Shown here piece after piece: positions 1-64,000 of a stretch of 64,000 nucleotides of DNA (the first letter of the stretch is position 1; every line of letters starts with the position of its first letter). The notes beneath the pieces were generated by a model that was not told the DNA's origin, did no database searches, and saw only the letters and a list, made by a program, of their open reading frames with translations. This stretch comes from an uncultured Flavobacteriales bacterium (GTDB lineage: Bacteria > Bacteroidota > Bacteroidia > Flavobacteriales_G > Salibacteraceae). The translations under genes were made by a program, and so were the position numbers. Where the stretch lies: positions 1-64,000 of the forward strand of contig CALCCE010000266.1 in NCBI GenBank assembly GCA_937899835.1, in the 5' to 3' direction.

Positions 1-1244
1 CGAAACAGAAACAAGAAAATTACCAGACTTGCGGGGCGCCAATCTTTCCACTGCAAGTGCAGTACCAGTGCCAACACGCCAAAAACCGGAAGGCACCAGA
101 GCAGGGCAGTGTGTTGCCGGATCAATTCATCTCCGCCGGCCCAAGGCAAGGCCAACAGCACCAATACGCCAATGCCCAGAGCGACTGTGAGCCCATGATT
201 GGCCCATTTTACCAGTTGGGGAGCCCTTTCGCGAAAGGTGAGCCACATCCATGTGAAAAGGGAAAGTAAGAAAGGAAAAAACAGGTAGAGGTAGCGGTTT
301 TTGGTACCGGGTGAAAGCCAGTAGAGCCAAAGGTTGGCCGCCAGAAAGAGCACTGAATAGCGCAACCAGTCGTTTTGCCAAAGCGTTTTGCCGGTGCCTT
401 TGCGAAAGAACAGTACCAGCAGCAACGACCAGGGCAAAAGTACCTGCAGCACTTGCAATGGAAAACTCACCAGGTGTTGCACCGTTTCCAGCAAGGGCGT
501 TTCCGCTCCGGTTTTGTGCGAAGCTTCGTTCACCAGGTTGGTGAGGTAGGGCCACGGGTCGTTGAGGTTGGCGTATTGTTGGAAGTAGAGCAACAGCAGC
601 CCAAAAGAGAGCCCAAGGCCAACAAAATGGGCAGGCGCAAACAGGGCCTTCCATTGCCGGTGATACAGCAGCAGCGCCAACAGAGTGAAACCTTGCAAGG
701 GCAGGCTGGACAGGCCTTTGGTCAACAAGCCCACCGTCATTAAGGCATACGAACCGAGGTAGAGCAACCACCACTGCCTTCGGTGAAAAAAGTGAAAGAT
801 ACAGGCCACCTGCAGGTAGCTCACCAAGGCATAGAAAAGATCGATCTCTCCGGAGTTCACCGCACCGTAGAACAACAGGTCGCCCGTGCAGAGCAAAAAG
901 ACCGCCGACCATCGGGCAATGGTTTCGCCCAAATACTTTCGGGTAAAAAGGTAATGTGCCCCGGCCAACAGCAGTAGCGAAAGCAAGCCCGGCAAGCGGG
1001 TTACCCATTCGTTGGTGGAGCCGGTGAGCCGGTAAAAGCTGGCCAACACCCAATTGAAGACCGGAGGTTTGTTGTAGTAAGGTTCTCCGTGGATGGTGGG
1101 CACCGTCCATTGATCTTGCAACACCATCTCAAGGGCAACAATGGCCCGGCGAGGTTCTTCAGCCCGAAGCTCCAACACGTTGTTGGTCCCAAAAAATGCC
1201 CAGAGAACCAAAAAAAACGCAAATGCTGGAACCAGTTGGCGCAT
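1..1244 (-). CDS. ArnT-like GT39 family integral membrane glycosyltransferase, 3' end missing (off window)
   Basis: The reading frame is open from an ATG at 1244 leftwards to position 1 without a stop, so the 3' end lies outside the window. About 414 residues are visible. The N-terminus is a hydrophobic segment (MRQLVPAFAFFLVLWAFFG), followed by an acidic loop with LRAEEPRRA and then HGEPYYNKPPVFNW. This is the first periplasmic loop of the PMT_2/ArnT family, where the Glu/Asp near the first membrane helix is catalytic in relatives. Many Leu/Phe-rich membrane segments follow, with a GTKNRYLYLFFPF motif near residue 340. Family knowledge: these enzymes move a sugar from a polyprenyl-phosphate donor to lipid A, protein or another lipid on the outer face of the inner membrane. 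Acceptor and sugar cannot be told from sequence. A reading frame of 327 codons at 127-1110 on the same strand is only a shadow in another frame. Confidence 0.85.
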   Translation of the reverse strand, partial: MRQLVPAFAFFLVLWAFFGTNNVLELRAEEPRRAIVALEMVLQDQWTVPTIHGEPYYNKPPVFNWVLASFYRLTGSTNEWVTRLPGLLSLLLLAGAHYLFTRKYLGETIARWSAVFLLCTGDLLFYGAVNSGEIDLFYALVSYLQVACIFHFFHRRQWWLLYLGSYALMTVGLLTKGLSSLPLQGFTLLALLLYHRQWKALFAPAHFVGLGLSFGLLLLYFQQYANLNDPWPYLTNLVNEASHKTGAETPLLETVQHLVSFPLQVLQVLLPWSLLLVLFFRKGTGKTLWQNDWLRYSVLFLAANLWLYWLSPGTKNRYLYLFFPFLLSLFTWMWLTFRERAPQLVKWANHGLTVALGIGVLVLLALPWAGGDELIRQHTALLWCLPVFGVLALVLHLQWKDWRPASLVIFLFLF

Positions 1245-1283
1245 AGTGAAGAATGAGCCACAAAAGTGTGGTTTTTATTTTGA

Positions 1284-1905
1284 TTGTTGCCCTATGCACT
1301 TCTGGTTGGAAGCCGGATCGCTTGTACTGCAAAGTGTTGCAGGAATAGATCGGCGTGCAACGGTATTTTTTCGGTGGGGTAGTTGCACCATTTTTTCGAT
1401 TTGAAAAAGTGTTGCGTAAGGTCAGGTTTACGCAACGTCTCCCCAATGATCGGACTGGGCAACCGTTTTTTGCTTGGTAACGAAGCGTTGCACACTTGAT
1501 AAGGCATGCAACGTTTCCCGTGTTGCGAACAGGGCAACAGGTTTCGTTCGGATTTTAATGTTGCATGAATGGGCCGGCGTGCAACGGTGGGTAGCACAGG
1601 TCACTGTTTTTTTAGAGTCGTAAGCGTTGCACGAAGAAATACCGTGCAACGTCTCCCAATTGATTAAATAAGGCAACAGTTTACGCTTGGTAACCAAGCG
1701 TTGCACGATCAATAAGGCCTGCAACGTTTCCCAAGCTGCAAACAGGGCAACAGGTTTCGTTCGGGTTTTAATGTTGCACGAATAGGTCGGCGTGCAACGG
1801 TATTTGGCCGGTGGGGTAGTGCACCGTTTATTCGATTTGTCAAAGTGTTGCGTAAAGTCAGGTCTACGCAACGTCTCCCTTTCAATGCGGTAGGGCAACA
1901 AGAAA
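1284..1905. repeat. Hairpin repeat array A (eight GTTGC/GCAAC stem-loops)
   Basis: This intergenic stretch holds at least eight short inverted repeats whose arms are GTTGCA(C) / (G)TGCAAC or GTTGCGTA / TACGCAAC: about 1336-1361, 1411-1436, 1486-1513, 1560-1585, 1625-1651, 1698-1726, 1773-1798 and 1847-1872. Arms are often followed by GTTTCCC or GTCTCCC and spaced by GGGCAAC. Larger direct repeats are superimposed: 1343-1443 resembles 1780-1879 and 1472-1589 resembles 1685-1802, so the array grew by duplication of composite units. Minus-strand open frames here repeat peptide blocks and are by-products of the repeats. Function is unknown. Confidence 0.85.
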
Positions 1906-1962
1906 AAAATTGGAGTATAAACTACCGAAGGTGAGTATCCAAGCCTTATTCTCCTGCTTCAC

Positions 1963-2739
1963 TCAAACGCGCTTTAGCGGGTTGGCTTCCGGAAATAGAA
2001 TTTCATCTTCAGTTTCCTCCAGGTATTCCATGTTTTTTTTGAACAGCCGAAACATAGATCGGTTGAGGTGTTTGCTCCAAGCGTCAGAACCTTGCTGGTA
2101 ATTTTGAAAGAGCGCTATGGCATAGGCCATCATCTCTTCTGGTAAAAAGCCCGTCTTTTGACCGTGCCATCCCTGATGCGTGTTGTCGCGCCATTGCCGA
2201 AAATTCCAAATCGAGTTGGCCATAAAAATGCCAAAACCAAATACCACACCATGCAAATCAGCCAGGTATTCGTTGGGTTCATCGATGCGTTCTTCTTCTA
2301 CCATTTTCAGGTGAGAAAGCTCATACACCAAGGTCGTCAGCAATAGCGGGGTATTGGAAAGCTGATCGATTTCAAGATCAATTTGATAGTGACCAACGGT
2401 AGGCTCTTCGCAGAAACCGAGTGCAAAATCTTGTTCTAAAGCAGCTTCGTGATGAATTGTTACTCCCGACTTTAAGAGTTCTTGTGTCGAATAGCCAAAA
2501 AAGGCAAGGTCGATCTTCCTTGATTTAACAGAAAGTACTTCGCTGGCCTTATCCAACAGATAATGTGCATCAGCCGCAGTGCCGTCAAATTTTCGGTCGA
2601 AAAAGTTCGAAGTGGGTTCAAGAATGGGAACCGACTTTAGAAAAGAAGCACCGTACTCCTTTTCGAACCAAAGCAAAGCTTCCTCGATCCATTGGCGGTC
2701 TTCGGGTGTGACGCTCGGTCGGATTTTACGGGAAAACAT
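1963..2739 (-). CDS. Hypothetical zincin-like protein with a degenerate metal motif
   Basis: 258 residues from an ATG at 2739, no signal peptide. The central part reads LVYELSHLKMVEEERI followed by NEYLADLHGVVFGFGIFMANS. This is the layout of a short zinc-metallopeptidase-like family in Bacteroidota in which HELxH is followed by an acidic segment and a conserved GxGxFxANS helix. Here the first His of HExxH is a Tyr (YELSH), while the Glu and second His remain. From family knowledge, loss of the first zinc ligand should abolish or alter metal binding, so this may be a pseudoenzyme; that is inference. The gene is bracketed by the two hairpin arrays. A TATCTTTG box lies upstream at 2777-2784, with no clear -33 element. 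Function not recognised. Confidence 0.65.
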   Translation of the reverse strand: MFSRKIRPSVTPEDRQWIEEALLWFEKEYGASFLKSVPILEPTSNFFDRKFDGTAADAHYLLDKASEVLSVKSRKIDLAFFGYSTQELLKSGVTIHHEAALEQDFALGFCEEPTVGHYQIDLEIDQLSNTPLLLTTLVYELSHLKMVEEERIDEPNEYLADLHGVVFGFGIFMANSIWNFRQWRDNTHQGWHGQKTGFLPEEMMAYAIALFQNYQQGSDAWSKHLNRSMFRLFKKNMEYLEETEDEILFPEANPLKRV

Positions 2740-2776
2740 GAAATGGAAAATTGGGGCTAAAAAAACTTGATGAACT

Positions 2777-2784
2777 CAAAGATA
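2777..2784 (-). promoter_or_regulatory. Candidate TAnnTTTG -7 box for the zincin-like gene
   Basis: On the minus strand this reads TATCTTTG, an exact match to the Bacteroidota -7 consensus TAnnTTTG, 37 nt before the ATG at 2739. I see no TTG at the expected -33 distance, so the call rests on one box only. Confidence 0.4.
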
Positions 2785-2875
2785 AGTAGTGGGAAGCAGT
2801 TAATAGTCCTCCCATATTTCCATATCAACCACATTCGGTCGCGAAGGACAATGCGGGTAAAGCAAAAATTAAAAA

Positions 2876-3010
2876 GCGTTGCATAGAAAAAAGTCATGCA
2901 ACGTTTCCCTTCTACCGAATAGGGCAACAAAGTTTTACCGCGCAACCGCGTGTTGCGTAACCCCATCGGTACGCAACACTTTTCGCAATCGGAACAGGCC
3001 AACACCATTT
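2876..3010. repeat. Hairpin repeat array B (same family as array A)
   Basis: Two clear hairpins of the same family as the 1284-1905 array: GCGTTGCAT...ATGCAACG at about 2876-2903, followed by GTTTCCC, and GTTGCGTA...TACGCAAC at 2952-2977. GGGCAAC occurs at 2931-2938 and an additional inward CGCAAC/GTTGCG pair at 2941-2957. Together with array A it brackets the zincin-like gene. The sequence between 2785 and 2875 shows nothing else recognisable. Confidence 0.75.
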
Positions 3011-3041
3011 TCTGCTGCAAATGCTGTTGGCCAATGGGTAT

Positions 3042-3070
3042 AAAAAAAGCGCACCCCATCGAATGCGCCT
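3042..3070 (-). terminator. Intrinsic terminator of the S9 peptidase gene
   Basis: On the minus strand a GCGCAT...GTGCGC stem with a 7-8 nt loop is followed by seven T residues, starting about 24 nt after the stop codon of the gene at 3092-5071. Confidence 0.75.
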
Positions 3071-3091
3071 TCTACAACAGTTTCTTTTCAC

Positions 3092-5071
3092 TTACCGTGA
3101 AGCAGTAGCTTGCTCTGCTGCTGCCGCTTTGCCGAGGTGTTCGTTGAGGAACTCTTCCATGGCCCGGTAAAACTTGAATCGGTTCTCTTCATTGCGGAAG
3201 CCGTGGCCTTCCTCGGGTTCTACCAAGTACTGCACGTTTACGCCACGATACTTCATGGCCGCTACCATCTGATCCGATTCGTCCACATTCACCCGAGGAT
3301 CTTTCGCTCCTTGAGCGATGAGTAAGGGAGCGGTGATCTTATCGGCATGAAAGACGGGAGACGTGGCCGTCATCCGAACACTATCGGCAGTGTCAGCCGG
3401 GTTGCCCACCATGTCGTGGAGTTTGGGAAGGTAGGGTTTCCAATACGGCGGAATGGTGGCCATAAACGTAAACAGGTTGGATACGCCAACGTAGTCGATG
3501 CCACAGGCGTAGAGTTCGGGCTCTTTGGTCAAGCCAGCCAGGGTAGCGTAGCCCCCATAAGAACCACCGAAAATGGCGATACGGTTGGGATCGGCGATGC
3601 CTTGATCAACCAACCATTGGGTCCCGTCAGTTACATCGTCCTGCATTTTGAGGCCCCACTCTTTGAAAGAAGCCTCCCAAAAGTTACGGCCGTAGCCCGT
3701 GCTTCCTCTGAAATTCATTTGCAAAACAGCATAGCCCCGGTTGGCCAAAAATTGGCACGTGGGATCGTAGCCCCAAAAGTCACGGGCCCAGGGCCCACCG
3801 TGTACATTTACCACCACCGGCAGGTTTTTGGCTTCTTGTCCTCTGGGCACAGTGAGGTAACCGTGTATCGTGAGCCCATCGCGGCTTTGGTAAGAAATGC
3901 ATTGCATCTCGGCCATGTTGTCTTCATTGAGCCAGGGAGCCACTTCCTCAATCATGGTCAGCTTGCCCTCGGGCTTGTTGTAGGTATAATAAGCGCCCAT
4001 CGACCGATCGCTATAGGTGCGAACGATAAAATTTTCTTCCGCTTTGTCGCTGCTGGAAATTCCAATTTCATAGCCCGGTAGCTTTTCTTCCAGGTCTTTG
4101 AACATGGCCTCGGTTTCAGCATCCAAAAATTTGCGCTCCCGCTTGTCTTTGGTCCAGCTGATGGTGGTGAGCACCTTGCGTTTGTTGGAAAAGTACAGGC
4201 CGCTGACATCCACTTCGTCGTGCTCAAACAGCACCTCTATTTCTTTGCCAGTTTCAGGGTCGAATTTCACGATCGCCGACTTGTCGCGCCCCAGGTTCGA
4301 GGAGGCATACAGCTGTTGGTTGTCGAAAGTGAAAAAGAGGGGCGCCATGCTTTCCTTGTACGAAGTGGTAAGCATCTCCTGAAAAGGTTCGTCTTCGCTT
4401 TTGCGATAAAGGATGCTATTGTCCAAGCCGTTAGAGGCCATAGCAATACGCACCTTGCCGTCGTGGTCGGTTTGCCAGCCTACAATGTTGCCGGGGTTTT
4501 CGTACACCATTTCCATTTCACCGGTCACGATGTTCATCCGGTAAGGATCAAAAACCATGGGGTTGCGCTTGTTCATGCCCACCAAAATGATTTCATCTTG
4601 GTTTTCCAGGTCATCGATGATGTTGGTGCGCACGCCCTCAAAACGGGTCAGCTCTTTAAAGTTGTTGCCGTCAATGTCTACGGCAAACAAGGCAAAATTT
4701 TCATCGCCTCCAAAGTCTTTGCTATACACCAGCCGGGTGTTGTTGGCCCAAAAGTAGTAGGCAATGTCCCGGTCGGCTACTTCGGTTACTTGCTGGGCCG
4801 AAGCTTCACCTACCGCTTGCACAAATACGTTCATGCGTTTTTCGCCCGTCTCGTTGTTCACCGGTGCCATAAAGGCGAAGTGTTGGCCGTCTGGCGAAAT
4901 GGTGTACCGGGTCTTTTCCGGGTTTTTGAAAAAATCTTCTAATGGTATGGTTGGAATCTCTGCCATGGAGGTATCCGAATTATCGGCAGGCTGTGGGGCA
5001 CCGCCACAAGAAAAGAGAAGGAAAGTGAAGGCAATACTGCTCCAGCTAACCCATTTGGTTTTAAGGTTCAT
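3092..5071 (-). CDS. S9 family (prolyl oligopeptidase-like) serine peptidase, lipoprotein
   Basis: 659 residues from the ATG at 5071 (the codon before it is TTG, so the longer start is less likely). An N-terminal hydrophobic segment ends in a lipobox (LLFSCGG), predicting attachment to the envelope by a lipid anchor. The middle part is a seven-bladed-propeller-type N-terminal domain of the dipeptidyl/acylaminoacyl-peptidase sort. The C-terminal third is an alpha/beta hydrolase domain. It shows GGSYGG (nucleophile Ser near residue 505), QGAKDPRVN (Asp near 593) and EEGHGF (His near 623), the complete catalytic triad in the usual order. Length and architecture match family S9C/S9 peptidases. 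Expected role: hydrolysis of short peptides in the periplasm or at the surface. It ends at a strong terminator, and two GTTCnAAAnnGAAC palindromes lie 117-153 nt upstream of its start. Confidence 0.93.
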   Translation of the reverse strand: MNLKTKWVSWSSIAFTFLLFSCGGAPQPADNSDTSMAEIPTIPLEDFFKNPEKTRYTISPDGQHFAFMAPVNNETGEKRMNVFVQAVGEASAQQVTEVADRDIAYYFWANNTRLVYSKDFGGDENFALFAVDIDGNNFKELTRFEGVRTNIIDDLENQDEIILVGMNKRNPMVFDPYRMNIVTGEMEMVYENPGNIVGWQTDHDGKVRIAMASNGLDNSILYRKSEDEPFQEMLTTSYKESMAPLFFTFDNQQLYASSNLGRDKSAIVKFDPETGKEIEVLFEHDEVDVSGLYFSNKRKVLTTISWTKDKRERKFLDAETEAMFKDLEEKLPGYEIGISSSDKAEENFIVRTYSDRSMGAYYTYNKPEGKLTMIEEVAPWLNEDNMAEMQCISYQSRDGLTIHGYLTVPRGQEAKNLPVVVNVHGGPWARDFWGYDPTCQFLANRGYAVLQMNFRGSTGYGRNFWEASFKEWGLKMQDDVTDGTQWLVDQGIADPNRIAIFGGSYGGYATLAGLTKEPELYACGIDYVGVSNLFTFMATIPPYWKPYLPKLHDMVGNPADTADSVRMTATSPVFHADKITAPLLIAQGAKDPRVNVDESDQMVAAMKYRGVNVQYLVEPEEGHGFRNEENRFKFYRAMEEFLNEHLGKAAAAEQATASR

Positions 5072-5187
5072 CAATCAGCGTTATTAGTCGGGTTAGAAAT
5101 AGCTCCTTTCGGAGAAGGGCTAAATGTAGCTGAAAAACTTAGACAACAGCTAAATCGCTGAATAAAAGCAAATTGAAATTAACTTTT

Positions 5188-5224
5188 GTTCAAAATTGAA
5201 CACGAAAATTGTTCGAAAACGAAC
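5188..5224. promoter_or_regulatory. Two tandem 14-bp palindromes, candidate operator
   Basis: GTTCAAAATTGAAC (5188-5201) and GTTCGAAAACGAAC (5211-5224) are two perfect inverted repeats with the same GTTC/GAAC arms. Their centres are 23 nt apart, about two helical turns. They lie between the stop of the 5239-6168 gene and the start of the S9 peptidase gene. No T-tract follows either arm, so a protein-binding site is more likely than a terminator. Confidence 0.5.
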
Positions 5225-5238
5225 AGGGAGTCGGGGGA

Positions 5239-6168
5239 TTACTTTGTGGGTTCGGTTTCTTCCTTCCAAATCCTTTCGGTCACCGAAATGTTGTTTTTGA
5301 AATAGAACACTCCGCCCCAATCGTGGGTCACCTTGCGGTAAACATCAGTCCGCACGCCTTCGCGCTTGATTCTTCGGATGGTCACACTGTTTTCCCCCTG
5401 AATGGTTTCTTCGGTGATGCCTTCGGGGTAAGGGGTGCCGTCAGCCTGTACCAACACCGGATTTTCCTCCTTTTCGGGAGCCGATTCCTCCACCGGTCGC
5501 GACTCACTCACGGCCACTGTTTTGGCCTTTACCCGGACTTTGGGAGCAGTTGTTTCCACTTCTTTGGGCGCTGTTTCGGGAACCGTTGGCTGAGCCGGTT
5601 GCAACGGTTGTGATGGTTGACCAGCCTCAACTTTTGCGATGATCTCGTCTTCTTCCACTGGAGTTGGAGGTACCTCAGGCACTGTAGGTACTTGAGGCAC
5701 CTGAGGTATGGCTTGCCCCGAATCGTTGATGACTACCGCTTCCCCTTCGCGTGTTTCCAGGCTGCTGGGTAATTCCACATCAGATGCGGGCAACAGGTCG
5801 AACCCTTCTGCCCGCATTTCTTCCACCACCAACTCTTTGGCTTCTGCCCGGGTCAGTTCCGGATTTTCTTGCAGCTTGATGATGATGCGCAGGTCGGTGA
5901 TCTTGGCCAACGAAAAAGCATCGCCAGGCCGTTCGTCCAAAGCCAATTGGTATTGATCAATGGCCGGTGCGTATTGTTCCAGTCGAAACAAGCTGTCGGC
6001 ACGTGCCGTAGCGGTTTTGTATGGACGCTCTTTCGCTGCTTTAGCCGCCTTTTCTTTTTCGGCTTTTTCCAGCTGCTTCATGAAGCGCGTTTTCCGTTGG
6101 GCATGCGCATCGTGGGCCGAAAACAGCAGTACGAATAGCGAAAACAGGGCAAAAGTCGATCGAAGCAT
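5239..6168 (-). CDS. Secreted hypothetical protein with a TPR-like segment and Pro/Glu/Val-rich linker
   Basis: 309 residues if started at the ATG at 6168; an in-frame upstream start at 6183 would place the TAATTTTG promoter box inside the coding region. The N-terminus is a signal peptide ending HAQ. A Lys/Ala-rich helical stretch follows, then a TPR-like helix pair (RADSLFRLEQYAPAIDQYQL, then ALDERPGDAF), then a low-complexity Pro/Val/Glu linker from about residue 145 to 235. The C-terminal 75 residues look folded (EETIQGENSVTIRRIKREG and a DWGGVFYF motif). The overall plan recalls small TPR envelope proteins of Bacteroidota, but I recognise no function. It lies 59 nt downstream of fhs on the same strand. 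Confidence 0.7.
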   Translation of the reverse strand: MLRSTFALFSLFVLLFSAHDAHAQRKTRFMKQLEKAEKEKAAKAAKERPYKTATARADSLFRLEQYAPAIDQYQLALDERPGDAFSLAKITDLRIIIKLQENPELTRAEAKELVVEEMRAEGFDLLPASDVELPSSLETREGEAVVINDSGQAIPQVPQVPTVPEVPPTPVEEDEIIAKVEAGQPSQPLQPAQPTVPETAPKEVETTAPKVRVKAKTVAVSESRPVEESAPEKEENPVLVQADGTPYPEGITEETIQGENSVTIRRIKREGVRTDVYRKVTHDWGGVFYFKNNISVTERIWKEETEPTK

Positions 6169-6171
6169 AGG

Positions 6172-6179
6172 CAAAATTA
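6172..6179 (-). promoter_or_regulatory. TAATTTTG -7 box directly before the ATG at 6168
   Basis: Exact match to TAnnTTTG on the minus strand, ending 3 nt before the ATG at 6168. A TTTG lies 23 nt further upstream, longer than the usual 19-20 nt spacing. If used, the transcript would be leaderless. Confidence 0.45.
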
Positions 6180-6227
6180 GCAATAAAACGCCTCGCCTAA
6201 GCCAAAGATTGTGCCGTGGTCTATTGC

Positions 6228-7922
6228 TTACGAGAGTCCGCTGATCACTCCGTTGGCATCAATGTCAATGCCCTCGGCAGCAGGAACGGAAGGCAGTCCC
6301 GGCATGCGCAACATGGCGCCCGTGATCGGAATCAGAAAACCGGCACCGGCGGCAATTTCAATTTCCCGCACCGCCAGGCTAAAGCCACTCGGGCGGCCCA
6401 GCAATTTGGGATTGTCTGAGATGGAGTTCTGCGTTTTGGCCACACAAATCGGCAAGTGCTCCAAACCGAGTCGTTTGATTTTTCTCAGGTGCAGGTTGGC
6501 CTTGTCTTGAAAAACCACCCGGTCGGCACCATACACTTTGGTAGCGATGGCTTCGATCTTTTCTTTTACCGGCAAGTCCCAGTCATACACGGGTTGGTAG
6601 GGGCCTTCGCAGGCTTCAACAGCCGCCACTACTTCTTGAGCAAGTTCGGTGACACCATCACCGCCTTTGGCCCATCCATCGTTCAAGGCAACGCGAACGC
6701 CCATTTCACGGCAACGTGCTGCTACGGCTTCTACCTCTTCGTCGGTATCGGTATGGAAACGGTTGATGGCTACCACACCGGGTACCCCAAACTGTTGTAC
6801 GTTTTCGAGGTGTTTCTCCAAGTTGGCCATGCCTTTTTTCAAGGCGTCCACATTAGGCGTTTTCAATTCGTCGAGGGGCACACCGCCGTGGTATTTCAAA
6901 GCACGGATGGTAGCCACCACCACGATGGCGTGTGGCGACAAGCCGGAGTAGCCACATTTGATGTCGAGAAACTTCTCAGCTCCCAAATCGGCTCCGAAGC
7001 CTGCCTCGGTTACTACATAGTCAGAAAGCGAAAGGCCGGTTTTAGTGGCAATCACCGAGTTGGTACCTTGGGCAATGTTTGCAAAAGGACCCCCGTGAAT
7101 AATGGCCGGGTTCCCTTCCAGGGTCTGCACCAGGTTGGGTTTGATGGCATCCTTGAGCAATGCCGTCATAGCGCCTTCTGCTTTGAGGTCGCGGGCATAG
7201 ATCGCCTTGCGATCCCAGGTGTCTCCCACGTAGATGTTGCCAATCTTGGTTTTCAGGTCGGCCAGGTTATTGGCCAAACACAAGATGGCCATGATCTCCG
7301 AAGCCGCAGTAATGTTGAACCCGTCTTCACGGGGAATGCCGCCGGTGCGTCCGCCGAGGCCCACCACCAAGTCGCGCAGGGCACGATCGTTCATGTCCAT
7401 CACCCGTTTCCAAACTACCGACCGCGAGTCGATGCCGAGGCCGTGTTTTTTGTTTTGCAGGTTGTTGTCAATCAAGGCCGAAAGCAAGTTGTTGGCCTTC
7501 TCTACTGCTGAAAAATCACCGGTAAAGTGCAGGTTGATGTCTTCCATGGGCACCACCTGGGAGTAACCCCCTCCGGCAGCACCTCCTTTGATGCCGAAAA
7601 CCGGACCGAGGGATGGCTCACGCAGCACCACGGTGGTTTGTTTCCCAATTTTATTCAGGCCTTCCGTCAAACCAATGGAAGTGGTAGTCTTTCCTTCGCC
7701 CGAAGGCGTGGGTGTAATGGCTGTGACCAGAATTAGTTTGTTCTGTGCAATTTTATCCTCGTCGATCAGATCGAGGGGAATTTTCGCCTTGTGCTTTCCA
7801 TACAATTCGAGGTCGTCCTCGCCGATGTTTAGCTTGGCTGCAATGTCGCGTATGTGTTGTAAAGTCGCCTCTTGGGCGATCTCAATATCGGATTTGAACC
7901 GAGTAGCTTCCTGGGTACTCAT
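6228..7922 (-). CDS. fhs: Formate-tetrahydrofolate ligase
   Basis: 564 residues from the ATG at 7922 (MSTQEATRF), matching the family length of about 555-560. The frame stays open upstream to 8099, but that part overlaps the neighbouring gene and is not conserved in character. The ATP-binding P-loop TPTPSGEGKTTT is at residues 71-82, as in all FTHFS enzymes. Further family blocks include EPSLGPVFGIKGGAAGGGY and FADLGAEKFLDIKC-type segments and a C-terminal MPGLPSVPAAEGIDID. The enzyme makes 10-formyl-tetrahydrofolate from formate, THF and ATP in the cytosol, feeding purine and one-carbon metabolism. The region just upstream contains TTG-N21-TACATTTA on the minus strand, a near-consensus promoter, in the 97-nt gap to the previous gene. 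Confidence 0.98.
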   Translation of the reverse strand: MSTQEATRFKSDIEIAQEATLQHIRDIAAKLNIGEDDLELYGKHKAKIPLDLIDEDKIAQNKLILVTAITPTPSGEGKTTTSIGLTEGLNKIGKQTTVVLREPSLGPVFGIKGGAAGGGYSQVVPMEDINLHFTGDFSAVEKANNLLSALIDNNLQNKKHGLGIDSRSVVWKRVMDMNDRALRDLVVGLGGRTGGIPREDGFNITAASEIMAILCLANNLADLKTKIGNIYVGDTWDRKAIYARDLKAEGAMTALLKDAIKPNLVQTLEGNPAIIHGGPFANIAQGTNSVIATKTGLSLSDYVVTEAGFGADLGAEKFLDIKCGYSGLSPHAIVVVATIRALKYHGGVPLDELKTPNVDALKKGMANLEKHLENVQQFGVPGVVAINRFHTDTDEEVEAVAARCREMGVRVALNDGWAKGGDGVTELAQEVVAAVEACEGPYQPVYDWDLPVKEKIEAIATKVYGADRVVFQDKANLHLRKIKRLGLEHLPICVAKTQNSISDNPKLLGRPSGFSLAVREIEIAAGAGFLIPITGAMLRMPGLPSVPAAEGIDIDANGVISGLS

Positions 7923-8019
7923 GGTAGGTGTTTTGGATCTGGCATAAATGTAAAGCAAGTTGCTCCAATCCTCCAACAAAGTTTTTGGGGAAATACCAGA
8001 TGGAAAAGGGAATGCTAAG

Positions 8020-8895
8020 TTATCGGGACAAAACGAAGCGTACGGCTCCACAGTTTTCAAGGTCCGACCGCAAGTAAAACTCCCGTTCTTGTTTGCCATC
8101 GAAAAACGAGATGCTGGCCGTAGTGGGGGGAGAATTGCCCATGTCTTCCGCGTAGAGTACCAGTTTATTCACTTCCCCCGCTTTGATTTGAATGGGGAAT
8201 CCTTGCTTATCTTTCGTGAGTGGATGCTTTTTTACGATCCACTCCCCGTTAAACATCAAGGAGATCACATCGCCGTCTTCCGTTTTGCTGTCCCACAAAT
8301 ACAGTGTAATATCTGATTGAAAAACGGGAATGGCGTTGGGTGCTGTGGTTACAGGCCGGTCCAACTCAACTTTTGTGGAGGGGGGAGTTGCTACTTCAGG
8401 AGAGGGGGCAGTAGGTTCAATAGTTGGAGGAGGTGTCTCTGCAAGGGGCAACTCAATGGCTTTCCATTCTTTGCGCAGGTAGAAAGAGCCCCCTTCTTGC
8501 ATGGCTTCCGGCGTGTACCATTTGCCGGCCAATTCGTTGCGGTCTTCGAACCGCACCAAAAAGAGGCCGTTCAAAACGATGTTCTCTCCTTGCATCACCC
8601 GATCTTCGGTCCAAAAAATAGAATCGCCTGAAATTTGACCTTTTACCGTTGTGTGCCCCGAATGCTGTGCGGGATATACAATCTCTCCCTTAAAGCTGCA
8701 GCCTTCGACCGATCGGATGCGCATCACAACCGGATAGGTAGCGTAGATGTTGAAGGAATATTGCTTCATTTCTCCGCTCCATTCTCCAATGAGAAAAGAA
8801 GGGTCACAGTTCTGAGAGTTGCTTTGACCGAGTCCGGTAAAGCCCGTTGTGGAGAAGAGTAGCGAAAAAAGAAACCAGCCAAGCAGCAAACGCAT
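8020..8895 (-). CDS. Secreted hypothetical protein
   Basis: 291 residues from the ATG at 8895; the longer frame to 8910 would need a TTG. The signal peptide is MRLLLGWFLFSLLFSTTGFTG. Residues about 30-150 form one segment (DPSFLIGEWSGEMKQYSF, then VVMRIRSVEGCSFKGEI) that looks like a lipocalin- or calycin-style beta domain. A Pro/Thr linker follows at about 155-185. A second beta-rich domain at 190-291 contains the TLYLWDSKTEDGDVISL and FNGEWIVKKHPL blocks seen in Bacteroidota proteins as a short C-terminal module. No catalytic motif is evident. It lies 51 nt after the TPR gene at 8947-9801 and is probably co-transcribed with it. Confidence 0.65.
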   Translation of the reverse strand: MRLLLGWFLFSLLFSTTGFTGLGQSNSQNCDPSFLIGEWSGEMKQYSFNIYATYPVVMRIRSVEGCSFKGEIVYPAQHSGHTTVKGQISGDSIFWTEDRVMQGENIVLNGLFLVRFEDRNELAGKWYTPEAMQEGGSFYLRKEWKAIELPLAETPPPTIEPTAPSPEVATPPSTKVELDRPVTTAPNAIPVFQSDITLYLWDSKTEDGDVISLMFNGEWIVKKHPLTKDKQGFPIQIKAGEVNKLVLYAEDMGNSPPTTASISFFDGKQEREFYLRSDLENCGAVRFVLSR

Positions 8896-8946
8896 GCTCA
8901 AAAATACCAAGGCCGCTTGAGCTGAAGGAGAGAATGCAACACCAAC

Positions 8947-9801
8947 TTAAAAAGTAACTTCTGTTGGTGTAGTCTTTTTCTTGTTTTTCTTGCAGTAGTC
9001 GTCGTAGCTTTCAGCGGCATCGGTGTTTCCGATTTTCATGGCGCGTTCCCAATCTTCGCACGCACCCGCCTTGTCTTTCATCTCGTATTTGGCCTCTGCC
9101 CGGTAAAAGAGCGCCCGGCCTTCGTCCTTGTTGCGCTTCTCGATGATGGCTGTAAAATCTTGGATCGCCTCCGCGTAGTTGCCTTCTGCAAACTTGCTCA
9201 GTGCTACATTAAAAAGGCCCTCAGTAAGGTCGGGGTTGAGGTCGACCGATTTTTTAAAATCGGTTTTGCTCTCGCCATAATTGCCCATCCGGCCATAAAC
9301 CGTTCCGCGGTTGTAGTAAGCTTCTGAATAATTCGGGTCTAGTGCAATGGCCTGGTCGAAATCTTTCAGGGCTCCCTTCAATTGGTTGAGCTCAATACGG
9401 GCGGTTCCGCGAAAGAAAAACACTTTGGGATTTTTATCGTCCAATTCGATAGAGCGGGTGAGGTCTTTGATGGCCGCCTTGTACTGCTCAATGCTAATGC
9501 GGGCCGCTCCGGTGTTGAAAAACAGCTCGGCATTTTCCGGGTCTACTTCCTGAGCCGCTTCATAGTCGGCAATGGCTTGAGCAAACTGGCCGAGCTTGTG
9601 CTGGCTGTCTCCCCGACCTTTCAACGCTTTGGCGTTGGCGGGTTCAAGGCTCAGAGCGGCACTGTAATCATCAATGGCTGCTTTAAAGTTACCCTCGTCG
9701 TATTTAGCCTGGCCGTTTTGTAAGTGCTCGTCCACCTTACCTTGTGCTCCGGCGGTTTGGAGCAACACAATAGCCATTAGAAAGGAAAGAAAGTATTTCA
9801 T
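8947..9801 (-). CDS. Secreted tetratricopeptide repeat protein
   Basis: 284 residues from an ATG at 9801 with a signal peptide ending in TAGAQG. The rest is a run of about seven 34-residue TPR units with the typical W/L-G-Y-A-F-A-P spacing, for example GNFKAAIDDYSAALSLEPAN, GQFAQAIADYEAAQEVDPEN, NQLKGALKDFDQAIALDPNY and a last unit at KAGACEDWERAMKIGNTDA. The C-terminus is a short Lys/Thr-rich tail. TPR superhelices bind peptides or partner proteins; the location should be periplasmic or outer-membrane associated. The partner cannot be deduced. It is the first gene of a short minus-strand run continuing with the gene at 8020-8895. The 198 bp upstream (9802-9999) hold no gene; a weak TACCGTTG box is the only promoter-like element I see. 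Confidence 0.85.
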   Translation of the reverse strand: MKYFLSFLMAIVLLQTAGAQGKVDEHLQNGQAKYDEGNFKAAIDDYSAALSLEPANAKALKGRGDSQHKLGQFAQAIADYEAAQEVDPENAELFFNTGAARISIEQYKAAIKDLTRSIELDDKNPKVFFFRGTARIELNQLKGALKDFDQAIALDPNYSEAYYNRGTVYGRMGNYGESKTDFKKSVDLNPDLTEGLFNVALSKFAEGNYAEAIQDFTAIIEKRNKDEGRALFYRAEAKYEMKDKAGACEDWERAMKIGNTDAAESYDDYCKKNKKKTTPTEVTF

Positions 9802-9999
9802 AATAAAGATTCAGCGTGTGATGATTGGAGTCCCTACTCCCGGGCGTAGTGCTTGAGGGGCAACCCTCTAAGTGCAACGGTACGAATGTGATATAATTGC
9901 TTTAAAGATCAAAATCCAATTTTCAACAGTGGTCCGTAAGGAGTTGTCCTTTTATGACGACGAAATAAGACAAGTCTGGTGCCAAATTTTTTCCTCCGG

Positions 10000-11286
10000 T
10001 TATTTTTGAATCAGAGCCGTCCAAACACTCAACTTCTGACCATCGGTGCGGGTCCATACCGGACGCACCATGCCATTGATGGCGGTGATGTGGTTGTAAT
10101 CTCCCAGGAAGAGTGTTTCAGACGGGGTGAAAGGTTTTTTGCTGATGCGTTCGTTTTCAAAGTGCTGCCCACCATCAGTAGAAGTAGCCATCCAAACCTC
10201 CGTTTCAAGGCCCTCGGCATTTCTACGATCATAAAACACCAAATACACGGCTCCGGTTACCGGATCAACGGTCATCCAGGAAAAAAATTGATGGGCACCC
10301 GGGCCATCGTTGTTCACCCGCAGCGGTTCCGACCAGGTTTTCCCGCCGTTGTCCGACCATGCAACAAACACATCCGTATCTGTTGCTCCGTTGCGTTGAT
10401 CGGTCCAGTTGATGTATATCCGCCCGCGATGCGGACCCTGGCTCAGGTCGCATACCGTTACCGGAAGGCCATTGCATCGCCTGATCCCCGGAATGGATTG
10501 CGTCCAACCGCCCGGTTGTTCGGCCACTTGAATTTCGTGGGGTCCCCAGGTTTTTCCGCCATCGGAGCTCGAATTGAACCAAATGCGATCACCGAAACTC
10601 CAGGCGACATAAATTTCTCCATTTGGACCTACCGCCGGCACTGCTCCCTCAGCTGTTTGGTCGTCGTCGAGGCAATTGCCACTTTGGGCATTGATGCGCA
10701 CCGGATTGCTCCAACTCTTGCCCTGGTCTTTTGATTGGGCAAAAAGAATACGGGTGCTGTCTCCGCGGGCTTTGCTGTTGTAACTGTCGAATTGGGTCCA
10801 GGTGACGTAAATGTTGCCACTGGCCGGATCGGCAATTGCCCATTCTTTATCCTGGTCTTTGCTGCCATTGAGCCCCATAAAAGAGCCAGAACTCCAGGTT
10901 TGTCCCTGGTCGGAAGAAGTTTGACAGACAATGCGGTCGAGCACCTCCGAACTCGCCCACTGTTTTCCGGTGGGATCGGATAGGTGAAAAAAGTACAGTT
11001 GGCCCTTGCCATCGGCAATCAAACAGGGGTCGCCAAAAATGCCATATTCCGAAGCAATGGTCACCGGTTTCCACGACTTGCCTGCATTTTGCGAACGGTA
11101 CAGGTTGTGGATGTTAGTACCCACCAAATGGATATCCGGGTTGAGCGGATGGATTACGTAGCATGGTTCTTCCGGGGCATAATAGCCCTTTCCACGGTCG
11201 ATGCGTACATTTTTATAGGCGGTTTGTGCCATCATGCACAAAGGCAGCACAATGCTTAGAAAAGTCAGGGCTAACGCTCGAATCAT
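10000..11286 (-). CDS. Secreted BNR/Asp-box repeat protein (sialidase-like fold)
   Basis: 428 residues from an ATG at 11286 with a signal peptide ending MMAQ. Six Asp-box motifs of the S-x-D-x-G-x-x-W/F type are visible: SQNAGKSW, SSDQGQTW, SKDQGKSW, SSDGGKTW, SDNGGKTW and STDGGQHF. This spacing predicts a six-bladed beta propeller as in sialidases and related glycoside-binding proteins. The arginine triad needed for sialidase catalysis is not obvious from reading alone, so exo-alpha-sialidase activity is uncertain; it could also be a non-enzymatic propeller. The start overlaps the stop of the gene at 11283-11747 by the 4-nt ATGA, showing translational coupling. Confidence 0.85.
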   Translation of the reverse strand: MIRALALTFLSIVLPLCMMAQTAYKNVRIDRGKGYYAPEEPCYVIHPLNPDIHLVGTNIHNLYRSQNAGKSWKPVTIASEYGIFGDPCLIADGKGQLYFFHLSDPTGKQWASSEVLDRIVCQTSSDQGQTWSSGSFMGLNGSKDQDKEWAIADPASGNIYVTWTQFDSYNSKARGDSTRILFAQSKDQGKSWSNPVRINAQSGNCLDDDQTAEGAVPAVGPNGEIYVAWSFGDRIWFNSSSDGGKTWGPHEIQVAEQPGGWTQSIPGIRRCNGLPVTVCDLSQGPHRGRIYINWTDQRNGATDTDVFVAWSDNGGKTWSEPLRVNNDGPGAHQFFSWMTVDPVTGAVYLVFYDRRNAEGLETEVWMATSTDGGQHFENERISKKPFTPSETLFLGDYNHITAINGMVRPVWTRTDGQKLSVWTALIQK

Positions 11287-11747
11287 GGCGCTTCAGAGCT
11301 AATGGTGGCCTCCTCCAGAATGAAGTTCATCTCGTTGACGTCATTATCATTGCGCCTTAATCGGCCGGTGAACCACGCATACTCATCGGTACGCAGGTTT
11401 TTCCCTTTTTTCTTGACACGTAGCTCCACCACTGATTCCGGTCCTGCGTTGCCACAAAAGAAACAAGAAGCAAATGGATTGGCCGAGAGCACCAGAAAGT
11501 CTGCCTCCACATCCAATACAATGAGGTAGCCTTGCATCACGATGCGTTCACCTTCCAAAGCAATTATTTTATCTGGAAAAGCGGGAAACCAAAAGTAGGC
11601 ATCCAATTCGTCACTGTATTTCTTATCGAAAGGAACCTGGGCAAAGGTATCCCAGCCTATTCTTTGTTGGCCAATCGCAGCGAAGGTGAATAGAAGAAAA
11701 AAAGCGGCTAAGGACCAGCGAAAAAAATTATGCAACATAACGGTCAT
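11283..11747 (-). CDS. Small secreted hypothetical protein (DUF3299-like)
   Basis: 154 residues from the ATG at 11747; the open frame reaches 11780 only through a TTG, and a further ATG is present at 11738. The signal peptide ends FAAIGQQ. The mature part has WDTFAQVPFDKKYSDEL followed by LEGERIVMQGYLIVLD, then ANPFASCFFCGNAGPESVVEL with a CxxC pair, then a basic segment and WFTGRLRRNDNDVNEMNF. This arrangement, with a FASCFFCGNAGPES-type loop and an OB-like beta barrel, recalls the DUF3299 group of periplasmic proteins. Role unknown. It is immediately upstream of, and coupled to, the BNR protein. Confidence 0.65.
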   Translation of the reverse strand: MTVMLHNFFRWSLAAFFLLFTFAAIGQQRIGWDTFAQVPFDKKYSDELDAYFWFPAFPDKIIALEGERIVMQGYLIVLDVEADFLVLSANPFASCFFCGNAGPESVVELRVKKKGKNLRTDEYAWFTGRLRRNDNDVNEMNFILEEATISSEAP

Positions 11748-11863
11748 TCTTGGGGCTAAGAGCAAGATGCGAGCCAGCAACTAAGTTACAGGAAATCCAA
11801 GGATTCTGAATTTTACAGAGAAGCAAAGAATCGCGAAGTGGTTGTTGGAAGGGTAGAGTTGAC

Positions 11864-12280
11864 CTACTCCTTGCCATAGCAACGAATACACACTCCTTCG
11901 ATGAGTAAATTGGCAGATGCGGAAGTGTATCCTTCCGGGAGCTTAATACCAGGAATCGAAACCTCCGTCAAGCATTCGGAGGTGGTGCATACCCGGCACT
12001 TGAAATGAACATGGTTGTGGTGATGGTCACCATCACTGTGCTGGCACAAAGCATACTTGGCAGAGCCTTCGTCATCCAGCACCTTGTGAATGATGTCTTT
12101 TTCTAAGAACGTATTAAGGGTTCGGTAAAGGGTGACCCTGTCAAATGCTTTTCCCAAGCGCTTTTCCAAATCACTGTGCGACAAAGCATGGTGATGGGCT
12201 CTGAAAGCCTCTAAAACCCCAGACCGGGAAGCGGTGGTTCTTAGGCCTTTCGCTTTAAGAATTTCGTTCGCATCTTTCAT
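11864..12280 (-). CDS. Fur-family metal-responsive transcriptional repressor (Zur/Fur type)
   Basis: 138 residues. The N-terminal winged helix contains LRTTASRSGVLEAF and DRVTLYRTLNTFLEKDIIHKV, the recognition helix typical of Fur proteins. The C-terminal dimerisation domain has the His-rich metal site HSDGDHHHNHVHFKC and two structural-zinc CxxC pairs, CRVC and CIRC. Fur homologues bind palindromic operators when metal-loaded. The His-rich loop would fit zinc sensing, but ferric or peroxide sensing cannot be excluded. It is 41 nt downstream of the Nudix gene; a TACTTTTA box close to the TAnnTTTG consensus lies in that gap, so it may have its own promoter. Confidence 0.92.
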   Translation of the reverse strand: MKDANEILKAKGLRTTASRSGVLEAFRAHHHALSHSDLEKRLGKAFDRVTLYRTLNTFLEKDIIHKVLDDEGSAKYALCQHSDGDHHHNHVHFKCRVCTTSECLTEVSIPGIKLPEGYTSASANLLIEGVCIRCYGKE

Positions 12281-12321
12281 CTCGATGCTGTAAAAGTACT
12301 GAATTTACTGAGGAACTGCAT

Positions 12322-12984
12322 TCAGTTCATGCGGTGCAGTAAATGTTTGAATTCGCTCAAAATCATCGCAGTGGCTCCCCAAACCTGATTGCCCAGCAAA
12401 TCGAAGTACGGAGCCTTCAGCGAAACCGTACCATTCATGGCCTTTACGGTGTTTTCCTTCACCAATTGATCGTCCATTAATTGGCCGATGGGCACTTCAA
12501 TCAAGCTTTGCACCTCTCTGGGGTCAGGATCAAACTCCAATTCACCTTGTGCGATACCAACATAAGGCTGAACCAAAAAACCACTGGGCGGAATGAAAAC
12601 CTGCGTAAGTGCTCCAACTACTTGAATCCGATCACCGGGAACGCCAATTTCTTCGCACGTCTCCCGCAACGCTGTAGCTTCCAGGTCAGCATCTTCCTCT
12701 TCTTTTTTACCACCGGGCAGGCTCACCTGATTGCTGTGTACGCCCTGGTAAGACGGCCGACGGGTTAAAATAAAATGAGGTGCATTGTTCAGTGCATATA
12801 CCAAAACCATTACTGCGCTCAAGCGCGGAGTAATATCGAGTTTCAAGGCTTGTGCCGCGGTAGGACGCTTGTAAGGCGCCATTTTAAATTGTGCTGCTTC
12901 ACCGGGAAGCGGAAGTTCAAAAGCCCCGGCAAGAAATTCGAAAATCGGTTGAAGGCTGGAATCAGGCATCAAAGGATCAGGCAT
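12322..12984 (-). CDS. Nudix hydrolase, CoA pyrophosphatase-like
   Basis: 220 residues. The Nudix box is complete: GGKKEEEDADLEATALRETC followed by EEIGV, fitting G-x5-E-x7-REUxEExGU. Upstream of the box the VSLPGG segment and a basic RRPSYQGVHSNQ loop resemble the NudL-type CoA pyrophosphatases, which cleave CoA or its derivatives to 4'-phosphopantetheine and 3',5'-ADP in the cytosol. Two starts are possible. The ATG at 12984 overlaps pfkA by 16 nt. The ATG at 12969 forms the compact TGATG stop/start junction. The sequence ATGCCTGAT is repeated at both. Either way translation is coupled to pfkA. Confidence 0.9.
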   Translation of the reverse strand: MPDPLMPDSSLQPIFEFLAGAFELPLPGEAAQFKMAPYKRPTAAQALKLDITPRLSAVMVLVYALNNAPHFILTRRPSYQGVHSNQVSLPGGKKEEEDADLEATALRETCEEIGVPGDRIQVVGALTQVFIPPSGFLVQPYVGIAQGELEFDPDPREVQSLIEVPIGQLMDDQLVKENTVKAMNGTVSLKAPYFDLLGNQVWGATAMILSEFKHLLHRMN

Positions 12985-13955
12985 TCGAGGTGTTCAGCCA
13001 TGCGCAGGTTGAGTTCTTTTTTCTGGTCGATGGCTGCTTTTAAGGGAATAGAGGTCAATTGATTGCCAATCAGACCGACCATTGTACCCGAATGTCCTGC
13101 CAACAAAGCGTTCACCGCTCCGGTGCCGAGTCGGGTTCCTAAAACCCGATCGTTCCAGGTAGGCGTTCCGCCCCGCTGGGTATGTCCCAATACCGAAACC
13201 CTGGTATCGTAATCGGGCAGGAGGCCTCGAATACCCTTGGCCACCTCAAACGCTCCGCCTCCATCATCGCCTTCGGCAACAATCACAATGCTGGACGTTT
13301 TTCCTTTTTTGGCTCCTTTGGCCAATTCGTCGGCCAGTCGTTGAATATCGGTAGGAGTTTCCGGCAAAAGGATGGCCTCAGCACCCCCGGCAATTCCTGC
13401 AGCCAAACCAATGAATCCGGTATCGCGGCCCATTACTTCAATAAAAAACACCCGGTCGTGAGAAGCTGCCGTATCCCTGATCTTGTCAATAGCATCCACC
13501 ACATTGGAAACCGCCGTATCGAAGCCCAAGGTAAAATCAGTACCATAAAGGTCGTTATCGATCGTTCCGGGAACACCTACAATCGGAACATTGAATTCTT
13601 CCTGAAATACTGTTGCCCCGGTAAAAGTGCCGTCCCCACCTATGGCCACCAGCGCATCGATTCCCCTTTTTTGAAGTTGATCAAAGGCCTTTTGTCGTCC
13701 TTCCGGGGTTTTGAATACTTTGCTGCGGGCCGATTTGAGTATCGTGCCTCCCCGTTGAATGATGTTGCTCACACTGCGGGAGTTCATGTCCATGAAATCA
13801 CCGTCGATCATGCCTTCATATCCCCGCCATATGCCGGAAATCTGAAGGCCATTGTTGAGCCCGGTTCGTACGGCTGCACGTACACAGGCGTTCATTCCGG
13901 GAGCATCGCCACCCGAAGTGAAAATGCCAAGATGTTTGATGGTTGATTGTGCCAA
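12969..13955 (-). CDS. pfkA: ATP-dependent 6-phosphofructokinase, TTG start
   Basis: 328 residues if started at the TTG at 13955, close to the 320 of bacterial PfkA. Key blocks: FTSGGDAPGMNACVRAAVR at the N-terminus (ATP-binding GGD), IGGDGTFTGA, GVPGTIDNDLYGTDFTLGFDTA with the catalytic TIDND, EVMGRDTGFIGLAAGIAGGA, and LGHTQRGGTP near the C-terminus. It phosphorylates fructose 6-phosphate in glycolysis. The frame is open up to 14027, but that start is also TTG. No in-frame ATG precedes the conserved GGD block, and a TAACTTTG promoter box at 13979-13986 lies inside the extension, so the 13955 start is preferred. It leads the pfkA-nudix pair. Confidence 0.95.
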   Translation of the reverse strand: MAQSTIKHLGIFTSGGDAPGMNACVRAAVRTGLNNGLQISGIWRGYEGMIDGDFMDMNSRSVSNIIQRGGTILKSARSKVFKTPEGRQKAFDQLQKRGIDALVAIGGDGTFTGATVFQEEFNVPIVGVPGTIDNDLYGTDFTLGFDTAVSNVVDAIDKIRDTAASHDRVFFIEVMGRDTGFIGLAAGIAGGAEAILLPETPTDIQRLADELAKGAKKGKTSSIVIVAEGDDGGGAFEVAKGIRGLLPDYDTRVSVLGHTQRGGTPTWNDRVLGTRLGTGAVNALLAGHSGTMVGLIGNQLTSIPLKAAIDQKKELNLRMAEHLECLIL

Positions 13956-13967
13956 TAGAATAAAAAT

Positions 13968-13986
13968 GAGGTCTACCTCAAAGTTA
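13968..13986 (-). promoter_or_regulatory. pfkA -7 box with a GAGGT/ACCTC palindrome at the predicted start
   Basis: TAACTTTG (13979-13986, minus strand) matches TAnnTTTG. It is followed at once by GAGGTAGACCTC (13968-13979), a 5-bp inverted repeat over the expected transcription start. The only nearby TTG is 13 nt upstream, too close for a standard -33 element. A short leader of about 20 nt would lead to the TTG start at 13955. Confidence 0.45.
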
Positions 13987-14030
13987 CGAATCCTAAAAGC
14001 AATCCCCGATAGTGGGCCAGGGTACAAAGT

Positions 14031-14065
14031 AAAAGGGCCGCCCCACGGAGGAAGCGGCCCTTTCG
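14031..14065 (-). terminator. Terminator after the first T9SS giant gene
   Basis: On the minus strand AAAGGGCCGC and GCGGCCCTTTT form a perfect stem of at least 7 GC-rich pairs with a 12-nt loop and a short T run, starting about 20 nt after the stop at 14085. The flanking A/T runs would allow function in both directions. Confidence 0.8.
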
Positions 14066-14084
14066 GATGCGTATCGTTATGCGT

Positions 14085-17000
14085 TTATCGAATTACCGTC
14101 ACAAAGCCGGTGTATTCGTGGCTCGTTTGATCGAGTGTAAAGTCGCTGGTAGTAATTTTCCAAACATAAGCTCCGGGAGGTACAGGACCAGAACCATCGC
14201 TGTAGTTTCCGTCCCACTGATCTGCCGGGTTGTTCGATTCGAAAATCAAGTGTCCCCAGCGGTCGTATACCAACATTTGGAAATCATTGGCTTGGATTCC
14301 AACGCCAACCGGACCGAAGAAGTCGTTGTCGTTATCACCGTTTGGTGTAAAGGCTCTGGGTACCCAAATCAGGTATTCAGCCCCTACTCGTACAATCAAG
14401 TCGGTAGTTCCTTTACAACCGTGTACAGTAGTTACGTCCAGTTGAACATTATAACTTCCCGAATCAGTTCCAGAGAACTCAAATTGTGGGTTGCGGCTGG
14501 TGCTTTCACCAATTCCGGCAAAGTTCCAGTACCACGAGTTGATGTCTCCTTGCGACTTGTCTATAAACTGCACCTTGGTGTTGAGCAGCGTAGTTGGGTT
14601 AGGAGTTACCTCAAAGCGAGGAGTAGGATTGGCATGTACCGTGATGAAATCGTCTTTCACCATTTTGGATTGACATCCATCGGCTGAGGTCACAATCAAA
14701 GTCACATCATAGGTGCCATCATCATCGAAATCGTGGTATTGGTTGCAATCGTTGCTGGAACGGCCGTCACCAAAATCCCAGAAGCACTCTGCAGCCAGAG
14801 TAGACTGGTTGATGAATTGTACGCCAAGAGGCTCACAACCTTCATCCAAATCGGAGATAAAATCTACCACCGGTAGTGGGTTCACCGTTACCGTTACCTG
14901 CTCAGTAATAGCAGGTGATCCGCAGAAGTCGTTGATTGTAACGGTGTAGGTAGTGGTTTGCGAAGGCGTTGCCACCGGGTTGCCGATGTTCGGGTTCGAA
15001 AGATCGGTTTGTGGGAACCAGGAATAAGAGAACCCAATTCCATCACCACCCGCTCCGGAAGCCAACAGATTGGCAGAGGATCCAGGACAAACGTTGGTAT
15101 CGTTTGAAGTAACAACGGTCAGGGTATCGTGAAGGTTGACGGTAATCAATGATACCGTGGACAAACAGCCGTTAGCGTCTTCAGCATATACCTCGTAAGT
15201 TGTGTTTTGAGTTGGGCATACGTTGTGTGTCATGTTGTTGCCCAAGAATCCGCCACCGCCACCGGTGATGGACCAGTGATAGGTGTAAGGTGCTCCGGAA
15301 CCGCCCGAGGCAGGTGCCGAAATGTTCACACAGTTCGTTACACAAATCGTTGTGGAAGTAAAGGTTGGGTTCACCACCACCTGAGAAGGCTCAGTAATGG
15401 TTACCGTAGTAGTGATTTCACAACCGTGAGCATCGCGTACTACAATGTCGTAGACTCCAGGTGTCAGGTTGTTGAAAGCATTGGTAGAGGAGAACGTTGT
15501 ACCGTTATCGATACTGTAACTGTAAGGCGGTGTTCCTCCATTCACGTAGAGTGAGACCGAACCGTTGCCGTATCCAAAACAGGTGACGTTTTGTGTAATG
15601 ACTGAATCAAAGGCCAGAGGTGTAGGCTGACCAACGTTGAAGTTGGTTTCCTGCGTACAGCCATTGTTGTCGGTTACCGTAATGGTGTACAAACCGGCAC
15701 ACAGGTTGTTGGCGCTTGAGGTCACGGAAGAAGAACCACTCCAGGCATAGGTAAACGGTGGGTTGTCACCCGCTGGAAGCGAAGCCGCTGACCCAGTACA
15801 AGACTGGTAGCAGGAATCGTCTACTACAGTGATTTGGTTGGTGATGAGCGAAGGCTCCGTAAGGGTCACCGTTTGATTGGCTTGACACGTGTTGCTGTCT
15901 TGAACTACTACCGTATAGGTGCCAGCACTCAATCCGGTAAAGTTGTTGCCCAACTGGAAGTTAGCACCGTTGTCAATACTGAACAAGGGGTTGCTGCCTG
16001 CACCTCCGGAGGAGAACAGAGCAATGGTACCCGAGTTGTCGTTGTTACAATTGAGGTTGGTGGTAAGTACCGAGTCAAACGCCAAGAGAGCAAACTCGTT
16101 CAGTGTTACCGTAATGGCTGGGAAGGTAACGCAACCCGCTGCATCCTGAACAATGATGTTGTAGGTTCCACCAGGAAGGTTAGGAATCGAACCAATAGTC
16201 AGGAAGGTCGCACCACTGTCAATACTGTAAGTCAATGGAGCAGTACCCCCGGTGGCAAAAATGTCGATCTGTCCATCGTTGGCAGCAAAACAGCTCAAGT
16301 CAGCTGTATTGATACTGTCAATTGTAGGCGCACCCGGGTTCAGCAAAGTGTCCGAGGCAAATTGACTGGTACATCCCAAAGAATCTTGTACGATGAAGGA
16401 GTAGTATCCGATGCTCAACCCGTTGAAGGTGGGACTATTCTGCCAGGTTGCACCACTGTCAATACTGTACTGGTAAGGCGGGAAGCCACCAGTGGTAAAG
16501 ATGGTGACTGCACCATTGTTCAAACCACAAGAAGGAGGCGTAGTGGTCAATTGCAGTGGAGCAATTTGTTCAACCGTTACCAATACTGAGTCATCCAACA
16601 CACATCCACAAGAATCGGTGTAGGTGACATAGAACATGGTGGTTTGGTTGACCAAAGCCGTTGGGTTTGGAATGGTATCGAAGTCAAGCAAGTTGGCGTT
16701 AGACCACTGCCAACTTCCACCACCAGGGCAAGAACTGGTATCTACAGCGGCAGAAAGCTGCAGCGAAGTAGGACAAACAGAGGTATCGTTGGAAGTCGTC
16801 AACGCTGGCACTAATATTTCTACAGTAGAAGTGTCAGAACAAACAGTACCAAAAGTATCGCGCAATACTACGGTGTAAGAAGTGACACCAGGAGGAGGAG
16901 TAACCACCGGGTTGCGAATACTGGTATCGGAAATAGTGGAGTCGTTTGGAGTCCAGGCATAAGTAAATGCACCTGGATCCGGATCAGCACAATAGTTAAA

Positions 17001-19394
17001 CTGAATGTTAGGACGATCACCAGATACCCCAGTGGTAGTAGTGGTCGTACAAGCGTTGATGAAGGTGCTGAAGGTTTGGTAATACACCACACATACATAA
17101 CCTGGGCTATGGTAGGGTGAACTATGGTTCAGTGAAGAAGAGTTGTTTTTGAAACAAACTTCAACAATGATGTTGGTCACGCCGTCCCAATCGTAAGCCT
17201 GATCGAACTGGTGGTTGTTCCAGCCAGCGGCCACGTTTACGGTTTTCGGATCGAAAACCTGAACCAAACCACCTTGCCATGCACCAAATTGCAATTGACT
17301 TAGTGAAGTACATCCCATTTTAATGGTATAGTCCTGGAAGGATGTCATGGTACCATTGATCTGCGAGATGTTAAAGGCCAACGAAGTGATTTTACCACCG
17401 AAAATACCTTGGTTGTTCAGGTCTGCCGCCCGATACAGTATTTGATGCCGCGCAGAAGGGCGGTTGCCCGCGTAGGGCGCAGGGTAGGTGGTTCCAAAGT
17501 TGCTGAAGGTACCCGAACCCACTGTTGCAACCGTATTTGGTCCAACACAAGGGGTGGTACTGGCGCCACAACTTGAAGGAATGATGGCTCCGAGCAATAC
17601 CGTAAGTGAAGTAGTATCACTGCCACACAATACCGTATCGTTTGCAGAAGCAGTAACAATCGGTGGGAAAGGAGGAGTAACCGTAATCGTATTTTGGGAT
17701 GTTTTCACACAACCCGCAGAGGAAGTTACGGTAACCGTGTATTGAGTGGTAACAGTAGGGGCAGACTTTGGATCCGACGAAGTGGAATCCGAAAGGGTTA
17801 GGCCGTTGTTCCACGCATAGGAGTAAACACCAGGTGAGGTATTGGTGAACATCTGGATACTGTCTGAAGCACACAAAGAGGTGTCAGGACCAGAGGAGAG
17901 GGTGAAGTCTGGAACAACGTTCACTGTAATGGTATCCAACGAGTTACAGGTAAGCAGGTTCACATTACACAATCCTTGGTTAGAACCGGTAGAAAAACCG
18001 ATGACCTGATAGACGGTAGTGACCAAAGGCTTGGCCCAGGTAACAGCACAGGTGTCACAGCCAAAGTTTACTCCGATGTTGATCGGGTCACCCGAGATGA
18101 CCGACCAGTTGAAGGACGCACCGCCCGAGGCATTCAGAAATGCTTGCTGCGGACCACATATCGTAAGGTCTTGTCCAGCAAATACCCCTTCGAGCACGGT
18201 GATGTCATAATCATAAGTCGCTATTCGCGGTGTCGGACAACTGTTGTCTACCGCTGTAATGGTAAATACACTGTAGGCTGCACTTCCTGTAGTCGCCGTC
18301 CACGATATCGTGGCCGAAACGGGGTTGGTACCGGTCGTAGTCATGGTAGCACCAGGAAGTACACTGGTAATGTTAGAAGAAAGCGTCACGATTTGACCTG
18401 TATCCAGGTCGAAGAAGTCGATCGTAGCGGTAAAGTCCTGGCCAACACACATTTCAATCGAATTCGAATCGATGAGTGAGGCAGTACCGGAAAAGTTACC
18501 GGTAGTAATACCGTTTGTATCCTGAGGTGCAACACAACTACTTGTACCTGGTGCTACCACCACAAATTGGATATCCCGGTGAATCGTAGAAAGATGCTCT
18601 CCGGTACACCGCCTGTATTCGTCAACTTGAACGCTTACTACATAAGTACCGTTGGTGAGTGGAACGTTGAAAGAAATTTGACCTGAAGCTGGGTTGAGGT
18701 TGATTCCAGGAATTGGAATAGTAGCAGAATAGCCAGTAGCGTAAGGAACGGTAGCGGTCGCTGAAGAACGAGCAGCAATCAAAGAGTAGCGAAGGCTATC
18801 CCCATCAGGCTCAGAAACACCGAAGTTGTAGTTGAAACCGGTTCCGGCACAAACATATTGCAGAGGATACTGAGACGCTGAATTAACAAAAGCAGGCGAA
18901 TTGTTACAGCTGTCAACCGCGTAGTTCATCCATGCGCTGATGTAAAGACCTGGAGACCCATTTACGTTGATGATACCACCAGGGCGGCAGCAAGAAGAAT
19001 AAGACATGGTCCAGGAACCCGTAGGGCAAGGAGGCGCCAGAACAACCGTTGCTTGATAGGTATAAATTTGGTTACCCGTTAAGAGGCCTCCGTTACAAGT
19101 ACTCTGCGGGAGCTGGCTGGGGCAAAGCTGGCTTACCTGAGTACCACCTGGATTAATGAGTGGGAAAGTAACATTGAAGTTACCTCCACAAGTACTCGTG
19201 AAGTTAACGTTGGCATTAGCAGGAGCGTTAATACCGCTACAATCACGAAAAAGGTTGAGGGTCACCAAAAAGGTGTTTGGGCCCGTACATTGCCATGCAA
19301 AGTCTCCCCCGGTAAGGTGAGACGCCGTTCCTGTGGTAGTAAAGAGGGTCAGGAAGGCCAGCAGTGTAAAAAGTTTAGTCAGCGTTTTCATCAT
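14085..19394 (-). CDS. Giant SprB-repeat/PKD surface protein with T9SS type-B C-terminal domain
   Basis: 1769 residues. The signal peptide ends TGTAS. A Cys-rich domain follows (HLTGGDFAWQC, then LNLFRDCSG, CNGG, SSCCRPGG), shared with the two downstream paralogues. Ig-like/PKD-type modules follow. One is split by a roughly 180-residue insertion (about 618-800) with an NNHQFDQAYDWDG block. About five SprB-like repeats lie at about 945-1340, with a GGTAPLTYSIDSGATF-type core and a GLSAGTYTVVVQDSNTC-type end. Two PKD domains at about 1500-1665 include CFWDFGDG and WYWNFAG. The C-terminus (RAFTPNGDNDNDFF ... MLVYDRWGHLIFE ... GAYVWKI) is the gliding-motility-associated type-B sorting domain. Export by T9SS and display at the cell surface is expected; a role in adhesion or gliding is inferred from SprB similarity. 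It belongs to a tandem trio with the genes at 19563 and 22808. Confidence 0.9.
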   Translation of the reverse strand: MMKTLTKLFTLLAFLTLFTTTGTASHLTGGDFAWQCTGPNTFLVTLNLFRDCSGINAPANANVNFTSTCGGNFNVTFPLINPGGTQVSQLCPSQLPQSTCNGGLLTGNQIYTYQATVVLAPPCPTGSWTMSYSSCCRPGGIINVNGSPGLYISAWMNYAVDSCNNSPAFVNSASQYPLQYVCAGTGFNYNFGVSEPDGDSLRYSLIAARSSATATVPYATGYSATIPIPGINLNPASGQISFNVPLTNGTYVVSVQVDEYRRCTGEHLSTIHRDIQFVVVAPGTSSCVAPQDTNGITTGNFSGTASLIDSNSIEMCVGQDFTATIDFFDLDTGQIVTLSSNITSVLPGATMTTTGTNPVSATISWTATTGSAAYSVFTITAVDNSCPTPRIATYDYDITVLEGVFAGQDLTICGPQQAFLNASGGASFNWSVISGDPINIGVNFGCDTCAVTWAKPLVTTVYQVIGFSTGSNQGLCNVNLLTCNSLDTITVNVVPDFTLSSGPDTSLCASDSIQMFTNTSPGVYSYAWNNGLTLSDSTSSDPKSAPTVTTQYTVTVTSSAGCVKTSQNTITVTPPFPPIVTASANDTVLCGSDTTSLTVLLGAIIPSSCGASTTPCVGPNTVATVGSGTFSNFGTTYPAPYAGNRPSARHQILYRAADLNNQGIFGGKITSLAFNISQINGTMTSFQDYTIKMGCTSLSQLQFGAWQGGLVQVFDPKTVNVAAGWNNHQFDQAYDWDGVTNIIVEVCFKNNSSSLNHSSPYHSPGYVCVVYYQTFSTFINACTTTTTTGVSGDRPNIQFNYCADPDPGAFTYAWTPNDSTISDTSIRNPVVTPPPGVTSYTVVLRDTFGTVCSDTSTVEILVPALTTSNDTSVCPTSLQLSAAVDTSSCPGGGSWQWSNANLLDFDTIPNPTALVNQTTMFYVTYTDSCGCVLDDSVLVTVEQIAPLQLTTTPPSCGLNNGAVTIFTTGGFPPYQYSIDSGATWQNSPTFNGLSIGYYSFIVQDSLGCTSQFASDTLLNPGAPTIDSINTADLSCFAANDGQIDIFATGGTAPLTYSIDSGATFLTIGSIPNLPGGTYNIIVQDAAGCVTFPAITVTLNEFALLAFDSVLTTNLNCNNDNSGTIALFSSGGAGSNPLFSIDNGANFQLGNNFTGLSAGTYTVVVQDSNTCQANQTVTLTEPSLITNQITVVDDSCYQSCTGSAASLPAGDNPPFTYAWSGSSSVTSSANNLCAGLYTITVTDNNGCTQETNFNVGQPTPLAFDSVITQNVTCFGYGNGSVSLYVNGGTPPYSYSIDNGTTFSSTNAFNNLTPGVYDIVVRDAHGCEITTTVTITEPSQVVVNPTFTSTTICVTNCVNISAPASGGSGAPYTYHWSITGGGGGFLGNNMTHNVCPTQNTTYEVYAEDANGCLSTVSLITVNLHDTLTVVTSNDTNVCPGSSANLLASGAGGDGIGFSYSWFPQTDLSNPNIGNPVATPSQTTTYTVTINDFCGSPAITEQVTVTVNPLPVVDFISDLDEGCEPLGVQFINQSTLAAECFWDFGDGRSSNDCNQYHDFDDDGTYDVTLIVTSADGCQSKMVKDDFITVHANPTPRFEVTPNPTTLLNTKVQFIDKSQGDINSWYWNFAGIGESTSRNPQFEFSGTDSGSYNVQLDVTTVHGCKGTTDLIVRVGAEYLIWVPRAFTPNGDNDNDFFGPVGVGIQANDFQMLVYDRWGHLIFESNNPADQWDGNYSDGSGPVPPGAYVWKITTSDFTLDQTSHEYTGFVTVIR

Positions 19395-19412
19395 CCTAAT
19401 GAATGGTTAAAA

Positions 19413-19427
19413 CCGGCCACTCGCCGG
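19413..19427 (-). promoter_or_regulatory. Leader hairpin before the 14085-19394 gene
   Basis: CCGGC-gagtg-GCCGG, followed on the minus strand by TTTTAACC, lies 19-33 nt before the ATG inside the presumed leader. A GTCAT-TATTG-ATGAC palindrome is located just upstream at 19442-19456. It could be an mRNA stability or attenuation element. Confidence 0.4.
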
Positions 19428-19453
19428 CAGAGTTCTATCAGGTCATCAATAAT

Positions 19454-19479
19454 GACGCGAGTTTCACAATTGGTTGCCC
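19454..19479 (-). promoter_or_regulatory. Candidate ECF-sigma-type promoter (GGGCAACC-N14-CGTC)
   Basis: Minus strand GGGCAACC at 19479-19472 and CGTC at 19457-19454, about 60 nt before the ATG. The AAC-type -35 and CGTC -10 are the general form for group 4 (ECF) sigma factors. Comparable CAAC/CGTC pairs precede the other two genes of the trio. Confidence 0.35.
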
Positions 19480-19562
19480 TTAAAACAAAAAAATTTTTGA
19501 CTTCCTCAGAAGATCAAAATTTTTCCGCCTGAAAACAGGGCTTCAGTTCAAACCGGAATGGG

Positions 19563-22500
19563 CTAATAGGACGATCCCATCAAGGTTACATGGCCGGTTT
19601 TTTCATACGTTTTGCCATCTAGGCCTTTGGCTTTTACAACATAAAAATAGATGCCGTCTTTGTACCGGAATCCGTCCCAATAGTGAGGGAAATTTTTCCA
19701 CTCGTAAATCCGGTTGCCCCAACGGTTGAAGATCACTACATCAAACTCGGTAGCTCCAATCACCTGAACGTCGAACACATCGTTGATGCCATCGCCATTC
19801 GGAGTGAATACATTGGGAATAATAAACTGAACACTATCGAAAACAAAGATGTTCACCGATTGCGTGTCCACACAGCCAAACTGGCTAATGTTGGCCAATA
19901 CCGCAGTATAAACACCGTTAGCCGCGTAAATATGGGTTGGGCTTTGAAGGTTAGAGGTAGCTCCATCGCCAAACGTCCAGGTAAAGCCTACTGTGTCAGG
20001 CACCGAGGTATTGGTGAAGTCTACCTGCAAAGGTGGTGCGCCAATGGTGGGCGTTGCAGTAAAGTTGACGATGGGATTGGGTTCTACCAAAACAGTAATG
20101 TTGCTAACGGGGCCTACACAACCTTGGTTGGAAGGACGCACATAATAAGTGATGCTTTGGGTCGCCGTAAAGGTTGGGAAAATCGATCCTTCAAAAACAC
20201 TGTCGGTCAGTGCCACATCTGTGTACCACACCAATGATCCAGGTCCATTTGGGGTGGCAAACAAAGAATCCACAGGATCGCCCGTACAATAAGGGCCACC
20301 AATACTCAGTGTCGGAGCACCAGGTGTTTCGATAATAGAAATGGTGATGGAATCACTTCCTCCACAACCCAAACTATTGGTATCGGTATAAATGGCAGTA
20401 AATGTACCAGGACCTAAAGCACTTGGTACAAAACTTCCTGAAGTGGGGCTGGAAACAGCAGTTCCGCTCCAGGTGCCAGTAGTAGAACTTGCGGTGATGG
20501 TAACCGTTTGGTTGTCGTTACTACAGAAAGAACCAACCGGATTGATGCTTGGGTTGGGTACCGACAGGACCGAAATCGCCACACTGTCTGTATCGCCACA
20601 AAGTCCGGCAAAGGCATAAACAATGGTAAAGTTGCCTGCTCCGGCAACGGCCGGGTCAAAGGTTCCCAAAAGGTTGTTGGTAATTCCCGGGCCACTCCAA
20701 TTGCCTCCCGGATCAGCTGCTATTAGATTGAAGGCTGGATCGGTGGTGCAATAGGGCCCACCTTGTCCCGCAGCGATGGTCGCATCGAGTTGTGCCGTGG
20801 TGGTGATAAAGGCAGTGTCTGTTGCCGAACAGAACGAATCAGTTACCGTGTAAGTAACCGTGTCGGTGCCTGGACCAAGGGCGTTGGGATTGATAGTGCC
20901 CAGCAACGAATCCTGCACCAGGTTGCCAGTCCACGTTCCCCCACTCGACAAAGCAATCAGGGTATCTAAGGTATCCAAAACACACAGTGGACCGGTAGTG
21001 ATGATGGTTGGATCAGGAATGCCAATTACCGTCACTGTAATTGTATCTGCATTGCCACAATTACCAGGTACCGTGTAAATAAGGTCGTGCATACCGGCAC
21101 CCGCCACCGATGGGTCAAACAGCCCCACATTGGCATCAATAATTCCTGGACCTGACCATACCCCGGGAGGTCCACTGGAGTTACCTACCAAGGTATCAAT
21201 CGGATCGTTAGAGCAATAAGGGCCAGCAGAGTCAGCGGTTACCGTATACTGCGTGAGTAAAAAGATGGTAATGGTATCGGTGTTGCTGCAAGTGCTGCTC
21301 AAGTCACTAACCACTGCGTAAGTAGTAGTTTGGGTTGGGCTTACGAAGGGGTCAGAACAAGTGTCGCAAGAGAAATTGGTGCCTACAACTATCGGGTCTC
21401 CGGATAGGGAAACCCATGAAAAAGAGTCGCCCCCTTGTGCGTTTAGTTGTATGGAGTCACCAATACAAATGGATTGATCGGGGCCCAGAAAGGTGGTGCC
21501 CACAATTGTAATATCATAAGTAGAAGTCGCCACACCCGCTACCGGACAAGCGTCATCGGCCGCAAAAATGTTGAAGGTGCTGAAGTTTCCGTTTACCGGT
21601 ATCGCATTCCAACAAATGGTGGCGGTAGCCGGATTGATCCCTGTAACCGAGAAGGTAGCTCCTGGCAGCACTTGCGCCACATTGGAAGACAATTCAAGGG
21701 TATCGAGGGTGTCCTGATCCAGGAAAACCACATCGAAACAAAAGTTTTCACCTAAACAAACTTCCACCGAATTGGAATCCAGCTTGGTACCTGTCCCAGT
21801 GAAATTGGAAATGCCACCAGTATCAACCTGAGGAACATTGTTGTTGCACACCTGCACCACGAATTGAATGTCTCGGGTAACGGTGCCAATAAGGTTACCA
21901 TTATCGTCGTACTCTTCTACCCGTACTACTACGATAAAGTTGCCGGAGGTTGTAGGGGTGAATGTTAGCTGTCCAGTGGCAGTATCTAACACAATACCTG
22001 GGATCGGCTGAAGAGCCGAAAACCCGCCGGCGTAGACTACTGTATCGGTAGAGCCAAGGCCAGTAAGTGCATTCACCAAAGAGTAGCGCAGACTGTCTCC
22101 GTCTTGTTCCAAAACACCAAAACTGTAATTCACCGTTTGAAAAACACAGACATAAGGAATGGGCTGAGCAGTAAGGTTGGGCGAAGTATTACAGGAATCG
22201 AGTCCGTAATTATAGGTGGTAGATACCAGGAAGTTGGGTTGAGCTACCGCATTGTTGCTGGAATTACGGCAACAAATGTCCCAGGAGATGGTCCATTGAC
22301 CACAATTCGAGAGCACTACCGTGTCAGAGAAAACAAACTGCTGAATTCCCGGAAACGGGCCACCATTACAAGTACTGCTGTCGATAAGAGTTGGGCACAA
22401 TTGAGAAACCTCGAAAACCGTGTCCCGGGGAAGGGGCACCGAAAAAGAGTTGCCACAAGAATCTTGAAAATCTACGTTTTGGAAAGTATCCGGGTTGAGG

Positions 22501-22667
22501 GGGTTACCGGAGCAATCCCGGAAAACCTTCAATTCAACGACAAACGAATCTGATCCAATACAGCGGTAGCTGATATCTGCACCCGCAATGTGTGTAGCTT
22601 GAGCGGTTTGATGAATGGCCATTAGCGCCATCATCAGACCAATTACATATAAGTAAATGTGCTTCAT
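19563..22667 (-). CDS. PKD-domain surface protein with T9SS type-B C-terminal domain (second of trio)
   Basis: 1034 residues. The signal peptide (YVIGLMMALMAIHQTAQA) leads into the family N-terminal domain: THIAGADISYRCIGSDSF, LKVFRDCSGNPL, SSTCNGG and DICCRN. About four repeats of the G-x-W-S/T-G type follow at about 490-760: GVWSGPGIIDANVGLFDPSV, GGTWTG, GGNWSGPGITNNLLGTFDPA and TGTWSG, each closing with a GxGxxxxxYT strand. A single PKD domain at about 863-932 has FTWTFGDGATSNLQSPTHIY. The C-terminal sorting domain starts at IIPNVFTPNGDGINDVF and ends HVTLMGSSY. It is shorter than its neighbours and lacks both the SprB repeats and the nested insertion. Surface export by T9SS is expected. 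It lies 168 nt from the previous gene. Confidence 0.9.
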   Translation of the reverse strand: MKHIYLYVIGLMMALMAIHQTAQATHIAGADISYRCIGSDSFVVELKVFRDCSGNPLNPDTFQNVDFQDSCGNSFSVPLPRDTVFEVSQLCPTLIDSSTCNGGPFPGIQQFVFSDTVVLSNCGQWTISWDICCRNSSNNAVAQPNFLVSTTYNYGLDSCNTSPNLTAQPIPYVCVFQTVNYSFGVLEQDGDSLRYSLVNALTGLGSTDTVVYAGGFSALQPIPGIVLDTATGQLTFTPTTSGNFIVVVRVEEYDDNGNLIGTVTRDIQFVVQVCNNNVPQVDTGGISNFTGTGTKLDSNSVEVCLGENFCFDVVFLDQDTLDTLELSSNVAQVLPGATFSVTGINPATATICWNAIPVNGNFSTFNIFAADDACPVAGVATSTYDITIVGTTFLGPDQSICIGDSIQLNAQGGDSFSWVSLSGDPIVVGTNFSCDTCSDPFVSPTQTTTYAVVSDLSSTCSNTDTITIFLLTQYTVTADSAGPYCSNDPIDTLVGNSSGPPGVWSGPGIIDANVGLFDPSVAGAGMHDLIYTVPGNCGNADTITVTVIGIPDPTIITTGPLCVLDTLDTLIALSSGGTWTGNLVQDSLLGTINPNALGPGTDTVTYTVTDSFCSATDTAFITTTAQLDATIAAGQGGPYCTTDPAFNLIAADPGGNWSGPGITNNLLGTFDPAVAGAGNFTIVYAFAGLCGDTDSVAISVLSVPNPSINPVGSFCSNDNQTVTITASSTTGTWSGTAVSSPTSGSFVPSALGPGTFTAIYTDTNSLGCGGSDSITISIIETPGAPTLSIGGPYCTGDPVDSLFATPNGPGSLVWYTDVALTDSVFEGSIFPTFTATQSITYYVRPSNQGCVGPVSNITVLVEPNPIVNFTATPTIGAPPLQVDFTNTSVPDTVGFTWTFGDGATSNLQSPTHIYAANGVYTAVLANISQFGCVDTQSVNIFVFDSVQFIIPNVFTPNGDGINDVFDVQVIGATEFDVVIFNRWGNRIYEWKNFPHYWDGFRYKDGIYFYVVKAKGLDGKTYEKTGHVTLMGSSY

Positions 22668-22692
22668 ATCCTCTCAAGCATTTCAACATTGA

Positions 22693-22716
22693 GACGCAGC
22701 AAAATCATTTAGGTTG
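22693..22716 (-). promoter_or_regulatory. Candidate ECF-sigma-type promoter (CAACC-N15-CGTC)
   Basis: Minus strand CAACC at 22716-22712 and CGTC at 22696-22693, 26 nt before the ATG at 22667. It is listed because it parallels the element before the 14085-19394 gene; the -35 lacks the leading GGG. Confidence 0.3.
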
Positions 22717-22750
22717 TGAACCAGAGTTTCAAATCCTGCACTAATATAAA

Positions 22751-22790
22751 CACTAAAGCCGACCCTTTGGTTAGGAATCGGCTTTAGTAA
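22751..22790 (-). terminator. Terminator after the third T9SS giant gene
   Basis: A perfect 10-bp stem, CTAAAGCCGA / TCGGCTTTAG (22753-22762 and 22778-22787), follows the stop at 22808 on the minus strand and leads into TGTTTATATT. It separates the 22808-27058 gene from the 19563-22667 gene, so the trio is not one continuous transcript. Confidence 0.75.
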
Positions 22791-22807
22791 GTTGATAATA
22801 AGTTAGT

Positions 22808-25800
22808 TTATGGATTTCTGAGGAGCGTAACGTGGCCGTTCAATCGGTACTCTGAGCCATCCACGGCTATAATATTGACGACATAAAAATACACGCCATC
22901 TTCTGAATTTCCTCCGTCCCAAACATCTTTTGCGTTGGAGAGTTGGGCTATTTTTCGTCCCCATCGATTGAAAATTTCTCCTTCCAAACTCTGAATGGCG
23001 GTTTCTCCTTCGAGCACTGTAATGCCGAATGCATCGTTTTCCAAGTCTCCATTCGGAGTAAAAACATTGGGTATAAAGGTTTCTATGTTTACCTCCACTA
23101 CAATGTTTTTTGAGAAACTTCCCTGGCATCCGAAGGCATCGGTAGCCACCAATGTTACCGGATAAGTGCCAAAATCCACAAATATTTCATTAGGATTCAC
23201 CGCACTTGAAAGGTTTCCGTTCTTGAAATCCCAGTCATAGGTAAAGCCATTCACCGGTTGGGTGGTGTTGGTAAAGTTGACAGAAAGCGGACCTACACCC
23301 GACTCAGGAGTGGCAGTGAAGGAAGGAGTTGGGTTAGGTATTACCTGAACATTGAGCGGAAGCACATCGCTCACACATCCTCCCTGAGCAGCTGGTGCCG
23401 TTTGCGTGAGGTACAACGTAAAGGTACTGGATGCAGTACCCGCATCATAGGAAAGGCCTTCTGCCAATAAGTTGGTGAGCCCAGGGTCGCTATACCATTG
23501 AATCGTATTGGCACCCGTTTGGGTGGCTTGCAAATCATCGATCAATTCCGTTTCGCAGTAGGGCTGGCTGGTACTCACTGGCGAAGGTACTGGCGGAGCG
23601 GGAAAAACCTGGAAAGTGAAATTATCGGCCGCACTGCATTGATTGACGTCAGTTACGGTGTAGACGATGGTATGAGGGCCGGTTCCAGTAATTGAACTGG
23701 GCACGAAAGCGCCACTGTTGGGGTTGATACCGCCAAAACCAGACCATACGCCACCGCTGGTACCGCCAGACGGGGTAACCAGTGCGGTATAATTATCGCA
23801 GTATTCGGGGAGAATGCCCGTCACTTCTACCGAAGGCAGAGCAAATACGTTGAGGGTGATGGAGTTGGAACTGCCACAGCTTCCAGCGTGGGTGTAGGTA
23901 ATGGTGTGGCTGCCTACCCCTGCAATGGAGGGATCGAAGGAACCCAGAGCCGTATTGGTAATTCCGGGGCCGGACCATGTGCCCCCTGGGTCTGCTCCGA
24001 GAGCAATGTTAAGGTTGCCCGGCAAAGCATTAACACAGCGGTCGGGATTGTTGCCAATGGTGGAAACCAAGCCCGAAATAACGGTAATCTGGTGCGTGCC
24101 CGTAGCGTTGCATACCGAATCTACGGAATAGGTAATGGTATGGGTGCCAACACCTGCGGCACTTGGATCAAAAATACCACTTGCGCTAAGGTTGGGATGT
24201 CCACCCCAGGTTCCGCCGGGTACTACCGCACTGAGCTGCACGGAATTGTCAAGTACGCACAATGGCCCCGGATTGTTGATGGACGTATTGGGTGATGGGG
24301 CTACAACTATGACCGCAGTACCCTGGCTGGCACAATTTCCAGTGATGGTGTATTGAACAACGTGTGATCCAATACCCGCAATAGCAGGATCAAAGAAACC
24401 TGAGCTGCTGTTGGTGATCCCATTTCCGGTCCAGGTACCACCACCGGTAGCCGCGACTAAAGTGTCAATTCCTCCTGAAAAGCAGTAGGGGCTACTGCTG
24501 GTAATCGAAGCATCAAAGGTGTCTACCACTTGAATTGGCAAGGTGTCGGTAGTGTCGATGCAAGCACCAAAAGTATCCTGAATGATGACTTGGTAGGCAT
24601 AATTGCCCACCGTTACAGGATTCATGGTAGGATTTTGTGCAGAGGGGTCATTGAGTAACGTAGCCGGCGTCCATTGGTAATTGTAGGCCAAAGGATCTGC
24701 TCCGGAGCAGACCGAAAAACGGAGGTTGACCCTTGAGTTGGTTGAAATCGGTGTAGCGTTGTTGGAGCAAATCGCAGGATCGTCACCAAATAGGTGCAAG
24801 GTGGAGTTGTAAGTGGTATTGGTATAACGAATGCGGGCATTTCCATTGTTGGTAAAGTTGCCGTTGCTGAAGCAAAATTCTACAATGAGGTCTGAGCTGC
24901 CGTCGTAATCATAAACCTGGCTGAAGTTGAATTGATTCCATCCGGCATTGGCAGTAATTGTTTGGGCTGGGAAAACGGTACTAAGTCCGGTTTGGAAGCT
25001 GTTGAGGTTCGAAAGGCCAGCACATCCGATTTTAATTTCAAATTGCTGGAACTGGGTTTGATTGGGAGTGCCCACCACAAAAAAGGCCAGGCCGTTGATC
25101 CCTCCACCGGTAAAACCAGCGGCATTGAGGTCAGCTGCAGTATAGAGGTATTGATGCCGGGCACCTTCAAAGAAATTGCCAAGAATACTTGGGTAGGTCG
25201 TTAGCGTATTCGTAACCGTTCCATTGCCTACAATCACTTGCGATACCGTACCCAAACAGCCGTTGGGGTTCACACCACAAAACTCAGGAACCAAGGTGCC
25301 AAGTTGAGCACTGAGCTGTCCCGGTGTTCCCAGGCACAAGATGGAATCAGAGGTGATGGCCTGCACAATGGGTGGAACCGGTGTGGGTACCTGAATGGTG
25401 ACATCATCTGATTTGATGCAGCCCGCAGCCGAGGTGGCGGTTAGGGTAAACACCGTGGTGGTATTGGGAGATGCCAGTGGGTTTTGCAAAGTAGAATCAT
25501 CCAGGCTGCCCGCCTGATCCCACGACCAGGAGATGTTGCTGGTCGGTGGGGTAGTTCCGGTAAGCAGTGGTATGGTGTCTTTGTGACAAATAATGGTATC
25601 CGAAGGCATGACCAGATCGTAGTTGGGAGCCACAAAAACCGTTACGGTATCAAGGGAATCACACGGTCCGGTGTATCCGGGACCTGAAAGCAGGTAGGTG
25701 GTAGTGGCGATAGGAGTAGCCACGGGGTTATCGCAAGGGTTGCAGGAAAAGTTGGCTCCTGGCCCGGTGCCGACCACCATGGGTGGCCCCGAAATCACAC

Positions 25801-27058
25801 TCCAGTTTAATATGGGTGCGCCTACACCTTGTAGTTGAGCCGATTGCGTATTGCTTCCACAAATGGCGGTATCTTCTCCGGCGTATACACTATTAAATAC
25901 GGTGATATCAAAAGAAGTAGACAACAGTCCTGGTACCGGACAATCGCCATCACTTACCTGAATGCTAAATGAGTTGAAACTTGGGGTTCCAGGCTGTGCC
26001 AGCCAGGAGATTTGAGCAGTTTTTTGATTGGTCTGCGCGCCTACTACATTAAAGGTAGCTCCGGGAAGCAGTTGCGTAATGTTGGAGGTAATGTCCAGTG
26101 TATCCGTAAGGTCGATGTCCGAAAAATCAACTTCAAAATAAATTAAATCACCATAGCAAGCTTCCACCGAATTGGGATCGGGTGAAGACACATTGGTGGA
26201 TAAGTTGGAGATGCCGGAAAAGGTGGGCTGGTTGTTGGTACAGGTTTGTACAATTACCTGAATATCCCTACGAACGGAGCCTTTGAGTTGCCCGGTTATG
26301 GGGTCGTACTCCTCCACTTCCACCACAATGATCCAATTGCCCTGAATGGTGGGCGTAAAAGTAAGTTGTCCGGTTTGGGTATCGAGCACAATTCCTGTCA
26401 AAGGCGAGGAGGAAGTATAGGGAGAAGTATACGGGAGGGTATCCAGTGGTCCTGCATTGGTGAGCCCAGGTACCAGTTTATACACTACGCTGTCTCCGTC
26501 GGGCTCAAAAACACTAAAGTTGTAGTTAACGGTTTGAAAAATGCAGACATAGGGTATGGGCTGTGCATTGAATTCCGGAGAGTTGTTGCAAGGAAAAGAA
26601 GCGGTATACATGGTGGAACGGTTGTACATCCACGGCTGTCCGGTGGCATTTTGAGAGGTGTTGCGGCAGCAATCCCGCCACGATACTGTCCAAGTATTGC
26701 AGGGAGGAGTCAACACCACTGTGGTGCGGTAGATGTATTGTTCCATCCCTGGAAAAGTGCCTCCGTTACAAGTACTGTTCACGATTTCATCTTCACATAA
26801 CTGTGAAACTTCATCCACTGCAGTAAGTGGAACGTTAACCGTGAGTACGCCACCACAAGAGCTAACAAAGTCGATGTCAGTGGCCAGAGGCGCTGGGTTG
26901 CCAGAGCAATCCCGAAAGAGGTTCAGGGTGATTTCGAAAGAATCGGTGCCAATGCATTTGTATTGCAAGTCGGTGCCCGCAAAGTGAGTGGCCAAACCGC
27001 TCTTGGCGGCACCCAAACACAGGGCAATAGTCAGCAGGGCCAGGAAAAATCGTTTCAT
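22808..27058 (-). CDS. Giant Ig/PKD surface protein with T9SS type-B C-terminal domain (third of trio)
   Basis: 1416 residues. The signal peptide is followed by the trio's shared Cys-rich domain: THFAGTDLQYKCIGTDSF, LNLFRDCSGNPA, NSTCNGG and RDCCRN. An Ig-like module at about 590-790 carries the same nested insertion as the 14085-19394 gene (ARHQYLYTAADLNAAG, FEIKIGCAGLS, GWNQFNFSQVYDYDG). Four or five G-x-W-S/T-G repeats at about 850-1120 match those of the middle gene. It thus combines features of both neighbours. One PKD domain near 1246-1309 contains GFTYDWDFKNG. The C-terminal sorting domain runs from FIPNVFTPNGDLENDAFGI to HVTLLRNP. T9SS-dependent surface display is expected; ligand unknown. 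Confidence 0.9.
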   Translation of the reverse strand: MKRFFLALLTIALCLGAAKSGLATHFAGTDLQYKCIGTDSFEITLNLFRDCSGNPAPLATDIDFVSSCGGVLTVNVPLTAVDEVSQLCEDEIVNSTCNGGTFPGMEQYIYRTTVVLTPPCNTWTVSWRDCCRNTSQNATGQPWMYNRSTMYTASFPCNNSPEFNAQPIPYVCIFQTVNYNFSVFEPDGDSVVYKLVPGLTNAGPLDTLPYTSPYTSSSPLTGIVLDTQTGQLTFTPTIQGNWIIVVEVEEYDPITGQLKGSVRRDIQVIVQTCTNNQPTFSGISNLSTNVSSPDPNSVEACYGDLIYFEVDFSDIDLTDTLDITSNITQLLPGATFNVVGAQTNQKTAQISWLAQPGTPSFNSFSIQVSDGDCPVPGLLSTSFDITVFNSVYAGEDTAICGSNTQSAQLQGVGAPILNWSVISGPPMVVGTGPGANFSCNPCDNPVATPIATTTYLLSGPGYTGPCDSLDTVTVFVAPNYDLVMPSDTIICHKDTIPLLTGTTPPTSNISWSWDQAGSLDDSTLQNPLASPNTTTVFTLTATSAAGCIKSDDVTIQVPTPVPPIVQAITSDSILCLGTPGQLSAQLGTLVPEFCGVNPNGCLGTVSQVIVGNGTVTNTLTTYPSILGNFFEGARHQYLYTAADLNAAGFTGGGINGLAFFVVGTPNQTQFQQFEIKIGCAGLSNLNSFQTGLSTVFPAQTITANAGWNQFNFSQVYDYDGSSDLIVEFCFSNGNFTNNGNARIRYTNTTYNSTLHLFGDDPAICSNNATPISTNSRVNLRFSVCSGADPLAYNYQWTPATLLNDPSAQNPTMNPVTVGNYAYQVIIQDTFGACIDTTDTLPIQVVDTFDASITSSSPYCFSGGIDTLVAATGGGTWTGNGITNSSSGFFDPAIAGIGSHVVQYTITGNCASQGTAVIVVAPSPNTSINNPGPLCVLDNSVQLSAVVPGGTWGGHPNLSASGIFDPSAAGVGTHTITYSVDSVCNATGTHQITVISGLVSTIGNNPDRCVNALPGNLNIALGADPGGTWSGPGITNTALGSFDPSIAGVGSHTITYTHAGSCGSSNSITLNVFALPSVEVTGILPEYCDNYTALVTPSGGTSGGVWSGFGGINPNSGAFVPSSITGTGPHTIVYTVTDVNQCSAADNFTFQVFPAPPVPSPVSTSQPYCETELIDDLQATQTGANTIQWYSDPGLTNLLAEGLSYDAGTASSTFTLYLTQTAPAAQGGCVSDVLPLNVQVIPNPTPSFTATPESGVGPLSVNFTNTTQPVNGFTYDWDFKNGNLSSAVNPNEIFVDFGTYPVTLVATDAFGCQGSFSKNIVVEVNIETFIPNVFTPNGDLENDAFGITVLEGETAIQSLEGEIFNRWGRKIAQLSNAKDVWDGGNSEDGVYFYVVNIIAVDGSEYRLNGHVTLLRNP

Positions 27059-27119
27059 AGCAGGTTGATTTTGGTAGTCAGTAAATCAGGAGGATTGAGG
27101 GGATGTCAATCACTGAAAA

Positions 27120-27147
27120 GACGGTAGGCCTCGTGAAATCAGTTGCC
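27120..27147 (-). promoter_or_regulatory. Candidate ECF-sigma-type promoter (GGCAACT-N17-CGTC)
   Basis: Minus strand GGCAACT and CGTC (27123-27120), 62 nt before the ATG at 27058. The spacing differs from the two related elements of the trio, which weakens the call. Confidence 0.25.
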
Positions 27148-27172
27148 CTCTAGGAAATATTTAACTTTTCAG

Positions 27173-27202
27173 TTGCCGTGCCGTGCACCTGTCCTACTTT
27201 TG
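27173..27202 (+). promoter_or_regulatory. Consensus Bacteroidota promoter, leaderless start
   Basis: TTG at 27173-27175, a 19-nt spacer and TACTTTTG at 27195-27202: a full match to the TTG / TAnnTTTG consensus. Only five bases separate the -7 box from the ATG at 27208, so the transcript should begin at or within a base or two of the start codon. This fixes the start at 27208 and not 27178. Confidence 0.75.
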
Positions 27203-27207
27203 AGTAT

Positions 27208-28308
27208 ATGGCAGCAAATCACCGTTGGTTGATTATTGGACAAGGCCTTGCAGGCTCTTGTTTGGCCTATTCACTCTTGGAGCGCCAGCAGGAAGTCACT
27301 CTGATCGACCGGGGTCATGCCACTGCTTCCACTTGGGTGGCGGCCGGTGTTTTTCATCCCATTCAGTTTCGAAAACTGTCAAAATCCTGGAATGTCGACC
27401 GGTTGATCCCCGAAGTACACCGTTTTTTTGGCGCCATGCAATCGTGGATTGGCCAGGACGTGTTGGAATCCCGAGAGGTGTTGCGGTTGTTTACTTCCAC
27501 CGAAGAATTCAACAACTGGTTTGCACGCAGTCAGGAATTGGGTTTTGAAGCCGTATTGGATCCTGAAACCATTACTCCCGGTCAACGGCCCGGGCTGAAA
27601 CTGCCACACCATGGCGGAAGAGTACTTGGAGGCGGTTGGATCAACCTTCCCGCATGGTTAACTGGTGTTCGGGAACGCTTGCAACGGGAAGGCCGCTTGA
27701 TTGAAAGGAAGTTGGAGTATGACCAGCTATCCTTGACCGAGGCTGGACTTTTTCAGGGTGCAGAACTCCTTAGCGAAGGCTACCAGGGAGTGATTTTTTG
27801 CGATGGCTGGCAATTGCCCCGCAACCCGTTTTTTGGTTGGCTTCCTTTTCAGGAAGTAAAAGGCGAGGTGCTGACCGTTCATTGCCCCGGCTTGGATTTG
27901 AAGGAAATCGCCAACCGCAAGTTGATCGTGGTACCGCTCGGAAACGACAAGTATCGGATTGGGTCTACCAACCAATGGAAAAACATCGACCTGGAAGTGA
28001 CCGAAGCTGCACAAGAGGAATTGTTGGAAAGGCTGACCGTAATGCTCGATCGTCCATTTGAAGTAATCGATCAACAAGCCGGGGTGCGACCTACCGTTCC
28101 TGATCGCAGGCCACTTCTGGGGCGTCATCCACACATGCCTTACCTCGCGCTTTTCAATGGATTGGGGAGCAGAGGTGTCATGTATGCGCCCTATTATGCC
28201 GGGCAAATGGCGGACTATTTGATTGAAGGAAAGGAAGTAGATTCCGAGGTAAACCTTATACGTTTCAAAAAACATCTGGCTAAATCCACCTTGCAAAGCG
28301 ATAGTTGA
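27208..28308 (+). CDS. FAD-dependent oxidoreductase (DAO family)
   Basis: 366 residues from the ATG at 27208; the open frame begins at 27178, but that part contains the promoter. The N-terminal Rossmann motif WLIIGQGLAGSCLAYSLLE binds the ADP part of FAD, followed by a Glu/Asp-ended strand (VTLIDRG). A TASTWVAAGVFHP block and a C-terminal GVRPTVPDRRPLLGRHP and NGLGSRGVMYAPYYA complete the D-amino-acid-oxidase fold. The family includes glycine oxidase (ThiO), sarcosine oxidase and the MnmC C-terminal domain. The substrate cannot be assigned here, and no thiamine or tRNA-modification gene lies next to it. No signal peptide is seen, so it is cytosolic. Confidence 0.88.
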   Translation: MAANHRWLIIGQGLAGSCLAYSLLERQQEVTLIDRGHATASTWVAAGVFHPIQFRKLSKSWNVDRLIPEVHRFFGAMQSWIGQDVLESREVLRLFTSTEEFNNWFARSQELGFEAVLDPETITPGQRPGLKLPHHGGRVLGGGWINLPAWLTGVRERLQREGRLIERKLEYDQLSLTEAGLFQGAELLSEGYQGVIFCDGWQLPRNPFFGWLPFQEVKGEVLTVHCPGLDLKEIANRKLIVVPLGNDKYRIGSTNQWKNIDLEVTEAAQEELLERLTVMLDRPFEVIDQQAGVRPTVPDRRPLLGRHPHMPYLALFNGLGSRGVMYAPYYAGQMADYLIEGKEVDSEVNLIRFKKHLAKSTLQSDS

Positions 28309-28321
28309 TCCAGTAACTTAG
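28291..28321 (+). promoter_or_regulatory. Near-consensus promoter TTG-N20-TAACTTAG
   Basis: TTG at 28291-28293 and TAACTTAG at 28314-28321, one mismatch to TAnnTTTG, 26 nt before the ATG of the lipoprotein gene. The -33 element lies inside the end of the oxidoreductase gene. Confidence 0.5.
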
Positions 28322-28347
28322 CCCCTCCAAAACGCAACATTCGGCCC

Positions 28348-28920
28348 ATGAAGACGCCCACATTTTTATTTGTATCTGTGCTAACTCTTTGCACACTCAC
28401 CTTTACTGCCTGTCAGTCGGGAGGGAGTGGCGGTGACTCCAGCGATGCTGAAGAAAAGCAAACAGAAGAAACCGCTTCCGAAAATGCCAACCAAGGAGAA
28501 TTGGAAGGCTTGGTTCCATTGGACTTAAAACCTTATGATTTGCCCTTCACCTTGCTTATCCCCGATTCTACTACAGGTGTGCCCAAGGTGGTGAATCAAA
28601 GTTGGGGTAGTACTGAAATTCAGGTGGGTAAAAAGTACCAGTTGGAAATTGCGCTTGGAGGCGATCTCAATCTGCTGAAGTCAGATCTAAAAAACGATGA
28701 TATGTATACCCATGAAGTATTGGAAGAAACGCCAACCTCCATCGTATACCGTTCCGTCATTGCTGGTTCTGGTCTCAAGCCTGAGCACCACTTTTATTCC
28801 GTTGTTACCATTAATGGAGAACAATACGAGGTAAAGGACATGAAATCAGGAGGGCCTTATGGTGAACGCTCTGCCCGTAGAATGATGGAAGCTGCCAACC
28901 AAATGGGAGCCGGTAGCTGA
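28348..28920 (+). CDS. Hypothetical lipoprotein
   Basis: 190 residues from an ATG at 28348. The signal peptide ends in a lipobox (LTFTACQSGG), then a Gly/Ser/Glu-rich linker to about residue 50 leads into a folded domain of about 130 residues. Visible blocks are LVPLDLKPYDLPFTLLIPD, WGSTEIQVGKKYQLEIA and VTINGEQYEVKDMKSG. I recognise no family. It is likely attached to the outer or inner membrane and periplasmic. Its stop codon abuts the stop of the convergent gene at 28921 with no base between, and no terminator separates them. Confidence 0.7.
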   Translation: MKTPTFLFVSVLTLCTLTFTACQSGGSGGDSSDAEEKQTEETASENANQGELEGLVPLDLKPYDLPFTLLIPDSTTGVPKVVNQSWGSTEIQVGKKYQLEIALGGDLNLLKSDLKNDDMYTHEVLEETPTSIVYRSVIAGSGLKPEHHFYSVVTINGEQYEVKDMKSGGPYGERSARRMMEAANQMGAGS

Positions 28921-30723
28921 TCAGCCTTTGCGCTCGATTTTTCTTACTGACCGAAAATACACCTCTGAATAGTCGCGTACGTCCAGTGCGTTGGTGAAGA
29001 AGTTGCGCACATCGGCGTGAATAAGCTTGTAGTTCTCCTTGTACCAAAGAACCAATACTGGAGCATCGTCGATGAGAATTTGCTCCGCTTGCATCAAGTA
29101 ACCCAGGCTTTCAGAGCGGGTCTGGGCCCGCATGGCCTTTTCGAAAAGCGCATCGAATTCCGCGTTCACATACCGGGTGGAGTTTGGAAAAGAAGGTTCT
29201 TCTGTAGACGCTGGAACATGCTTACCATAAAACAGGGAAAGGAAAGACTCTGGGCTGGGGTAGTCGGCCAGCCAAGTAGTGCGAAAGATATCTCCCCGTG
29301 CAAGGCGCATATCACTGAGCTTTTGCTCAAAAGGTATAACCTCAATATCAATATGAATGCCGAGCACATCCCTTAGCTGATTTTGAATTTCAATGGCCAC
29401 ATTGGTGTTCTTATACCCATTGTCGTTGATTTTTAGCTCCAGGATCGGAAATCCTTCACCGTTGGGATAACCTGCTTCGGTTAGTAACTGACGGGCCTTC
29501 TCAGGGTCGTGCTGGTATCCGAATAAATGAATGGTTTCGTAGTCAGGATAAATGGGGGGTGTAATTCCGTAGTGGCCGGGTCCTTTAGCATCGCCTTTGA
29601 GAATGTCGTTGATGAGGCGTACACGATTTACCGCATAGTTAAGTGCCATACGCACTTTAGGATTTTTCAGCGTTTCTGACGTGAGGTTGAACTGGTAATA
29701 ATGCGTACCCATTTCCGGTTCCCGGCTAACGATGAACTTGGGCTTGCCGGATTGAAAACTTTGCAACTCTTCCTCTACTAGCCGGGTCACAGACTCTGAA
29801 GGCAATTGGTTGATGATGTGGTAATTGCTTTCAACGATTTCGCTCAAAGTCGAATTTCGAGTGTCAGTTAGATGAATCACGATCGAGTCGAGAAAAGGCA
29901 ATTGATTGCCCAAAGTATCTCTGCCGTGATAATTGGTATTGCGGTGCAAAACCAGTCGATTACCCGAAAAATCTGGAATGCTCCCCAGCATGAAAGGGCC
30001 GGTTCCGATATAGGTATCAGTTCCATAAGCCTTCACGGCCTCTCGGGGAATTATGGCGAGAGGAGTGTGCGCCAACGTATAAATAAAAGAGAAATACGGC
30101 TGTTTTAGCCGCAATTGCAAAGTGCTGTCATTGAGTACTTCAACTCCCGATAAAGCCACTTTTGGAGCCTCAGTATCTTCATTTGCCGGAAAAGAATCAT
30201 GGTAATCGGTTGCTCCAACCAAATGTTCTTTGACCGTGGAGTTAAACAACAAATTCTGAGGTTGTGGAGTGCAAAGCAATTGAATAGAATAGGCTACATC
30301 CTCCGCCACCAGCTTTCTGCCTTTTCCCTTAGGGAAGCAGGAATCGTCGTGGAAATAGACATTGGGCTTCAAACGGAAGGTATAAACCGTTCCTGAGGAG
30401 TCGATTTCCCAGCTTTTCGCAACTCCGGGTCGGATGTTGAGGGTCACCGGATCGAGCCGAACCAAACCCTCATATACCTGATTGGCCAGGTGACTCGATC
30501 CAACATCGGTAATGGCAGCGGGAAATAAGGTTTGCGGGAACTGAACTTCACTCAATTGCAGGGTGCCCCCGTAAACTCTACCGCCTTTGCCTTCCTGACC
30601 AGATGTAAGAGTTGGCTGTTTAGGAGGCGTTGCTTCCCTACAGGCTACGAAAAAAATAACCATTAGGAGAATCCAACGTATAGTTCGGAAGCAGGCCAAT
30701 GGTTGTGGTGGTATAAAAATCAT
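28921..30723 (-). CDS. Family 5 extracellular solute-binding lipoprotein (peptide/oligopeptide binding, DppA/OppA-like)
   Basis: 600 residues from the ATG at 30723. The frame extends to 30858, but the lipoprotein signal (RWILLMVIFFVACRE) fits only the shorter start. Domain blocks typical of SBP_bac_5 are the LANQVYEGLVRLDP opening, WEIDSSGTVYTFRLKPNVYF, YTLAHTPLAIIPREAV, GTGPFMLG, NPKVRMALNYAVNR and a closing APVLVLWYKENYKLI. The protein should bind peptides or other small solutes in the periplasm and hand them to an ABC importer. No permease or ATPase gene lies nearby, so it may serve a distant transporter. A mini-ORF (M-V-R-stop) at 30731-30720 overlaps the start codon, and an AATATTTG box with TTG 21 nt upstream precedes it. 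Confidence 0.88.
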   Translation of the reverse strand: MIFIPPQPLACFRTIRWILLMVIFFVACREATPPKQPTLTSGQEGKGGRVYGGTLQLSEVQFPQTLFPAAITDVGSSHLANQVYEGLVRLDPVTLNIRPGVAKSWEIDSSGTVYTFRLKPNVYFHDDSCFPKGKGRKLVAEDVAYSIQLLCTPQPQNLLFNSTVKEHLVGATDYHDSFPANEDTEAPKVALSGVEVLNDSTLQLRLKQPYFSFIYTLAHTPLAIIPREAVKAYGTDTYIGTGPFMLGSIPDFSGNRLVLHRNTNYHGRDTLGNQLPFLDSIVIHLTDTRNSTLSEIVESNYHIINQLPSESVTRLVEEELQSFQSGKPKFIVSREPEMGTHYYQFNLTSETLKNPKVRMALNYAVNRVRLINDILKGDAKGPGHYGITPPIYPDYETIHLFGYQHDPEKARQLLTEAGYPNGEGFPILELKINDNGYKNTNVAIEIQNQLRDVLGIHIDIEVIPFEQKLSDMRLARGDIFRTTWLADYPSPESFLSLFYGKHVPASTEEPSFPNSTRYVNAEFDALFEKAMRAQTRSESLGYLMQAEQILIDDAPVLVLWYKENYKLIHADVRNFFTNALDVRDYSEVYFRSVRKIERKG

Positions 30724-30895
30724 CGAACCATAGCTTAATTGGTACACAAATATTAAAAAGATACAATTTGTCTCCCAAAGTAGCAACTTCCGACCCTTGT
30801 TGCGCATGATGGCGACTTTGGAACAAAGAATTACTCGAAAGTGAAGAAAAAAGCCCATTTTTGAGCATTCAAGGCCGATTTAAAATTTTCTGCAT

Positions 30896-30903
30896 TAATT
30901 TTG
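30896..30903 (+). promoter_or_regulatory. TAATTTTG -7 box before the gene at 30916
   Basis: Exact TAnnTTTG match 12 nt before the ATG at 30916; no TTG sits at the usual -33 distance. Confidence 0.4.
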
Positions 30904-30915
30904 ATATGTGGATTA

Positions 30916-31776
30916 ATGATTTTAATATTGTCAATTGCTAACTCAGGCAAAATTTTGATAGGATCTAACGCATCTCATGGCACTGTGAAAGGCCTGGCTC
31001 TCACCATAGCAATCCTTTTATTATTAGTGACTCCCGTCCTGTCGGGTACTATTATTCTCGAAGGTAATTACCAGGGAAAAAACGTCTACGTTCAAAATCC
31101 TTTTGCGGGATCAGGCGTAGGTTTTTGTGTTTATGAAGTCACCGTCAACGGAGATGTCACCACCGATGAAATCAATTCCAGTGCATTCGAAATCGATTTG
31201 AGCATTCGTCAACTCGACATCGGCCAAGCTGTAACGATTGCCATCAAGCACAAGGATGATTGTCCTCCCAGAGTTCTCAATCCGGAAGTTTTAAAGCCTA
31301 AAAGCACCTTTGAAACCATTGAAATTGAAGTAAGCTCAGACGGGGTATTGAAGTGGAAAACGAGAAATGAGAAAGGTTCTCTTCCCTACGTGATTGAGCA
31401 ACGCCGTTGGAACAAGTGGATTAAAGTTGGAGAAGTAGATGGAATTGGAACTCCTGAGATCAATAGTTATTCCTTTAAAGTTACTCCCCACTCTGGAGCC
31501 AACGAATTTCGGGTAAAGCAAATTGATTACACTGGTGAACCACGGTACTCCAACCCAAATGCAGAGTATTTGTCGGATGCTACGGAGGTGACCATGTCAC
31601 CGATCAAGGTAAAAGACTTCATCAACTTTTCTTCCGAAACCATGTACGAAGTATACGATGTGCATGGTAATATCGTGAAGAAAGGCTTTGGAATAAAGAT
31701 CGATGCTACGAATCTTGCCAAGGGTATCTATTACGTAAGCTACGATAACAAGACGACCAAAATCATTAAAAAATAA
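30916..31776 (+). CDS. Secreted protein with C-terminal T9SS type-A-like sorting domain
   Basis: 286 residues from the ATG at 30916; the longer frame needs a TTG at 30901 that lies within the promoter box. The signal or anchor segment (KGLALTIAILLLLVTPVLSG) is followed by TIILEGNYQGKNVYVQNPF and VGFCVYEVTVNGDVTTDEIN, a beta module seen in several Bacteroidota envelope proteins. A fibronectin-III-like domain follows at about 140-220 (VLKWKTRNEKGSLPYVIEQR and ANEFRVKQIDYTGEPRYS). The last 75 residues (YEVYDVHGNIVKKGFG ... LAKGIYYVSYDN ... KIIKK) resemble the type-A Por secretion C-terminal domain. Surface attachment by T9SS is expected. It ends at a terminator with a GCAA loop. Confidence 0.75.
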   Translation: MILILSIANSGKILIGSNASHGTVKGLALTIAILLLLVTPVLSGTIILEGNYQGKNVYVQNPFAGSGVGFCVYEVTVNGDVTTDEINSSAFEIDLSIRQLDIGQAVTIAIKHKDDCPPRVLNPEVLKPKSTFETIEIEVSSDGVLKWKTRNEKGSLPYVIEQRRWNKWIKVGEVDGIGTPEINSYSFKVTPHSGANEFRVKQIDYTGEPRYSNPNAEYLSDATEVTMSPIKVKDFINFSSETMYEVYDVHGNIVKKGFGIKIDATNLAKGIYYVSYDNKTTKIIKK

Positions 31777-31796
31777 GGGTTCATACGCCCACTAAG

Positions 31797-31823
31797 AAAT
31801 ACTCCGCAAGGGGTATTTTTTTT
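31797..31823 (+). terminator. Terminator with GCAA tetraloop
   Basis: ATACTCC-GCAA-GGGGTAT (seven pairs, one G-T) followed by eight T residues, 20 nt after the stop of the gene ending at 31776. Confidence 0.85.
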
Positions 31824-31842
31824 GCCCAAAAATTCAGGCCGC

Positions 31843-32244
31843 ATGGAAAAGATCGAACACCTTGGCATTGCTGTCAAGAGCCTTGCAACGTCAAATTCAC
31901 TTTTCGAAAAACTACTCGGAGTAGCCCCCTACAAAGAAGAGGAAGTGGCTTCAGAAGGAGTGAAAACCTCTTTTTTTCGAACAGGAGAAAGCAAAATCGA
32001 GTTGCTAGAAGCTTCAAACCCAGATAGCCCCATTGCCCGATTCATTGACAAAAAGGGAGAGGGCATACACCATATTGCCTTTGCGGTAAACGATATAAAG
32101 TCAGAAATGGCCCGCTTAAAAGCAGAAGGTTTTGTGTTGTTGAACGAAGAACCCAAGATGGGCGCTGACAACAAATGGGTGTGCTTTCTACATCCAAAAT
32201 CCTCCAATGGAGTATTGGTGGAGCTGTGCCAGGATCGAGGTTGA
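31843..32244 (+). CDS. mce: Methylmalonyl-CoA epimerase
   Basis: 133 residues from the ATG at 31843; the open frame starts at a TTG at 31822 within the preceding terminator. It is a single VOC-fold (glyoxalase-like) protein: MEKIEHLGIAVKSLATSNSL, a VKTSFFRTGESKIELLEAS strand block, GEGIHHIAFAVNDI and a final HPKSSNGVLVELCQ. The metal ligands of the family (His in IEHLGIAV, His in IHHIAF, Glu in LVELCQ) are present. It converts (2S)- to (2R)-methylmalonyl-CoA in the propionyl-CoA/succinyl-CoA route, in the cytosol. No mutase gene is in the window. Confidence 0.93.
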   Translation: MEKIEHLGIAVKSLATSNSLFEKLLGVAPYKEEEVASEGVKTSFFRTGESKIELLEASNPDSPIARFIDKKGEGIHHIAFAVNDIKSEMARLKAEGFVLLNEEPKMGADNKWVCFLHPKSSNGVLVELCQDRG

Positions 32245-32261
32245 GTAAGCTCTAACCCGGA

Positions 32262-32870
32262 TCATTCAACTGATTGGTTCTCCCAATCAAGGAGTAGGCG
32301 AGTGGCGGTGGCCAAATCAGGACCAAAAGCTAGAATACCGTCTTCGTGTCCAGCCATCACCAAAAGACCTTGGTCTTGCCACGCTTGGTCATTGTATACC
32401 CGCCGAATTTCATTCGCCATTTCAGGTGTTCCGTAGGGCACTCTGCCACCTGTTTGCGGGAGTTGGGATAAGCCCATTTTCCACATCGTTTGCTCATGTA
32501 TGTGCAAAACAGCTTTGATCGTAGGATGAAGGTCATAGAGTGTCATATGCGTCATGGTTTCACTTGAAGCGGGCAGTGGGCCAAGGCATTTGACATGGTT
32601 CTGCTCTGGCCTGGCGGCTAATACCTCGCAAAGGTGTGCTGCGGTGAGCCATGTATGATGGCCGGTTTGCGTGCCGGAGATAAAAATACGCTGCTCGGAA
32701 GTTCGCAGGCTCACATTTCCAAAACCTACCTTGTGCAGGGAGTCATAACCAATCCATCCGCGTTTAAACAAAAGGTTCCGGGTATTCAACAAGGCGTCAA
32801 GATCAGGGTGTTGAGGCGCAGGCCCCTCAATCCATTCACATTGAAATTTGGTGTAGCCCTCGTCAATCAT
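32262..32870 (-). CDS. mtnB: Class II aldolase/adducin family protein, methylthioribulose-1-phosphate dehydratase-like
   Basis: 202 residues from the ATG at 32870. The frame opens at 32930, but the family N-terminus fits the shorter start. The class II aldolase fold is seen in KVGFGNVSLRTSEQRIFISG (phosphate and substrate loop), PASSETMTHMTLYDLHPTIK and AVLHIHEQTMW (zinc ligands His-x-His), and a distal GHEDGILAFGPDL. MtnB dehydrates 5-methylthioribulose 1-phosphate in methionine salvage. The assignment comes largely from context: the start overlaps the stop of mtnA by 8 nt (ATGATTGA). A generic aldolase cannot be excluded on sequence alone. Confidence 0.75.
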   Translation of the reverse strand: MIDEGYTKFQCEWIEGPAPQHPDLDALLNTRNLLFKRGWIGYDSLHKVGFGNVSLRTSEQRIFISGTQTGHHTWLTAAHLCEVLAARPEQNHVKCLGPLPASSETMTHMTLYDLHPTIKAVLHIHEQTMWKMGLSQLPQTGGRVPYGTPEMANEIRRVYNDQAWQDQGLLVMAGHEDGILAFGPDLATATRLLLDWENQSVE

Positions 32871-33969
32871 TGGGGAAACGTTCTGGGAAAAGCCCACGCA
32901 ATCCAGCTTCAGACGCCGTGCAGATTCCACGTTCAGTAATCAGACCCGTAACCAGGCGTGCCGGAGTAACATCGAAACCATAGTTCACCGCGGGACTGTC
33001 TTCGGGAGTAAGGAGCACTTTGGTGAGGCGATCACCGTCCCAGCCTTGAATCCACTTTACCTCATTGGCATCTCGGGTTTCAATTGGAATTTCACTGAGG
33101 CCGTCCTGCAACTGAAAATCGATAGAAGAAGAAGGGGCTGCCACGTAAAAAGGTACCTGGTTGTCAAAAGCCGCCAAGGCTTTGAGATAGGTGCCAATCT
33201 TGTTGGCCACATCACCGGTGGCGGTTGTTCGGTCAGTACCAACAATCACCAGATCTACCATGCCGTGTTGCATCAGGTGGCCACCTGTATTGTCCGCAAT
33301 CACAGTGTGAGGCACTCCTTCCTGGCCCAATTCAAAAGCGGTGAGGCTGGCTCCTTGATTTCGAGGTCGGGTTTCATCCACCCAAACGTGCACCGGAATT
33401 CCTTTTCGGTGTGCTTTGTAAATGGGTGCTGTAGCGGTGCCCCAATCAATGGTGGCCAGCCAACCTGCGTTGCAATGCGTTAGGATGTTGATGGCCCGAT
33501 TGGGATGCTGTTGTGTCAAGGCTTCAATCAATGGCAGGCCATTTTCTCCCATGGCTTCGGAGTATCCAATGTCATCGGCCTTGAGTTGTTCTGCCAATTC
33601 CAAAGCCCGCTCTGGCCAGGATGCTGGAGGCAACTTCATCAAGATGCTTTCCAACTGATCTACCGCCCAGGCCAGATTGACTGCCGTTGGCCGTGCTGAG
33701 CGAAGCTGTTGAGCTGCTAATTGAAGGTATGCTTTTGGATCGTTGTTTTGAAGGGCTTCTTTACTGGCCAGGTACATGCCAAAAGCCGCGGTAACTCCAA
33801 TCAGTGGGGCGCCACGCACCACCATGTCGGCAATGGCAGTTACCACCGAAGAAGTATCAGCCAGTTGTTTTACCTCAAAACGGTGGGGTAGCAACCGTTG
33901 ATCAATGACCTGAACCTTGTGGGCCTCGGAGAGCCAAATGGTGTGATAAGGTTGATGGTGGATACGCAC
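32863..33969 (-). CDS. mtnA: S-methyl-5-thioribose-1-phosphate isomerase
   Basis: 368 residues from a GTG at 33969; the N-terminal WLSEAHKVQVIDQRLLPHRF matches the family start. Diagnostic blocks are VRGAPLIGVTAAFGMYLA, LTHCNAGWLATIDWGTATAP with the catalytic Cys, VHVWVDETRPRNQG, HTVIADNTGGHLM and IVGTDRTTATGDVANKIGTY with the catalytic Asp. It isomerises methylthioribose 1-phosphate to methylthioribulose 1-phosphate in methionine salvage. Related eIF2B-alpha-like proteins lack the Cys/Asp pair, so the enzyme call is firm. It is 2 nt from the HAD phosphatase gene upstream and overlaps the mtnB-like gene by 8 nt. Confidence 0.95.
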   Translation of the reverse strand: MRIHHQPYHTIWLSEAHKVQVIDQRLLPHRFEVKQLADTSSVVTAIADMVVRGAPLIGVTAAFGMYLASKEALQNNDPKAYLQLAAQQLRSARPTAVNLAWAVDQLESILMKLPPASWPERALELAEQLKADDIGYSEAMGENGLPLIEALTQQHPNRAINILTHCNAGWLATIDWGTATAPIYKAHRKGIPVHVWVDETRPRNQGASLTAFELGQEGVPHTVIADNTGGHLMQHGMVDLVIVGTDRTTATGDVANKIGTYLKALAAFDNQVPFYVAAPSSSIDFQLQDGLSEIPIETRDANEVKWIQGWDGDRLTKVLLTPEDSPAVNYGFDVTPARLVTGLITERGICTASEAGLRGLFPERFPND

Positions 33970-33971
33970 GC

Positions 33972-34610
33972 TTAAAAGTATTCAGGAAAAAGGGACGAAA
34001 GTGGGCTTTCGGCAGTTAGGTGATGGGTTTGCCAACCCAAACTTTGAGCAGGGGGAAGGTTGGGTGCCGTATCGTCGATAAAAAGGGTTTCTTCGGGTAT
34101 TAAACCCGCATCCGTTTGAACGGCTTGGTAAATCTCAAGATCGGGTTTGCGCATGCCAAGCTCGAAGGAATAGTATTCTTTCTCTAGCAAATGCCCCAGA
34201 TTGGGGTAGCCGAAGCGCTCCTGAAGTTGCCGGTTATAGCAATCGAAATGGATGCGGTTGGTGTTGCTCAGCAGAAAAAGACGGTAGTGACCAGCCTTCT
34301 GTAGCTGTTCCAGTAGGCGGATATTGGCTTCCGGGTATTCAAGGATCAAAGAATTCCAGGCGATTTCCATCTGTTCCATACCAACATCTGCGGGCAGGTG
34401 CGACTGAAGTGTGTTGTAAAATTCTCGGGGAGAGACCCTGTCTTTTTCCAGTCCATCAAACACATCGCTTTGCTTGAATTGCGAATACAGCTGGTGAAAG
34501 TTTGAAATTCCCAATTGCTGAAAAGCCTGAACAGCCCTTTGAAAATCAATGTCGAGGATGACCCCTCCAAGGTCGAAAATCACGTTTTTGATACGAGGAT
34601 CAAGCGGCAT
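33972..34610 (-). CDS. HAD family (IA) phosphatase
   Basis: 212 residues from an ATG at 34610. HAD motif I is FDLGGVILDID, with the nucleophile Asp and a Gly at the second acid position as in YihX-type phosphatases. The C1 cap is helical (about 20-90). Motif II is LFLLSNTN, motif III is the Lys in GMRKPDLEIY and motif IV is TLFIDDTAPN. It should hydrolyse a small phosphate ester in the cytosol. Because it begins a three-gene run with mtnA and an mtnB-like gene, a dedicated phosphatase step in methionine salvage (MtnC/MtnX-like) is attractive but is inference; sequence alone is closer to general sugar-phosphate phosphatases. Confidence 0.85.
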   Translation of the reverse strand: MPLDPRIKNVIFDLGGVILDIDFQRAVQAFQQLGISNFHQLYSQFKQSDVFDGLEKDRVSPREFYNTLQSHLPADVGMEQMEIAWNSLILEYPEANIRLLEQLQKAGHYRLFLLSNTNRIHFDCYNRQLQERFGYPNLGHLLEKEYYSFELGMRKPDLEIYQAVQTDAGLIPEETLFIDDTAPNLPPAQSLGWQTHHLTAESPLSSLFPEYF

Positions 34611-34659
34611 AGTGCTATAGAATTGCTATCCAAAGGTCGCAATTATCAAAAGATATATT

Positions 34660-34689
34660 TTGTAAAACGCGGGGCCAAAGCTACATTTG
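34660..34689 (+). promoter_or_regulatory. Consensus promoter of the tRNA gene
   Basis: TTG (34660-34662), a 19-nt spacer and TACATTTG (34682-34689): a full match to the Bacteroidota housekeeping promoter, 12 nt before the tRNA. A TAGCTTTG overlaps it in the opposite direction and might serve the HAD gene. Confidence 0.8.
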
Positions 34690-34701
34690 CCTCCCGTTTA
34701 A

Positions 34702-34775
<74 letters not shown>

Positions 34776-34779
34776 CTAA

Positions 34780-34823
34780 GCCTCAAGTAATTGTATTTCA
34801 ATTGTTTGGGGCTTTGTTTTTTC
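34780..34823 (+). terminator. Terminator after the tRNA gene
   Basis: A 14-pair stem (three G-T wobbles) from GCCTCAAGTAATTG and CAATTGTTTGGGGC around a TATTT loop, followed by TTTGTTTTTT, directly after the tRNA. Confidence 0.85.
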
Positions 34824-35587
34824 TGGTTAAGCCTTATGGGGAAATGGATAAAATGGTGTAGTTGCACACTTTTTTGAAATTTTGGAAGCTTATCTCCAAA
34901 TTATTTCTTTCCTCAAACCCATTACAGAGTGCTCCAAGGCCCACCTTTCAGCTATTTGAGCCTAACTTAAACCAGTAGAGTCTATCGGAAGGGTGCAGAA
35001 TACTCTAATGAATCGTATTGGACAAAAGTCTTCTCCCTGTGCCAAGTTTGCGTTGCTGAGTAAAATGAACTCTTGCGGAAAGTCTTCTTCCCCTCCCTCC
35101 TATATTGTTGGCTGGCAAAATTGACTCAATAAGGAACAGCCGAATCCAAAACAGGCAGCCGTAATTGATTCAAACGAATTACCTAGGTAATTCAAATGAA
35201 GGGCTGTCTCTGGGCCATGGACAGCGAAACATAATTCAGTCAGGAAACGGTTTGAGCAAGTAGGAATCTTAATTCAACACAGGAATCAGCAAAGCAACCC
35301 AAGTTCGGCCCAATGTGGATGAGAAAATTCCTGAAGAGGAAAGGCAACCACCTACCTTGGTACTGATTGTCGAACTCGGGAGTTTGCCTGGGCAGTCCCG
35401 ATTGCTGTTTTCAGAACCGATTATAGGGGTAGAACACTGACCCATCAATAGCTTTAGGAAACTCTTCTGAGAATCCAAGACATCAGCTACTCCAACGAAC
35501 CGCTGTCCACAAAATGCAGACAACGTATGGTTTGAAAAAAGTGAAATTTTCATTCAATGAAAAAACTGCCAACAAGGCCAGTTGTAG
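34824..35587. other. Gene-poor stretch before the transposase relic
   Basis: No convincing gene on either strand. The sequence contains scattered stops in all frames, a perfect 18-bp palindrome at 35176-35193 and a GCTGTC/GACAGC hairpin just after it (35204-35226). A 94-codon minus-strand open frame at 35269-35553 has no recognisable protein features. The stretch may be decayed mobile-element sequence continuing into the transposase remnant. Confidence 0.5.
35176..35193. repeat. Perfect 18-bp palindrome
   Basis: GAATTACCTAGGTAATTC is identical to its reverse complement, and outer bases extend the symmetry to about 30 bp (TTCA...TGAA arms with three central mismatches per side). It could be a recombinase or regulator site or the tip of a mobile element. 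Confidence 0.5.
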
Positions 35588-36010
35588 GTGGTCGGTCAAA
35601 TTGGCAAAAGCCAAACCGTTGACTTGATTACTGATGGAGATCCAGAAAACGTCAACCGCACCGTTGATGCTTTTTTGAGGGAAGAGGCGGTACGCATGAG
35701 GCGCAAAGTGGCCCTGGAAGACATCGCCTTTTCAAACAGCATGGCCGAGGCCACAAATAAGATCATCAAATACCACTACTTGTTCCCAGCCAGATTGAAA
35801 GATGGTCAGGAACTTCGAAAACGCCTACCTGATTTTATTCATGACTTCAACGCAGTGCGGCCGAACCACCAGTTGAAAGGATTGACACCGGCCGAAGCTT
35901 AAGCTGATCAGAAGGTGGAGTCGATCGATGTGGCCAAAAAGTATCAGAAGGCCCGAGTAGAAAGGGCCATGGCCAATCGGAGCGGTCGATGCAAGGTTTG
36001 CATCGGGTAA
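35588..36010 (+). pseudogene. DDE (rve-type) transposase, 3' remnant with premature stop
   Basis: The C-terminal part of an integrase-core transposase: LITDGDPENVNRTVDAFL (second catalytic Asp region), ALEDIAFSNSMAEATNKIIK with the catalytic Glu, KYHYLFPARL and DFNAVRPNHQLKGLTPAEA. An in-frame TAG at 35585 precedes the segment and the N-terminal half is gone. An in-frame TAA at about 35900 cuts off the last 36 codons, which still read as a basic tail ending CKVCIG. Two lesions and missing N-terminus mean it cannot be active. It resembles the IS3/IS481-type superfamily; the exact IS family cannot be fixed. Confidence 0.85.
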
Positions 36011-36017
36011 ACACAAA

Positions 36018-36057
36018 AGAAAAGCCAATAGGTCAAATGAAATCAATTGGCTTTTTC
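36018..36057. terminator. Hairpin terminator after the transposase relic
   Basis: AAAGCCAAT (36021-36029) pairs with ATTGGCTTT (36046-36054), flanked by A and T runs, so it can act in both directions. The 270 bp between here and the response-regulator stop at 36331 contain only a 76-codon open frame without recognisable features. Confidence 0.7.
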
Positions 36058-36330
36058 TATCCATTGGTTTTTTTCTGGTTCCAATATTAATATCGAAAAT
36101 CTTGTTTGGGAAAACCTGATTCAAACGCTTTCAGTAGATGATTTCCCCTATTTGGGATTGATTTTTCCAGTGTTTTCTGGTGATGTGCCCGGGTGCAGCG
36201 ATTCTGAGGTGAAATACCAAAACCAATTGAAACTATTAACTAGTAAAGCCTATCTGTGTGGTAAAAACAAAGTATAAGGAATGACTTATTGAATCTGAAA
36301 ATTTACGTGCCAAACACAAACCCGTTTGCC

Positions 36331-37080
36331 TTAGCGGCCTATGTTCAATGCACCTTGGACGGCTTCCTTGAAAGAGCGGCCTACAGGAATTTCCAAGTTC
36401 CCCAAGAGAAGGAAATTGGCACCTACCGAGGTGATAGCAGATTTTCTGATAGAAAAAGACCTGTGACATTGGAGAAATTCTTCTTCCGGGAGCTGGTCCA
36501 TGAATTCGCGCATGCTCGACCGCACCCGATGCTCTTTATCGTCGAGCACTACCCGGATGTAGTTCTTTTGTGCTTCCAGGTATTGAATATCGGCAATGAC
36601 GATTCGAACAAACAAATCCTCACCTTTCATGAAGATGGATTCGGGATGCTTCTTTACGGGTGGTGCATTGGTTGAGGATACTGACTTGCTTAGCTGTGGG
36701 CGCGACTGAAAGTTGGTGATGGCAAGCTCAATGGCGGAATAAAGTTCATTTTCTCGAAAGGGCTTGATCAGATAAGCATATGGTTGTATCGCTACCGCAT
36801 TTTGAATGGTTTGCCGATCTCCAAAGGCGGTGAGAAAGAGGAATGGGATGTCGAAATTTTCTTTGAGATAAGCGGCTAACCAGATGCCATCCTGCTCACC
36901 TTTGATGTGGATGTCTAAAATGGCAAGGTCGATTTCCTTAGTTTCAAGAAGTGCAATGGCTTCACTTGCCCTTTTGGCAAACCCCACGACTTGATAACCC
37001 ATTGCTTCAAGCGCGTGCCAAAGGTTCTTGATCGTTAAAAACTCATCTTCGACGATAAGGATTTTTTGAGGGCTGTCCAT
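36331..37080 (-). CDS. LytTR-type response regulator
   Basis: 249 residues from the ATG at 37080 (MDSPQKILIVEDE); the frame extends to 37125 inside the kinase gene. Receiver domain: acidic pair E11/D12, phosphoryl-acceptor Asp at about 56 in LAILDIHIKG, LTAFGD, and Lys in YLIKPF. After a Ser/Pro-rich linker, residues about 150-245 form a LytTR DNA-binding domain (IQYLEAQKNYIRVVL, QLPEEEFLQCHRSFSIRKSA, GNLEIPVGRSFKEAV). It should bind DNA when phosphorylated by the kinase encoded just upstream, whose 3' end overlaps its start by 38 nt. The divergent surface-protein locus from 39680 is a plausible target, by position only. Confidence 0.93.
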   Translation of the reverse strand: MDSPQKILIVEDEFLTIKNLWHALEAMGYQVVGFAKRASEAIALLETKEIDLAILDIHIKGEQDGIWLAAYLKENFDIPFLFLTAFGDRQTIQNAVAIQPYAYLIKPFRENELYSAIELAITNFQSRPQLSKSVSSTNAPPVKKHPESIFMKGEDLFVRIVIADIQYLEAQKNYIRVVLDDKEHRVRSSMREFMDQLPEEEFLQCHRSFSIRKSAITSVGANFLLLGNLEIPVGRSFKEAVQGALNIGR

Positions 37081-39031
37081 GGTGTTTGATATTGTCTTTA
37101 AATGTGACGGTAAAACAAGTTCCACCGGTAGGTGATTCAGAAGTGCCTACATGACCGTCCAACTGCCAAGCCAGGCCGTCCACCAATTCTAACCCGAGCG
37201 AAGGTTTGTTGAATGCAGGGGCAGCCGTTACTCCCATCCCGTTATCGGCAACAGAAAGGGTATAGGTGAGGTGATCGAGGTGTTTTAGGGTGATGTCGAT
37301 TCGTCCCTCTGTTTTGTTGGCAAATCCATATTTGTAGGCATTGGTGATGAGCTCGGTGGTGATGAGCCCCAATGGAATGGCGGTATCGATCTTGAAAAAA
37401 ATATTTTGGGCTTCAATATGGATGGAAATCGCTTTGTTTTTGATGGCAAAAGCAGTTTGCAATTCCCTTGATAGGTCCTCTAAATAGGACTGGAACCCGA
37501 TTTCCTTAAAGTCGTTCGTCTCATAAAGTTTTTTGTGAACGAGGGTCATCGAACTCAGCCGGTTTTGCCCGTCTATGGTGGCCTCTTTCACACTAAGGTC
37601 GTCACTACTATGGTTTTGGAACGCCAGGATATTGGAAACGATTTGGAGGTTGTTTTTCACCCGGTGGTGGATTTCTTTTAGTAGCAGCTCCTTTTCCTTC
37701 AAATTGTCCGCAATGATGCTTTTTTGAGCATCCAGCTTTTGGTTGCGTTTCAGGAGCTGGACGTAGTAATACACCAAGAGCGCCAGCAAGAGTGTGATGA
37801 CACTGGCAAAGATCAAAACGGTGTTGCGCTCCTGTTGGATTTGCAGCGAGCGGGCACTGGCTTCTTTCAGATTCTCCCGGAATTCTTCCTCCCGGATGCT
37901 AGTGGCCAAGGCCTTGCTCACCAACACTTCTTTAGCGGTTTTAATAGAATCGGACTTGGCGCGTGCACTCTCAATGGTGCGGTAGGCCTCCCGATAGTTT
38001 CCCATGGCAAACTGAACCGCCGATTTTTGACGCATGAGCCCAAACCAAAGTTCGAAGTTGCCCGCATCCGGAACGTACTGGATGGCACTATCCAAAGCTT
38101 GTTGCGCCAATGCGGTTTCCCCAAGTTGGAGGTAACAATGGGTGAGGTTGAGCCAGGCGGTTCCCACATTGTTGAGGTCGCCATAGGACAGGCTGCCTTT
38201 GATGTTTTGTTTAATCAGAGGGACTGCATTTTGGAAGTCCCCGTTTTTCATTTCGATTCTTGCCTTGCTACCTGAAATAATTCCCTTGAAATAGGCTGGA
38301 TAGCGGGAGGTAAGGTGAGGTGGGTTCCGTTTTTCAAACTGATTGAACTGGGAGAGTGCATAATCAAAATACCACCCAGCGCTATCGATTTGGTTGAGCC
38401 TTAAAAAATAAAGGCCGATGTTGTTGTAGTGAGACGCCCCATTATGTTCGGTTTTTTCTATGGGGTAGGTGTCGAGATGTCTTTTTTCGTATTCAATCGC
38501 CTTTTGATATTCGCGAATTTTGTAGTGAATAGAAGCGAGTTCTCCCCACTTGATAATCAACGATTCTTGGTCCAACCGCTCGGCTAGTTTGTGGCTGAGT
38601 ACTAAAAATTCCAGGGCCTTGCTGTGCATGCCCAGCTCTGAATAGCAAAAGTTGTATCCACGCGCGAGGTGAAGCGAGTCGAGTGGTAAAATGTTTTCAA
38701 TGCGATAGGCGCGGTTGAGTTCGTTCAAATACTCAATGAAATGGCGCTTGGTTTGAGAAATATGAGCCCGGGATAGCCGGAGGTCCATCAAGGTACGGTA
38801 GCCTACTGATTCGCCTTTGCGCAACAAGGTGTTGATGGAGTGCTCGTGCTGAAGTAGGGTGTCCATGCGGTCAAGCTTTCGACAACAGCGAAAGAGTTGA
38901 CTGAAATTGGAAAGGGAATCGGCAGCTGTGACAGAAGCCTTAAAATTTCGGTTGAGAGCTATAATATCACAGGATGACTCTGCGGGGTTAGCCAGCGAAA
39001 AGCAAGGAACCCAAAAGGCGAAAAGGGGCAT
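37043..39031 (-). CDS. TPR-containing sensor histidine kinase (HisKA_2 type)
   Basis: 662 residues from the ATG at 39031; the frame opens at 39118, but MPLFAFWVPCFSLANPAESS gives a good signal peptide at the shorter start. Residues about 60-390 form TPR-like helical repeats predicted to lie in the periplasm. A single membrane helix follows (VLIFASVITLLLALLVYYYV), then a coiled coil and the H-box LLKEIHHRVKNNLQIVSNIL (His near 455). The ATPase part has LITTELITNAYKYGF (N box), VADNGMG and SLGLELVDGLAWQLDG. This TPR-kinase paired with LytTR is common in Bacteroidota. The signal is unknown. It overlaps the regulator gene by 38 nt. Confidence 0.92.
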   Translation of the reverse strand: MPLFAFWVPCFSLANPAESSCDIIALNRNFKASVTAADSLSNFSQLFRCCRKLDRMDTLLQHEHSINTLLRKGESVGYRTLMDLRLSRAHISQTKRHFIEYLNELNRAYRIENILPLDSLHLARGYNFCYSELGMHSKALEFLVLSHKLAERLDQESLIIKWGELASIHYKIREYQKAIEYEKRHLDTYPIEKTEHNGASHYNNIGLYFLRLNQIDSAGWYFDYALSQFNQFEKRNPPHLTSRYPAYFKGIISGSKARIEMKNGDFQNAVPLIKQNIKGSLSYGDLNNVGTAWLNLTHCYLQLGETALAQQALDSAIQYVPDAGNFELWFGLMRQKSAVQFAMGNYREAYRTIESARAKSDSIKTAKEVLVSKALATSIREEEFRENLKEASARSLQIQQERNTVLIFASVITLLLALLVYYYVQLLKRNQKLDAQKSIIADNLKEKELLLKEIHHRVKNNLQIVSNILAFQNHSSDDLSVKEATIDGQNRLSSMTLVHKKLYETNDFKEIGFQSYLEDLSRELQTAFAIKNKAISIHIEAQNIFFKIDTAIPLGLITTELITNAYKYGFANKTEGRIDITLKHLDHLTYTLSVADNGMGVTAAPAFNKPSLGLELVDGLAWQLDGHVGTSESPTGGTCFTVTFKDNIKHHGQPSKNPYRRR

Positions 39032-39208
39032 CCAGATCACAGACCAACTCAGGGAAGGGGTGCTTTTCTTGAAAGCGCTTCCGGGGCCGAAAAAGAAGAA
39101 AAAAGCAAGTGGTTTCAACCGGTTATTCTAATTATGCATTAATGGTCGAAGGAGGTCTCTGAACTCAGGGATAGAATTAGTAAATCCAGCGCATCTTCGA
39201 CCGAATTT

Positions 39209-39537
39209 AGGGACGGACAACCAAATTTAGGGACGAAGAGCGTAGAATCCGAAAATAGAAACAGAGGTGAACCCATCAATATGCTTGTTCCCTCGCGCGC
39301 TCCTTTTTATTCTTCGCTCCGTTTTTTCCACACCCTGCAGAGTCTAAAGGTAGTAAGGGAATAATACTCCTCTTGCTCATTACCTATGCCCCACCCATAG
39401 CGGATCCGAAATGTAAGGGGATTGGTTTTCAAATATCGGATTTCGACTGCTTAACCCTCCGGTAGGTTACTTTCTTCGCGTTCTCCTACTCGCACCTTTA
39501 CCCGGTTGTTCGTCCCTGTTTACTGTTGTCCGTCCCT
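39209..39537. mobile_element. MITE-like element with 29-bp terminal inverted repeats
   Basis: The left end AGGGACGGACAAC-N7-AGGGACGAA (39209-39237) is matched in inverse by the right end TTCGTCCCT-N7-GTTGTCCGTCCCT (39509-39537): 22 identical positions at the ends plus a 7-nt variable centre of equal length. Each end therefore carries two copies of AGGGACG in the same spacing, a layout known for transposase binding sites of IS21-like elements. The 270-bp interior has no open frame of note. No target duplication is evident. It lies in the 650-bp divergent gap between the kinase and the outer-membrane protein gene. Confidence 0.7.
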
Positions 39538-39632
39538 GCGATGACTCTACACTAAGAATAAGGTTTTTTCTTTGGTATAAGTGTTTGGATGGTGTGATTG
39601 GGGGACACTTTCTTAAACTTTTGAATCGACGG

Positions 39633-39667
39633 GTCACAAGTGACTAGATAAAGGTGAATTTTTCACC
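39633..39667. promoter_or_regulatory. Two palindromes upstream of the giant surface locus
   Basis: GTCACAAGTGAC (39633-39644) and GGTGAATTTTTCACC (39653-39667) are perfect inverted repeats 13-47 nt before the ATG at 39680. Both contain a GTGA/TCAC core. They are well placed for an operator. Confidence 0.5.
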
Positions 39668-39679
39668 AAGGGTACTGGT

Positions 39680-41626
39680 ATGACATTTTGTAACAGACAC
39701 TCCAAACCAATTGGCCTGGCTCTTTTGCCGTGGGGAAAGCAATTGGGACTGTTTTTCGTTAGCTGCTTTTTCTTCGTTGGGCCGTTGGTTTCTACGGTGC
39801 AGGCCCAACAAGCCTCCGACTTCGAAAACCTGGAAGACCTGGGAGAAAAGGGCTTTTTCAAAAATTATATCATCGATAAACTCAAAGCGGAATGGGGGGC
39901 GGTGAAATCGGGCACTCCATTGAGTCTTTCCGGCGGGATTGGGGTAAACATGCGCAGCTACAACGCTTGGGGAGTAGAAGACCGGCAGGCGCCTTTTTTC
40001 TATACGGTCAACGCCAATGCCACCGCCTCTTACTTTAAAATTCAGATTCCCTTTTCGCTGGTCTTGAGCTCACAGGGTACCTCGCAAAATTACCCAACGG
40101 TGGATGCACTTTATCAACCTTTTGTTTCGCTTTGGGAGCAATACACGGGTCGGGTTTCGGGTGCGCAGGAATCGTATGCCCGTTTTGGCATGAGTCCTTT
40201 TTATAAGAGTGTAAAGGTGCACCTCGGCCACCGGTCCATGAATTTTTCGCCCCTCACCATGGCCAATACCAACTTTTTTGGGGTTGGAACGGAGATCACG
40301 GTAAAAAAGAAAATCCGATTGGTGGGCCTTTATGGTCGCTTTGCCGATGCCGTACCCCGCGATTTATCCCTGACTACGCCCAATCCGATTGTGTACGAGC
40401 GGATCGGGCAGGGCGCTAAAGTAGGGTATGGCGATGAAGGCAACTTTGTAGACTTAATATGGTTCACTGCCCGCGACAATGCCAACTCGGTAACGCTTCT
40501 GGCCAACGACACCACCGAGCAAAACGTAAGCCCCGAGGAAAGCCTTGTGTGGGGCATCAACACGCAGTACCAATACAACAAAATTACCTTTAAGTTTGAA
40601 GGCGCTTCCAGCGCCCACTCGCCCAATACCTTTGACCCAGAGGGTGGAAACAGCCCCGCTTTGTATTCCGGTTTTCTCTACAACCGCCGGGTGACGACCA
40701 ACTACAAAACCGCGGTGGATGGTTCGGTTTCGCTGGAGTTGGGCCGATGGGTGCCCAGTGTACAGTACAAACGCATTGACCCGGGTTACCGCTCGTTGGG
40801 CACCTTTTTCTTCAACGATGACTTGGAAAACATCAACGTAGGGTTAGCCAGCTCCTTGTTGGATAACAAGCTACAGGCTCAGGGTGCTTTAGGTGTGCAA
40901 AACAACAACCTCGACCAAACCAAAGAGGCCCGAACCAGTCGAACCATTGGTTCGCTGAATGCCAACCTTACGCTGGGCAAGGTGAATGTAGGGCTCAACT
41001 ATTCCAACTTTACTTCAAGTATTGACTATGTGTTGAACGAGGCGCTCGATTCTCTCAATGCCGTGGTCGTTACCGAAGACGCAGGGGCAAATGTGAGCTA
41101 CACCACCAGCATTGCCAAAGACACCAATGCCTACCAATTGGCTTTTAATTACTCGGCCAATTTGCAAATGGTCAATGACGATGTGGAAGACCCGCTGAGT
41201 TCGGCGGCTTCCGAAATGTTGGTGATCAATGCTTCCCACAGCCTGGCAACGCCTCAGCAGTGGCGCTACACCTTGCGCTTTAACTACAACACCAACGAAT
41301 TGGCCAATACCGTTACCCAGCGCTACGGAGCTGGGGGAGGGGTGGCCAAATCCTTTCTCGATGGCCAGTTGGTGACCGGCATAGACCTCAATTACTTCCT
41401 CAACCGGGCGGGAGACACCCAAAACAATACCCTGAACGGCTCCCTGAAAATCAACTACGTGCTGAAAGAGAAGCACAATTTCAGCCTTGCCACTTCCCTG
41501 GTGAATCAAACCGAACTGGCCGCTGTAGAGTCGGCTCCCAGCTTTTCGGAACTGATTACCACAGTGGGCTATAACTACCGGTTTTCGGTGGCCAGAAAGA
41601 AGAAAGAAGACAAGAAAGCAGATTAG
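39680..41626 (+). CDS. Predicted outer-membrane beta-barrel protein
   Basis: 648 residues from an ATG at 39680, with a long signal peptide ending STVQAQQ. The mature part is a series of alternating polar/hydrophobic strands with aromatic ends (for example YFKIQIPFSLVLSSQ, KKIRLVGLYGRFAD, WRYTLRFNYN), consistent with a beta barrel. The closing strand is ELITTVGYNYRFSV followed by a Lys-rich tail. I recognise no named family. It is 26 nt upstream of the giant reading frame on the same strand, so the two are probably co-transcribed, and it could be an outer-membrane partner for the giant proteins. That is inference. Confidence 0.75.
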   Translation: MTFCNRHSKPIGLALLPWGKQLGLFFVSCFFFVGPLVSTVQAQQASDFENLEDLGEKGFFKNYIIDKLKAEWGAVKSGTPLSLSGGIGVNMRSYNAWGVEDRQAPFFYTVNANATASYFKIQIPFSLVLSSQGTSQNYPTVDALYQPFVSLWEQYTGRVSGAQESYARFGMSPFYKSVKVHLGHRSMNFSPLTMANTNFFGVGTEITVKKKIRLVGLYGRFADAVPRDLSLTTPNPIVYERIGQGAKVGYGDEGNFVDLIWFTARDNANSVTLLANDTTEQNVSPEESLVWGINTQYQYNKITFKFEGASSAHSPNTFDPEGGNSPALYSGFLYNRRVTTNYKTAVDGSVSLELGRWVPSVQYKRIDPGYRSLGTFFFNDDLENINVGLASSLLDNKLQAQGALGVQNNNLDQTKEARTSRTIGSLNANLTLGKVNVGLNYSNFTSSIDYVLNEALDSLNAVVVTEDAGANVSYTTSIAKDTNAYQLAFNYSANLQMVNDDVEDPLSSAASEMLVINASHSLATPQQWRYTLRFNYNTNELANTVTQRYGAGGGVAKSFLDGQLVTGIDLNYFLNRAGDTQNNTLNGSLKINYVLKEKHNFSLATSLVNQTELAAVESAPSFSELITTVGYNYRFSVARKKKEDKKAD

Positions 41627-41652
41627 TAAAAGCGAAGCAGGCACCACATAAT

Positions 41653-44600
41653 ATGGCTTTGAAAAGAATTTTGAACCGGGTTTTCCCAGTAGCATGGGTC
41701 ATTCTTTTGTTGAGCAGCAGCGCATGGGGACAACAGGTCTTCCCGGTAAAGGGAAGCGGTAACCTCATCCCTCCCCATTCCCTCAGTTTATCGGCCTACG
41801 CCGTGGAGCGAGCGAACGACATTCAGCTCAACCTTACCCTCGACGATCCAGTAGAGCTTTCGCGACAAGTGACGTTGCGGCTTTCGGTCCAAAACAACGG
41901 TATTGAGGTGCTGCGCACCAACCCCAACTTCGCGCCCCCGCCGATCACCCTTTTCCAGTTTCAAACCCTTACCCTCAGCGGGGCCGACCTCGCACCGTAT
42001 TTCGATCCCGCTAACCTCACTGGTGTGCAGGGCAATTCCAATTCTCAGGAATTACCCGAGGGGCTTAACAGCATTTGTTTTGAGGTGGTTGATCTGGAGC
42101 GCAACAAAGTGATTTCCAACAATATTTGCTTGTTGGGAAATTTTCGGTACAACCAACCTCCCTTGCCGCAAGTGCCGGCTTGTGGCGATGTGGTGCAATT
42201 TCAGGAAACGCAGAATTACCTGTTCAACTGGCAGCCCTTGCACTTAGGGTCGGGCAATTCGCCTACGCTGGTCAATTATGAGTTTGAGCTGGTGCAACTG
42301 CCTACCAATGTGACCGATCCCAACGACCAGTTTGACTTTGCCCTGCCGATTTATAACACCGTAACGGCTTCGCCAAGCTTGTTGTATACTGCAGCCGAAC
42401 CCCAATTGGAGGTGGGTAAGAACTACGCCTGGCGCGTGCGCGCCTTCGATCCCACCATTTCCAACCTTTTTCTCAACGAGGGTAAATCACTGGTGTGTCC
42501 CTTTTCCCTCAGCAACAACCCTTCGCAGCAAAACACCACCAACAACTATAGCTGTACCACTTTTATGGTGGATTTTGGGCCGGTAAAAAGTGGGAAATCC
42601 GATGGCACCATCCTTACCGGTGATTTGGTAGACCTGGGCTTTTTTGAAATGGAAGTCCTGCAAATTAACGGGCAAGGCAATGGCTATTCCGGCGAGGGGC
42701 TGGTGGCCGTTCCTTTCTTGAACACCAACGTGAAAGTGGAGTTCAAAAACCTCCGCATCAACTCAGAGAATCGGGTGTATGCGGCCGAAAGTGTAGTGGC
42801 CATCAACGAATTAACTGCCACCAACTACACGAACTTGGAGGTGCAAACCCAGGAATGGTCCAGCCTGTTTGGCCCTGCGTTTACTGATGCGCTGGATCAA
42901 TTTCGAACCAGCAGCAGCGGAGCTACCCACTTGGCCGCCAACAACAACATCAGCGATAAAACCCCAATTGGGCTGCCCTTGTATTTTGGCACCAATACCC
43001 AGCCGGTGGTGGTGACCCAAATGCGGTTCACGCCCCGCCAGGCCAAATTTGATTTATTGACCTATGTTCCAGGCTCCAATTCCGACCTGGCGTACTTCGG
43101 TTCGGGGGTAGCCGCTACGCCCGGCGGATTGGTGACCGATGCTCAGTTGGCCCTCATTGCCGAGCAAACGGTACAAACCACTTCGGGCAAGTCGTTTGTG
43201 TTGAGCGATTACCAATCTTCCAACGCCAGCCTGATCGGAGTCGATTGTCAAGGCGTATTGGCCAACGAGTGGGGCGGTTCGTACCAATTGCCGCATCCCA
43301 AATTTCAAAACACCGGCCAGGAAGAAGCGGTGGTACCCTTTACGGGCAAGGTCAACGATTTGGATCAACTGGTGGCGGAGACTCGCGGTTATGAGGTGAT
43401 TTCTACAGCCTATAGCGGAGTGCTTTTCACCGCGAAAAAAGGCCTGCTTGACCTTTCATCCACTTCCAACAGCCCCGACCAAACGTTTCCGGCCTTTTAC
43501 ACCGGCGATCAATCCAAGCAATTTCAAGGAGTAAGCAGTGCCTCCGGCACGATGGTCATGTCCAAAAAATGGGACATCCTGGGCAAGCAGCGCTCCATTG
43601 TGCTGAAAAACGGGGCGTTTTTGATTCACGAGGAAGACCTCTACGCTGAATTTTCCGGAACCAATCTGCTGAAACTGAAAGAGGGCACCATTGCCGATTG
43701 GCACTACAGTGTGAAAACCATGGATGTGCGCCTCGCTCCAAATGACGAGGAGATTAGCATTTCCGGGGAAACGGCAATCCCGCCCTTTGCCGATCCGCTC
43801 GACTACCGAGGCATTTTCGAAACCCAGGGGCAAAACCTGCGGGTCAACAGCGAAATTACTTCGCTGAACCAAGCGCTTGAAATCGACTTTCTGCAAGCCA
43901 CCCTGGCGCTGGACAGTTCTTCTACGCTGGAATTTGCAACCAGCCAAATCGGCAACGAGAGTCTTTTGATGGCCAATGCGGTGTTGAACGGGCAACTGTC
44001 GATGGACTTGGCGGCCTCCACGGTAGAAGGTAAGCTCGAAGCCGATGCGGTGACCAACCTTAAAGCGGTGCTGGGAACCGACAACCTGCAAATTCAAATC
44101 GATACCTTGGGCATTGAAGGGTTGACCATCGATCCCTTTGCTGCCCTGGAAAAACGGTATTCCATTGGACGCATCACCCCCAACCGTAGCATCACCATTG
44201 GAGGGGAAGAGGTGGATCTCAGTGAGTTCACGTTGCAGTATGCCGAATCCAACGATTCTACCACCTTGACCTTTTCGCTGAAACTGGCGAAAGGCGTCAA
44301 CAACATCTACCTTGATTTTATTGGACTGGCGGATTCTAAAGGCAAATACGAGCTTGAAAACATCAATATGCGCGTGGCGCGGGCCAATTGCGATTGCAAC
44401 AATGTCCTGGATGCTTCTACCGGATATTTTCCGCACCGCGAGGATGGATACGACCTGATGGCCAGTGCCGACCCCAAAGCTCCGTTTCCGTCGGCTAACT
44501 TCCCGGTGTCCAACAATGTATTGCGACTCACCCTTTCCGACAGCTATTCGGCCCACATCAACATGCAGGGCAACCACGCCAAAGGCAAAAGCACTTTCTC

Positions 44601-46629
44601 CACCTCACGCAACGAGCTGGATGCGAACGATGCGAAAAACAACGACCTCTCGGTGGCGCACGACCTTCCGCTAAACCTTACGCCCTACCTCGACGATATT
44701 TTTACTGGCTTTAGTATGCTGCCCAATGCCCAATTGTATTTGGAAGGGCTGGAAGTAGTGGGCAGCGAAACCAAGATGAAATTGCGCCTGCTGGTTCCCG
44801 AATCGGTGCTTTCGCCTCCCAATGAAGGTCCGTGGTTTCAGTTTGTGGCGGAGGATGTGCTTTCCAAACCCTACGCGCTTGGGCTGGACAATAAAGACAA
44901 CCAGGGCAACATTCAAGGCGTCCGCTTTTTCCTTGAAAACGGCTCTTCCAACACGTATGGAGAATACAATTTCCGATACCAGTTGCTGGAAGAGTACTCC
45001 ATGGAGGAAGGCGAAGGCAGCTACGTTCATTTCACCTGTGGCGGCTTTCAGCAGTTTCATGTCAAGGGCCGTTACGAAGTGCCCAGTGATGGTTTGCAAT
45101 TGCTGTATGCCGTAGACCCCGCCGATTCGTCGGCTACGGATGCACTGGTATTTGACTTTTTGATCGAGGGGAACAACCTCACCAGCTTTGTAGCTCCGCT
45201 CCTCGATCACGGTTCGGTAGACAGCGGGGTGCTTACCGGAAAACAGTTTGCCACCACCACCGATGCTGCCCAGTATTTCGAAATGATGGGCGCCTACATC
45301 GATACCGATCCTTACAACAATGCGGAGGGTCACGAAGCGACCAAGAGTTTTAAGGGCCTCTATTTCGATCAGTTGGATGTGGTTTTTCGGGGCTTTACCT
45401 ACGACAGCCTGAACCTGCAAGGCACCAACGTGGACGCTGGAAATTTCGCCAGCGACAACGGAGAACTGATTGTTCCGGCCCGCGACTTTGCCTTCACGCC
45501 CGGACAGGGATTAAGTGGTTCCTTTTTGATCGAAATGTCCGACCCCCAAGCGCCTTTTCTTACCGGAGAATTGGGTGGGTGGACCTATGCCATGACCCGC
45601 CTGGAGTACGAATTGGATAAGAACGTGATCAAGAAACGGGTGATTACCGGTGGCATCAACATTCCCATCATTCAAGATGAGTTGACCCCTTTCACGGCCA
45701 ACATCACCTACGATGCTAAATACAAGGTGCCCAATGCGAACCTGAACGTTAAGGTGTCGGACGCCTTTCAATTGCACCCCTTGTCCATCATGAGTGTAGA
45801 GGTAGATGGGGAAAGGATCACCGGAGCCAACCTGATGTTTGACATCGGCGACCCCTTCACTGGCGAATCGCCTTCTAACATCGTGCTCAACTGGATTATT
45901 TCTCCTAACTACAATGGCTTTTTGCCCTACGCCAAATTGAATGGAGCGCTGTCCATTGCCGCTCCTTCTGCTCCCGACGGCACCTCGGGCGGCTTGAGTC
46001 CAGCGCTATCCATTGCCCGCTTGCCCTTTCAGGATTGGGAGATCAACAACCCGAAAAACGAGAAATGCGCCAATGTGGATGCCTCCAAACTCAAAGGCAT
46101 TCGCAGCATGAACATCGGTGCCTTCAGCTTTGGGACAGATGCTTCCGAAGATGGGGTAGGGGACTACCCTTTCCAAATCAGTGATGTGAAATTTGCCTGC
46201 GTGCCGCCCGCCAAACCCAATGATCCACTGCAATACAAGTTGGATTTAACCGCCTCCGTTAACTTGGCGGGAGAGTCTTTTTTTGGAGGTGGAGACGATG
46301 AAGGAGATGACAATTCAACAACCGCCTCTGGAAATAGCTCCGGAAGTGCTTCCGGCAGCAATACCTCCTCCGGCAGCAATTCGGGAACCGGTGCCACCGC
46401 TGGGGATAAGGAAAGCAACTTAGAAACCGCCAGCCTTTCGGGTGAAGTCAGCTTATCCATCTTGTTTGATAGCAAGGTGAACGATGCGGGAGACGGGTAC
46501 GACCTCGATTACGACAAAATTCAGCTCAACAAACTGAAAGTCGAAGGCGAGTTTGCTGCGGTGAAACTGAAAGGTTCTCTGCTGTTTTTCAGAGGAGATA
46601 GCGTGGGGGGCGATGCGACCCGTGGGTAG
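41653..46629 (+). CDS. Giant secreted protein, N-terminal part with TANFOR-like domain (ends at in-frame TAG)
   Basis: 1658 residues. Signal peptide: PVAWVILLLSSSAWGQQ. Residues about 28-180 (FPVKGSGNLIPPHSLSLSAY ... LTLSGADLAPYFDPANLTGV ... LPEGLNSICFEVVDLERN ... NYAWRVRAFDPT) look like the TANFOR domain of Bacteroidota; I recall this family only in outline. A long beta-rich region follows with repeated FxF/YxL strands, then a Gly/Ser/Asn linker at about 1543-1590. The frame stops at TAG 46627-46629, but the reading frame continues three codons later into the next 4,630-codon frame with no change of character. The part before the stop (KVEGEFAAVKLKGSLLFFRG) reads as the beginning of a module whose remainder (GFSLEAIAMFG, YRYFMVDFLG) lies after it. 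It is thus the first quarter of one gene. Confidence 0.8.
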   Translation: MALKRILNRVFPVAWVILLLSSSAWGQQVFPVKGSGNLIPPHSLSLSAYAVERANDIQLNLTLDDPVELSRQVTLRLSVQNNGIEVLRTNPNFAPPPITLFQFQTLTLSGADLAPYFDPANLTGVQGNSNSQELPEGLNSICFEVVDLERNKVISNNICLLGNFRYNQPPLPQVPACGDVVQFQETQNYLFNWQPLHLGSGNSPTLVNYEFELVQLPTNVTDPNDQFDFALPIYNTVTASPSLLYTAAEPQLEVGKNYAWRVRAFDPTISNLFLNEGKSLVCPFSLSNNPSQQNTTNNYSCTTFMVDFGPVKSGKSDGTILTGDLVDLGFFEMEVLQINGQGNGYSGEGLVAVPFLNTNVKVEFKNLRINSENRVYAAESVVAINELTATNYTNLEVQTQEWSSLFGPAFTDALDQFRTSSSGATHLAANNNISDKTPIGLPLYFGTNTQPVVVTQMRFTPRQAKFDLLTYVPGSNSDLAYFGSGVAATPGGLVTDAQLALIAEQTVQTTSGKSFVLSDYQSSNASLIGVDCQGVLANEWGGSYQLPHPKFQNTGQEEAVVPFTGKVNDLDQLVAETRGYEVISTAYSGVLFTAKKGLLDLSSTSNSPDQTFPAFYTGDQSKQFQGVSSASGTMVMSKKWDILGKQRSIVLKNGAFLIHEEDLYAEFSGTNLLKLKEGTIADWHYSVKTMDVRLAPNDEEISISGETAIPPFADPLDYRGIFETQGQNLRVNSEITSLNQALEIDFLQATLALDSSSTLEFATSQIGNESLLMANAVLNGQLSMDLAASTVEGKLEADAVTNLKAVLGTDNLQIQIDTLGIEGLTIDPFAALEKRYSIGRITPNRSITIGGEEVDLSEFTLQYAESNDSTTLTFSLKLAKGVNNIYLDFIGLADSKGKYELENINMRVARANCDCNNVLDASTGYFPHREDGYDLMASADPKAPFPSANFPVSNNVLRLTLSDSYSAHINMQGNHAKGKSTFSTSRNELDANDAKNNDLSVAHDLPLNLTPYLDDIFTGFSMLPNAQLYLEGLEVVGSETKMKLRLLVPESVLSPPNEGPWFQFVAEDVLSKPYALGLDNKDNQGNIQGVRFFLENGSSNTYGEYNFRYQLLEEYSMEEGEGSYVHFTCGGFQQFHVKGRYEVPSDGLQLLYAVDPADSSATDALVFDFLIEGNNLTSFVAPLLDHGSVDSGVLTGKQFATTTDAAQYFEMMGAYIDTDPYNNAEGHEATKSFKGLYFDQLDVVFRGFTYDSLNLQGTNVDAGNFASDNGELIVPARDFAFTPGQGLSGSFLIEMSDPQAPFLTGELGGWTYAMTRLEYELDKNVIKKRVITGGINIPIIQDELTPFTANITYDAKYKVPNANLNVKVSDAFQLHPLSIMSVEVDGERITGANLMFDIGDPFTGESPSNIVLNWIISPNYNGFLPYAKLNGALSIAAPSAPDGTSGGLSPALSIARLPFQDWEINNPKNEKCANVDASKLKGIRSMNIGAFSFGTDASEDGVGDYPFQISDVKFACVPPAKPNDPLQYKLDLTASVNLAGESFFGGGDDEGDDNSTTASGNSSGSASGSNTSSGSNSGTGATAGDKESNLETASLSGEVSLSILFDSKVNDAGDGYDLDYDKIQLNKLKVEGEFAAVKLKGSLLFFRGDSVGGDATRG
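46627..46629 (+). other. In-frame amber codon splitting the giant reading frame
   Basis: CGT GGG TAG TTC AAC ATT GTG: the TAG is the only stop between 41653 and 60531. A single base change (CAG or TGG to TAG) would explain it. Sequencing error, nonsense mutation or programmed readthrough are all possible. Confidence 0.9.
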
Positions 46630-46638
46630 TTCAACATT

Positions 46639-49600
46639 GTGATTGGAGGAGATGGAGTGCCGGATGATCCTAACGGTGGCAGCAAGTCCGCCACCAGTAT
46701 GGGTGGTTCCAAAGCCATGGGTTTTTCGTTGGAGGCCATCGCCATGTTTGGCAACACCAAATACAAATCCAAAAAGGAGCAGTACAGCAATGCCTACCGC
46801 TACTTCATGGTCGATTTCCTGGGCGTGGCGGAACAGGGGATTCCACTTTCCCCCTTGCCCGTTTCTGTCAATGGATTAGGGGGAGGTTTGTACTACAACG
46901 TAACGGCCGCTAACAAAGAATTGCACGCCACTGCCTTTGGTAAACCAGGGGCTTCCACCTTTGGGGAGGGCGCAGAACCGCTCGAAGTGGATTTGGCCGA
47001 ACTCTACAATAACCGTAACCAAGGCGATAATACCACCACCAGCACTTCCAACACCACGACTAACCCACCGATAGGCGGAGGTGCGGGAGCCGCCGGGGCC
47101 GCCGGATCTTCCAAGAACCGTGGGAACAACCGGAATACCACCGAAAACGGAAATAACAGTAATTCCAGCGATGGAGACGATGACGATGGAGACGATGACA
47201 GTGACGACCCCGACCCTGCCGATGAGGCGGCCATGTCGTTGCGCTCGGGCTATGAATACACCCCCAGCCGAGGAACGATAGGCTTGTACATGTCCACCGT
47301 ATTGGCGCTTACCCCACAACCACTCGTTGTGGCTGAGCCTTCCGTTGGGGTGGAGATTGTGGCCAACAACAACAATGGAGGCATTGGCATTCGGAAAGTC
47401 ACCCTTTCGGGAAATGCCTACTTGAAACCGCCAAGCGTAATCGACCGGGCCGATGCCGAGTTCACCGGTGTTTTGAACTCAGAAGTCGACTTCGTAAACA
47501 ACTACTTCAACGCTTCGGTCTCGGTAACTTCCAACACCGAACTCCTGACCATTAATGAGGGTGAAATCAGCTTTCATGCCCAGTTTGGAACACCGGCTGA
47601 AGCCTCTCAATTCAAGGCAGGCGAGTGGCGCGTCAAAATTGGAAGTCCTCAACAGCCGATGGGTGGAACCTTCCCGATACCTGCTACAGGCAACGCGGTG
47701 AGTTTGAGTGTAAATGCCTATTTGCAAACGGGCCACCACATTGATAACATTCTGCCGATTGATCAGGTAGTGCCCGGCTGGGATGCCGGTGCACCCTCCG
47801 ATTTTGGTAAGCGCAAATCGGGCATGTCGAGCGGAAAAGGACTGATTCTGGGCGCCTCCTTTGGTATTCCTGAAACGCAATACTCCTTCGCCATCTTTTA
47901 TGCCTCTATCTACGCCAAGATGGGTTTTGACCTTTCGATTAAGCAATACGAAGGGCTGATTGATTGTGACGGAGACGGCAGGGCAGAACCTTTTGGAATT
48001 GATAATTGGTATGCCAAAGGTCGGTTGTACGCAGCTGCCGGAGCCGACATCGGAATGCAAGTCAACCTAAACATTGGTTTGGTGAAGATCGAAAAGAAGG
48101 TCTCGATTTTTGATGCGGCTGCGCTGGTGAACCTCAAGTTTGAAATGCCCAACCCGTCCTATTTCGCGGGCAACATCCGGGGGCGCTTCTCGGTTATGGG
48201 GGGCGTTGTAAGCGGGAAATTCAACTTTAAATGGGAAGCGGGTGAACGGTGTGCCGGAATGTTGACCAACTCTCCGGTGGGCGACATAGAAGTGATTTCG
48301 GAGACCTTTCCCGAAAACCAAGAACAGGCTCCTGTTTATGTGGTGCCCAGTGTTGCCTTTGATATCCCCGTCAACATTCCCATCAGTGTGATGGATGAAA
48401 AGGGGAAAACTGAAAGTTGGACCCCCAGGTTGTCCCACTTTTTGATTCAGGAATATAATCCACAGGCCGAAGTGGATTGGTCAAAGCACGATCAGCAAGA
48501 TAAATACTGGGTCAGTTTGCCGTACAGCTTTACGGCTGCTCCCAATGGCTTGTCGGCTAAAATCAACATCGATCAGTTTCTGGCGCCCAACACCCGGGGC
48601 AAATACCGTTTGTACGCCCAGGTCGATTGGTACCGGGATAACCGTACGCAATCTGAGGGAGCAGAGGTAAAGCGCATTCCCTTCAAAACCGGAGAAGGAA
48701 TTTCCAACATTGTGCAAGAGATTGTGCAGGTGCAAGCTCCAGGCCACCTGCAGCGCTACTGGCACAAGGGCTATGCAGAACCCAAGATTGTACTCACCCA
48801 CGACATGGGCGAACAAGATGTGTTCCGGCGTTCAGAAACCATTGAGGAAGGCGAAGACGAAGGACTGGAAATTGAATACGACTACAAAGTAAAGCTCACC
48901 CCGGTGGCTAATCCGGAGCAGGCTCTTTTCCTGCCCATCGACGAGTACCCGAAAGCTACCAACTACGAGCAAGAGGTGATCCGCTACAAAAACGTAGGGC
49001 AATTCGAGATTCCTTATGTATCGATGGAAGCCCGGTCGGGTAAAGAAATTCGCTTTGTTTCGATGAACGAACGCGACCTGGATAAAGGGGCCATCTATGC
49101 GTTGCAAGTCATCCGCGAGCCCACCAACCTCGATGGCGCCAGTGATGCGGTGGTGCAACAATCGGAAAATGTGTACACCGTAGACGCCAACGGCAACCCC
49201 ACCAATGAGGTAGCCTACGTCAAGCAAATCACCAGCCTGGGAGAAAGCGCGAAAGCCGGCAACCTCAAGTTGAAGTACACCGAGATTATTTACACCACGC
49301 ATTTTGGGGTAAGTCGGTACGAATCCCTGGCCGACAAATGGGAGAGCGTTACCGTTACCGGGCATTCCCAGCCCGTAACCCCCGATGCCAGCTATAATTA
49401 TGTGCGCACGCCCAATCCCAACAACGACCCGGAGCGAGTAGCCAATTTGTATCACAAAGGATCGCCGACCAGCAGTACGTTCCACTTTATTGAAGGAAAC
49501 CTGGAAGGGTTTGATCAATACGATGTGGTTCGCCTCAATAAAAACCTGCAATTCGATGCAGACATCCATCCCAATGAACTCTTTCTCTATGGCAACCTCT

Positions 49601-52600
49601 ACATGGAGCACATTCAGGAAGAGCACCGCAAAGTGGGTAAATTGAAAAACCCGAATACCCCGGTATTTTTAACGTGGCCAAACAAAACCCCAACCGACCC
49701 CAAATACGGCAGCACCGAGTGGGGCAGTGAGCTGGTATACAATAATGAGTCATTGGGGTATAATAATAGTCGTTGGCTGGATGTGCCTCCCGCAGATTGG
49801 ACTCATTTGAACATTGGGGATAACACCAAACAGTGTTGGGGAAATGCGGTTGGTATTTACACGTTCGAACTCTTTTATCGCGAAGCCTATCACAGTTCCA
49901 GTAAATCCGTGGCAGGGGAAGCGAATAATACGGATGAAGGAACCGCCTATGCCTTCTTGTCTGATTTTTTCAAACCCCACTGGTATTGGGAGCTAGATTA
50001 TGCCTACGAGATCAAGCAAGTGGCCGACCACCACAATTTGCTTTCCGAGCAGGAAATAGCGTCCGGCTTATTGGAAGACCGTATCGTAAGCCAGCCGGAA
50101 ATGCGGCTTAAATCGGCTCAGCAGGCCACTTTGTTGTTGCGAAACTCGCGCAACCAGGTGATTGACATGCAGGCCAAAACGCTACAAGCCCCCGCTTGGT
50201 TTGGCGTAAACAAGCATATTGACCGGTTTAAGGATTTTACCTTTGTTGTCAACCCTAAGTGGGAACCTGTACACCAACGGATCGTTCGTTTTACTCACGG
50301 TGGTTCGTCCAACAATACTGTTTGGATGGGGGAGACCGCCCCCTGGGTGGAAAACATGGAGCTTCGGCTGAAGTTTCCCGATATCAGTACCTGGTCTGCC
50401 ATGGACGAGCGGCTGACTTTGGACCAGCGCAACAACTACACCAACAAAATGCTGGTGGTGCCCGATGTGTGGGATGACGGAGACGGCACCAGCTACCCAC
50501 CTCAAGGAACCGTGGTACAACCGGCTGCAGAAGCTCCCGCCATTGAAGCGGTAATTTACAAACCTGCCGTAGACCCGAACAACGAGGCCAACCTCTCCCT
50601 GGAATATCCCCGCACCTGGAACAATGGAGTGCAGGAACTCATTGTTGTGAACCAACGGGGAGAAAAAACCTACCATCAGGTGGGCCAGGAAATCTTGTTG
50701 GCCAAGGCTGAATTGGTGGACTCGGTTGAACAACGCACCGGCCAGCAATTATCGCCCAACCAGCCTTTGGTGTTGCTCACCGACAACCGCTCGGGAGAAC
50801 GTGGAGCGAGTGTGGAAACAACGACCTTCACCGGCAAAGTAATCATGCGTTACGGAGACGAATATTACCTGGCCGATCCCCCTAATTCGAAACTCGAAAT
50901 GACCGCCGGCAGCAACTGGACCGGTACCATCCTTTTTACCAAATACAGCAACACGAATGCGGTAGCAGCCGAAGTGGCCCGCACCGACACGATGAACGTT
51001 TCCCCGGCTACCGTCCATCAAAACATTTTTGGCAAAGTTGCCCTCACCCGCCTTTGGTTAAAAGACGACAACACCATTCGGGTCGCGCATCCTGAAAATG
51101 GCGGCCTGTACGATTATCAGGTTCCCGAAGCGGTATCGATCCATCACCCCCAAACCAACCGCCGATTGGGATTGATCTATACTCAAGGTGGCTTAGCCGA
51201 CCATGAAGTAAAGGTGCAATACGGCTATCAAAACGTGCTGGCAGGAAAGGGGCAAGTGTACACCGAGGTGAAGGTGGATGAAGTGGCCGACCTAAACCTG
51301 AGCTACGGCCAAACCTTCCAGCTGGCGCTTCGAATGGCCAACGGAAAGACCGTGTATCAGACCATTGGCACCAAAGATTGGAACCGGGGGTGGATTGATG
51401 TAAACCCGGTTACGCAGGCCACAAGAAACGATTTTACCCGCTTTGACGGGTACGCCAACGTCAACTACGGAGGAGCTTTGTCGGTGGCCGAAAGCCAATT
51501 GGTAAGCGATGTAGCCGCTGGAAAATCACCGATGCCGTTGTTGTTTGCCAGCGAAGAAAACCTGCACCTGGAATATTCAACCAACCTGGATAACCCTTCC
51601 GGTGCAACCACCACACAGCCCGACATCATCAACGACAACTACAAAGCCATGGTCATCACCAATGCCGCCAATGAGCTGGTGTTGTTCCGAAGCAAGGCCA
51701 TTAGCTATGCGCCCGCTTACCTCAAGGAAAACGGCACTTACGATTGGGAGCGCTTTTACCAGGATCAAAACCTGAATGCCGGGTATTATCCGGTCAATGA
51801 AAACGATTGGTCGAAAGTCAACTACGTAGGGATGCCGCTCAACGGCCAACAACTGTTGAACAAAGCCACCTATCCCGAAGTCAAGGCCTATTTAATCAAA
51901 ACCGACAATTCGGTGGTCAGCAGCAAGGTCAACATGAACGCCACCAACTTTGATGGCCCCACCCACTACCGGTCGTTTACCGCTGCATCCAAAGATGCCT
52001 TGAACGAAGTGCAGGCAGCTTTTCCCAAAGCCATTTTTTCCTTGGAGCCGCAAGGTGAAATCCGCTCCGAATCCCCCTTGGGGGCAACCTTGAGCAGCGA
52101 TATTCAGCACATCGCCATTCTAAGAGACGGATTGCGGGTATTTGTAGGCACCATCGGGGAAAACGGGCAGTTGGCAGGAACGCACTACCTCTACGACCGC
52201 AACGAGGCCGTGGCAGGAGGAGCCGTCAACGACCCATTGGCGCTTGGCTTTGGAAGCCGCACCAACGTAAGTTCCCTGTCGTTGGAAGCGGATGCCACCT
52301 ACACGCTCTACCTCCAAACCAACACCGGAGACGTGTTTGAGCAAACCATCACCGACAACGATTGGAGCAGGCGTAGCTTCTTCGTCACCAAGCCTTCCAG
52401 CGTTACCCAAGAAATTTTCCAACCCGAAGCAGGGGAGTGGGCCTACGTAGCGTATGACCAACAAGACGAGGTCCATCGCCTTTTCTATACCGACTATGCG
52501 GGCGATTTGGTGACCCCCAATGCCGACTTGCGGCAAGTGGTGGTTAATGCCGGTGGACAGTTGGATGCGTATTATGTTTCCTTTGGTGCCCTTGAAAAGG

Positions 52601-55600
52601 CAAACGGAGAATTGGCCGTGAAGCCCAACCAAGAGGGCCTGCCGCTGGGCGGAATGCACCTTACCGGGGAAAGTGGGGAGCTCTACCTGGTGTATGAGCG
52701 GGTAAACAAAGTAGATATCTTTAAAATAGAACTCTCCGGTGAGGGAACGTTTACCTACGCGCAACCGGTGGCCCAAATTCCAAGTAGCCTGAATGCGCAA
52801 TTGCCCATTGCTGCCCTGCAACTGCAAAAGACCTCCGGAAGCATTATTGATTTTGCCACCAACACGACCAACATCCTTTCTGGTTTGTCCCTCTGGCTCA
52901 ATGAATGGGAAAGCTCAAAACCAATTGGCAACCTCATGTTGGCTGCCAACGGCATCACCAATTGGCGTTACGATTACGAAAGCAATTCGACCACTTACCC
53001 TTATAACCTGACCGGAGGAGATGTACAATTATTCAAACGTAAGGTGGTGCAGCAAAACTTGTCCACCAATGAGGAGTTGACGGCTTACCTGAGCTATCAG
53101 GATGCACAGGCGGGCAATGTACAGGGCCAAATGAGCCTCACCCCGGCGGATTGGGAGGCGGGCGTAAAGTTCATCTTCAAAGAGAATACCCCACCTCAGC
53201 AAGGCTTTGTGATGAACGACCAATTGTATAAAGCTTGGGGCTTTAGCGTGGGGAGCAACAGTGGCCAGAAGACCCACCTGTTTCAACTCAATGACAATAA
53301 TTCTACCGATCAGGAAAAAACCTATGAGCTTACCGCACCCGTGCTACTGGCCAATGGCAACGACTTGCATTCGCTGTGGTTGCCCAACACCGATTTGGCC
53401 TACCACTCCGGGCAGGAACTTTCGGGCGCTATCACCACCGCTTGGACCCACATCGAGGGCAAGTGGTACACCGCCGGTCAAGTAGCCGGACAACGCTTTG
53501 CGCTAAAAGCGTCCACCACTGCTGGCCCTGGAAACCTGAGTTACCTCTTGCTCGATGCCCAAGGCTACATCTTACAAGGCGGAGCGTTCACCGACCTGGA
53601 CGGAACTGATCTGGAAGGCCTTAGCCTTTCCGGCAAGCAACTGGTCGTACGCTATAAAGGCAACCTGTTCCAAGCCAACATTCAAATCAGTTCGGGTACG
53701 CGTACGGTAACCTGGACCAAAATCACCGATCCCAACGACTGGAAAAAAGGCTTTTTGCCCTATCCCCAGTTCGGTTTCCAACTGCGCAACAACCGCGCGC
53801 TGCACGTGGCCGGAAGCGGAAGTGAAGACGCTGAGCTGTATGTCTTTAAAGCCGATGGCAGCCTGAAAGCCATGTGGAGCAGTCAGTTTTCGGGTAATCC
53901 GAATGAGGTGGTGTACCAAACCTTCCCGAAGCAAGGCAGTTTGGTGGGTGTTTTGGAAACCTCCGACCAACTCGTTTTGCGCTACAACAACCAATTTGTG
54001 CAACATAGTGGAGCCGACTGGAGCAGTGATCGGTTCGCCATCAATTCCGATGCTCTTTTTTCCACCACCATCCCAAGTTCCTATGCCGCTAAAAAGGAGG
54101 TGCTGTGGGTCTACGCCCAACAAGACAAAAGCGGATTGCAGGTAGGCAACCTGCTGGTGGGAAACACCATTCAAAACCTGAAAGTGCTCGACCGGCAGGG
54201 AAGAACCGTTTACCTGTTGAAAAAGCAATCCGGCAAAGACACCTACACTGCCTGGACCTACACGTTTCAGGGTGATGAAGCCGATTATTATATCGAAAAG
54301 TCCTCTGCCGATCGGCCCTTGAATACCGCTTCCAACGGTTTTGACTACCCCATTGATCTGGCCATCCCTTACAGCGCTTGGGGCGAACTCTATGTAGAGT
54401 GCACCGAAGGCACCTACCGGGTAGCCCTGCGTAACCTGCAAGGGGGCGACCGAGCCGCAGCCGATGCGTACCCGACCAACCCAAACCCTGAACAGGACAA
54501 GTTGAAGGCCGCCAACGTGGCCGAACCCGAAGACAAAAACCTGACGGTAAGCCTTTACCTCGATACCGAAACCCATCGGGTGTATTTCCAGAATGCGCGC
54601 GAGCACATTGAAAAAGTCGCTATCGTGCGCGATGGCACCCAAGCGTGGTACTACCGGAGCCTTACCGATGGGCTCGATTACGCTTCGGACGGTACACCCT
54701 CCAAGGCTTGTACCCGCATCCCCAAAAACGGAGAAGCCTTTTCGCTGCCTGACAATGACGTGTTTGTGCTCATTCAATACCTGAACGGCAAAACCCAAAC
54801 CGTAGATTTTAGCCAATCCAACTACTGGGTGCTCAAACCCAATGAAGGAGACAACTCAGCGCTGGCGCTGAACTACCCCGGAATAGATGCCGGAGAAACT
54901 GCCCTGGTGTACTTGACCGAATTCGGATTGGCTTTTTCGAGCCTCAGCAACGTGGGCAACGTGGCGGTGGAAAATGCTGCCGACAACCAACAAATCTTTT
55001 GGTCGAAGTCCAAAGAAATCACCCCGCACGAGCCAATTTTGGGCTTCCCGACTGGAGTGCAATACCAATTGTATTTTGCCCTGGACGGGATTTTGCAAGA
55101 AGCCCTAATCGATGCCAACTCCTGTGGGGCGATTTTGTACCAACCCTCCAACAAAGACCTGTCGGTGTTGAACCCGCAGGCCTCCGAAGAGCTATTGCGT
55201 CAGGTACCGGTGAGCACCGCCATCTACACCAAGCAAAATGAATTGATGGGCGGCTACATGGGTTCCACTGCGCAAGGAAGCGGCAAGCAAGTGCAATACC
55301 ACCGCTTGTTGAATCCAGACGGAGGAAACTATCCGTTTACTACGCGCAACATCACCCTGCGCGACCTTACTGCTGCCGAAATAGATTTTATGAACAGTGC
55401 GGAGGTCGTGCTCACCAGCAGCAATTACGAAGACTGGCGCACCAACGACATCTTGCAAGGCGCCACCGATTACATCCAGGTAGCTGAATTGGACAATGGT
55501 GACATCATCAAGCTCTATACCGACAGCGAAGGCATTTCGCGCTACAGTGAGGCCGATGCCAGCTACTTTCCCAACCAAGTGCAACTGAGCGGCACCGATG

Positions 55601-58600
55601 CGAGCAATGTGGTGTGGCCTGCTAACCAAATAAAGCCGGAAAAACTGGTGGCTTACAACCACTACGGGCAGCGGATTCTGTATGCTGATGCGAAAGAAAA
55701 ACATACCTACGCGAGTGCGTCCAATGGGCTCACCTACCGCGATGGCATCACCACCGCCAACACCTTGCCCACAGGAGAAACTACCTTGGTAAACGCCACC
55801 GCCTTGATTCCAGCCCAACCTGGAAGTTCTGCTTCCAATCAACGGGTAACGGTTTTTGCCGAAACGTTTGTGAACGATTTTCAACAAGATGGCCGGGTGG
55901 TGAAGGTGAAAAAGCCGGTGCTGGTCAAAGCACAACCCGGCACCACTCAAACGGTGTTTTTGTACCCTTTAACTTCGATTGACCAACGCACGGCGGCAGG
56001 GCAGAACTACACACTCGGCACCGATCCGGCATTTGTGCCCTACAAAGCCACGAAAATTCCTTGGAACGATTTGCTGGAACCTGAATCAGGAGTGGTGCTC
56101 AAAACCTTGAACGATCCAACAGCCGGATCGGTAACGCCCCAAACCTACTTGGTTTTTAACGATGGCAACGGCACCAGCAGCGCCTTTGAAGAAGTTTATG
56201 AAATCAACAACCTATCGGTGCAGGAGCGCTATGGCAAAAGTGGGACCAACCGCCTGTATACGCCCGGAACGCCTAAACCCTCGGATGCCTTCAATGGCCA
56301 ATACATTGCAGTAAACCATGCTGTATCCGGTTTGGAAACCGGCAATTACAACAGCCTAATTCTGAAAAAAGGGGGCGATGATTATGTGTGGTTCAAACAA
56401 GACCATCAATTGGGCTACCATGGCGTATTGGAGCCCCTTCACGACCCCAATCGCTATTTGAAGCCCCGCTTTGACATTGAGTTACACCCTGGCCAGCGTT
56501 TGGTGTTGACTAATGCCCAGCAAAATCAGGACGAGATTGACAAGATCTTCATTTACGGAAAGAAAACCGGGTTCTATTCCTGGCAGTTGCTTGATACGAA
56601 GTTTAACGCTGGCACCAACCAAGCTACCGGAGATACCTATTTGTCCTCCAGCCTGGTGAATGACTTGCGGGGTGATTTTGTCGCCTATGAAGAACTCATG
56701 GTTGCGGTGCTGTTGAAAAATGGTCAGGGCTACACCCGGCCTTTTGTCAAGTCGCTGCCCGTGGACTCGGTGATGGGATTTAATATCTCTACCCAAAAAT
56801 CGTCTGAGCCCAGGGACTTGGAGTTCACGGAGAACGAAAACGCCACCTTGGCCGTTCGGGGAGAATACCTCTATTTCCACGGCAACAGTATCGCGAACGT
56901 CGGTCAAAACCAGTTTCAAGAAGTTTTGATTAAGCGTGGAGAAACCATTGTTGCCCACTCCTTCAATAGTGTCATAGTGCTCAACCGTTTCCCCAACGAT
57001 GAGCAGGAGTTTTTTCCACTTACGGTATATGTCAAAGACAATTTCGGGAACATTTACCAGCGCACTTTTAATTCCTGGGAGGCTGATGATGACTTTGTGT
57101 TAGGGATAGTAAAAGAGCGTTCCTCGGTTCAGTGGTTTTCTAATAACTATCATAATTGTGGCGCTATCAATTTATCGGTTCTTTATGGGTCGGAGACCAT
57201 TGACTGGAAAGAGGGAACGAGACAAATTTCGAAATACTTCTATCCTGAGAGCTATTCGTTCCATTTTAAGTTAGATGGGGTCAACGAAGCTCAAATCTTT
57301 GAAAAAGGGAACCAGGTTATAGAAGTCTCTGTCACTGATAAGGTATTGCGGGTGCTGGGTGATGATTATCCGGTCTCCTGGTTAACCAATGGCTGGCACC
57401 ATCTTGTAGTAAACCGTTATGGGAATGTGCTTCTTGATGGCATTCAGGTTTCCCTCGATCATAGGGTCAAAATTACTGGGACGGAGCAGTCGGTTGTGTT
57501 GGGCGCTGAGCAGGTATTTTTGGACAATATTCGTGTCACTGAGAATAGGTATTCCGGATCGGTTTATGGCTTAACACCAACCAGCACCGAGGTTGAGGAT
57601 ACGAAATTGATGTATTTCAATGCTTTTGACTCAGAAGTCCCCTTGATTGAAGAAACGTCAAAAATTGTATTGAATGTCCCTTCTTGCGGCAATTCTCCGG
57701 CCACGATTCCCAATGATGTCCCTCAATCCCCCCACGAGCAGCAGGCTAATTCCACAAACAACACTGTGTTAGATGCTACTGGGTGGACTGAAGCTTGGGG
57801 GGAACTGGTAGAGGTCTCTGGAGAGGCAAGTAATCAACCCGAATACCTCAACTCAAATTACGGCAAGGAAGAAACCATGCAGTTGTGGTTTGGTTATAAA
57901 AGTGGGGCAGAATTGAACACCCCTATCTTTAAATGGGCAGGCTCCTCTGGGCACCAGACCTTTAGTCATCGTCAGTTGCACCTCAAAGATGCTCAAACCC
58001 TGGTGATCAATGGTTCAATTGAGATAGATGTCTCTGGCATTATTCAGACCCAGGCATCTCCCGATGGCATTGTCTGGAATCACCTCACTTTAACCGGGAT
58101 TACTACACGACCGGCCTATCAGCAATTTACCATGCCTCCGGAGAACTGGTGCGATTTGTACCTGAATGGACATCATGTGCAACGGTTGAATGTTAGCGTT
58201 ACCCACCGCAATAGTTGGTTTTCCACTTTGCCGGGTTACAACTTTGGCCATTTGTATTATGACGACATCACCAGTTACGCGTATGCTATGTCTTTTGAGG
58301 AGGTACGCAGCAGCCTTCAAACGAAGCCGATGAATACTGCCCACTCCTACCTCGATTTTCAGGGGGTAGACCTATCCAGGGGAAGCTATCTGCCGCGCTT
58401 TCAAAAAGGAAACCGTTACACGTTTCATAGAAAGGACCGTTTCCGAAAATCAACCAGCGATTTTAACAAATCGTCATTTAGCACAGTCAATAAAGTTTAT
58501 GAAGTTGAGCAAACAGCCTATCAGTTTGTAGGTACAAATCCCATCACGGTCGATGATGCAGATCTTCGCTATTCCGACTTTACCTGGACCGCATGGGTGA

Positions 58601-60531
58601 AACCAACCGGAAAGGGGAAAGTAGTTTCCTTCTCCAGTGTGGTAGAATGGGGCTTGAAGGAGCAAAATAATGCCTTGAAACCCTACTTTAAAACCAGTTC
58701 AGGGGTTGAGGTAGAAAGCACTGCTGAAGTTCAAAAAGATGCCTGGAATCACCTTGGGCTGGTGGTAAAAGAGGGTGAAATCAGCTTGTTTGTCAATGGC
58801 AATCCTGCGTCTGTAGGTATTCCTGTGGCAGGAGGAAGCACTAATCTTATCCGTTTACTTGCCGGGCAAATGATCATAGGAGGAGAGTTTGAGGCTGAAA
58901 TTGATGGGTTGAGTTTTTACAACATTGGCTTCGAGCTTTCCGAAATCAGAAAAGCCTACTTCGGCGAACTACAACCACTGTCGAGCCACCTGGTTTATGA
59001 CTACGATTTCAACAAAAAGGAGTTGTTCTACAAGCGGATATCTTCTGGGGAGGTAGTTCGAAGCCCACAAACAGCTTTAATAGAGCGCTTGAATGGCAAG
59101 GCCAACGGGGTCTTGAACAATCAAGTCACTATGTATAATGGACAGGAAATCCTTTCAACTTCCAGCGAGTTTTGGCCCATCTCCGACCGCCAACCCGTCA
59201 CCCGCCCCGCTTCGGCAGAGGTGAGCAACTATGCGCTAAATAACACAGGTGGGCTCAGTGCCAAACTCACTATCCCGCTAGAGGGTAGTGGAACGACCAA
59301 AAGCCTTTCGTTTTGGTTGAAAACCTCCAGTTCCTGTGAAGATTTCATGGACTTGGTAGGCCGTGACCTTCTTATTGAAAACGCTGGCAGAAAAACGTGG
59401 AGTGAAGTTTTCTCTCTTGATAACGGTACCTGGCAGCACCTGGTGATGACATCGGAGAACGGAAGAGTGGTGCTTTATAAAAACGGGGTACGCTTGGAAG
59501 AGAGGGGGGCGTTCAATGCCATTTACAACGCGAAAGCCATTGAGTTTTTGGGCAACCCCAATTGCGGTGCTGAAGTGGATGAAATATCGGTTTGGGAAGG
59601 AACGCTGGAGCAGTCGCAAGTGCAGGAACTGTACCACCATGGCGTGAATGCACGGGCTGAAAACCTGATTGCCCACTTCAGTTTTGACAACGACAACAAC
59701 GAAAGTGGTGCGGTGCTCAATTCCAAATTGGGCGGACCTCGGGCCACCATCAGCGGCAACTACCTCGACCTGCGGCAGCCTTCTGACCATGCCTACGATC
59801 GCGCCACCACCGTACCTCCTGCTGCGGAAGATTACGTGTATGTGGCCTCCAAGGAAGCGTCTTTGATCCCCAATGAAAACTGGAACGGTGGCAATTACCA
59901 AGTAGCCAGCATCTACGCCCAGGGGCGGACTTCGGAATTGTTGGGCCTGGGACGCAATGAAAGCCCTCAAAACGCCACTTTCGGAACCTGGCTCAAGTTA
60001 AAAGCGCTGCCGGAAGGCGATACCGAAGTGCGGGAAATCGCGCGCTGCCTCATTACGTTGTACCGGAAAGGCAACCAACTGGGTATTGGCTCCACTGCGC
60101 AGGTGAATTGGGCAGAAAAAGCGATCCCGCTGGACCGGTGGGTGTACGTGCATTTCACGTATTCCATCGCAGGTACACAACTCTACATTGATCTTCAACC
60201 CCAATTCACAACTCTGCCGAGCGTGACTTCGCTCACGGGTGATTTCCGACTCGGAATCGACTTTGAAGGCTACCTGGAAAACACCGTGGTATGGAACAGC
60301 CAGCGTTCGGAAGAACACATGTACCAAGACCTGCTGCAACAGGCTGAGGGGAGTTTTGCTACCAATCAGCCCGGGTTGATGCTGTTCTATCAATACAACA
60401 TGGACAAGCTGGGAGCATGGAAGCTGACCGATACCCAAGGCCGCTACGACCTCAGGTTGTTCAACATCAACCGGCAGAAAATTTTCCTTCAAGATACTGA
60501 ACCGGCAGAGGTTCCTTTACCAATGAATTAA
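46639..60531 (+). CDS. Giant secreted protein, C-terminal part with DW-signature modules and LamG domains
   Basis: 4,630 residues in the same frame as the gene at 41653, with no signal peptide and only a GTG as formal start; it is the continuation past the TAG at 46627. Order: about 1-110 completes the module interrupted by the stop. An acidic Asn/Gly/Asp-rich linker lies at 127-195. Beta-rich domains (ASFGIPETQYSFAIFYASIY) precede a linker into Ig-like segments. About 1570-2940 contains irregular modules with an NDW/KDW signature (KTVYQTIGTKDWNRG, DVFEQTITDNDWSRR, DPNDWKKG). From about 3490 to the end there are five LamG (concanavalin-like) modules such as FTWTAWVKPTG, SLSFWLKTSS and FGTWLKLKALP. 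No T9SS sorting domain is seen at its C-terminus. Codons 3380-4180 differ in base composition from the rest. An exposed surface or extracellular polymer role is inferred. Confidence 0.75.
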   Translation: MIGGDGVPDDPNGGSKSATSMGGSKAMGFSLEAIAMFGNTKYKSKKEQYSNAYRYFMVDFLGVAEQGIPLSPLPVSVNGLGGGLYYNVTAANKELHATAFGKPGASTFGEGAEPLEVDLAELYNNRNQGDNTTTSTSNTTTNPPIGGGAGAAGAAGSSKNRGNNRNTTENGNNSNSSDGDDDDGDDDSDDPDPADEAAMSLRSGYEYTPSRGTIGLYMSTVLALTPQPLVVAEPSVGVEIVANNNNGGIGIRKVTLSGNAYLKPPSVIDRADAEFTGVLNSEVDFVNNYFNASVSVTSNTELLTINEGEISFHAQFGTPAEASQFKAGEWRVKIGSPQQPMGGTFPIPATGNAVSLSVNAYLQTGHHIDNILPIDQVVPGWDAGAPSDFGKRKSGMSSGKGLILGASFGIPETQYSFAIFYASIYAKMGFDLSIKQYEGLIDCDGDGRAEPFGIDNWYAKGRLYAAAGADIGMQVNLNIGLVKIEKKVSIFDAAALVNLKFEMPNPSYFAGNIRGRFSVMGGVVSGKFNFKWEAGERCAGMLTNSPVGDIEVISETFPENQEQAPVYVVPSVAFDIPVNIPISVMDEKGKTESWTPRLSHFLIQEYNPQAEVDWSKHDQQDKYWVSLPYSFTAAPNGLSAKINIDQFLAPNTRGKYRLYAQVDWYRDNRTQSEGAEVKRIPFKTGEGISNIVQEIVQVQAPGHLQRYWHKGYAEPKIVLTHDMGEQDVFRRSETIEEGEDEGLEIEYDYKVKLTPVANPEQALFLPIDEYPKATNYEQEVIRYKNVGQFEIPYVSMEARSGKEIRFVSMNERDLDKGAIYALQVIREPTNLDGASDAVVQQSENVYTVDANGNPTNEVAYVKQITSLGESAKAGNLKLKYTEIIYTTHFGVSRYESLADKWESVTVTGHSQPVTPDASYNYVRTPNPNNDPERVANLYHKGSPTSSTFHFIEGNLEGFDQYDVVRLNKNLQFDADIHPNELFLYGNLYMEHIQEEHRKVGKLKNPNTPVFLTWPNKTPTDPKYGSTEWGSELVYNNESLGYNNSRWLDVPPADWTHLNIGDNTKQCWGNAVGIYTFELFYREAYHSSSKSVAGEANNTDEGTAYAFLSDFFKPHWYWELDYAYEIKQVADHHNLLSEQEIASGLLEDRIVSQPEMRLKSAQQATLLLRNSRNQVIDMQAKTLQAPAWFGVNKHIDRFKDFTFVVNPKWEPVHQRIVRFTHGGSSNNTVWMGETAPWVENMELRLKFPDISTWSAMDERLTLDQRNNYTNKMLVVPDVWDDGDGTSYPPQGTVVQPAAEAPAIEAVIYKPAVDPNNEANLSLEYPRTWNNGVQELIVVNQRGEKTYHQVGQEILLAKAELVDSVEQRTGQQLSPNQPLVLLTDNRSGERGASVETTTFTGKVIMRYGDEYYLADPPNSKLEMTAGSNWTGTILFTKYSNTNAVAAEVARTDTMNVSPATVHQNIFGKVALTRLWLKDDNTIRVAHPENGGLYDYQVPEAVSIHHPQTNRRLGLIYTQGGLADHEVKVQYGYQNVLAGKGQVYTEVKVDEVADLNLSYGQTFQLALRMANGKTVYQTIGTKDWNRGWIDVNPVTQATRNDFTRFDGYANVNYGGALSVAESQLVSDVAAGKSPMPLLFASEENLHLEYSTNLDNPSGATTTQPDIINDNYKAMVITNAANELVLFRSKAISYAPAYLKENGTYDWERFYQDQNLNAGYYPVNENDWSKVNYVGMPLNGQQLLNKATYPEVKAYLIKTDNSVVSSKVNMNATNFDGPTHYRSFTAASKDALNEVQAAFPKAIFSLEPQGEIRSESPLGATLSSDIQHIAILRDGLRVFVGTIGENGQLAGTHYLYDRNEAVAGGAVNDPLALGFGSRTNVSSLSLEADATYTLYLQTNTGDVFEQTITDNDWSRRSFFVTKPSSVTQEIFQPEAGEWAYVAYDQQDEVHRLFYTDYAGDLVTPNADLRQVVVNAGGQLDAYYVSFGALEKANGELAVKPNQEGLPLGGMHLTGESGELYLVYERVNKVDIFKIELSGEGTFTYAQPVAQIPSSLNAQLPIAALQLQKTSGSIIDFATNTTNILSGLSLWLNEWESSKPIGNLMLAANGITNWRYDYESNSTTYPYNLTGGDVQLFKRKVVQQNLSTNEELTAYLSYQDAQAGNVQGQMSLTPADWEAGVKFIFKENTPPQQGFVMNDQLYKAWGFSVGSNSGQKTHLFQLNDNNSTDQEKTYELTAPVLLANGNDLHSLWLPNTDLAYHSGQELSGAITTAWTHIEGKWYTAGQVAGQRFALKASTTAGPGNLSYLLLDAQGYILQGGAFTDLDGTDLEGLSLSGKQLVVRYKGNLFQANIQISSGTRTVTWTKITDPNDWKKGFLPYPQFGFQLRNNRALHVAGSGSEDAELYVFKADGSLKAMWSSQFSGNPNEVVYQTFPKQGSLVGVLETSDQLVLRYNNQFVQHSGADWSSDRFAINSDALFSTTIPSSYAAKKEVLWVYAQQDKSGLQVGNLLVGNTIQNLKVLDRQGRTVYLLKKQSGKDTYTAWTYTFQGDEADYYIEKSSADRPLNTASNGFDYPIDLAIPYSAWGELYVECTEGTYRVALRNLQGGDRAAADAYPTNPNPEQDKLKAANVAEPEDKNLTVSLYLDTETHRVYFQNAREHIEKVAIVRDGTQAWYYRSLTDGLDYASDGTPSKACTRIPKNGEAFSLPDNDVFVLIQYLNGKTQTVDFSQSNYWVLKPNEGDNSALALNYPGIDAGETALVYLTEFGLAFSSLSNVGNVAVENAADNQQIFWSKSKEITPHEPILGFPTGVQYQLYFALDGILQEALIDANSCGAILYQPSNKDLSVLNPQASEELLRQVPVSTAIYTKQNELMGGYMGSTAQGSGKQVQYHRLLNPDGGNYPFTTRNITLRDLTAAEIDFMNSAEVVLTSSNYEDWRTNDILQGATDYIQVAELDNGDIIKLYTDSEGISRYSEADASYFPNQVQLSGTDASNVVWPANQIKPEKLVAYNHYGQRILYADAKEKHTYASASNGLTYRDGITTANTLPTGETTLVNATALIPAQPGSSASNQRVTVFAETFVNDFQQDGRVVKVKKPVLVKAQPGTTQTVFLYPLTSIDQRTAAGQNYTLGTDPAFVPYKATKIPWNDLLEPESGVVLKTLNDPTAGSVTPQTYLVFNDGNGTSSAFEEVYEINNLSVQERYGKSGTNRLYTPGTPKPSDAFNGQYIAVNHAVSGLETGNYNSLILKKGGDDYVWFKQDHQLGYHGVLEPLHDPNRYLKPRFDIELHPGQRLVLTNAQQNQDEIDKIFIYGKKTGFYSWQLLDTKFNAGTNQATGDTYLSSSLVNDLRGDFVAYEELMVAVLLKNGQGYTRPFVKSLPVDSVMGFNISTQKSSEPRDLEFTENENATLAVRGEYLYFHGNSIANVGQNQFQEVLIKRGETIVAHSFNSVIVLNRFPNDEQEFFPLTVYVKDNFGNIYQRTFNSWEADDDFVLGIVKERSSVQWFSNNYHNCGAINLSVLYGSETIDWKEGTRQISKYFYPESYSFHFKLDGVNEAQIFEKGNQVIEVSVTDKVLRVLGDDYPVSWLTNGWHHLVVNRYGNVLLDGIQVSLDHRVKITGTEQSVVLGAEQVFLDNIRVTENRYSGSVYGLTPTSTEVEDTKLMYFNAFDSEVPLIEETSKIVLNVPSCGNSPATIPNDVPQSPHEQQANSTNNTVLDATGWTEAWGELVEVSGEASNQPEYLNSNYGKEETMQLWFGYKSGAELNTPIFKWAGSSGHQTFSHRQLHLKDAQTLVINGSIEIDVSGIIQTQASPDGIVWNHLTLTGITTRPAYQQFTMPPENWCDLYLNGHHVQRLNVSVTHRNSWFSTLPGYNFGHLYYDDITSYAYAMSFEEVRSSLQTKPMNTAHSYLDFQGVDLSRGSYLPRFQKGNRYTFHRKDRFRKSTSDFNKSSFSTVNKVYEVEQTAYQFVGTNPITVDDADLRYSDFTWTAWVKPTGKGKVVSFSSVVEWGLKEQNNALKPYFKTSSGVEVESTAEVQKDAWNHLGLVVKEGEISLFVNGNPASVGIPVAGGSTNLIRLLAGQMIIGGEFEAEIDGLSFYNIGFELSEIRKAYFGELQPLSSHLVYDYDFNKKELFYKRISSGEVVRSPQTALIERLNGKANGVLNNQVTMYNGQEILSTSSEFWPISDRQPVTRPASAEVSNYALNNTGGLSAKLTIPLEGSGTTKSLSFWLKTSSSCEDFMDLVGRDLLIENAGRKTWSEVFSLDNGTWQHLVMTSENGRVVLYKNGVRLEERGAFNAIYNAKAIEFLGNPNCGAEVDEISVWEGTLEQSQVQELYHHGVNARAENLIAHFSFDNDNNESGAVLNSKLGGPRATISGNYLDLRQPSDHAYDRATTVPPAAEDYVYVASKEASLIPNENWNGGNYQVASIYAQGRTSELLGLGRNESPQNATFGTWLKLKALPEGDTEVREIARCLITLYRKGNQLGIGSTAQVNWAEKAIPLDRWVYVHFTYSIAGTQLYIDLQPQFTTLPSVTSLTGDFRLGIDFEGYLENTVVWNSQRSEEHMYQDLLQQAEGSFATNQPGLMLFYQYNMDKLGAWKLTDTQGRYDLRLFNINRQKIFLQDTEPAEVPLPMN

Positions 60532-60566
60532 TACCCCTTGTGAAGTTTGAAAAAGCGTACCGAGAA

Positions 60567-63500
60567 ATGAGGAATGGGATCCATAAAGCAGTAGCTACAC
60601 CACGCGGTGTTTCCGGAATAAACTTACGCCAGTGGGGATTAGTGGTGTGGTTTACCCTGATGATGGCTTCCGGTAGTTGGGGGCAAGCCAACAATCCGGC
60701 CTTGTACTTTGCCGCCGAGCCGCGCGCCAAATACGTGGAGCTACCCGTAAAGGCTTACGCACAGGATTTTACCTGGGGCTGTTGGGTGAAAGCCGAACAA
60801 CTGCAATCGGGCAGCAATCGGTTGATCAGCATCGTAGAACCCGGGAAAACCCTCAGCAACCTCACAGTTTTGTTGTGGTCATCGGGGAAAGTTCGCTTGT
60901 GGGCAGGCAATGTATGGGCAGGAACCGCACCTACCGCCTGCAACCTCGACCAATGGTACCAAGTGTTTTTAGTCCGCTCCGGCAACCGGCTAACGGTGTA
61001 CCTGGACGGTGAGGTGGTGATTGAACACCTCTTGAGCAGCTCCCAACTTTTTCAGGGCAATCTTCGGCTGGGGGATCGTTTTACTGGCTACCTCGACGAA
61101 ATTTCCTTTTGGAACAAAGCCTTGACGGTTGGCGAAATCATGGCCTTGAACTACCAATCGGTAAACCCCAACGTTCCTGGCCTGGAGGCCTACTTCGATT
61201 GTGGCGACAAATCACCGAGCCTGACCAACCAGTGGAAGATTTTTCCCCACGACAAAGCCCCCGAATGGACCGGCACTTTTGTAGACCTCAATTTTGAAAC
61301 GGCCTGGAAAAACAGTGACCAGCAAGTAACGCCTTCCAGCATTACCACCAACGGCAATTATGGGTTTAAAAAAGCCACCGCTTCGGATTACCTCGCCTTG
61401 CCGGACTTTCCCTTGTCGCAGTCGGCCTTTAGTGTGGAAATGGAAGTGAATCCCAAAAGCACCGCAGACGAAAAACGACTGCTTTCGGTGAACGACCAGA
61501 TTACGGTATCGGAAACGCATTTTTACGTGGAGGGAGCCGGGCAACAAGCACTGCCAGCCCTCAACCCTGATCAGCCCAACCACGTGGTGCTCACCTTTAG
61601 CAACGGTCAAGTAGTGGCCTACGTGAATGGCGTAAGGTCCAAATCGATTTCCACCAACATTAACTTGTCGCAAGGCCTCGAAAACCTGCAGGTATTGCCT
61701 ACGATCGCCTCGGGCGAATTTACGGATGCGGTGGTCGATGAAATTTTGGTGTGGGACAAAGCCTTGAACCAGTTTGAAGTGGCTCAACGCCGGCGAACGG
61801 CGGCCACGGGCACCGAACCGGGGTTGCTGGCTTACTACGACTTTGAAGAAGACAACCTGCCCGCCCGCGAGATTGGCAACAGCGTATCCGCCGGGCCGGT
61901 AGCAGTGGTTGAAGGCAATTATTTTGAAACCTGGGCGGAAGTGACCAACCTAACCGCACCTACGGATGCGCTTCCCAGTGGGCAAAAAGTAGACTCCTAT
62001 TTCTACCTGGGGAAATCCCGTGAAATGAGTGCTACGAACCCAACTGCCTGCGAAACACCGGCTATCATTGGCAGTATGGACCCCAAAACCGTTGACGAAT
62101 TCACGCTCGAGTTTTGGTGCTGGGCCTTCTCTTTTACCGGCACAACCGAAATCCTTACTGCAGGCATTCAGGTGGAACGGGTCAACAACCAATTGCGCCT
62201 CAAAGTACAGGACGGTAACCGCACCGTAGAAACGCCACTTTGGACACCCGCCATTGGCAAAGCCTGGAACCACATTGCGGTTACCTACCAAAACAAAAAA
62301 CTGCGCATCTATTTTAATGGGGTAGAGGCAGGAGCACCGATCATCATTGAGCAATTAAAACTCAATCCGGAGGTACGCATCGGCACCAGCGCTAAGCTGT
62401 GGATCGACAACCTCATCGTTTGGGAGCAAGTACGACCCAACCTCAAAGGGGATTTTTCCATCAACGAGTTAAGCGATATTTCGGTGCCGGATCAAAACGA
62501 CTTGCTGGCATTTTTCGATTTCGACAACCCCGACCACCTGATCTACGACCGAAGCAAGCGCAACGGCCACCTGACCGTCCACAACTATGAACTCCTGGCT
62601 GGCGGCCCGAAAAGGAACGTAAAACCAGTTACTGCTTCCCGCACCTTCTCCGACCGAAAAAGAACCGCCTCCTATACCGTGGATAAAGGGCGTAGCAACG
62701 CTTCGCTGTGCCTGGATTTTACCGGTGACACCCGTGTGGAGTTTGAAGATTTTCAACTGAGCTCCGAAAACCTCACCATTCAGTTCATGGTGCGCCCAAC
62801 GGCCCCAGATCAAAACGCATGGCTCATCAAATTTGTGAATCCTGGAAACGGTTTGGGCATTAAGCTCACCCAAGGCAAGTTGAACCTGTTGATGGGCAAC
62901 CGGCAGCAGGTATTGTCTCCGGATGTCCTATCCGTAAATGAATGGCATTTGGTGACTCTGGTGTACAACAGCAACGAAAAGCGCCTCTATACCTACCTCG
63001 ATGGTGAATGGATCGCCGAGCCTATAGCGGTAAGCAACCCCGCTGCCATCTCCCGCAAACTAAACGTGCCGCTGGTGATGGGAGAGGATTTTGTGGGGCA
63101 AATGGAGAATGTAGACTTCATGCCCATTGCGCTCACCCCGGTTGAAGTTGCCGATAGCAAGTACAACTGGAAAAACCATGCTTTTTCGTATCGTTTTTAC
63201 TTCAATTACAGAACGTTTTTTGCCTACGAACCCAAAACAAGAACGTATGCCGACATCATTGGGTATAACCCTCAAACCCAAAGCCGAAAGCAAAGGGTAA
63301 GGGAAGCGCTCTATGAAACTACACCGGCTACCAGCGGAACCAGATTGGTATTCGATACCGAGGGAACTTATCGTTTTGCGCAACTAAGCCACCTTTCGCT
63401 AAACAAGGAACACACCACCCTGTTTTTTCTCACCAACACCCAAGCCAACGGAGCCGGTGAAATTGTGGGCATTCCCGGGGTGTTGAGTTTAACCAATACG

Positions 63501-64000
63501 CAGCTGTTGATCGAAGGCCACAACCCGCTGGACATTCCCGAAGTCACTGCCGGAGAAGAACAACAGGTAGCCTTGGTGTTTGACCATGGAAAAGCCACCG
63601 TTTTTGTCAATAAAAAACGGAGCCGTTCCATCGCTTTGAGCAGCCAGTTTTCGATGGAGGATGCCACTTTGCGGTTTGGAAAATCCTCGATCGGTACGGT
63701 TGACAACATCTATTTGTTTGATCGGGCGTTCAACGAAAAGGAAATCCAGCAATGGAACAAAAGCTACGTAGGCACTACCGACCCAACCCTCATTGGCTAC
63801 TACAACTTTAATGGTTCCGACCTGGCTACCCGATTGGCGAATAAAAAGACCGGAACCGACTCACCCGCCATTGAATGCATCGGCGACTACCGGCAAGCGC
63901 TAAAAGCGGGCACCCGTAAGGGAGTCAGCAATGCGCTTCCCGACAATACGGCACTTTTCTCCCTTCATGCGTTTCCGGAGACCACCTTAGACCGGGACTG
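60567..64000 (+). CDS. Secreted multi-LamG protein, 3' end missing (off window)
   Basis: Open from the ATG at 60567 (alternatively a GTG at 60540, 9 nt after the giant's stop) to the right edge, 1,144 codons. The signal segment is GLVVWFTLMMASGSWGQA. At least five LamG/concanavalin-like modules follow, roughly at residues 45-190, 260-420, 505-660, 710-865 and 920-1085. Each opens with a DFT or SLxF strand and closes with WD/EKALNxxE and LLAYYDFEED-type blocks (FTWGCWVKAEQL, FTLEFWCWAFSF, LTIQFMVRPTA, HTTLFFLTNTQ). The modules resemble those at the C-terminus of the giant at 46639, so the pair shares building blocks. Glycan or matrix binding is expected for LamG but not proven. The frame has no stop, so C-terminal domains, including any sorting domain, are unseen. 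Confidence 0.8.
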   Translation, partial: MRNGIHKAVATPRGVSGINLRQWGLVVWFTLMMASGSWGQANNPALYFAAEPRAKYVELPVKAYAQDFTWGCWVKAEQLQSGSNRLISIVEPGKTLSNLTVLLWSSGKVRLWAGNVWAGTAPTACNLDQWYQVFLVRSGNRLTVYLDGEVVIEHLLSSSQLFQGNLRLGDRFTGYLDEISFWNKALTVGEIMALNYQSVNPNVPGLEAYFDCGDKSPSLTNQWKIFPHDKAPEWTGTFVDLNFETAWKNSDQQVTPSSITTNGNYGFKKATASDYLALPDFPLSQSAFSVEMEVNPKSTADEKRLLSVNDQITVSETHFYVEGAGQQALPALNPDQPNHVVLTFSNGQVVAYVNGVRSKSISTNINLSQGLENLQVLPTIASGEFTDAVVDEILVWDKALNQFEVAQRRRTAATGTEPGLLAYYDFEEDNLPAREIGNSVSAGPVAVVEGNYFETWAEVTNLTAPTDALPSGQKVDSYFYLGKSREMSATNPTACETPAIIGSMDPKTVDEFTLEFWCWAFSFTGTTEILTAGIQVERVNNQLRLKVQDGNRTVETPLWTPAIGKAWNHIAVTYQNKKLRIYFNGVEAGAPIIIEQLKLNPEVRIGTSAKLWIDNLIVWEQVRPNLKGDFSINELSDISVPDQNDLLAFFDFDNPDHLIYDRSKRNGHLTVHNYELLAGGPKRNVKPVTASRTFSDRKRTASYTVDKGRSNASLCLDFTGDTRVEFEDFQLSSENLTIQFMVRPTAPDQNAWLIKFVNPGNGLGIKLTQGKLNLLMGNRQQVLSPDVLSVNEWHLVTLVYNSNEKRLYTYLDGEWIAEPIAVSNPAAISRKLNVPLVMGEDFVGQMENVDFMPIALTPVEVADSKYNWKNHAFSYRFYFNYRTFFAYEPKTRTYADIIGYNPQTQSRKQRVREALYETTPATSGTRLVFDTEGTYRFAQLSHLSLNKEHTTLFFLTNTQANGAGEIVGIPGVLSLTNTQLLIEGHNPLDIPEVTAGEEQQVALVFDHGKATVFVNKKRSRSIALSSQFSMEDATLRFGKSSIGTVDNIYLFDRAFNEKEIQQWNKSYVGTTDPTLIGYYNFNGSDLATRLANKKTGTDSPAIECIGDYRQALKAGTRKGVSNALPDNTALFSLHAFPETTLDRD

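What the first reader, a model, noticed from the sequence alone, without database searches (positions are those of the whole stretch)
39680..64000. Candidate undescribed surface system: barrel + TANFOR giant + LamG giant
A predicted outer-membrane barrel, a giant exported protein with a TANFOR-like N-terminus, DW modules and five LamG modules, and a second multi-LamG exported protein lie head to tail with gaps of 26 and 35 nt. The two giants share module types. No T9SS sorting domain is visible at the end of the first giant, so the barrel may be part of its export or anchoring. The locus starts beside a divergent TPR-kinase/LytTR pair. I know no named system with this composition.
Basis: partly seen in the sequence, partly recalled or inferred. 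Interest (0 to 1): 0.7.

Follow-up and report, generated by a model that had tools for sequence, protein, structure and literature searches.

The report
Barrel-paired TANFOR giant surface-protein operon
A bacterial operon pairs a large outer-membrane barrel that no protein-family library names with a giant exported protein of a class known mainly as antibacterial toxins, and the pair recurs across a whole phylum, so the barrel is a likely missing partner in delivering those toxins.

Summary
The genes are there. Two corrections: an in-frame TAG (46627-46629) splits the "giant", and the second LamG protein runs past the window. The barrel prediction holds (AlphaFold pLDDT 84, about 26 strands). 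The three-gene composition is only partly a system. Barrel and TANFOR protein belong together: of the 100 best barrel hits in 395 phylum genomes, 63 have a TANFOR-type head directly downstream and 22 more have one within 20 kb, all on the same strand; 78 of the 79 genomes holding those hits have a TANFOR-type protein. The usual third gene is an FN3 protein just outside the window. The LamG giant and the LamG/DW half of the TANFOR protein have no relatives in the loci examined and look private to this genome.

TANFOR proteins are a published class of polymorphic toxins (Jana et al. 2020), so "undescribed system" is too strong; but that paper does not mention a barrel, and the barrel family has no Pfam or NCBIfam model. 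Best reading: a lineage-specific, lectin-ended (probably adhesive) version of a phylum-wide barrel-TANFOR-FN3 operon. The barrel would be the dedicated outer-membrane shuttle, anchor or conduit that recognises the N-terminal Ig-like TANFOR head. The pairing is shown; the mechanism is inferred.

The parts
39680..41626 (+). Barrel (P0001, 648 aa): outer-membrane barrel of about 26 strands (residues 81-638) with an N-terminal hydrophobic segment
   Evidence: AlphaFold model pLDDT 84.1, pTM 0.75; closest solved fold MtrB 6r2q_B, Z 19.6, rmsd 5.3 over 464 residues
41653..46629 (+). TANFOR-type protein, first half (P0002, 1658 aa, hydrophobic N-terminus), ended by in-frame TAG at 46627-46629
   Evidence: head homologous to TIGR02542 proteins by profile-profile comparison
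41734..42537 (+). TANFOR head: two Ig/FN3-like beta sandwiches
   Evidence: AlphaFold pLDDT 94.5; residues 139-263 FN3-like, Z up to 9.7
46630..60531 (+). Continuation of the same frame after the stop (P0003, 4630 aa from GTG 46639): first 1000 aa match the second half of TANFOR proteins or a separate neighbouring gene elsewhere; the rest, with DW-containing stretches and LamG modules, is private in this sample
58531..58947 (+). Best LamG_3 stretch of P0003 (residues 3965-4103)
   Evidence: Pfam PF13385, protein E 4.8e-25, 3 stretches pass
60540..64000 (+). LamG giant (2486 aa in full, P0007; to contig position 68000; ATG alternative at 60567), 8 LamG_3 stretches, no sorting domain found
36331..37125 (-). 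Response regulator, receiver + LytTR
   Evidence: Pfam
37043..39118 (-). TPR + HisKA_2 + HATPase histidine kinase, divergent from the barrel
   Evidence: Pfam

Best explanation
This is a lineage-specific member of a phylum-wide operon: barrel, TANFOR-headed exoprotein, FN3 protein. All are exported by Sec (inferred from N-termini). The barrel sits in the outer membrane and recognises the conserved N-terminal two-Ig TANFOR head, the one part shared by exoproteins whose C-termini vary, and so shuttles, anchors or conducts that exoprotein to the surface, probably together with the T9SS. In some relatives the far end is a recognisable toxin; here it is a string of LamG (ConA-like lectin) modules, so this copy more likely serves adhesion. 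The extra LamG giant is a local addition. Shown: genes, predicted folds, linkage, co-inheritance. Inferred: interaction, direction of transport, adhesion.
For: Linkage in 395 phylum genomes: 63 of the 100 best barrel hits have the TANFOR-type head directly downstream (<=1.5 kb), 22 more within 20 kb, none on the opposite strand, 13 with none on the contig, 2 far. By my own rough estimate (one or two TANFOR genes per 4 Mb) chance would give well under 1 in 1000. Presence overlaps: 87 genomes have both, 35 barrel only, 5 TANFOR only, 268 neither. Independent named set: 52 of 75 loci with room have TANFOR next, 2 more by overlapping ORFs. Barrel and TANFOR distances correlate, Mantel r 0.92 over 53 pairs, 0 of 2000 permutations as high. 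TANFOR identity: 43 of 61 heads hit TIGR02542, best 1.3e-43; the window's clade joins them by hhalign, probability 100, E 4e-65. Variable ends: of 73 C-termini, AHH 3, and one each EndoU, NS_2, WHH, PT-HINT, ADP-ribosyltransferase, TNT, colicin DNase; the window's has LamG_3. SprA is in 122 of 122 barrel genomes and 92 of 92 TANFOR genomes, against 304 of 395 overall. Own genome has SprA and at least 150 type A sorting domains.
Against: No interaction was tested. 15 of 75 named barrel loci show no TANFOR within the stretch held, among them several Tenacibaculum-type 790-aa barrels. TANFOR hits covering only positions 129-299 match the second, FN3-like domain, so part of the 63 may lack a true TANFOR domain. 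SprA is so common (166 of 171 genera) that its co-occurrence says little. The mirror-tree correlation does not remove shared species history. P0002's own head does not hit TIGR02542. In this assembly the LamG half is cut off from the TANFOR head by a stop. Most C-termini scanned match no known toxin family.
Confidence: 0.55

Rival explanations
1. The TANFOR protein is exported by the T9SS as Jana et al. proposed, and the barrel is only a co-regulated surface protein (for example a porin or receptor) with no role in its delivery.
For: All TANFOR genomes in the sample hold SprA; T9SS substrates are enriched near TANFOR genes.
Against: The barrel is tightly linked on one strand across the phylum and follows TANFOR paralogue types; a bystander would be expected to come and go. 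No T9SS sorting domain was found on P0003 or the LamG giant.
Confidence: 0.2
2. The barrel is itself the export channel: a T9SS-independent pathway in which an N-terminal Ig-like head opens a wide barrel, in the manner of usher or two-partner secretion.
For: Predicted barrel is in the size class of MtrB (26 strands, recalled) and ushers (FimD Z about 15); the head is two Ig-like domains; the conserved part is N-terminal while C-termini vary.
Against: No usher-type periplasmic domains and no POTRA-like region seen in the model's secondary structure; all holders also have SprA.
Confidence: 0.2
3. The genes of the window are decaying: the stop at 46627 marks a pseudogene and the LamG half is not made or not exported.
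For: In-frame TAG; the second half has no signal-like start; five relatives have one intact frame.
Against: It is the only stop in about 6300 codons and the rest stays open; a single base error in the assembly is as likely. Elsewhere the second part can be a separate gene, in the cases read with its own signal-like N-terminus.
Confidence: 0.2

Closest known systems
TANFOR polymorphic toxins of Bacteroidetes (Jana, Salomon, Bosis 2020, PMC7073777)
   Same: N-terminal TANFOR-type head, very long exported protein, FN3 and T9SS-related neighbours, T9SS-bearing genome
   Different: Window copy ends in LamG modules, not a recognised toxin, with no immunity gene seen; the paper does not mention the barrel
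T9SS type B substrates with cognate PorP/SprF-like shuttles (PMC12618676)
   Same: Giant surface protein and a dedicated outer-membrane protein encoded side by side as cognate pairs
   Different: Barrel of about 26 strands with no PorP/SprF family hit; substrate lacks a type B sorting domain and its conserved part is N-terminal
MtrB outer-membrane barrel (PDB 6r2q)
   Same: Nearest solved fold: Z 19.6, rmsd 5.3 over 464 residues
   Different: 13% identity and no profile match to any PDB sequence; gene context unlike, no cytochrome genes noticed beside it
Chaperone-usher ushers FimD/PapC
   Same: Large barrel paired with Ig-like exported proteins; Z about 15
   Different: No plug or usher N- and C-terminal domains apparent in the model; no chaperone gene noticed

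Membership tests
TANFOR polymorphic toxin class | N-terminal TANFOR domain (TIGR02542) | tested here: met
   Direct HMM: no hit for the window head. By homology: 22-52% identity to 60 other family heads and hhalign probability 100, E 4e-65, to a set in which 17 of 19 hit TIGR02542
TANFOR polymorphic toxin class | C-terminal toxin domain or toxin gene next door | tested here: not met
   C-terminus is LamG_3; next genes are a LamG protein and an FN3 protein
TANFOR polymorphic toxin class | Downstream immunity gene | tested here: not met
   No small gene between the giants or before the FN3 gene
TANFOR polymorphic toxin class | Sec signal peptide | tested here: inconclusive
   Hydrophobic N-terminus seen by eye; no predictor was run
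TANFOR polymorphic toxin class | Genome carries T9SS | tested here: met
   SprA 2617 bits; at least 150 type A sorting domains
T9SS substrate | C-terminal sorting domain, type A or B | tested here: not met
   None in P0003 or P0007 by Pfam
PorP/SprF shuttle | PorP/SprF family sequence | tested here: not met
   No such family among Pfam or NCBIfam matches of 69 barrel rows at E<=0.01
Usher | Usher fold with plug and periplasmic domains | tested here: inconclusive
   Barrel part aligns (Z about 15); the model's secondary structure shows no extra globular domains

The most novel reading that the evidence does not exclude
The barrel is an unrecognised outer-membrane delivery component of a whole class of Bacteroidota polymorphic toxins and adhesins: a wide barrel that reads an N-terminal Ig-like address (TANFOR) rather than a C-terminal sorting domain, defining a new N-terminally addressed route to the surface, alone or as a T9SS branch.
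Probability: 0.25. Interest if true: 0.85.

Novelty: new variant of a known kind. Interest (0 to 1): 0.6.

Why it matters
How TANFOR toxins leave the cell is open in print: Jana et al. could only hypothesise T9SS export, and the proteins of this window lack the usual C-terminal sorting domain. A dedicated barrel linked to TANFOR proteins across the phylum gives that question a concrete gene to delete. It also supplies a family marker (the barrel has no Pfam or NCBIfam model) for finding divergent TANFOR loci such as this one, which the curated TANFOR model misses.

Tried and rejected
The TIGR02542 search of the own genome (E up to 10) and of 198 phylum genomes found nothing; since 43 of 61 heads hit the same model in hmmscan, this was not taken as absence. 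The first related-loci scan with P0001 alone found no relative; the alignment A1 then found 510 stretches, of which 80 were kept. PDB sequence searches gave nothing for the barrel and only chance-level hits for the head. DW modules as a repeat family: not supported. A general link to the TPR-kinase/LytTR pair: rejected as general. In the named set 3 of 68 eligible loci have a LytTR regulator within 4 kb upstream, 2 of them with a kinase. In the window's GTDB family, by reading, a kinase/LytTR pair lies directly upstream in 4 of 9 loci. FN3 gene as universal third member: in the named set 13 of 30 loci with enough room show it within 6 kb, so it is common, not universal. VIA-align does not list PorV, PorP or TpsB among the 50 rows shown; this was not used as evidence. 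A3-type segment and barrel in one frame (for example L115, 947 aa) was seen but concerns the FN3-like second domain, so it is noted, not counted. Literature: 'TANFOR' gave 3 papers, one of them on the subject and one naming the domain in a list; further searches listed no paper on the barrel; only open-licence PMC text is held, and supplements could not be read.

Full report
What is there. The window is contig C266:1-64000 of an unnamed 6.9-Mb genome; the contig is 74,884 bases long. On the + strand lie a 648-aa ORF (39680-41626), a 1658-aa ORF (41653-46629), a same-frame 4630-aa ORF (46639-60531) and a LamG ORF that in the full contig reaches 68000 (2486 aa), followed by an 889-aa FN3 protein and an open-ended LamG/HYR protein. 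Its single 'giant' is interrupted by one in-frame TAG at 46627-46629. In five relatives (L117, L119, L120, L121, L123) one open frame matches both halves, so the joined form is probably ancestral; whether the stop is real, an assembly error or read through cannot be told here.

The barrel. An alignment of P0001 with 68 relatives gave an AlphaFold model with mean pLDDT 84.1 and pTM 0.75; residues 81-638 form about 26 strands. The closest solved fold is MtrB of the Mtr complex (Z 19.6, rmsd 5.3, 464 residues); part-length AlgE and OprD-type porins (Z 15-17) and ushers (Z about 15) follow. Sequence profiles find no PDB relative. Of 69 barrel rows no more than 3 match any one Pfam family at E<=0.01 (generic OMP_b-brl), and no NCBIfam model matches more than one. 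So this barrel family is unnamed in the libraries used.

The TANFOR head. The curated TANFOR model (TIGR02542) does not hit the window's protein, nor any of 8 close relatives tested one by one, but it hits 43 of 61 heads in the wider alignment, best 1.3e-43. The window's clade and a set of 19 heads, 17 of which hit TIGR02542, align over 280 columns with probability 100 and E 4e-65. The head folds with pLDDT 94.5 and reads as two beta-sandwich domains; the second is FN3-like (Z up to 9.7).

Linkage. In the window's GTDB order 9 of 42 genomes (own included) have the barrel. In the 9 loci of the 8 relatives a TANFOR-type protein follows directly in 9 of 9, and an FN3 protein follows it in 7 of 7 loci where the contig reaches. 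In 395 genomes drawn across the phylum, 122 have a barrel hit and 92 a TANFOR-type hit at E<=0.001. Of the 100 best barrel hits, 63 have the TANFOR-type hit directly downstream within 1.5 kb, 22 more within 20 kb on the same strand, none on the opposite strand; 13 have none on the contig and 2 are far. The 100 hits lie in 79 genomes, of which 78 hold a TANFOR-type protein. Over all hits 87 genomes have both, 35 only the barrel, 5 only TANFOR, 268 neither (genomes are related, so the tiny Fisher value is not a probability). An independent scan of named genomes with the barrel alignment found 510 relatives and kept 80: Saprospiraceae (closest, up to about 40% identity), Cytophagales, Flavobacteriaceae, Chitinophaga and others. 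Of 75 of these with at least 700 nt downstream, 52 have TANFOR next, 2 more by overlap (L165, L170), 6 elsewhere on the strand, and 15 none in the stretch held; 5 had too little room. Barrel and TANFOR distances correlate (r 0.92, 53 pairs, 0 of 2000 permutations as high). In three genomes with two loci each, barrel and TANFOR paralogues fall into the same two types, by my reading of nearest neighbours.

What does not belong to the core. The LamG giant and the part of P0003 beyond residue 1000 have no relative in the 115 fetched stretches at E<=1e-6, whereas the first 1000 residues of P0003 have 21: in 11 loci as the second half of a TANFOR protein, in 10 as a separate neighbouring gene. In the own genome the LamG giant has only weak matches elsewhere. 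The kinase/LytTR pair recurs in the window's family (4 of 9 loci directly upstream, by reading) but rarely outside it (3 of 68).

Function. TANFOR proteins were defined as polymorphic toxins with variable C-terminal toxin domains, hypothesised to leave by the T9SS (PMC7073777; I read abstract, introduction, the first results sections and the section on neighbourhoods, and searched the text: 'barrel' 0, 'porin' 0). My C-terminal scan agrees: among 73 C-termini (72 complete TANFOR proteins and the window's) Pfam finds AHH in 3 and EndoU, Endonuclea_NS_2, WHH, PT-HINT, ADP-ribosyltransferase, TNT and colicin DNase in one each, while the window's has LamG_3 and most others match no toxin family. 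The C-terminus therefore varies and the head is constant, so a cognate outer-membrane partner would most simply read the head. A precedent for adjacent substrate-barrel pairs is the SprF-like shuttle of type B T9SS substrates, shown to be needed for secretion in F. johnsoniae (PMC12618676; abstract and passages seen); that family differs in sequence and signal. SprA is present in all 122 barrel and all 92 TANFOR genomes against 304 of 395 overall, but 166 of 171 genera have it, so this is weak support for T9SS involvement. I hold it likely (about 0.85) that barrel and TANFOR protein act together, and about even that the barrel delivers or anchors the TANFOR protein through its head. For this copy an adhesive role is inferred from the LamG modules alone.

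Verdict. A real, conserved barrel-TANFOR(-FN3) operon in a lineage-specific, LamG-extended form with an extra LamG giant. The TANFOR class is known; its barrel partner appears not to be described in the text searched.

Noticed in passing
window 46627-46629: Single in-frame TAG inside an otherwise open frame of about 6300 codons; five relatives have an intact frame over both sides.
   Followed up: partly
window 14085-27058 (-): Three large T9SS type B (CHU_C) substrates in a row, 1769, 1034 and 1416 aa, one with SprB repeats, others with PKD and Ig_7 domains, about 12 kb from the barrel.
   Followed up: partly
L115:14636-17479 (-) and other genomes: Barrel and a TANFOR-second-domain-like (FN3-like) segment in one open frame of 863-1027 aa in several distant families: possible fusion of the two partners.
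   Followed up: no
L101, L102, L105, L106, L109 and Tenacibaculum loci L157-L190: Flavobacteriaceae-type barrels carry a C-terminal extension of about 230 residues (ORFs 780-850 aa), and some of these loci have the TANFOR gene upstream or none nearby.
   Followed up: no
L105, L106, L109 downstream of the TANFOR gene: Small genes directly after the TANFOR protein look like immunity genes by position.
   Followed up: no
L111, L112, L114: TANFOR-type proteins of about 3900-6400 aa in other families, directly after the barrel in L111 and L112, matching only the second head domain.
   Followed up: no
window 34702-34775 (+): tRNA gene.
   Followed up: no

Follow-up and report, generated by a model that had tools for sequence, protein, structure and literature searches.

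Why does one amber codon interrupt what otherwise reads as a single giant surface-protein gene? The interruption lies in a 6.9 Mb draft genome of 307 contigs, and the window in which we analysed it spans 64,000 nucleotides, bases 1-64000 of a contig 74,884 bases long. An earlier note on this DNA had described two reading frames, 41653-46629 and 46639-60531, which share one phase and are parted only by TAG TTC AAC ATT. The sequence confirms this arrangement: the TAG occupies positions 46627-46629 of the + strand and is private to the source genome among the genomes compared, and the codons TTC AAC ATT to its right are followed by an in-frame GTG at 46639. The note's gene of about 6,290 codons with one amber codon was likewise borne out: gene B comprises 1,658 + 1 + 4,633 codons in one phase with the TAG alone between its two frames (6,292 codons), and its relatives are uninterrupted. 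The features on which the analysis rests are as follows.

39680..41626, + strand: gene A, a 648-aa probable outer-membrane protein with a signal peptide; first gene of the operon, ending TAG TAA.
41653..46626, + strand: gene B before the stop, 1,658 codons from an ATG at 41653, with a signal peptide at its start and N-terminal homologues in genomes of the same family.
46498..46920, + strand: conserved beta-strand module of gene B, residues 1616-1756, split by the TAG at residue 1659.
46627..46629, + strand: the in-frame TAG, private to the source genome.
46630..60528, + strand: gene B after the stop, 4,633 codons, with C-terminal Laminin_G_3 domains and no signal peptide of its own; collinear with a single gene of the relative genome G051.
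60529..60531, + strand: TAA, the normal end of gene B.
60540..64000, continuing to about base 68000 of the contig, + strand: LamG gene 3' of B, 2,486 aa, with LamG repeats and its own signal peptide.

The string bearing the TAG is present as a single, base-identical copy in the whole source genome. Three other TAG-terminated genes in the window run for 16, 4 and 0 in-frame codons to the next stop, versus 4,633 in gene B. Since so long a run follows the TAG and the TAG splits one protein module, chance adjacency of two unrelated frames is unlikely.

Comparison with relatives shows that the two halves descend from a single gene. An initial single-sequence search returned just 1 to 3 weak matches over the junction, and it was an alignment of four sequences that revealed the family, whose B junction module occurs in 44 of 394 other Bacteroidia genomes sampled. 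Distant homologues in other Bacteroidia genomes align over the stop. In a profile of 49 homologues built without the window, positions 8-49 correspond to the last 42 residues of the first half and positions 58-113 to the opening of the second, bearing out the claim that the module begun before the stop continues after it. The whole module scores 65 bits against this leave-one-out profile when X is placed at the stop. All 47 other module matches, from the 44 genomes, pass the site without a stop. The frame is also uninterrupted in the four same-family genomes that have the module (4/4; two of the four aligned), and the B frame is uninterrupted in 25 of 25 named loci. Neither the 47 matches nor the 25 loci include a relative with two genes in place of B. 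One genome, G051, encodes a single 1,823-aa protein collinear with both halves through segments 34-718, 895-998 (which spans the stop) and 1018-1394. Viral contigs queried with the first half yielded no relative. That the halves of gene B are one gene by ancestry is well supported by these alignments.

The stop falls inside the conserved module, at neither a domain border nor a natural end, as seen both in the leave-one-out profile and in the predicted strand: in a model of a relative's B core the stop column is residue 130, within a predicted strand at 124-135. A stop is found at this column in none of the 49 distinct homologues, all of which come from other genera; they carry instead S (9), N (6), G (6), K (5), E (4), M (3), A (3), Q (3), F (2), H (2), T (2), L (2), R (1) and Y (1), and never W. 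Because relatives have 14 different residues and no stop there, the stop is private and the site is tolerant. The earlier expectation of a CAG or TGG codon in relatives does not hold: the column has no preference for Q or W. At such a tolerant, variable position, what is seen here is just what a random nonsense change or a base error would produce.

A gene fission that produced two functional proteins, the second starting 3' of the TAG, has in its favour a GTG at 46657 with a GGAGGAGATGGA stretch upstream, and in-frame ATGs at 46699, 46717 and 46744. However, none of these ATGs opens a signal peptide, and no signal peptide was found at starts within 200 codons after the TAG, whereas genes A, B, LamG and C each begin with a hydrophobic signal segment; the LamG gene at 60540, a true gene boundary, serves as the comparison case for the TAG junction. 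The earlier note had thus been right that the second part has no signal peptide and wrong that it has no ATG. Since no signal peptide follows the TAG, the second half of gene B alone would probably not be exported. The split module and strand, the missing second signal peptide and the single B gene in relatives together led us to reject fission, which we consider extremely improbable.

Gene B sits in the middle of a conserved Bacteroidia arrangement in which it, the giant, is flanked by A, a barrel-like protein, and C, an fn3 protein (examined here over window positions 39680-60531 together with contig bases 60001-74884). Gene A lies directly upstream and C downstream of a single B in more than 20 relatives, and the A protein measures 540-650 residues across the arrangement. 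The B of this window exceeds every other member seen in length, the full-length relatives spanning about 950 to 3,670 codons. In the source genome an extra protein, the 2,486-residue LamG protein, composed mostly of LamG repeats, sits between B and C, where the closely examined relatives have no gene. Elsewhere in the window (14085-27058, minus strand) three long genes in succession carry CHU_C type IX secretion signals, and one of them has SprB repeats.

Pfam gave no match for gene A and has no family for the B core; Pfam and NCBIfam scans of both B halves returned only Laminin_G_3, near the C-terminus, and a sub-threshold FimA match. By sequence, neither A nor B has a relative among solved structures. 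AlphaFold models of a 977-aa B relative and of its core (mean pLDDT 74.6 and 78.9, pTM 0.44 and 0.65) both contain long antiparallel strands. Their structural matches are diffuse, covering many outer-membrane barrels as well as LptD, with Z up to ~13, rmsd mostly 7-16 Å and Foldseek TM ~0.2. The models suggest that the short B protein may be a barrel-like or large-sheet protein, and name no family.

The frame beyond the stop gives an estimate of how recent the break is. Codon usage before and after the TAG correlates at r = 0.97, as expected if the gene was intact until recently. In the second half, 1,775 single-base changes would create a stop; were it unconstrained, the probability of finding none would be 50% at ~0.12% neutral divergence and would drop below 5% above ~0.5%. 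The absence of further stops had been taken to argue for very recent origin or for continued function. The first part stands, at no more than ~0.5% neutral divergence; the second does not, because zero further stops over an unconstrained frame become unlikely only past that divergence, so that the intact frame shows recency and not function. A recent break agrees with the report that bacterial in-frame stops last chiefly at the scale of polymorphism within populations, over short evolutionary times (Belinky et al. 2021, PMC7918605).

The earlier note had also raised the possibility that the TAG is suppressed or read through. If it were sometimes decoded as an amino acid, whether by readthrough, a suppressor tRNA or pyrrolysine, full-length protein would be made on purpose. 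The intact frame with normal codon usage past the TAG fits such decoding, as do the five G-rich bases 5' of the stop (GTGGG), given that G-rich bases before a stop raise readthrough in E. coli (PMC11126739), and the report that in-frame stops under purifying selection are common in bacteria (PMC7918605). The source genome, however, has an ordinary termination machinery: RF1 is present at 499.8 bits, above the curated cut-off. The PylS match reaches just 20.4 bits against a cut-off of 178; among control genomes, 13 of 14 match at the E threshold and only 1 lies above the cut-off. No tRNA with a CUA anticodon is among those recovered, an incomplete list that has no Val tRNA and scores 150 of 355 candidates, and a pattern search of the source genome found no amber tRNA. 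TAG also terminates three other genes in the window, each backed by a second stop nearby: gene A, where TAA follows immediately; a FUR gene; and a CHU_C protein with a domain that runs up to its end.

Three tRNA genes at C265:57700-58300 of the source genome, adjacent to one another, look atypical: one, with a CGAT loop, is left unassigned by ARAGORN between Ser and Ile, and the others are a 75-base Leu-CAG without a long variable arm and a Lys-CTT. A 122-base tRNA-family match at C125:20626-20747 (53 bits) has no ARAGORN call and is longer by ~48 bases, which apparently lie in the region of the anticodon arm.

The context of the stop in gene B also argues against decoding. TAG is less leaky than TGA in E. 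coli, not more. The TAG is followed by T, a base that promotes termination in E. coli (PMC11126739). No stimulatory RNA structure was detected after the TAG (folding against shuffles, z = 0.27 and 0.34 over 60-100 bases, and also -0.19), and Rfam has nothing near the stop. Stop codons were looked for in a study of giant genes, and nothing was found. Phylogeny is decisive: across the homologues that column never holds a stop, and it is occupied by sense codons in every other genome compared. Recoding of the gene B TAG is not supported, and we consider purposeful decoding very improbable. A related scheme, in which the TAG is real and tolerated and low-level readthrough would yield long and short forms of one giant surface protein, is likewise very improbable.

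The evidence thus leads to the remaining proposal of the earlier note, that the gene is freshly broken or the assembly is in error: the stop is private, the frame is otherwise intact and decoding is unsupported. A one-base error, or a base from a minor strain, could have entered the assembly while the gene is intact in cells. The draft is in 307 contigs, no further lesion occurs in the 18.9 kb gene, and the stop is confined to this genome at a column tolerant of many residues. A wrong draft base would look identical to a real nonsense mutation, and the absence of decay would be expected under an error as well. On the other hand, no visible break was seen in some 25 other genes of the window, 34 LamG matches genome-wide have no internal stop, and the TAG lies outside any long homopolymer. 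The unbroken window genes and the stop-free LamG matches make the consensus look clean, and for this reason we favour a real, recent nonsense allele and regard an error as rather unlikely; these weights are a judgement, not a measurement.

Gene B is, in our reading, probably a giant surface-protein gene that carries one very recent nonsense substitution and whose translation terminates at the TAG. We infer a real base in the cells and a truncated, non-functional product. With normal termination at the TAG, the secreted fragment would comprise 1,658 residues (26% of the protein) and would break off partway through a beta-strand in the conserved module. The other 4,633 residues would not reach the surface, as no signal peptide lies past the TAG. 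The event is an ordinary one, most likely either a fresh gene-breaking mutation or a single-base draft error and not a new decoding trick.

Several points of use follow. Unless reads or a second strain are at hand, not much can be read into a lone stop within a giant draft-genome gene. Automatic annotation would mistakenly list gene B as two genes. If the stop is real and tolerated, the locus offers a natural experiment on whether surface proteins of great length are dispensable or sufficient at very low levels. The conserved and uncharacterised A-B-C operon is a more useful by-product than the stop itself.

Gene B resembles the nonsense-interrupted genes of Belinky et al. 2021 (PMC7918605) in having a single in-frame stop and being otherwise intact. 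It differs from them in that their stops are common to orthologues of at least two species, whereas the gene B stop is found in one genome. In pyrrolysine decoding UAG is read as sense, but the source genome is without PylS. SprB is a giant surface protein of gliding Bacteroidota. Unlike SprB, gene B has no SprB repeats, and scanning both halves with Pfam and NCBIfam recognised no T9SS C-terminal domain; like SprB, its product would be giant and secreted, from a Bacteroidota genome whose surface repertoire is of the T9SS type, seen in this window as SprB-repeat and CHU_C proteins.
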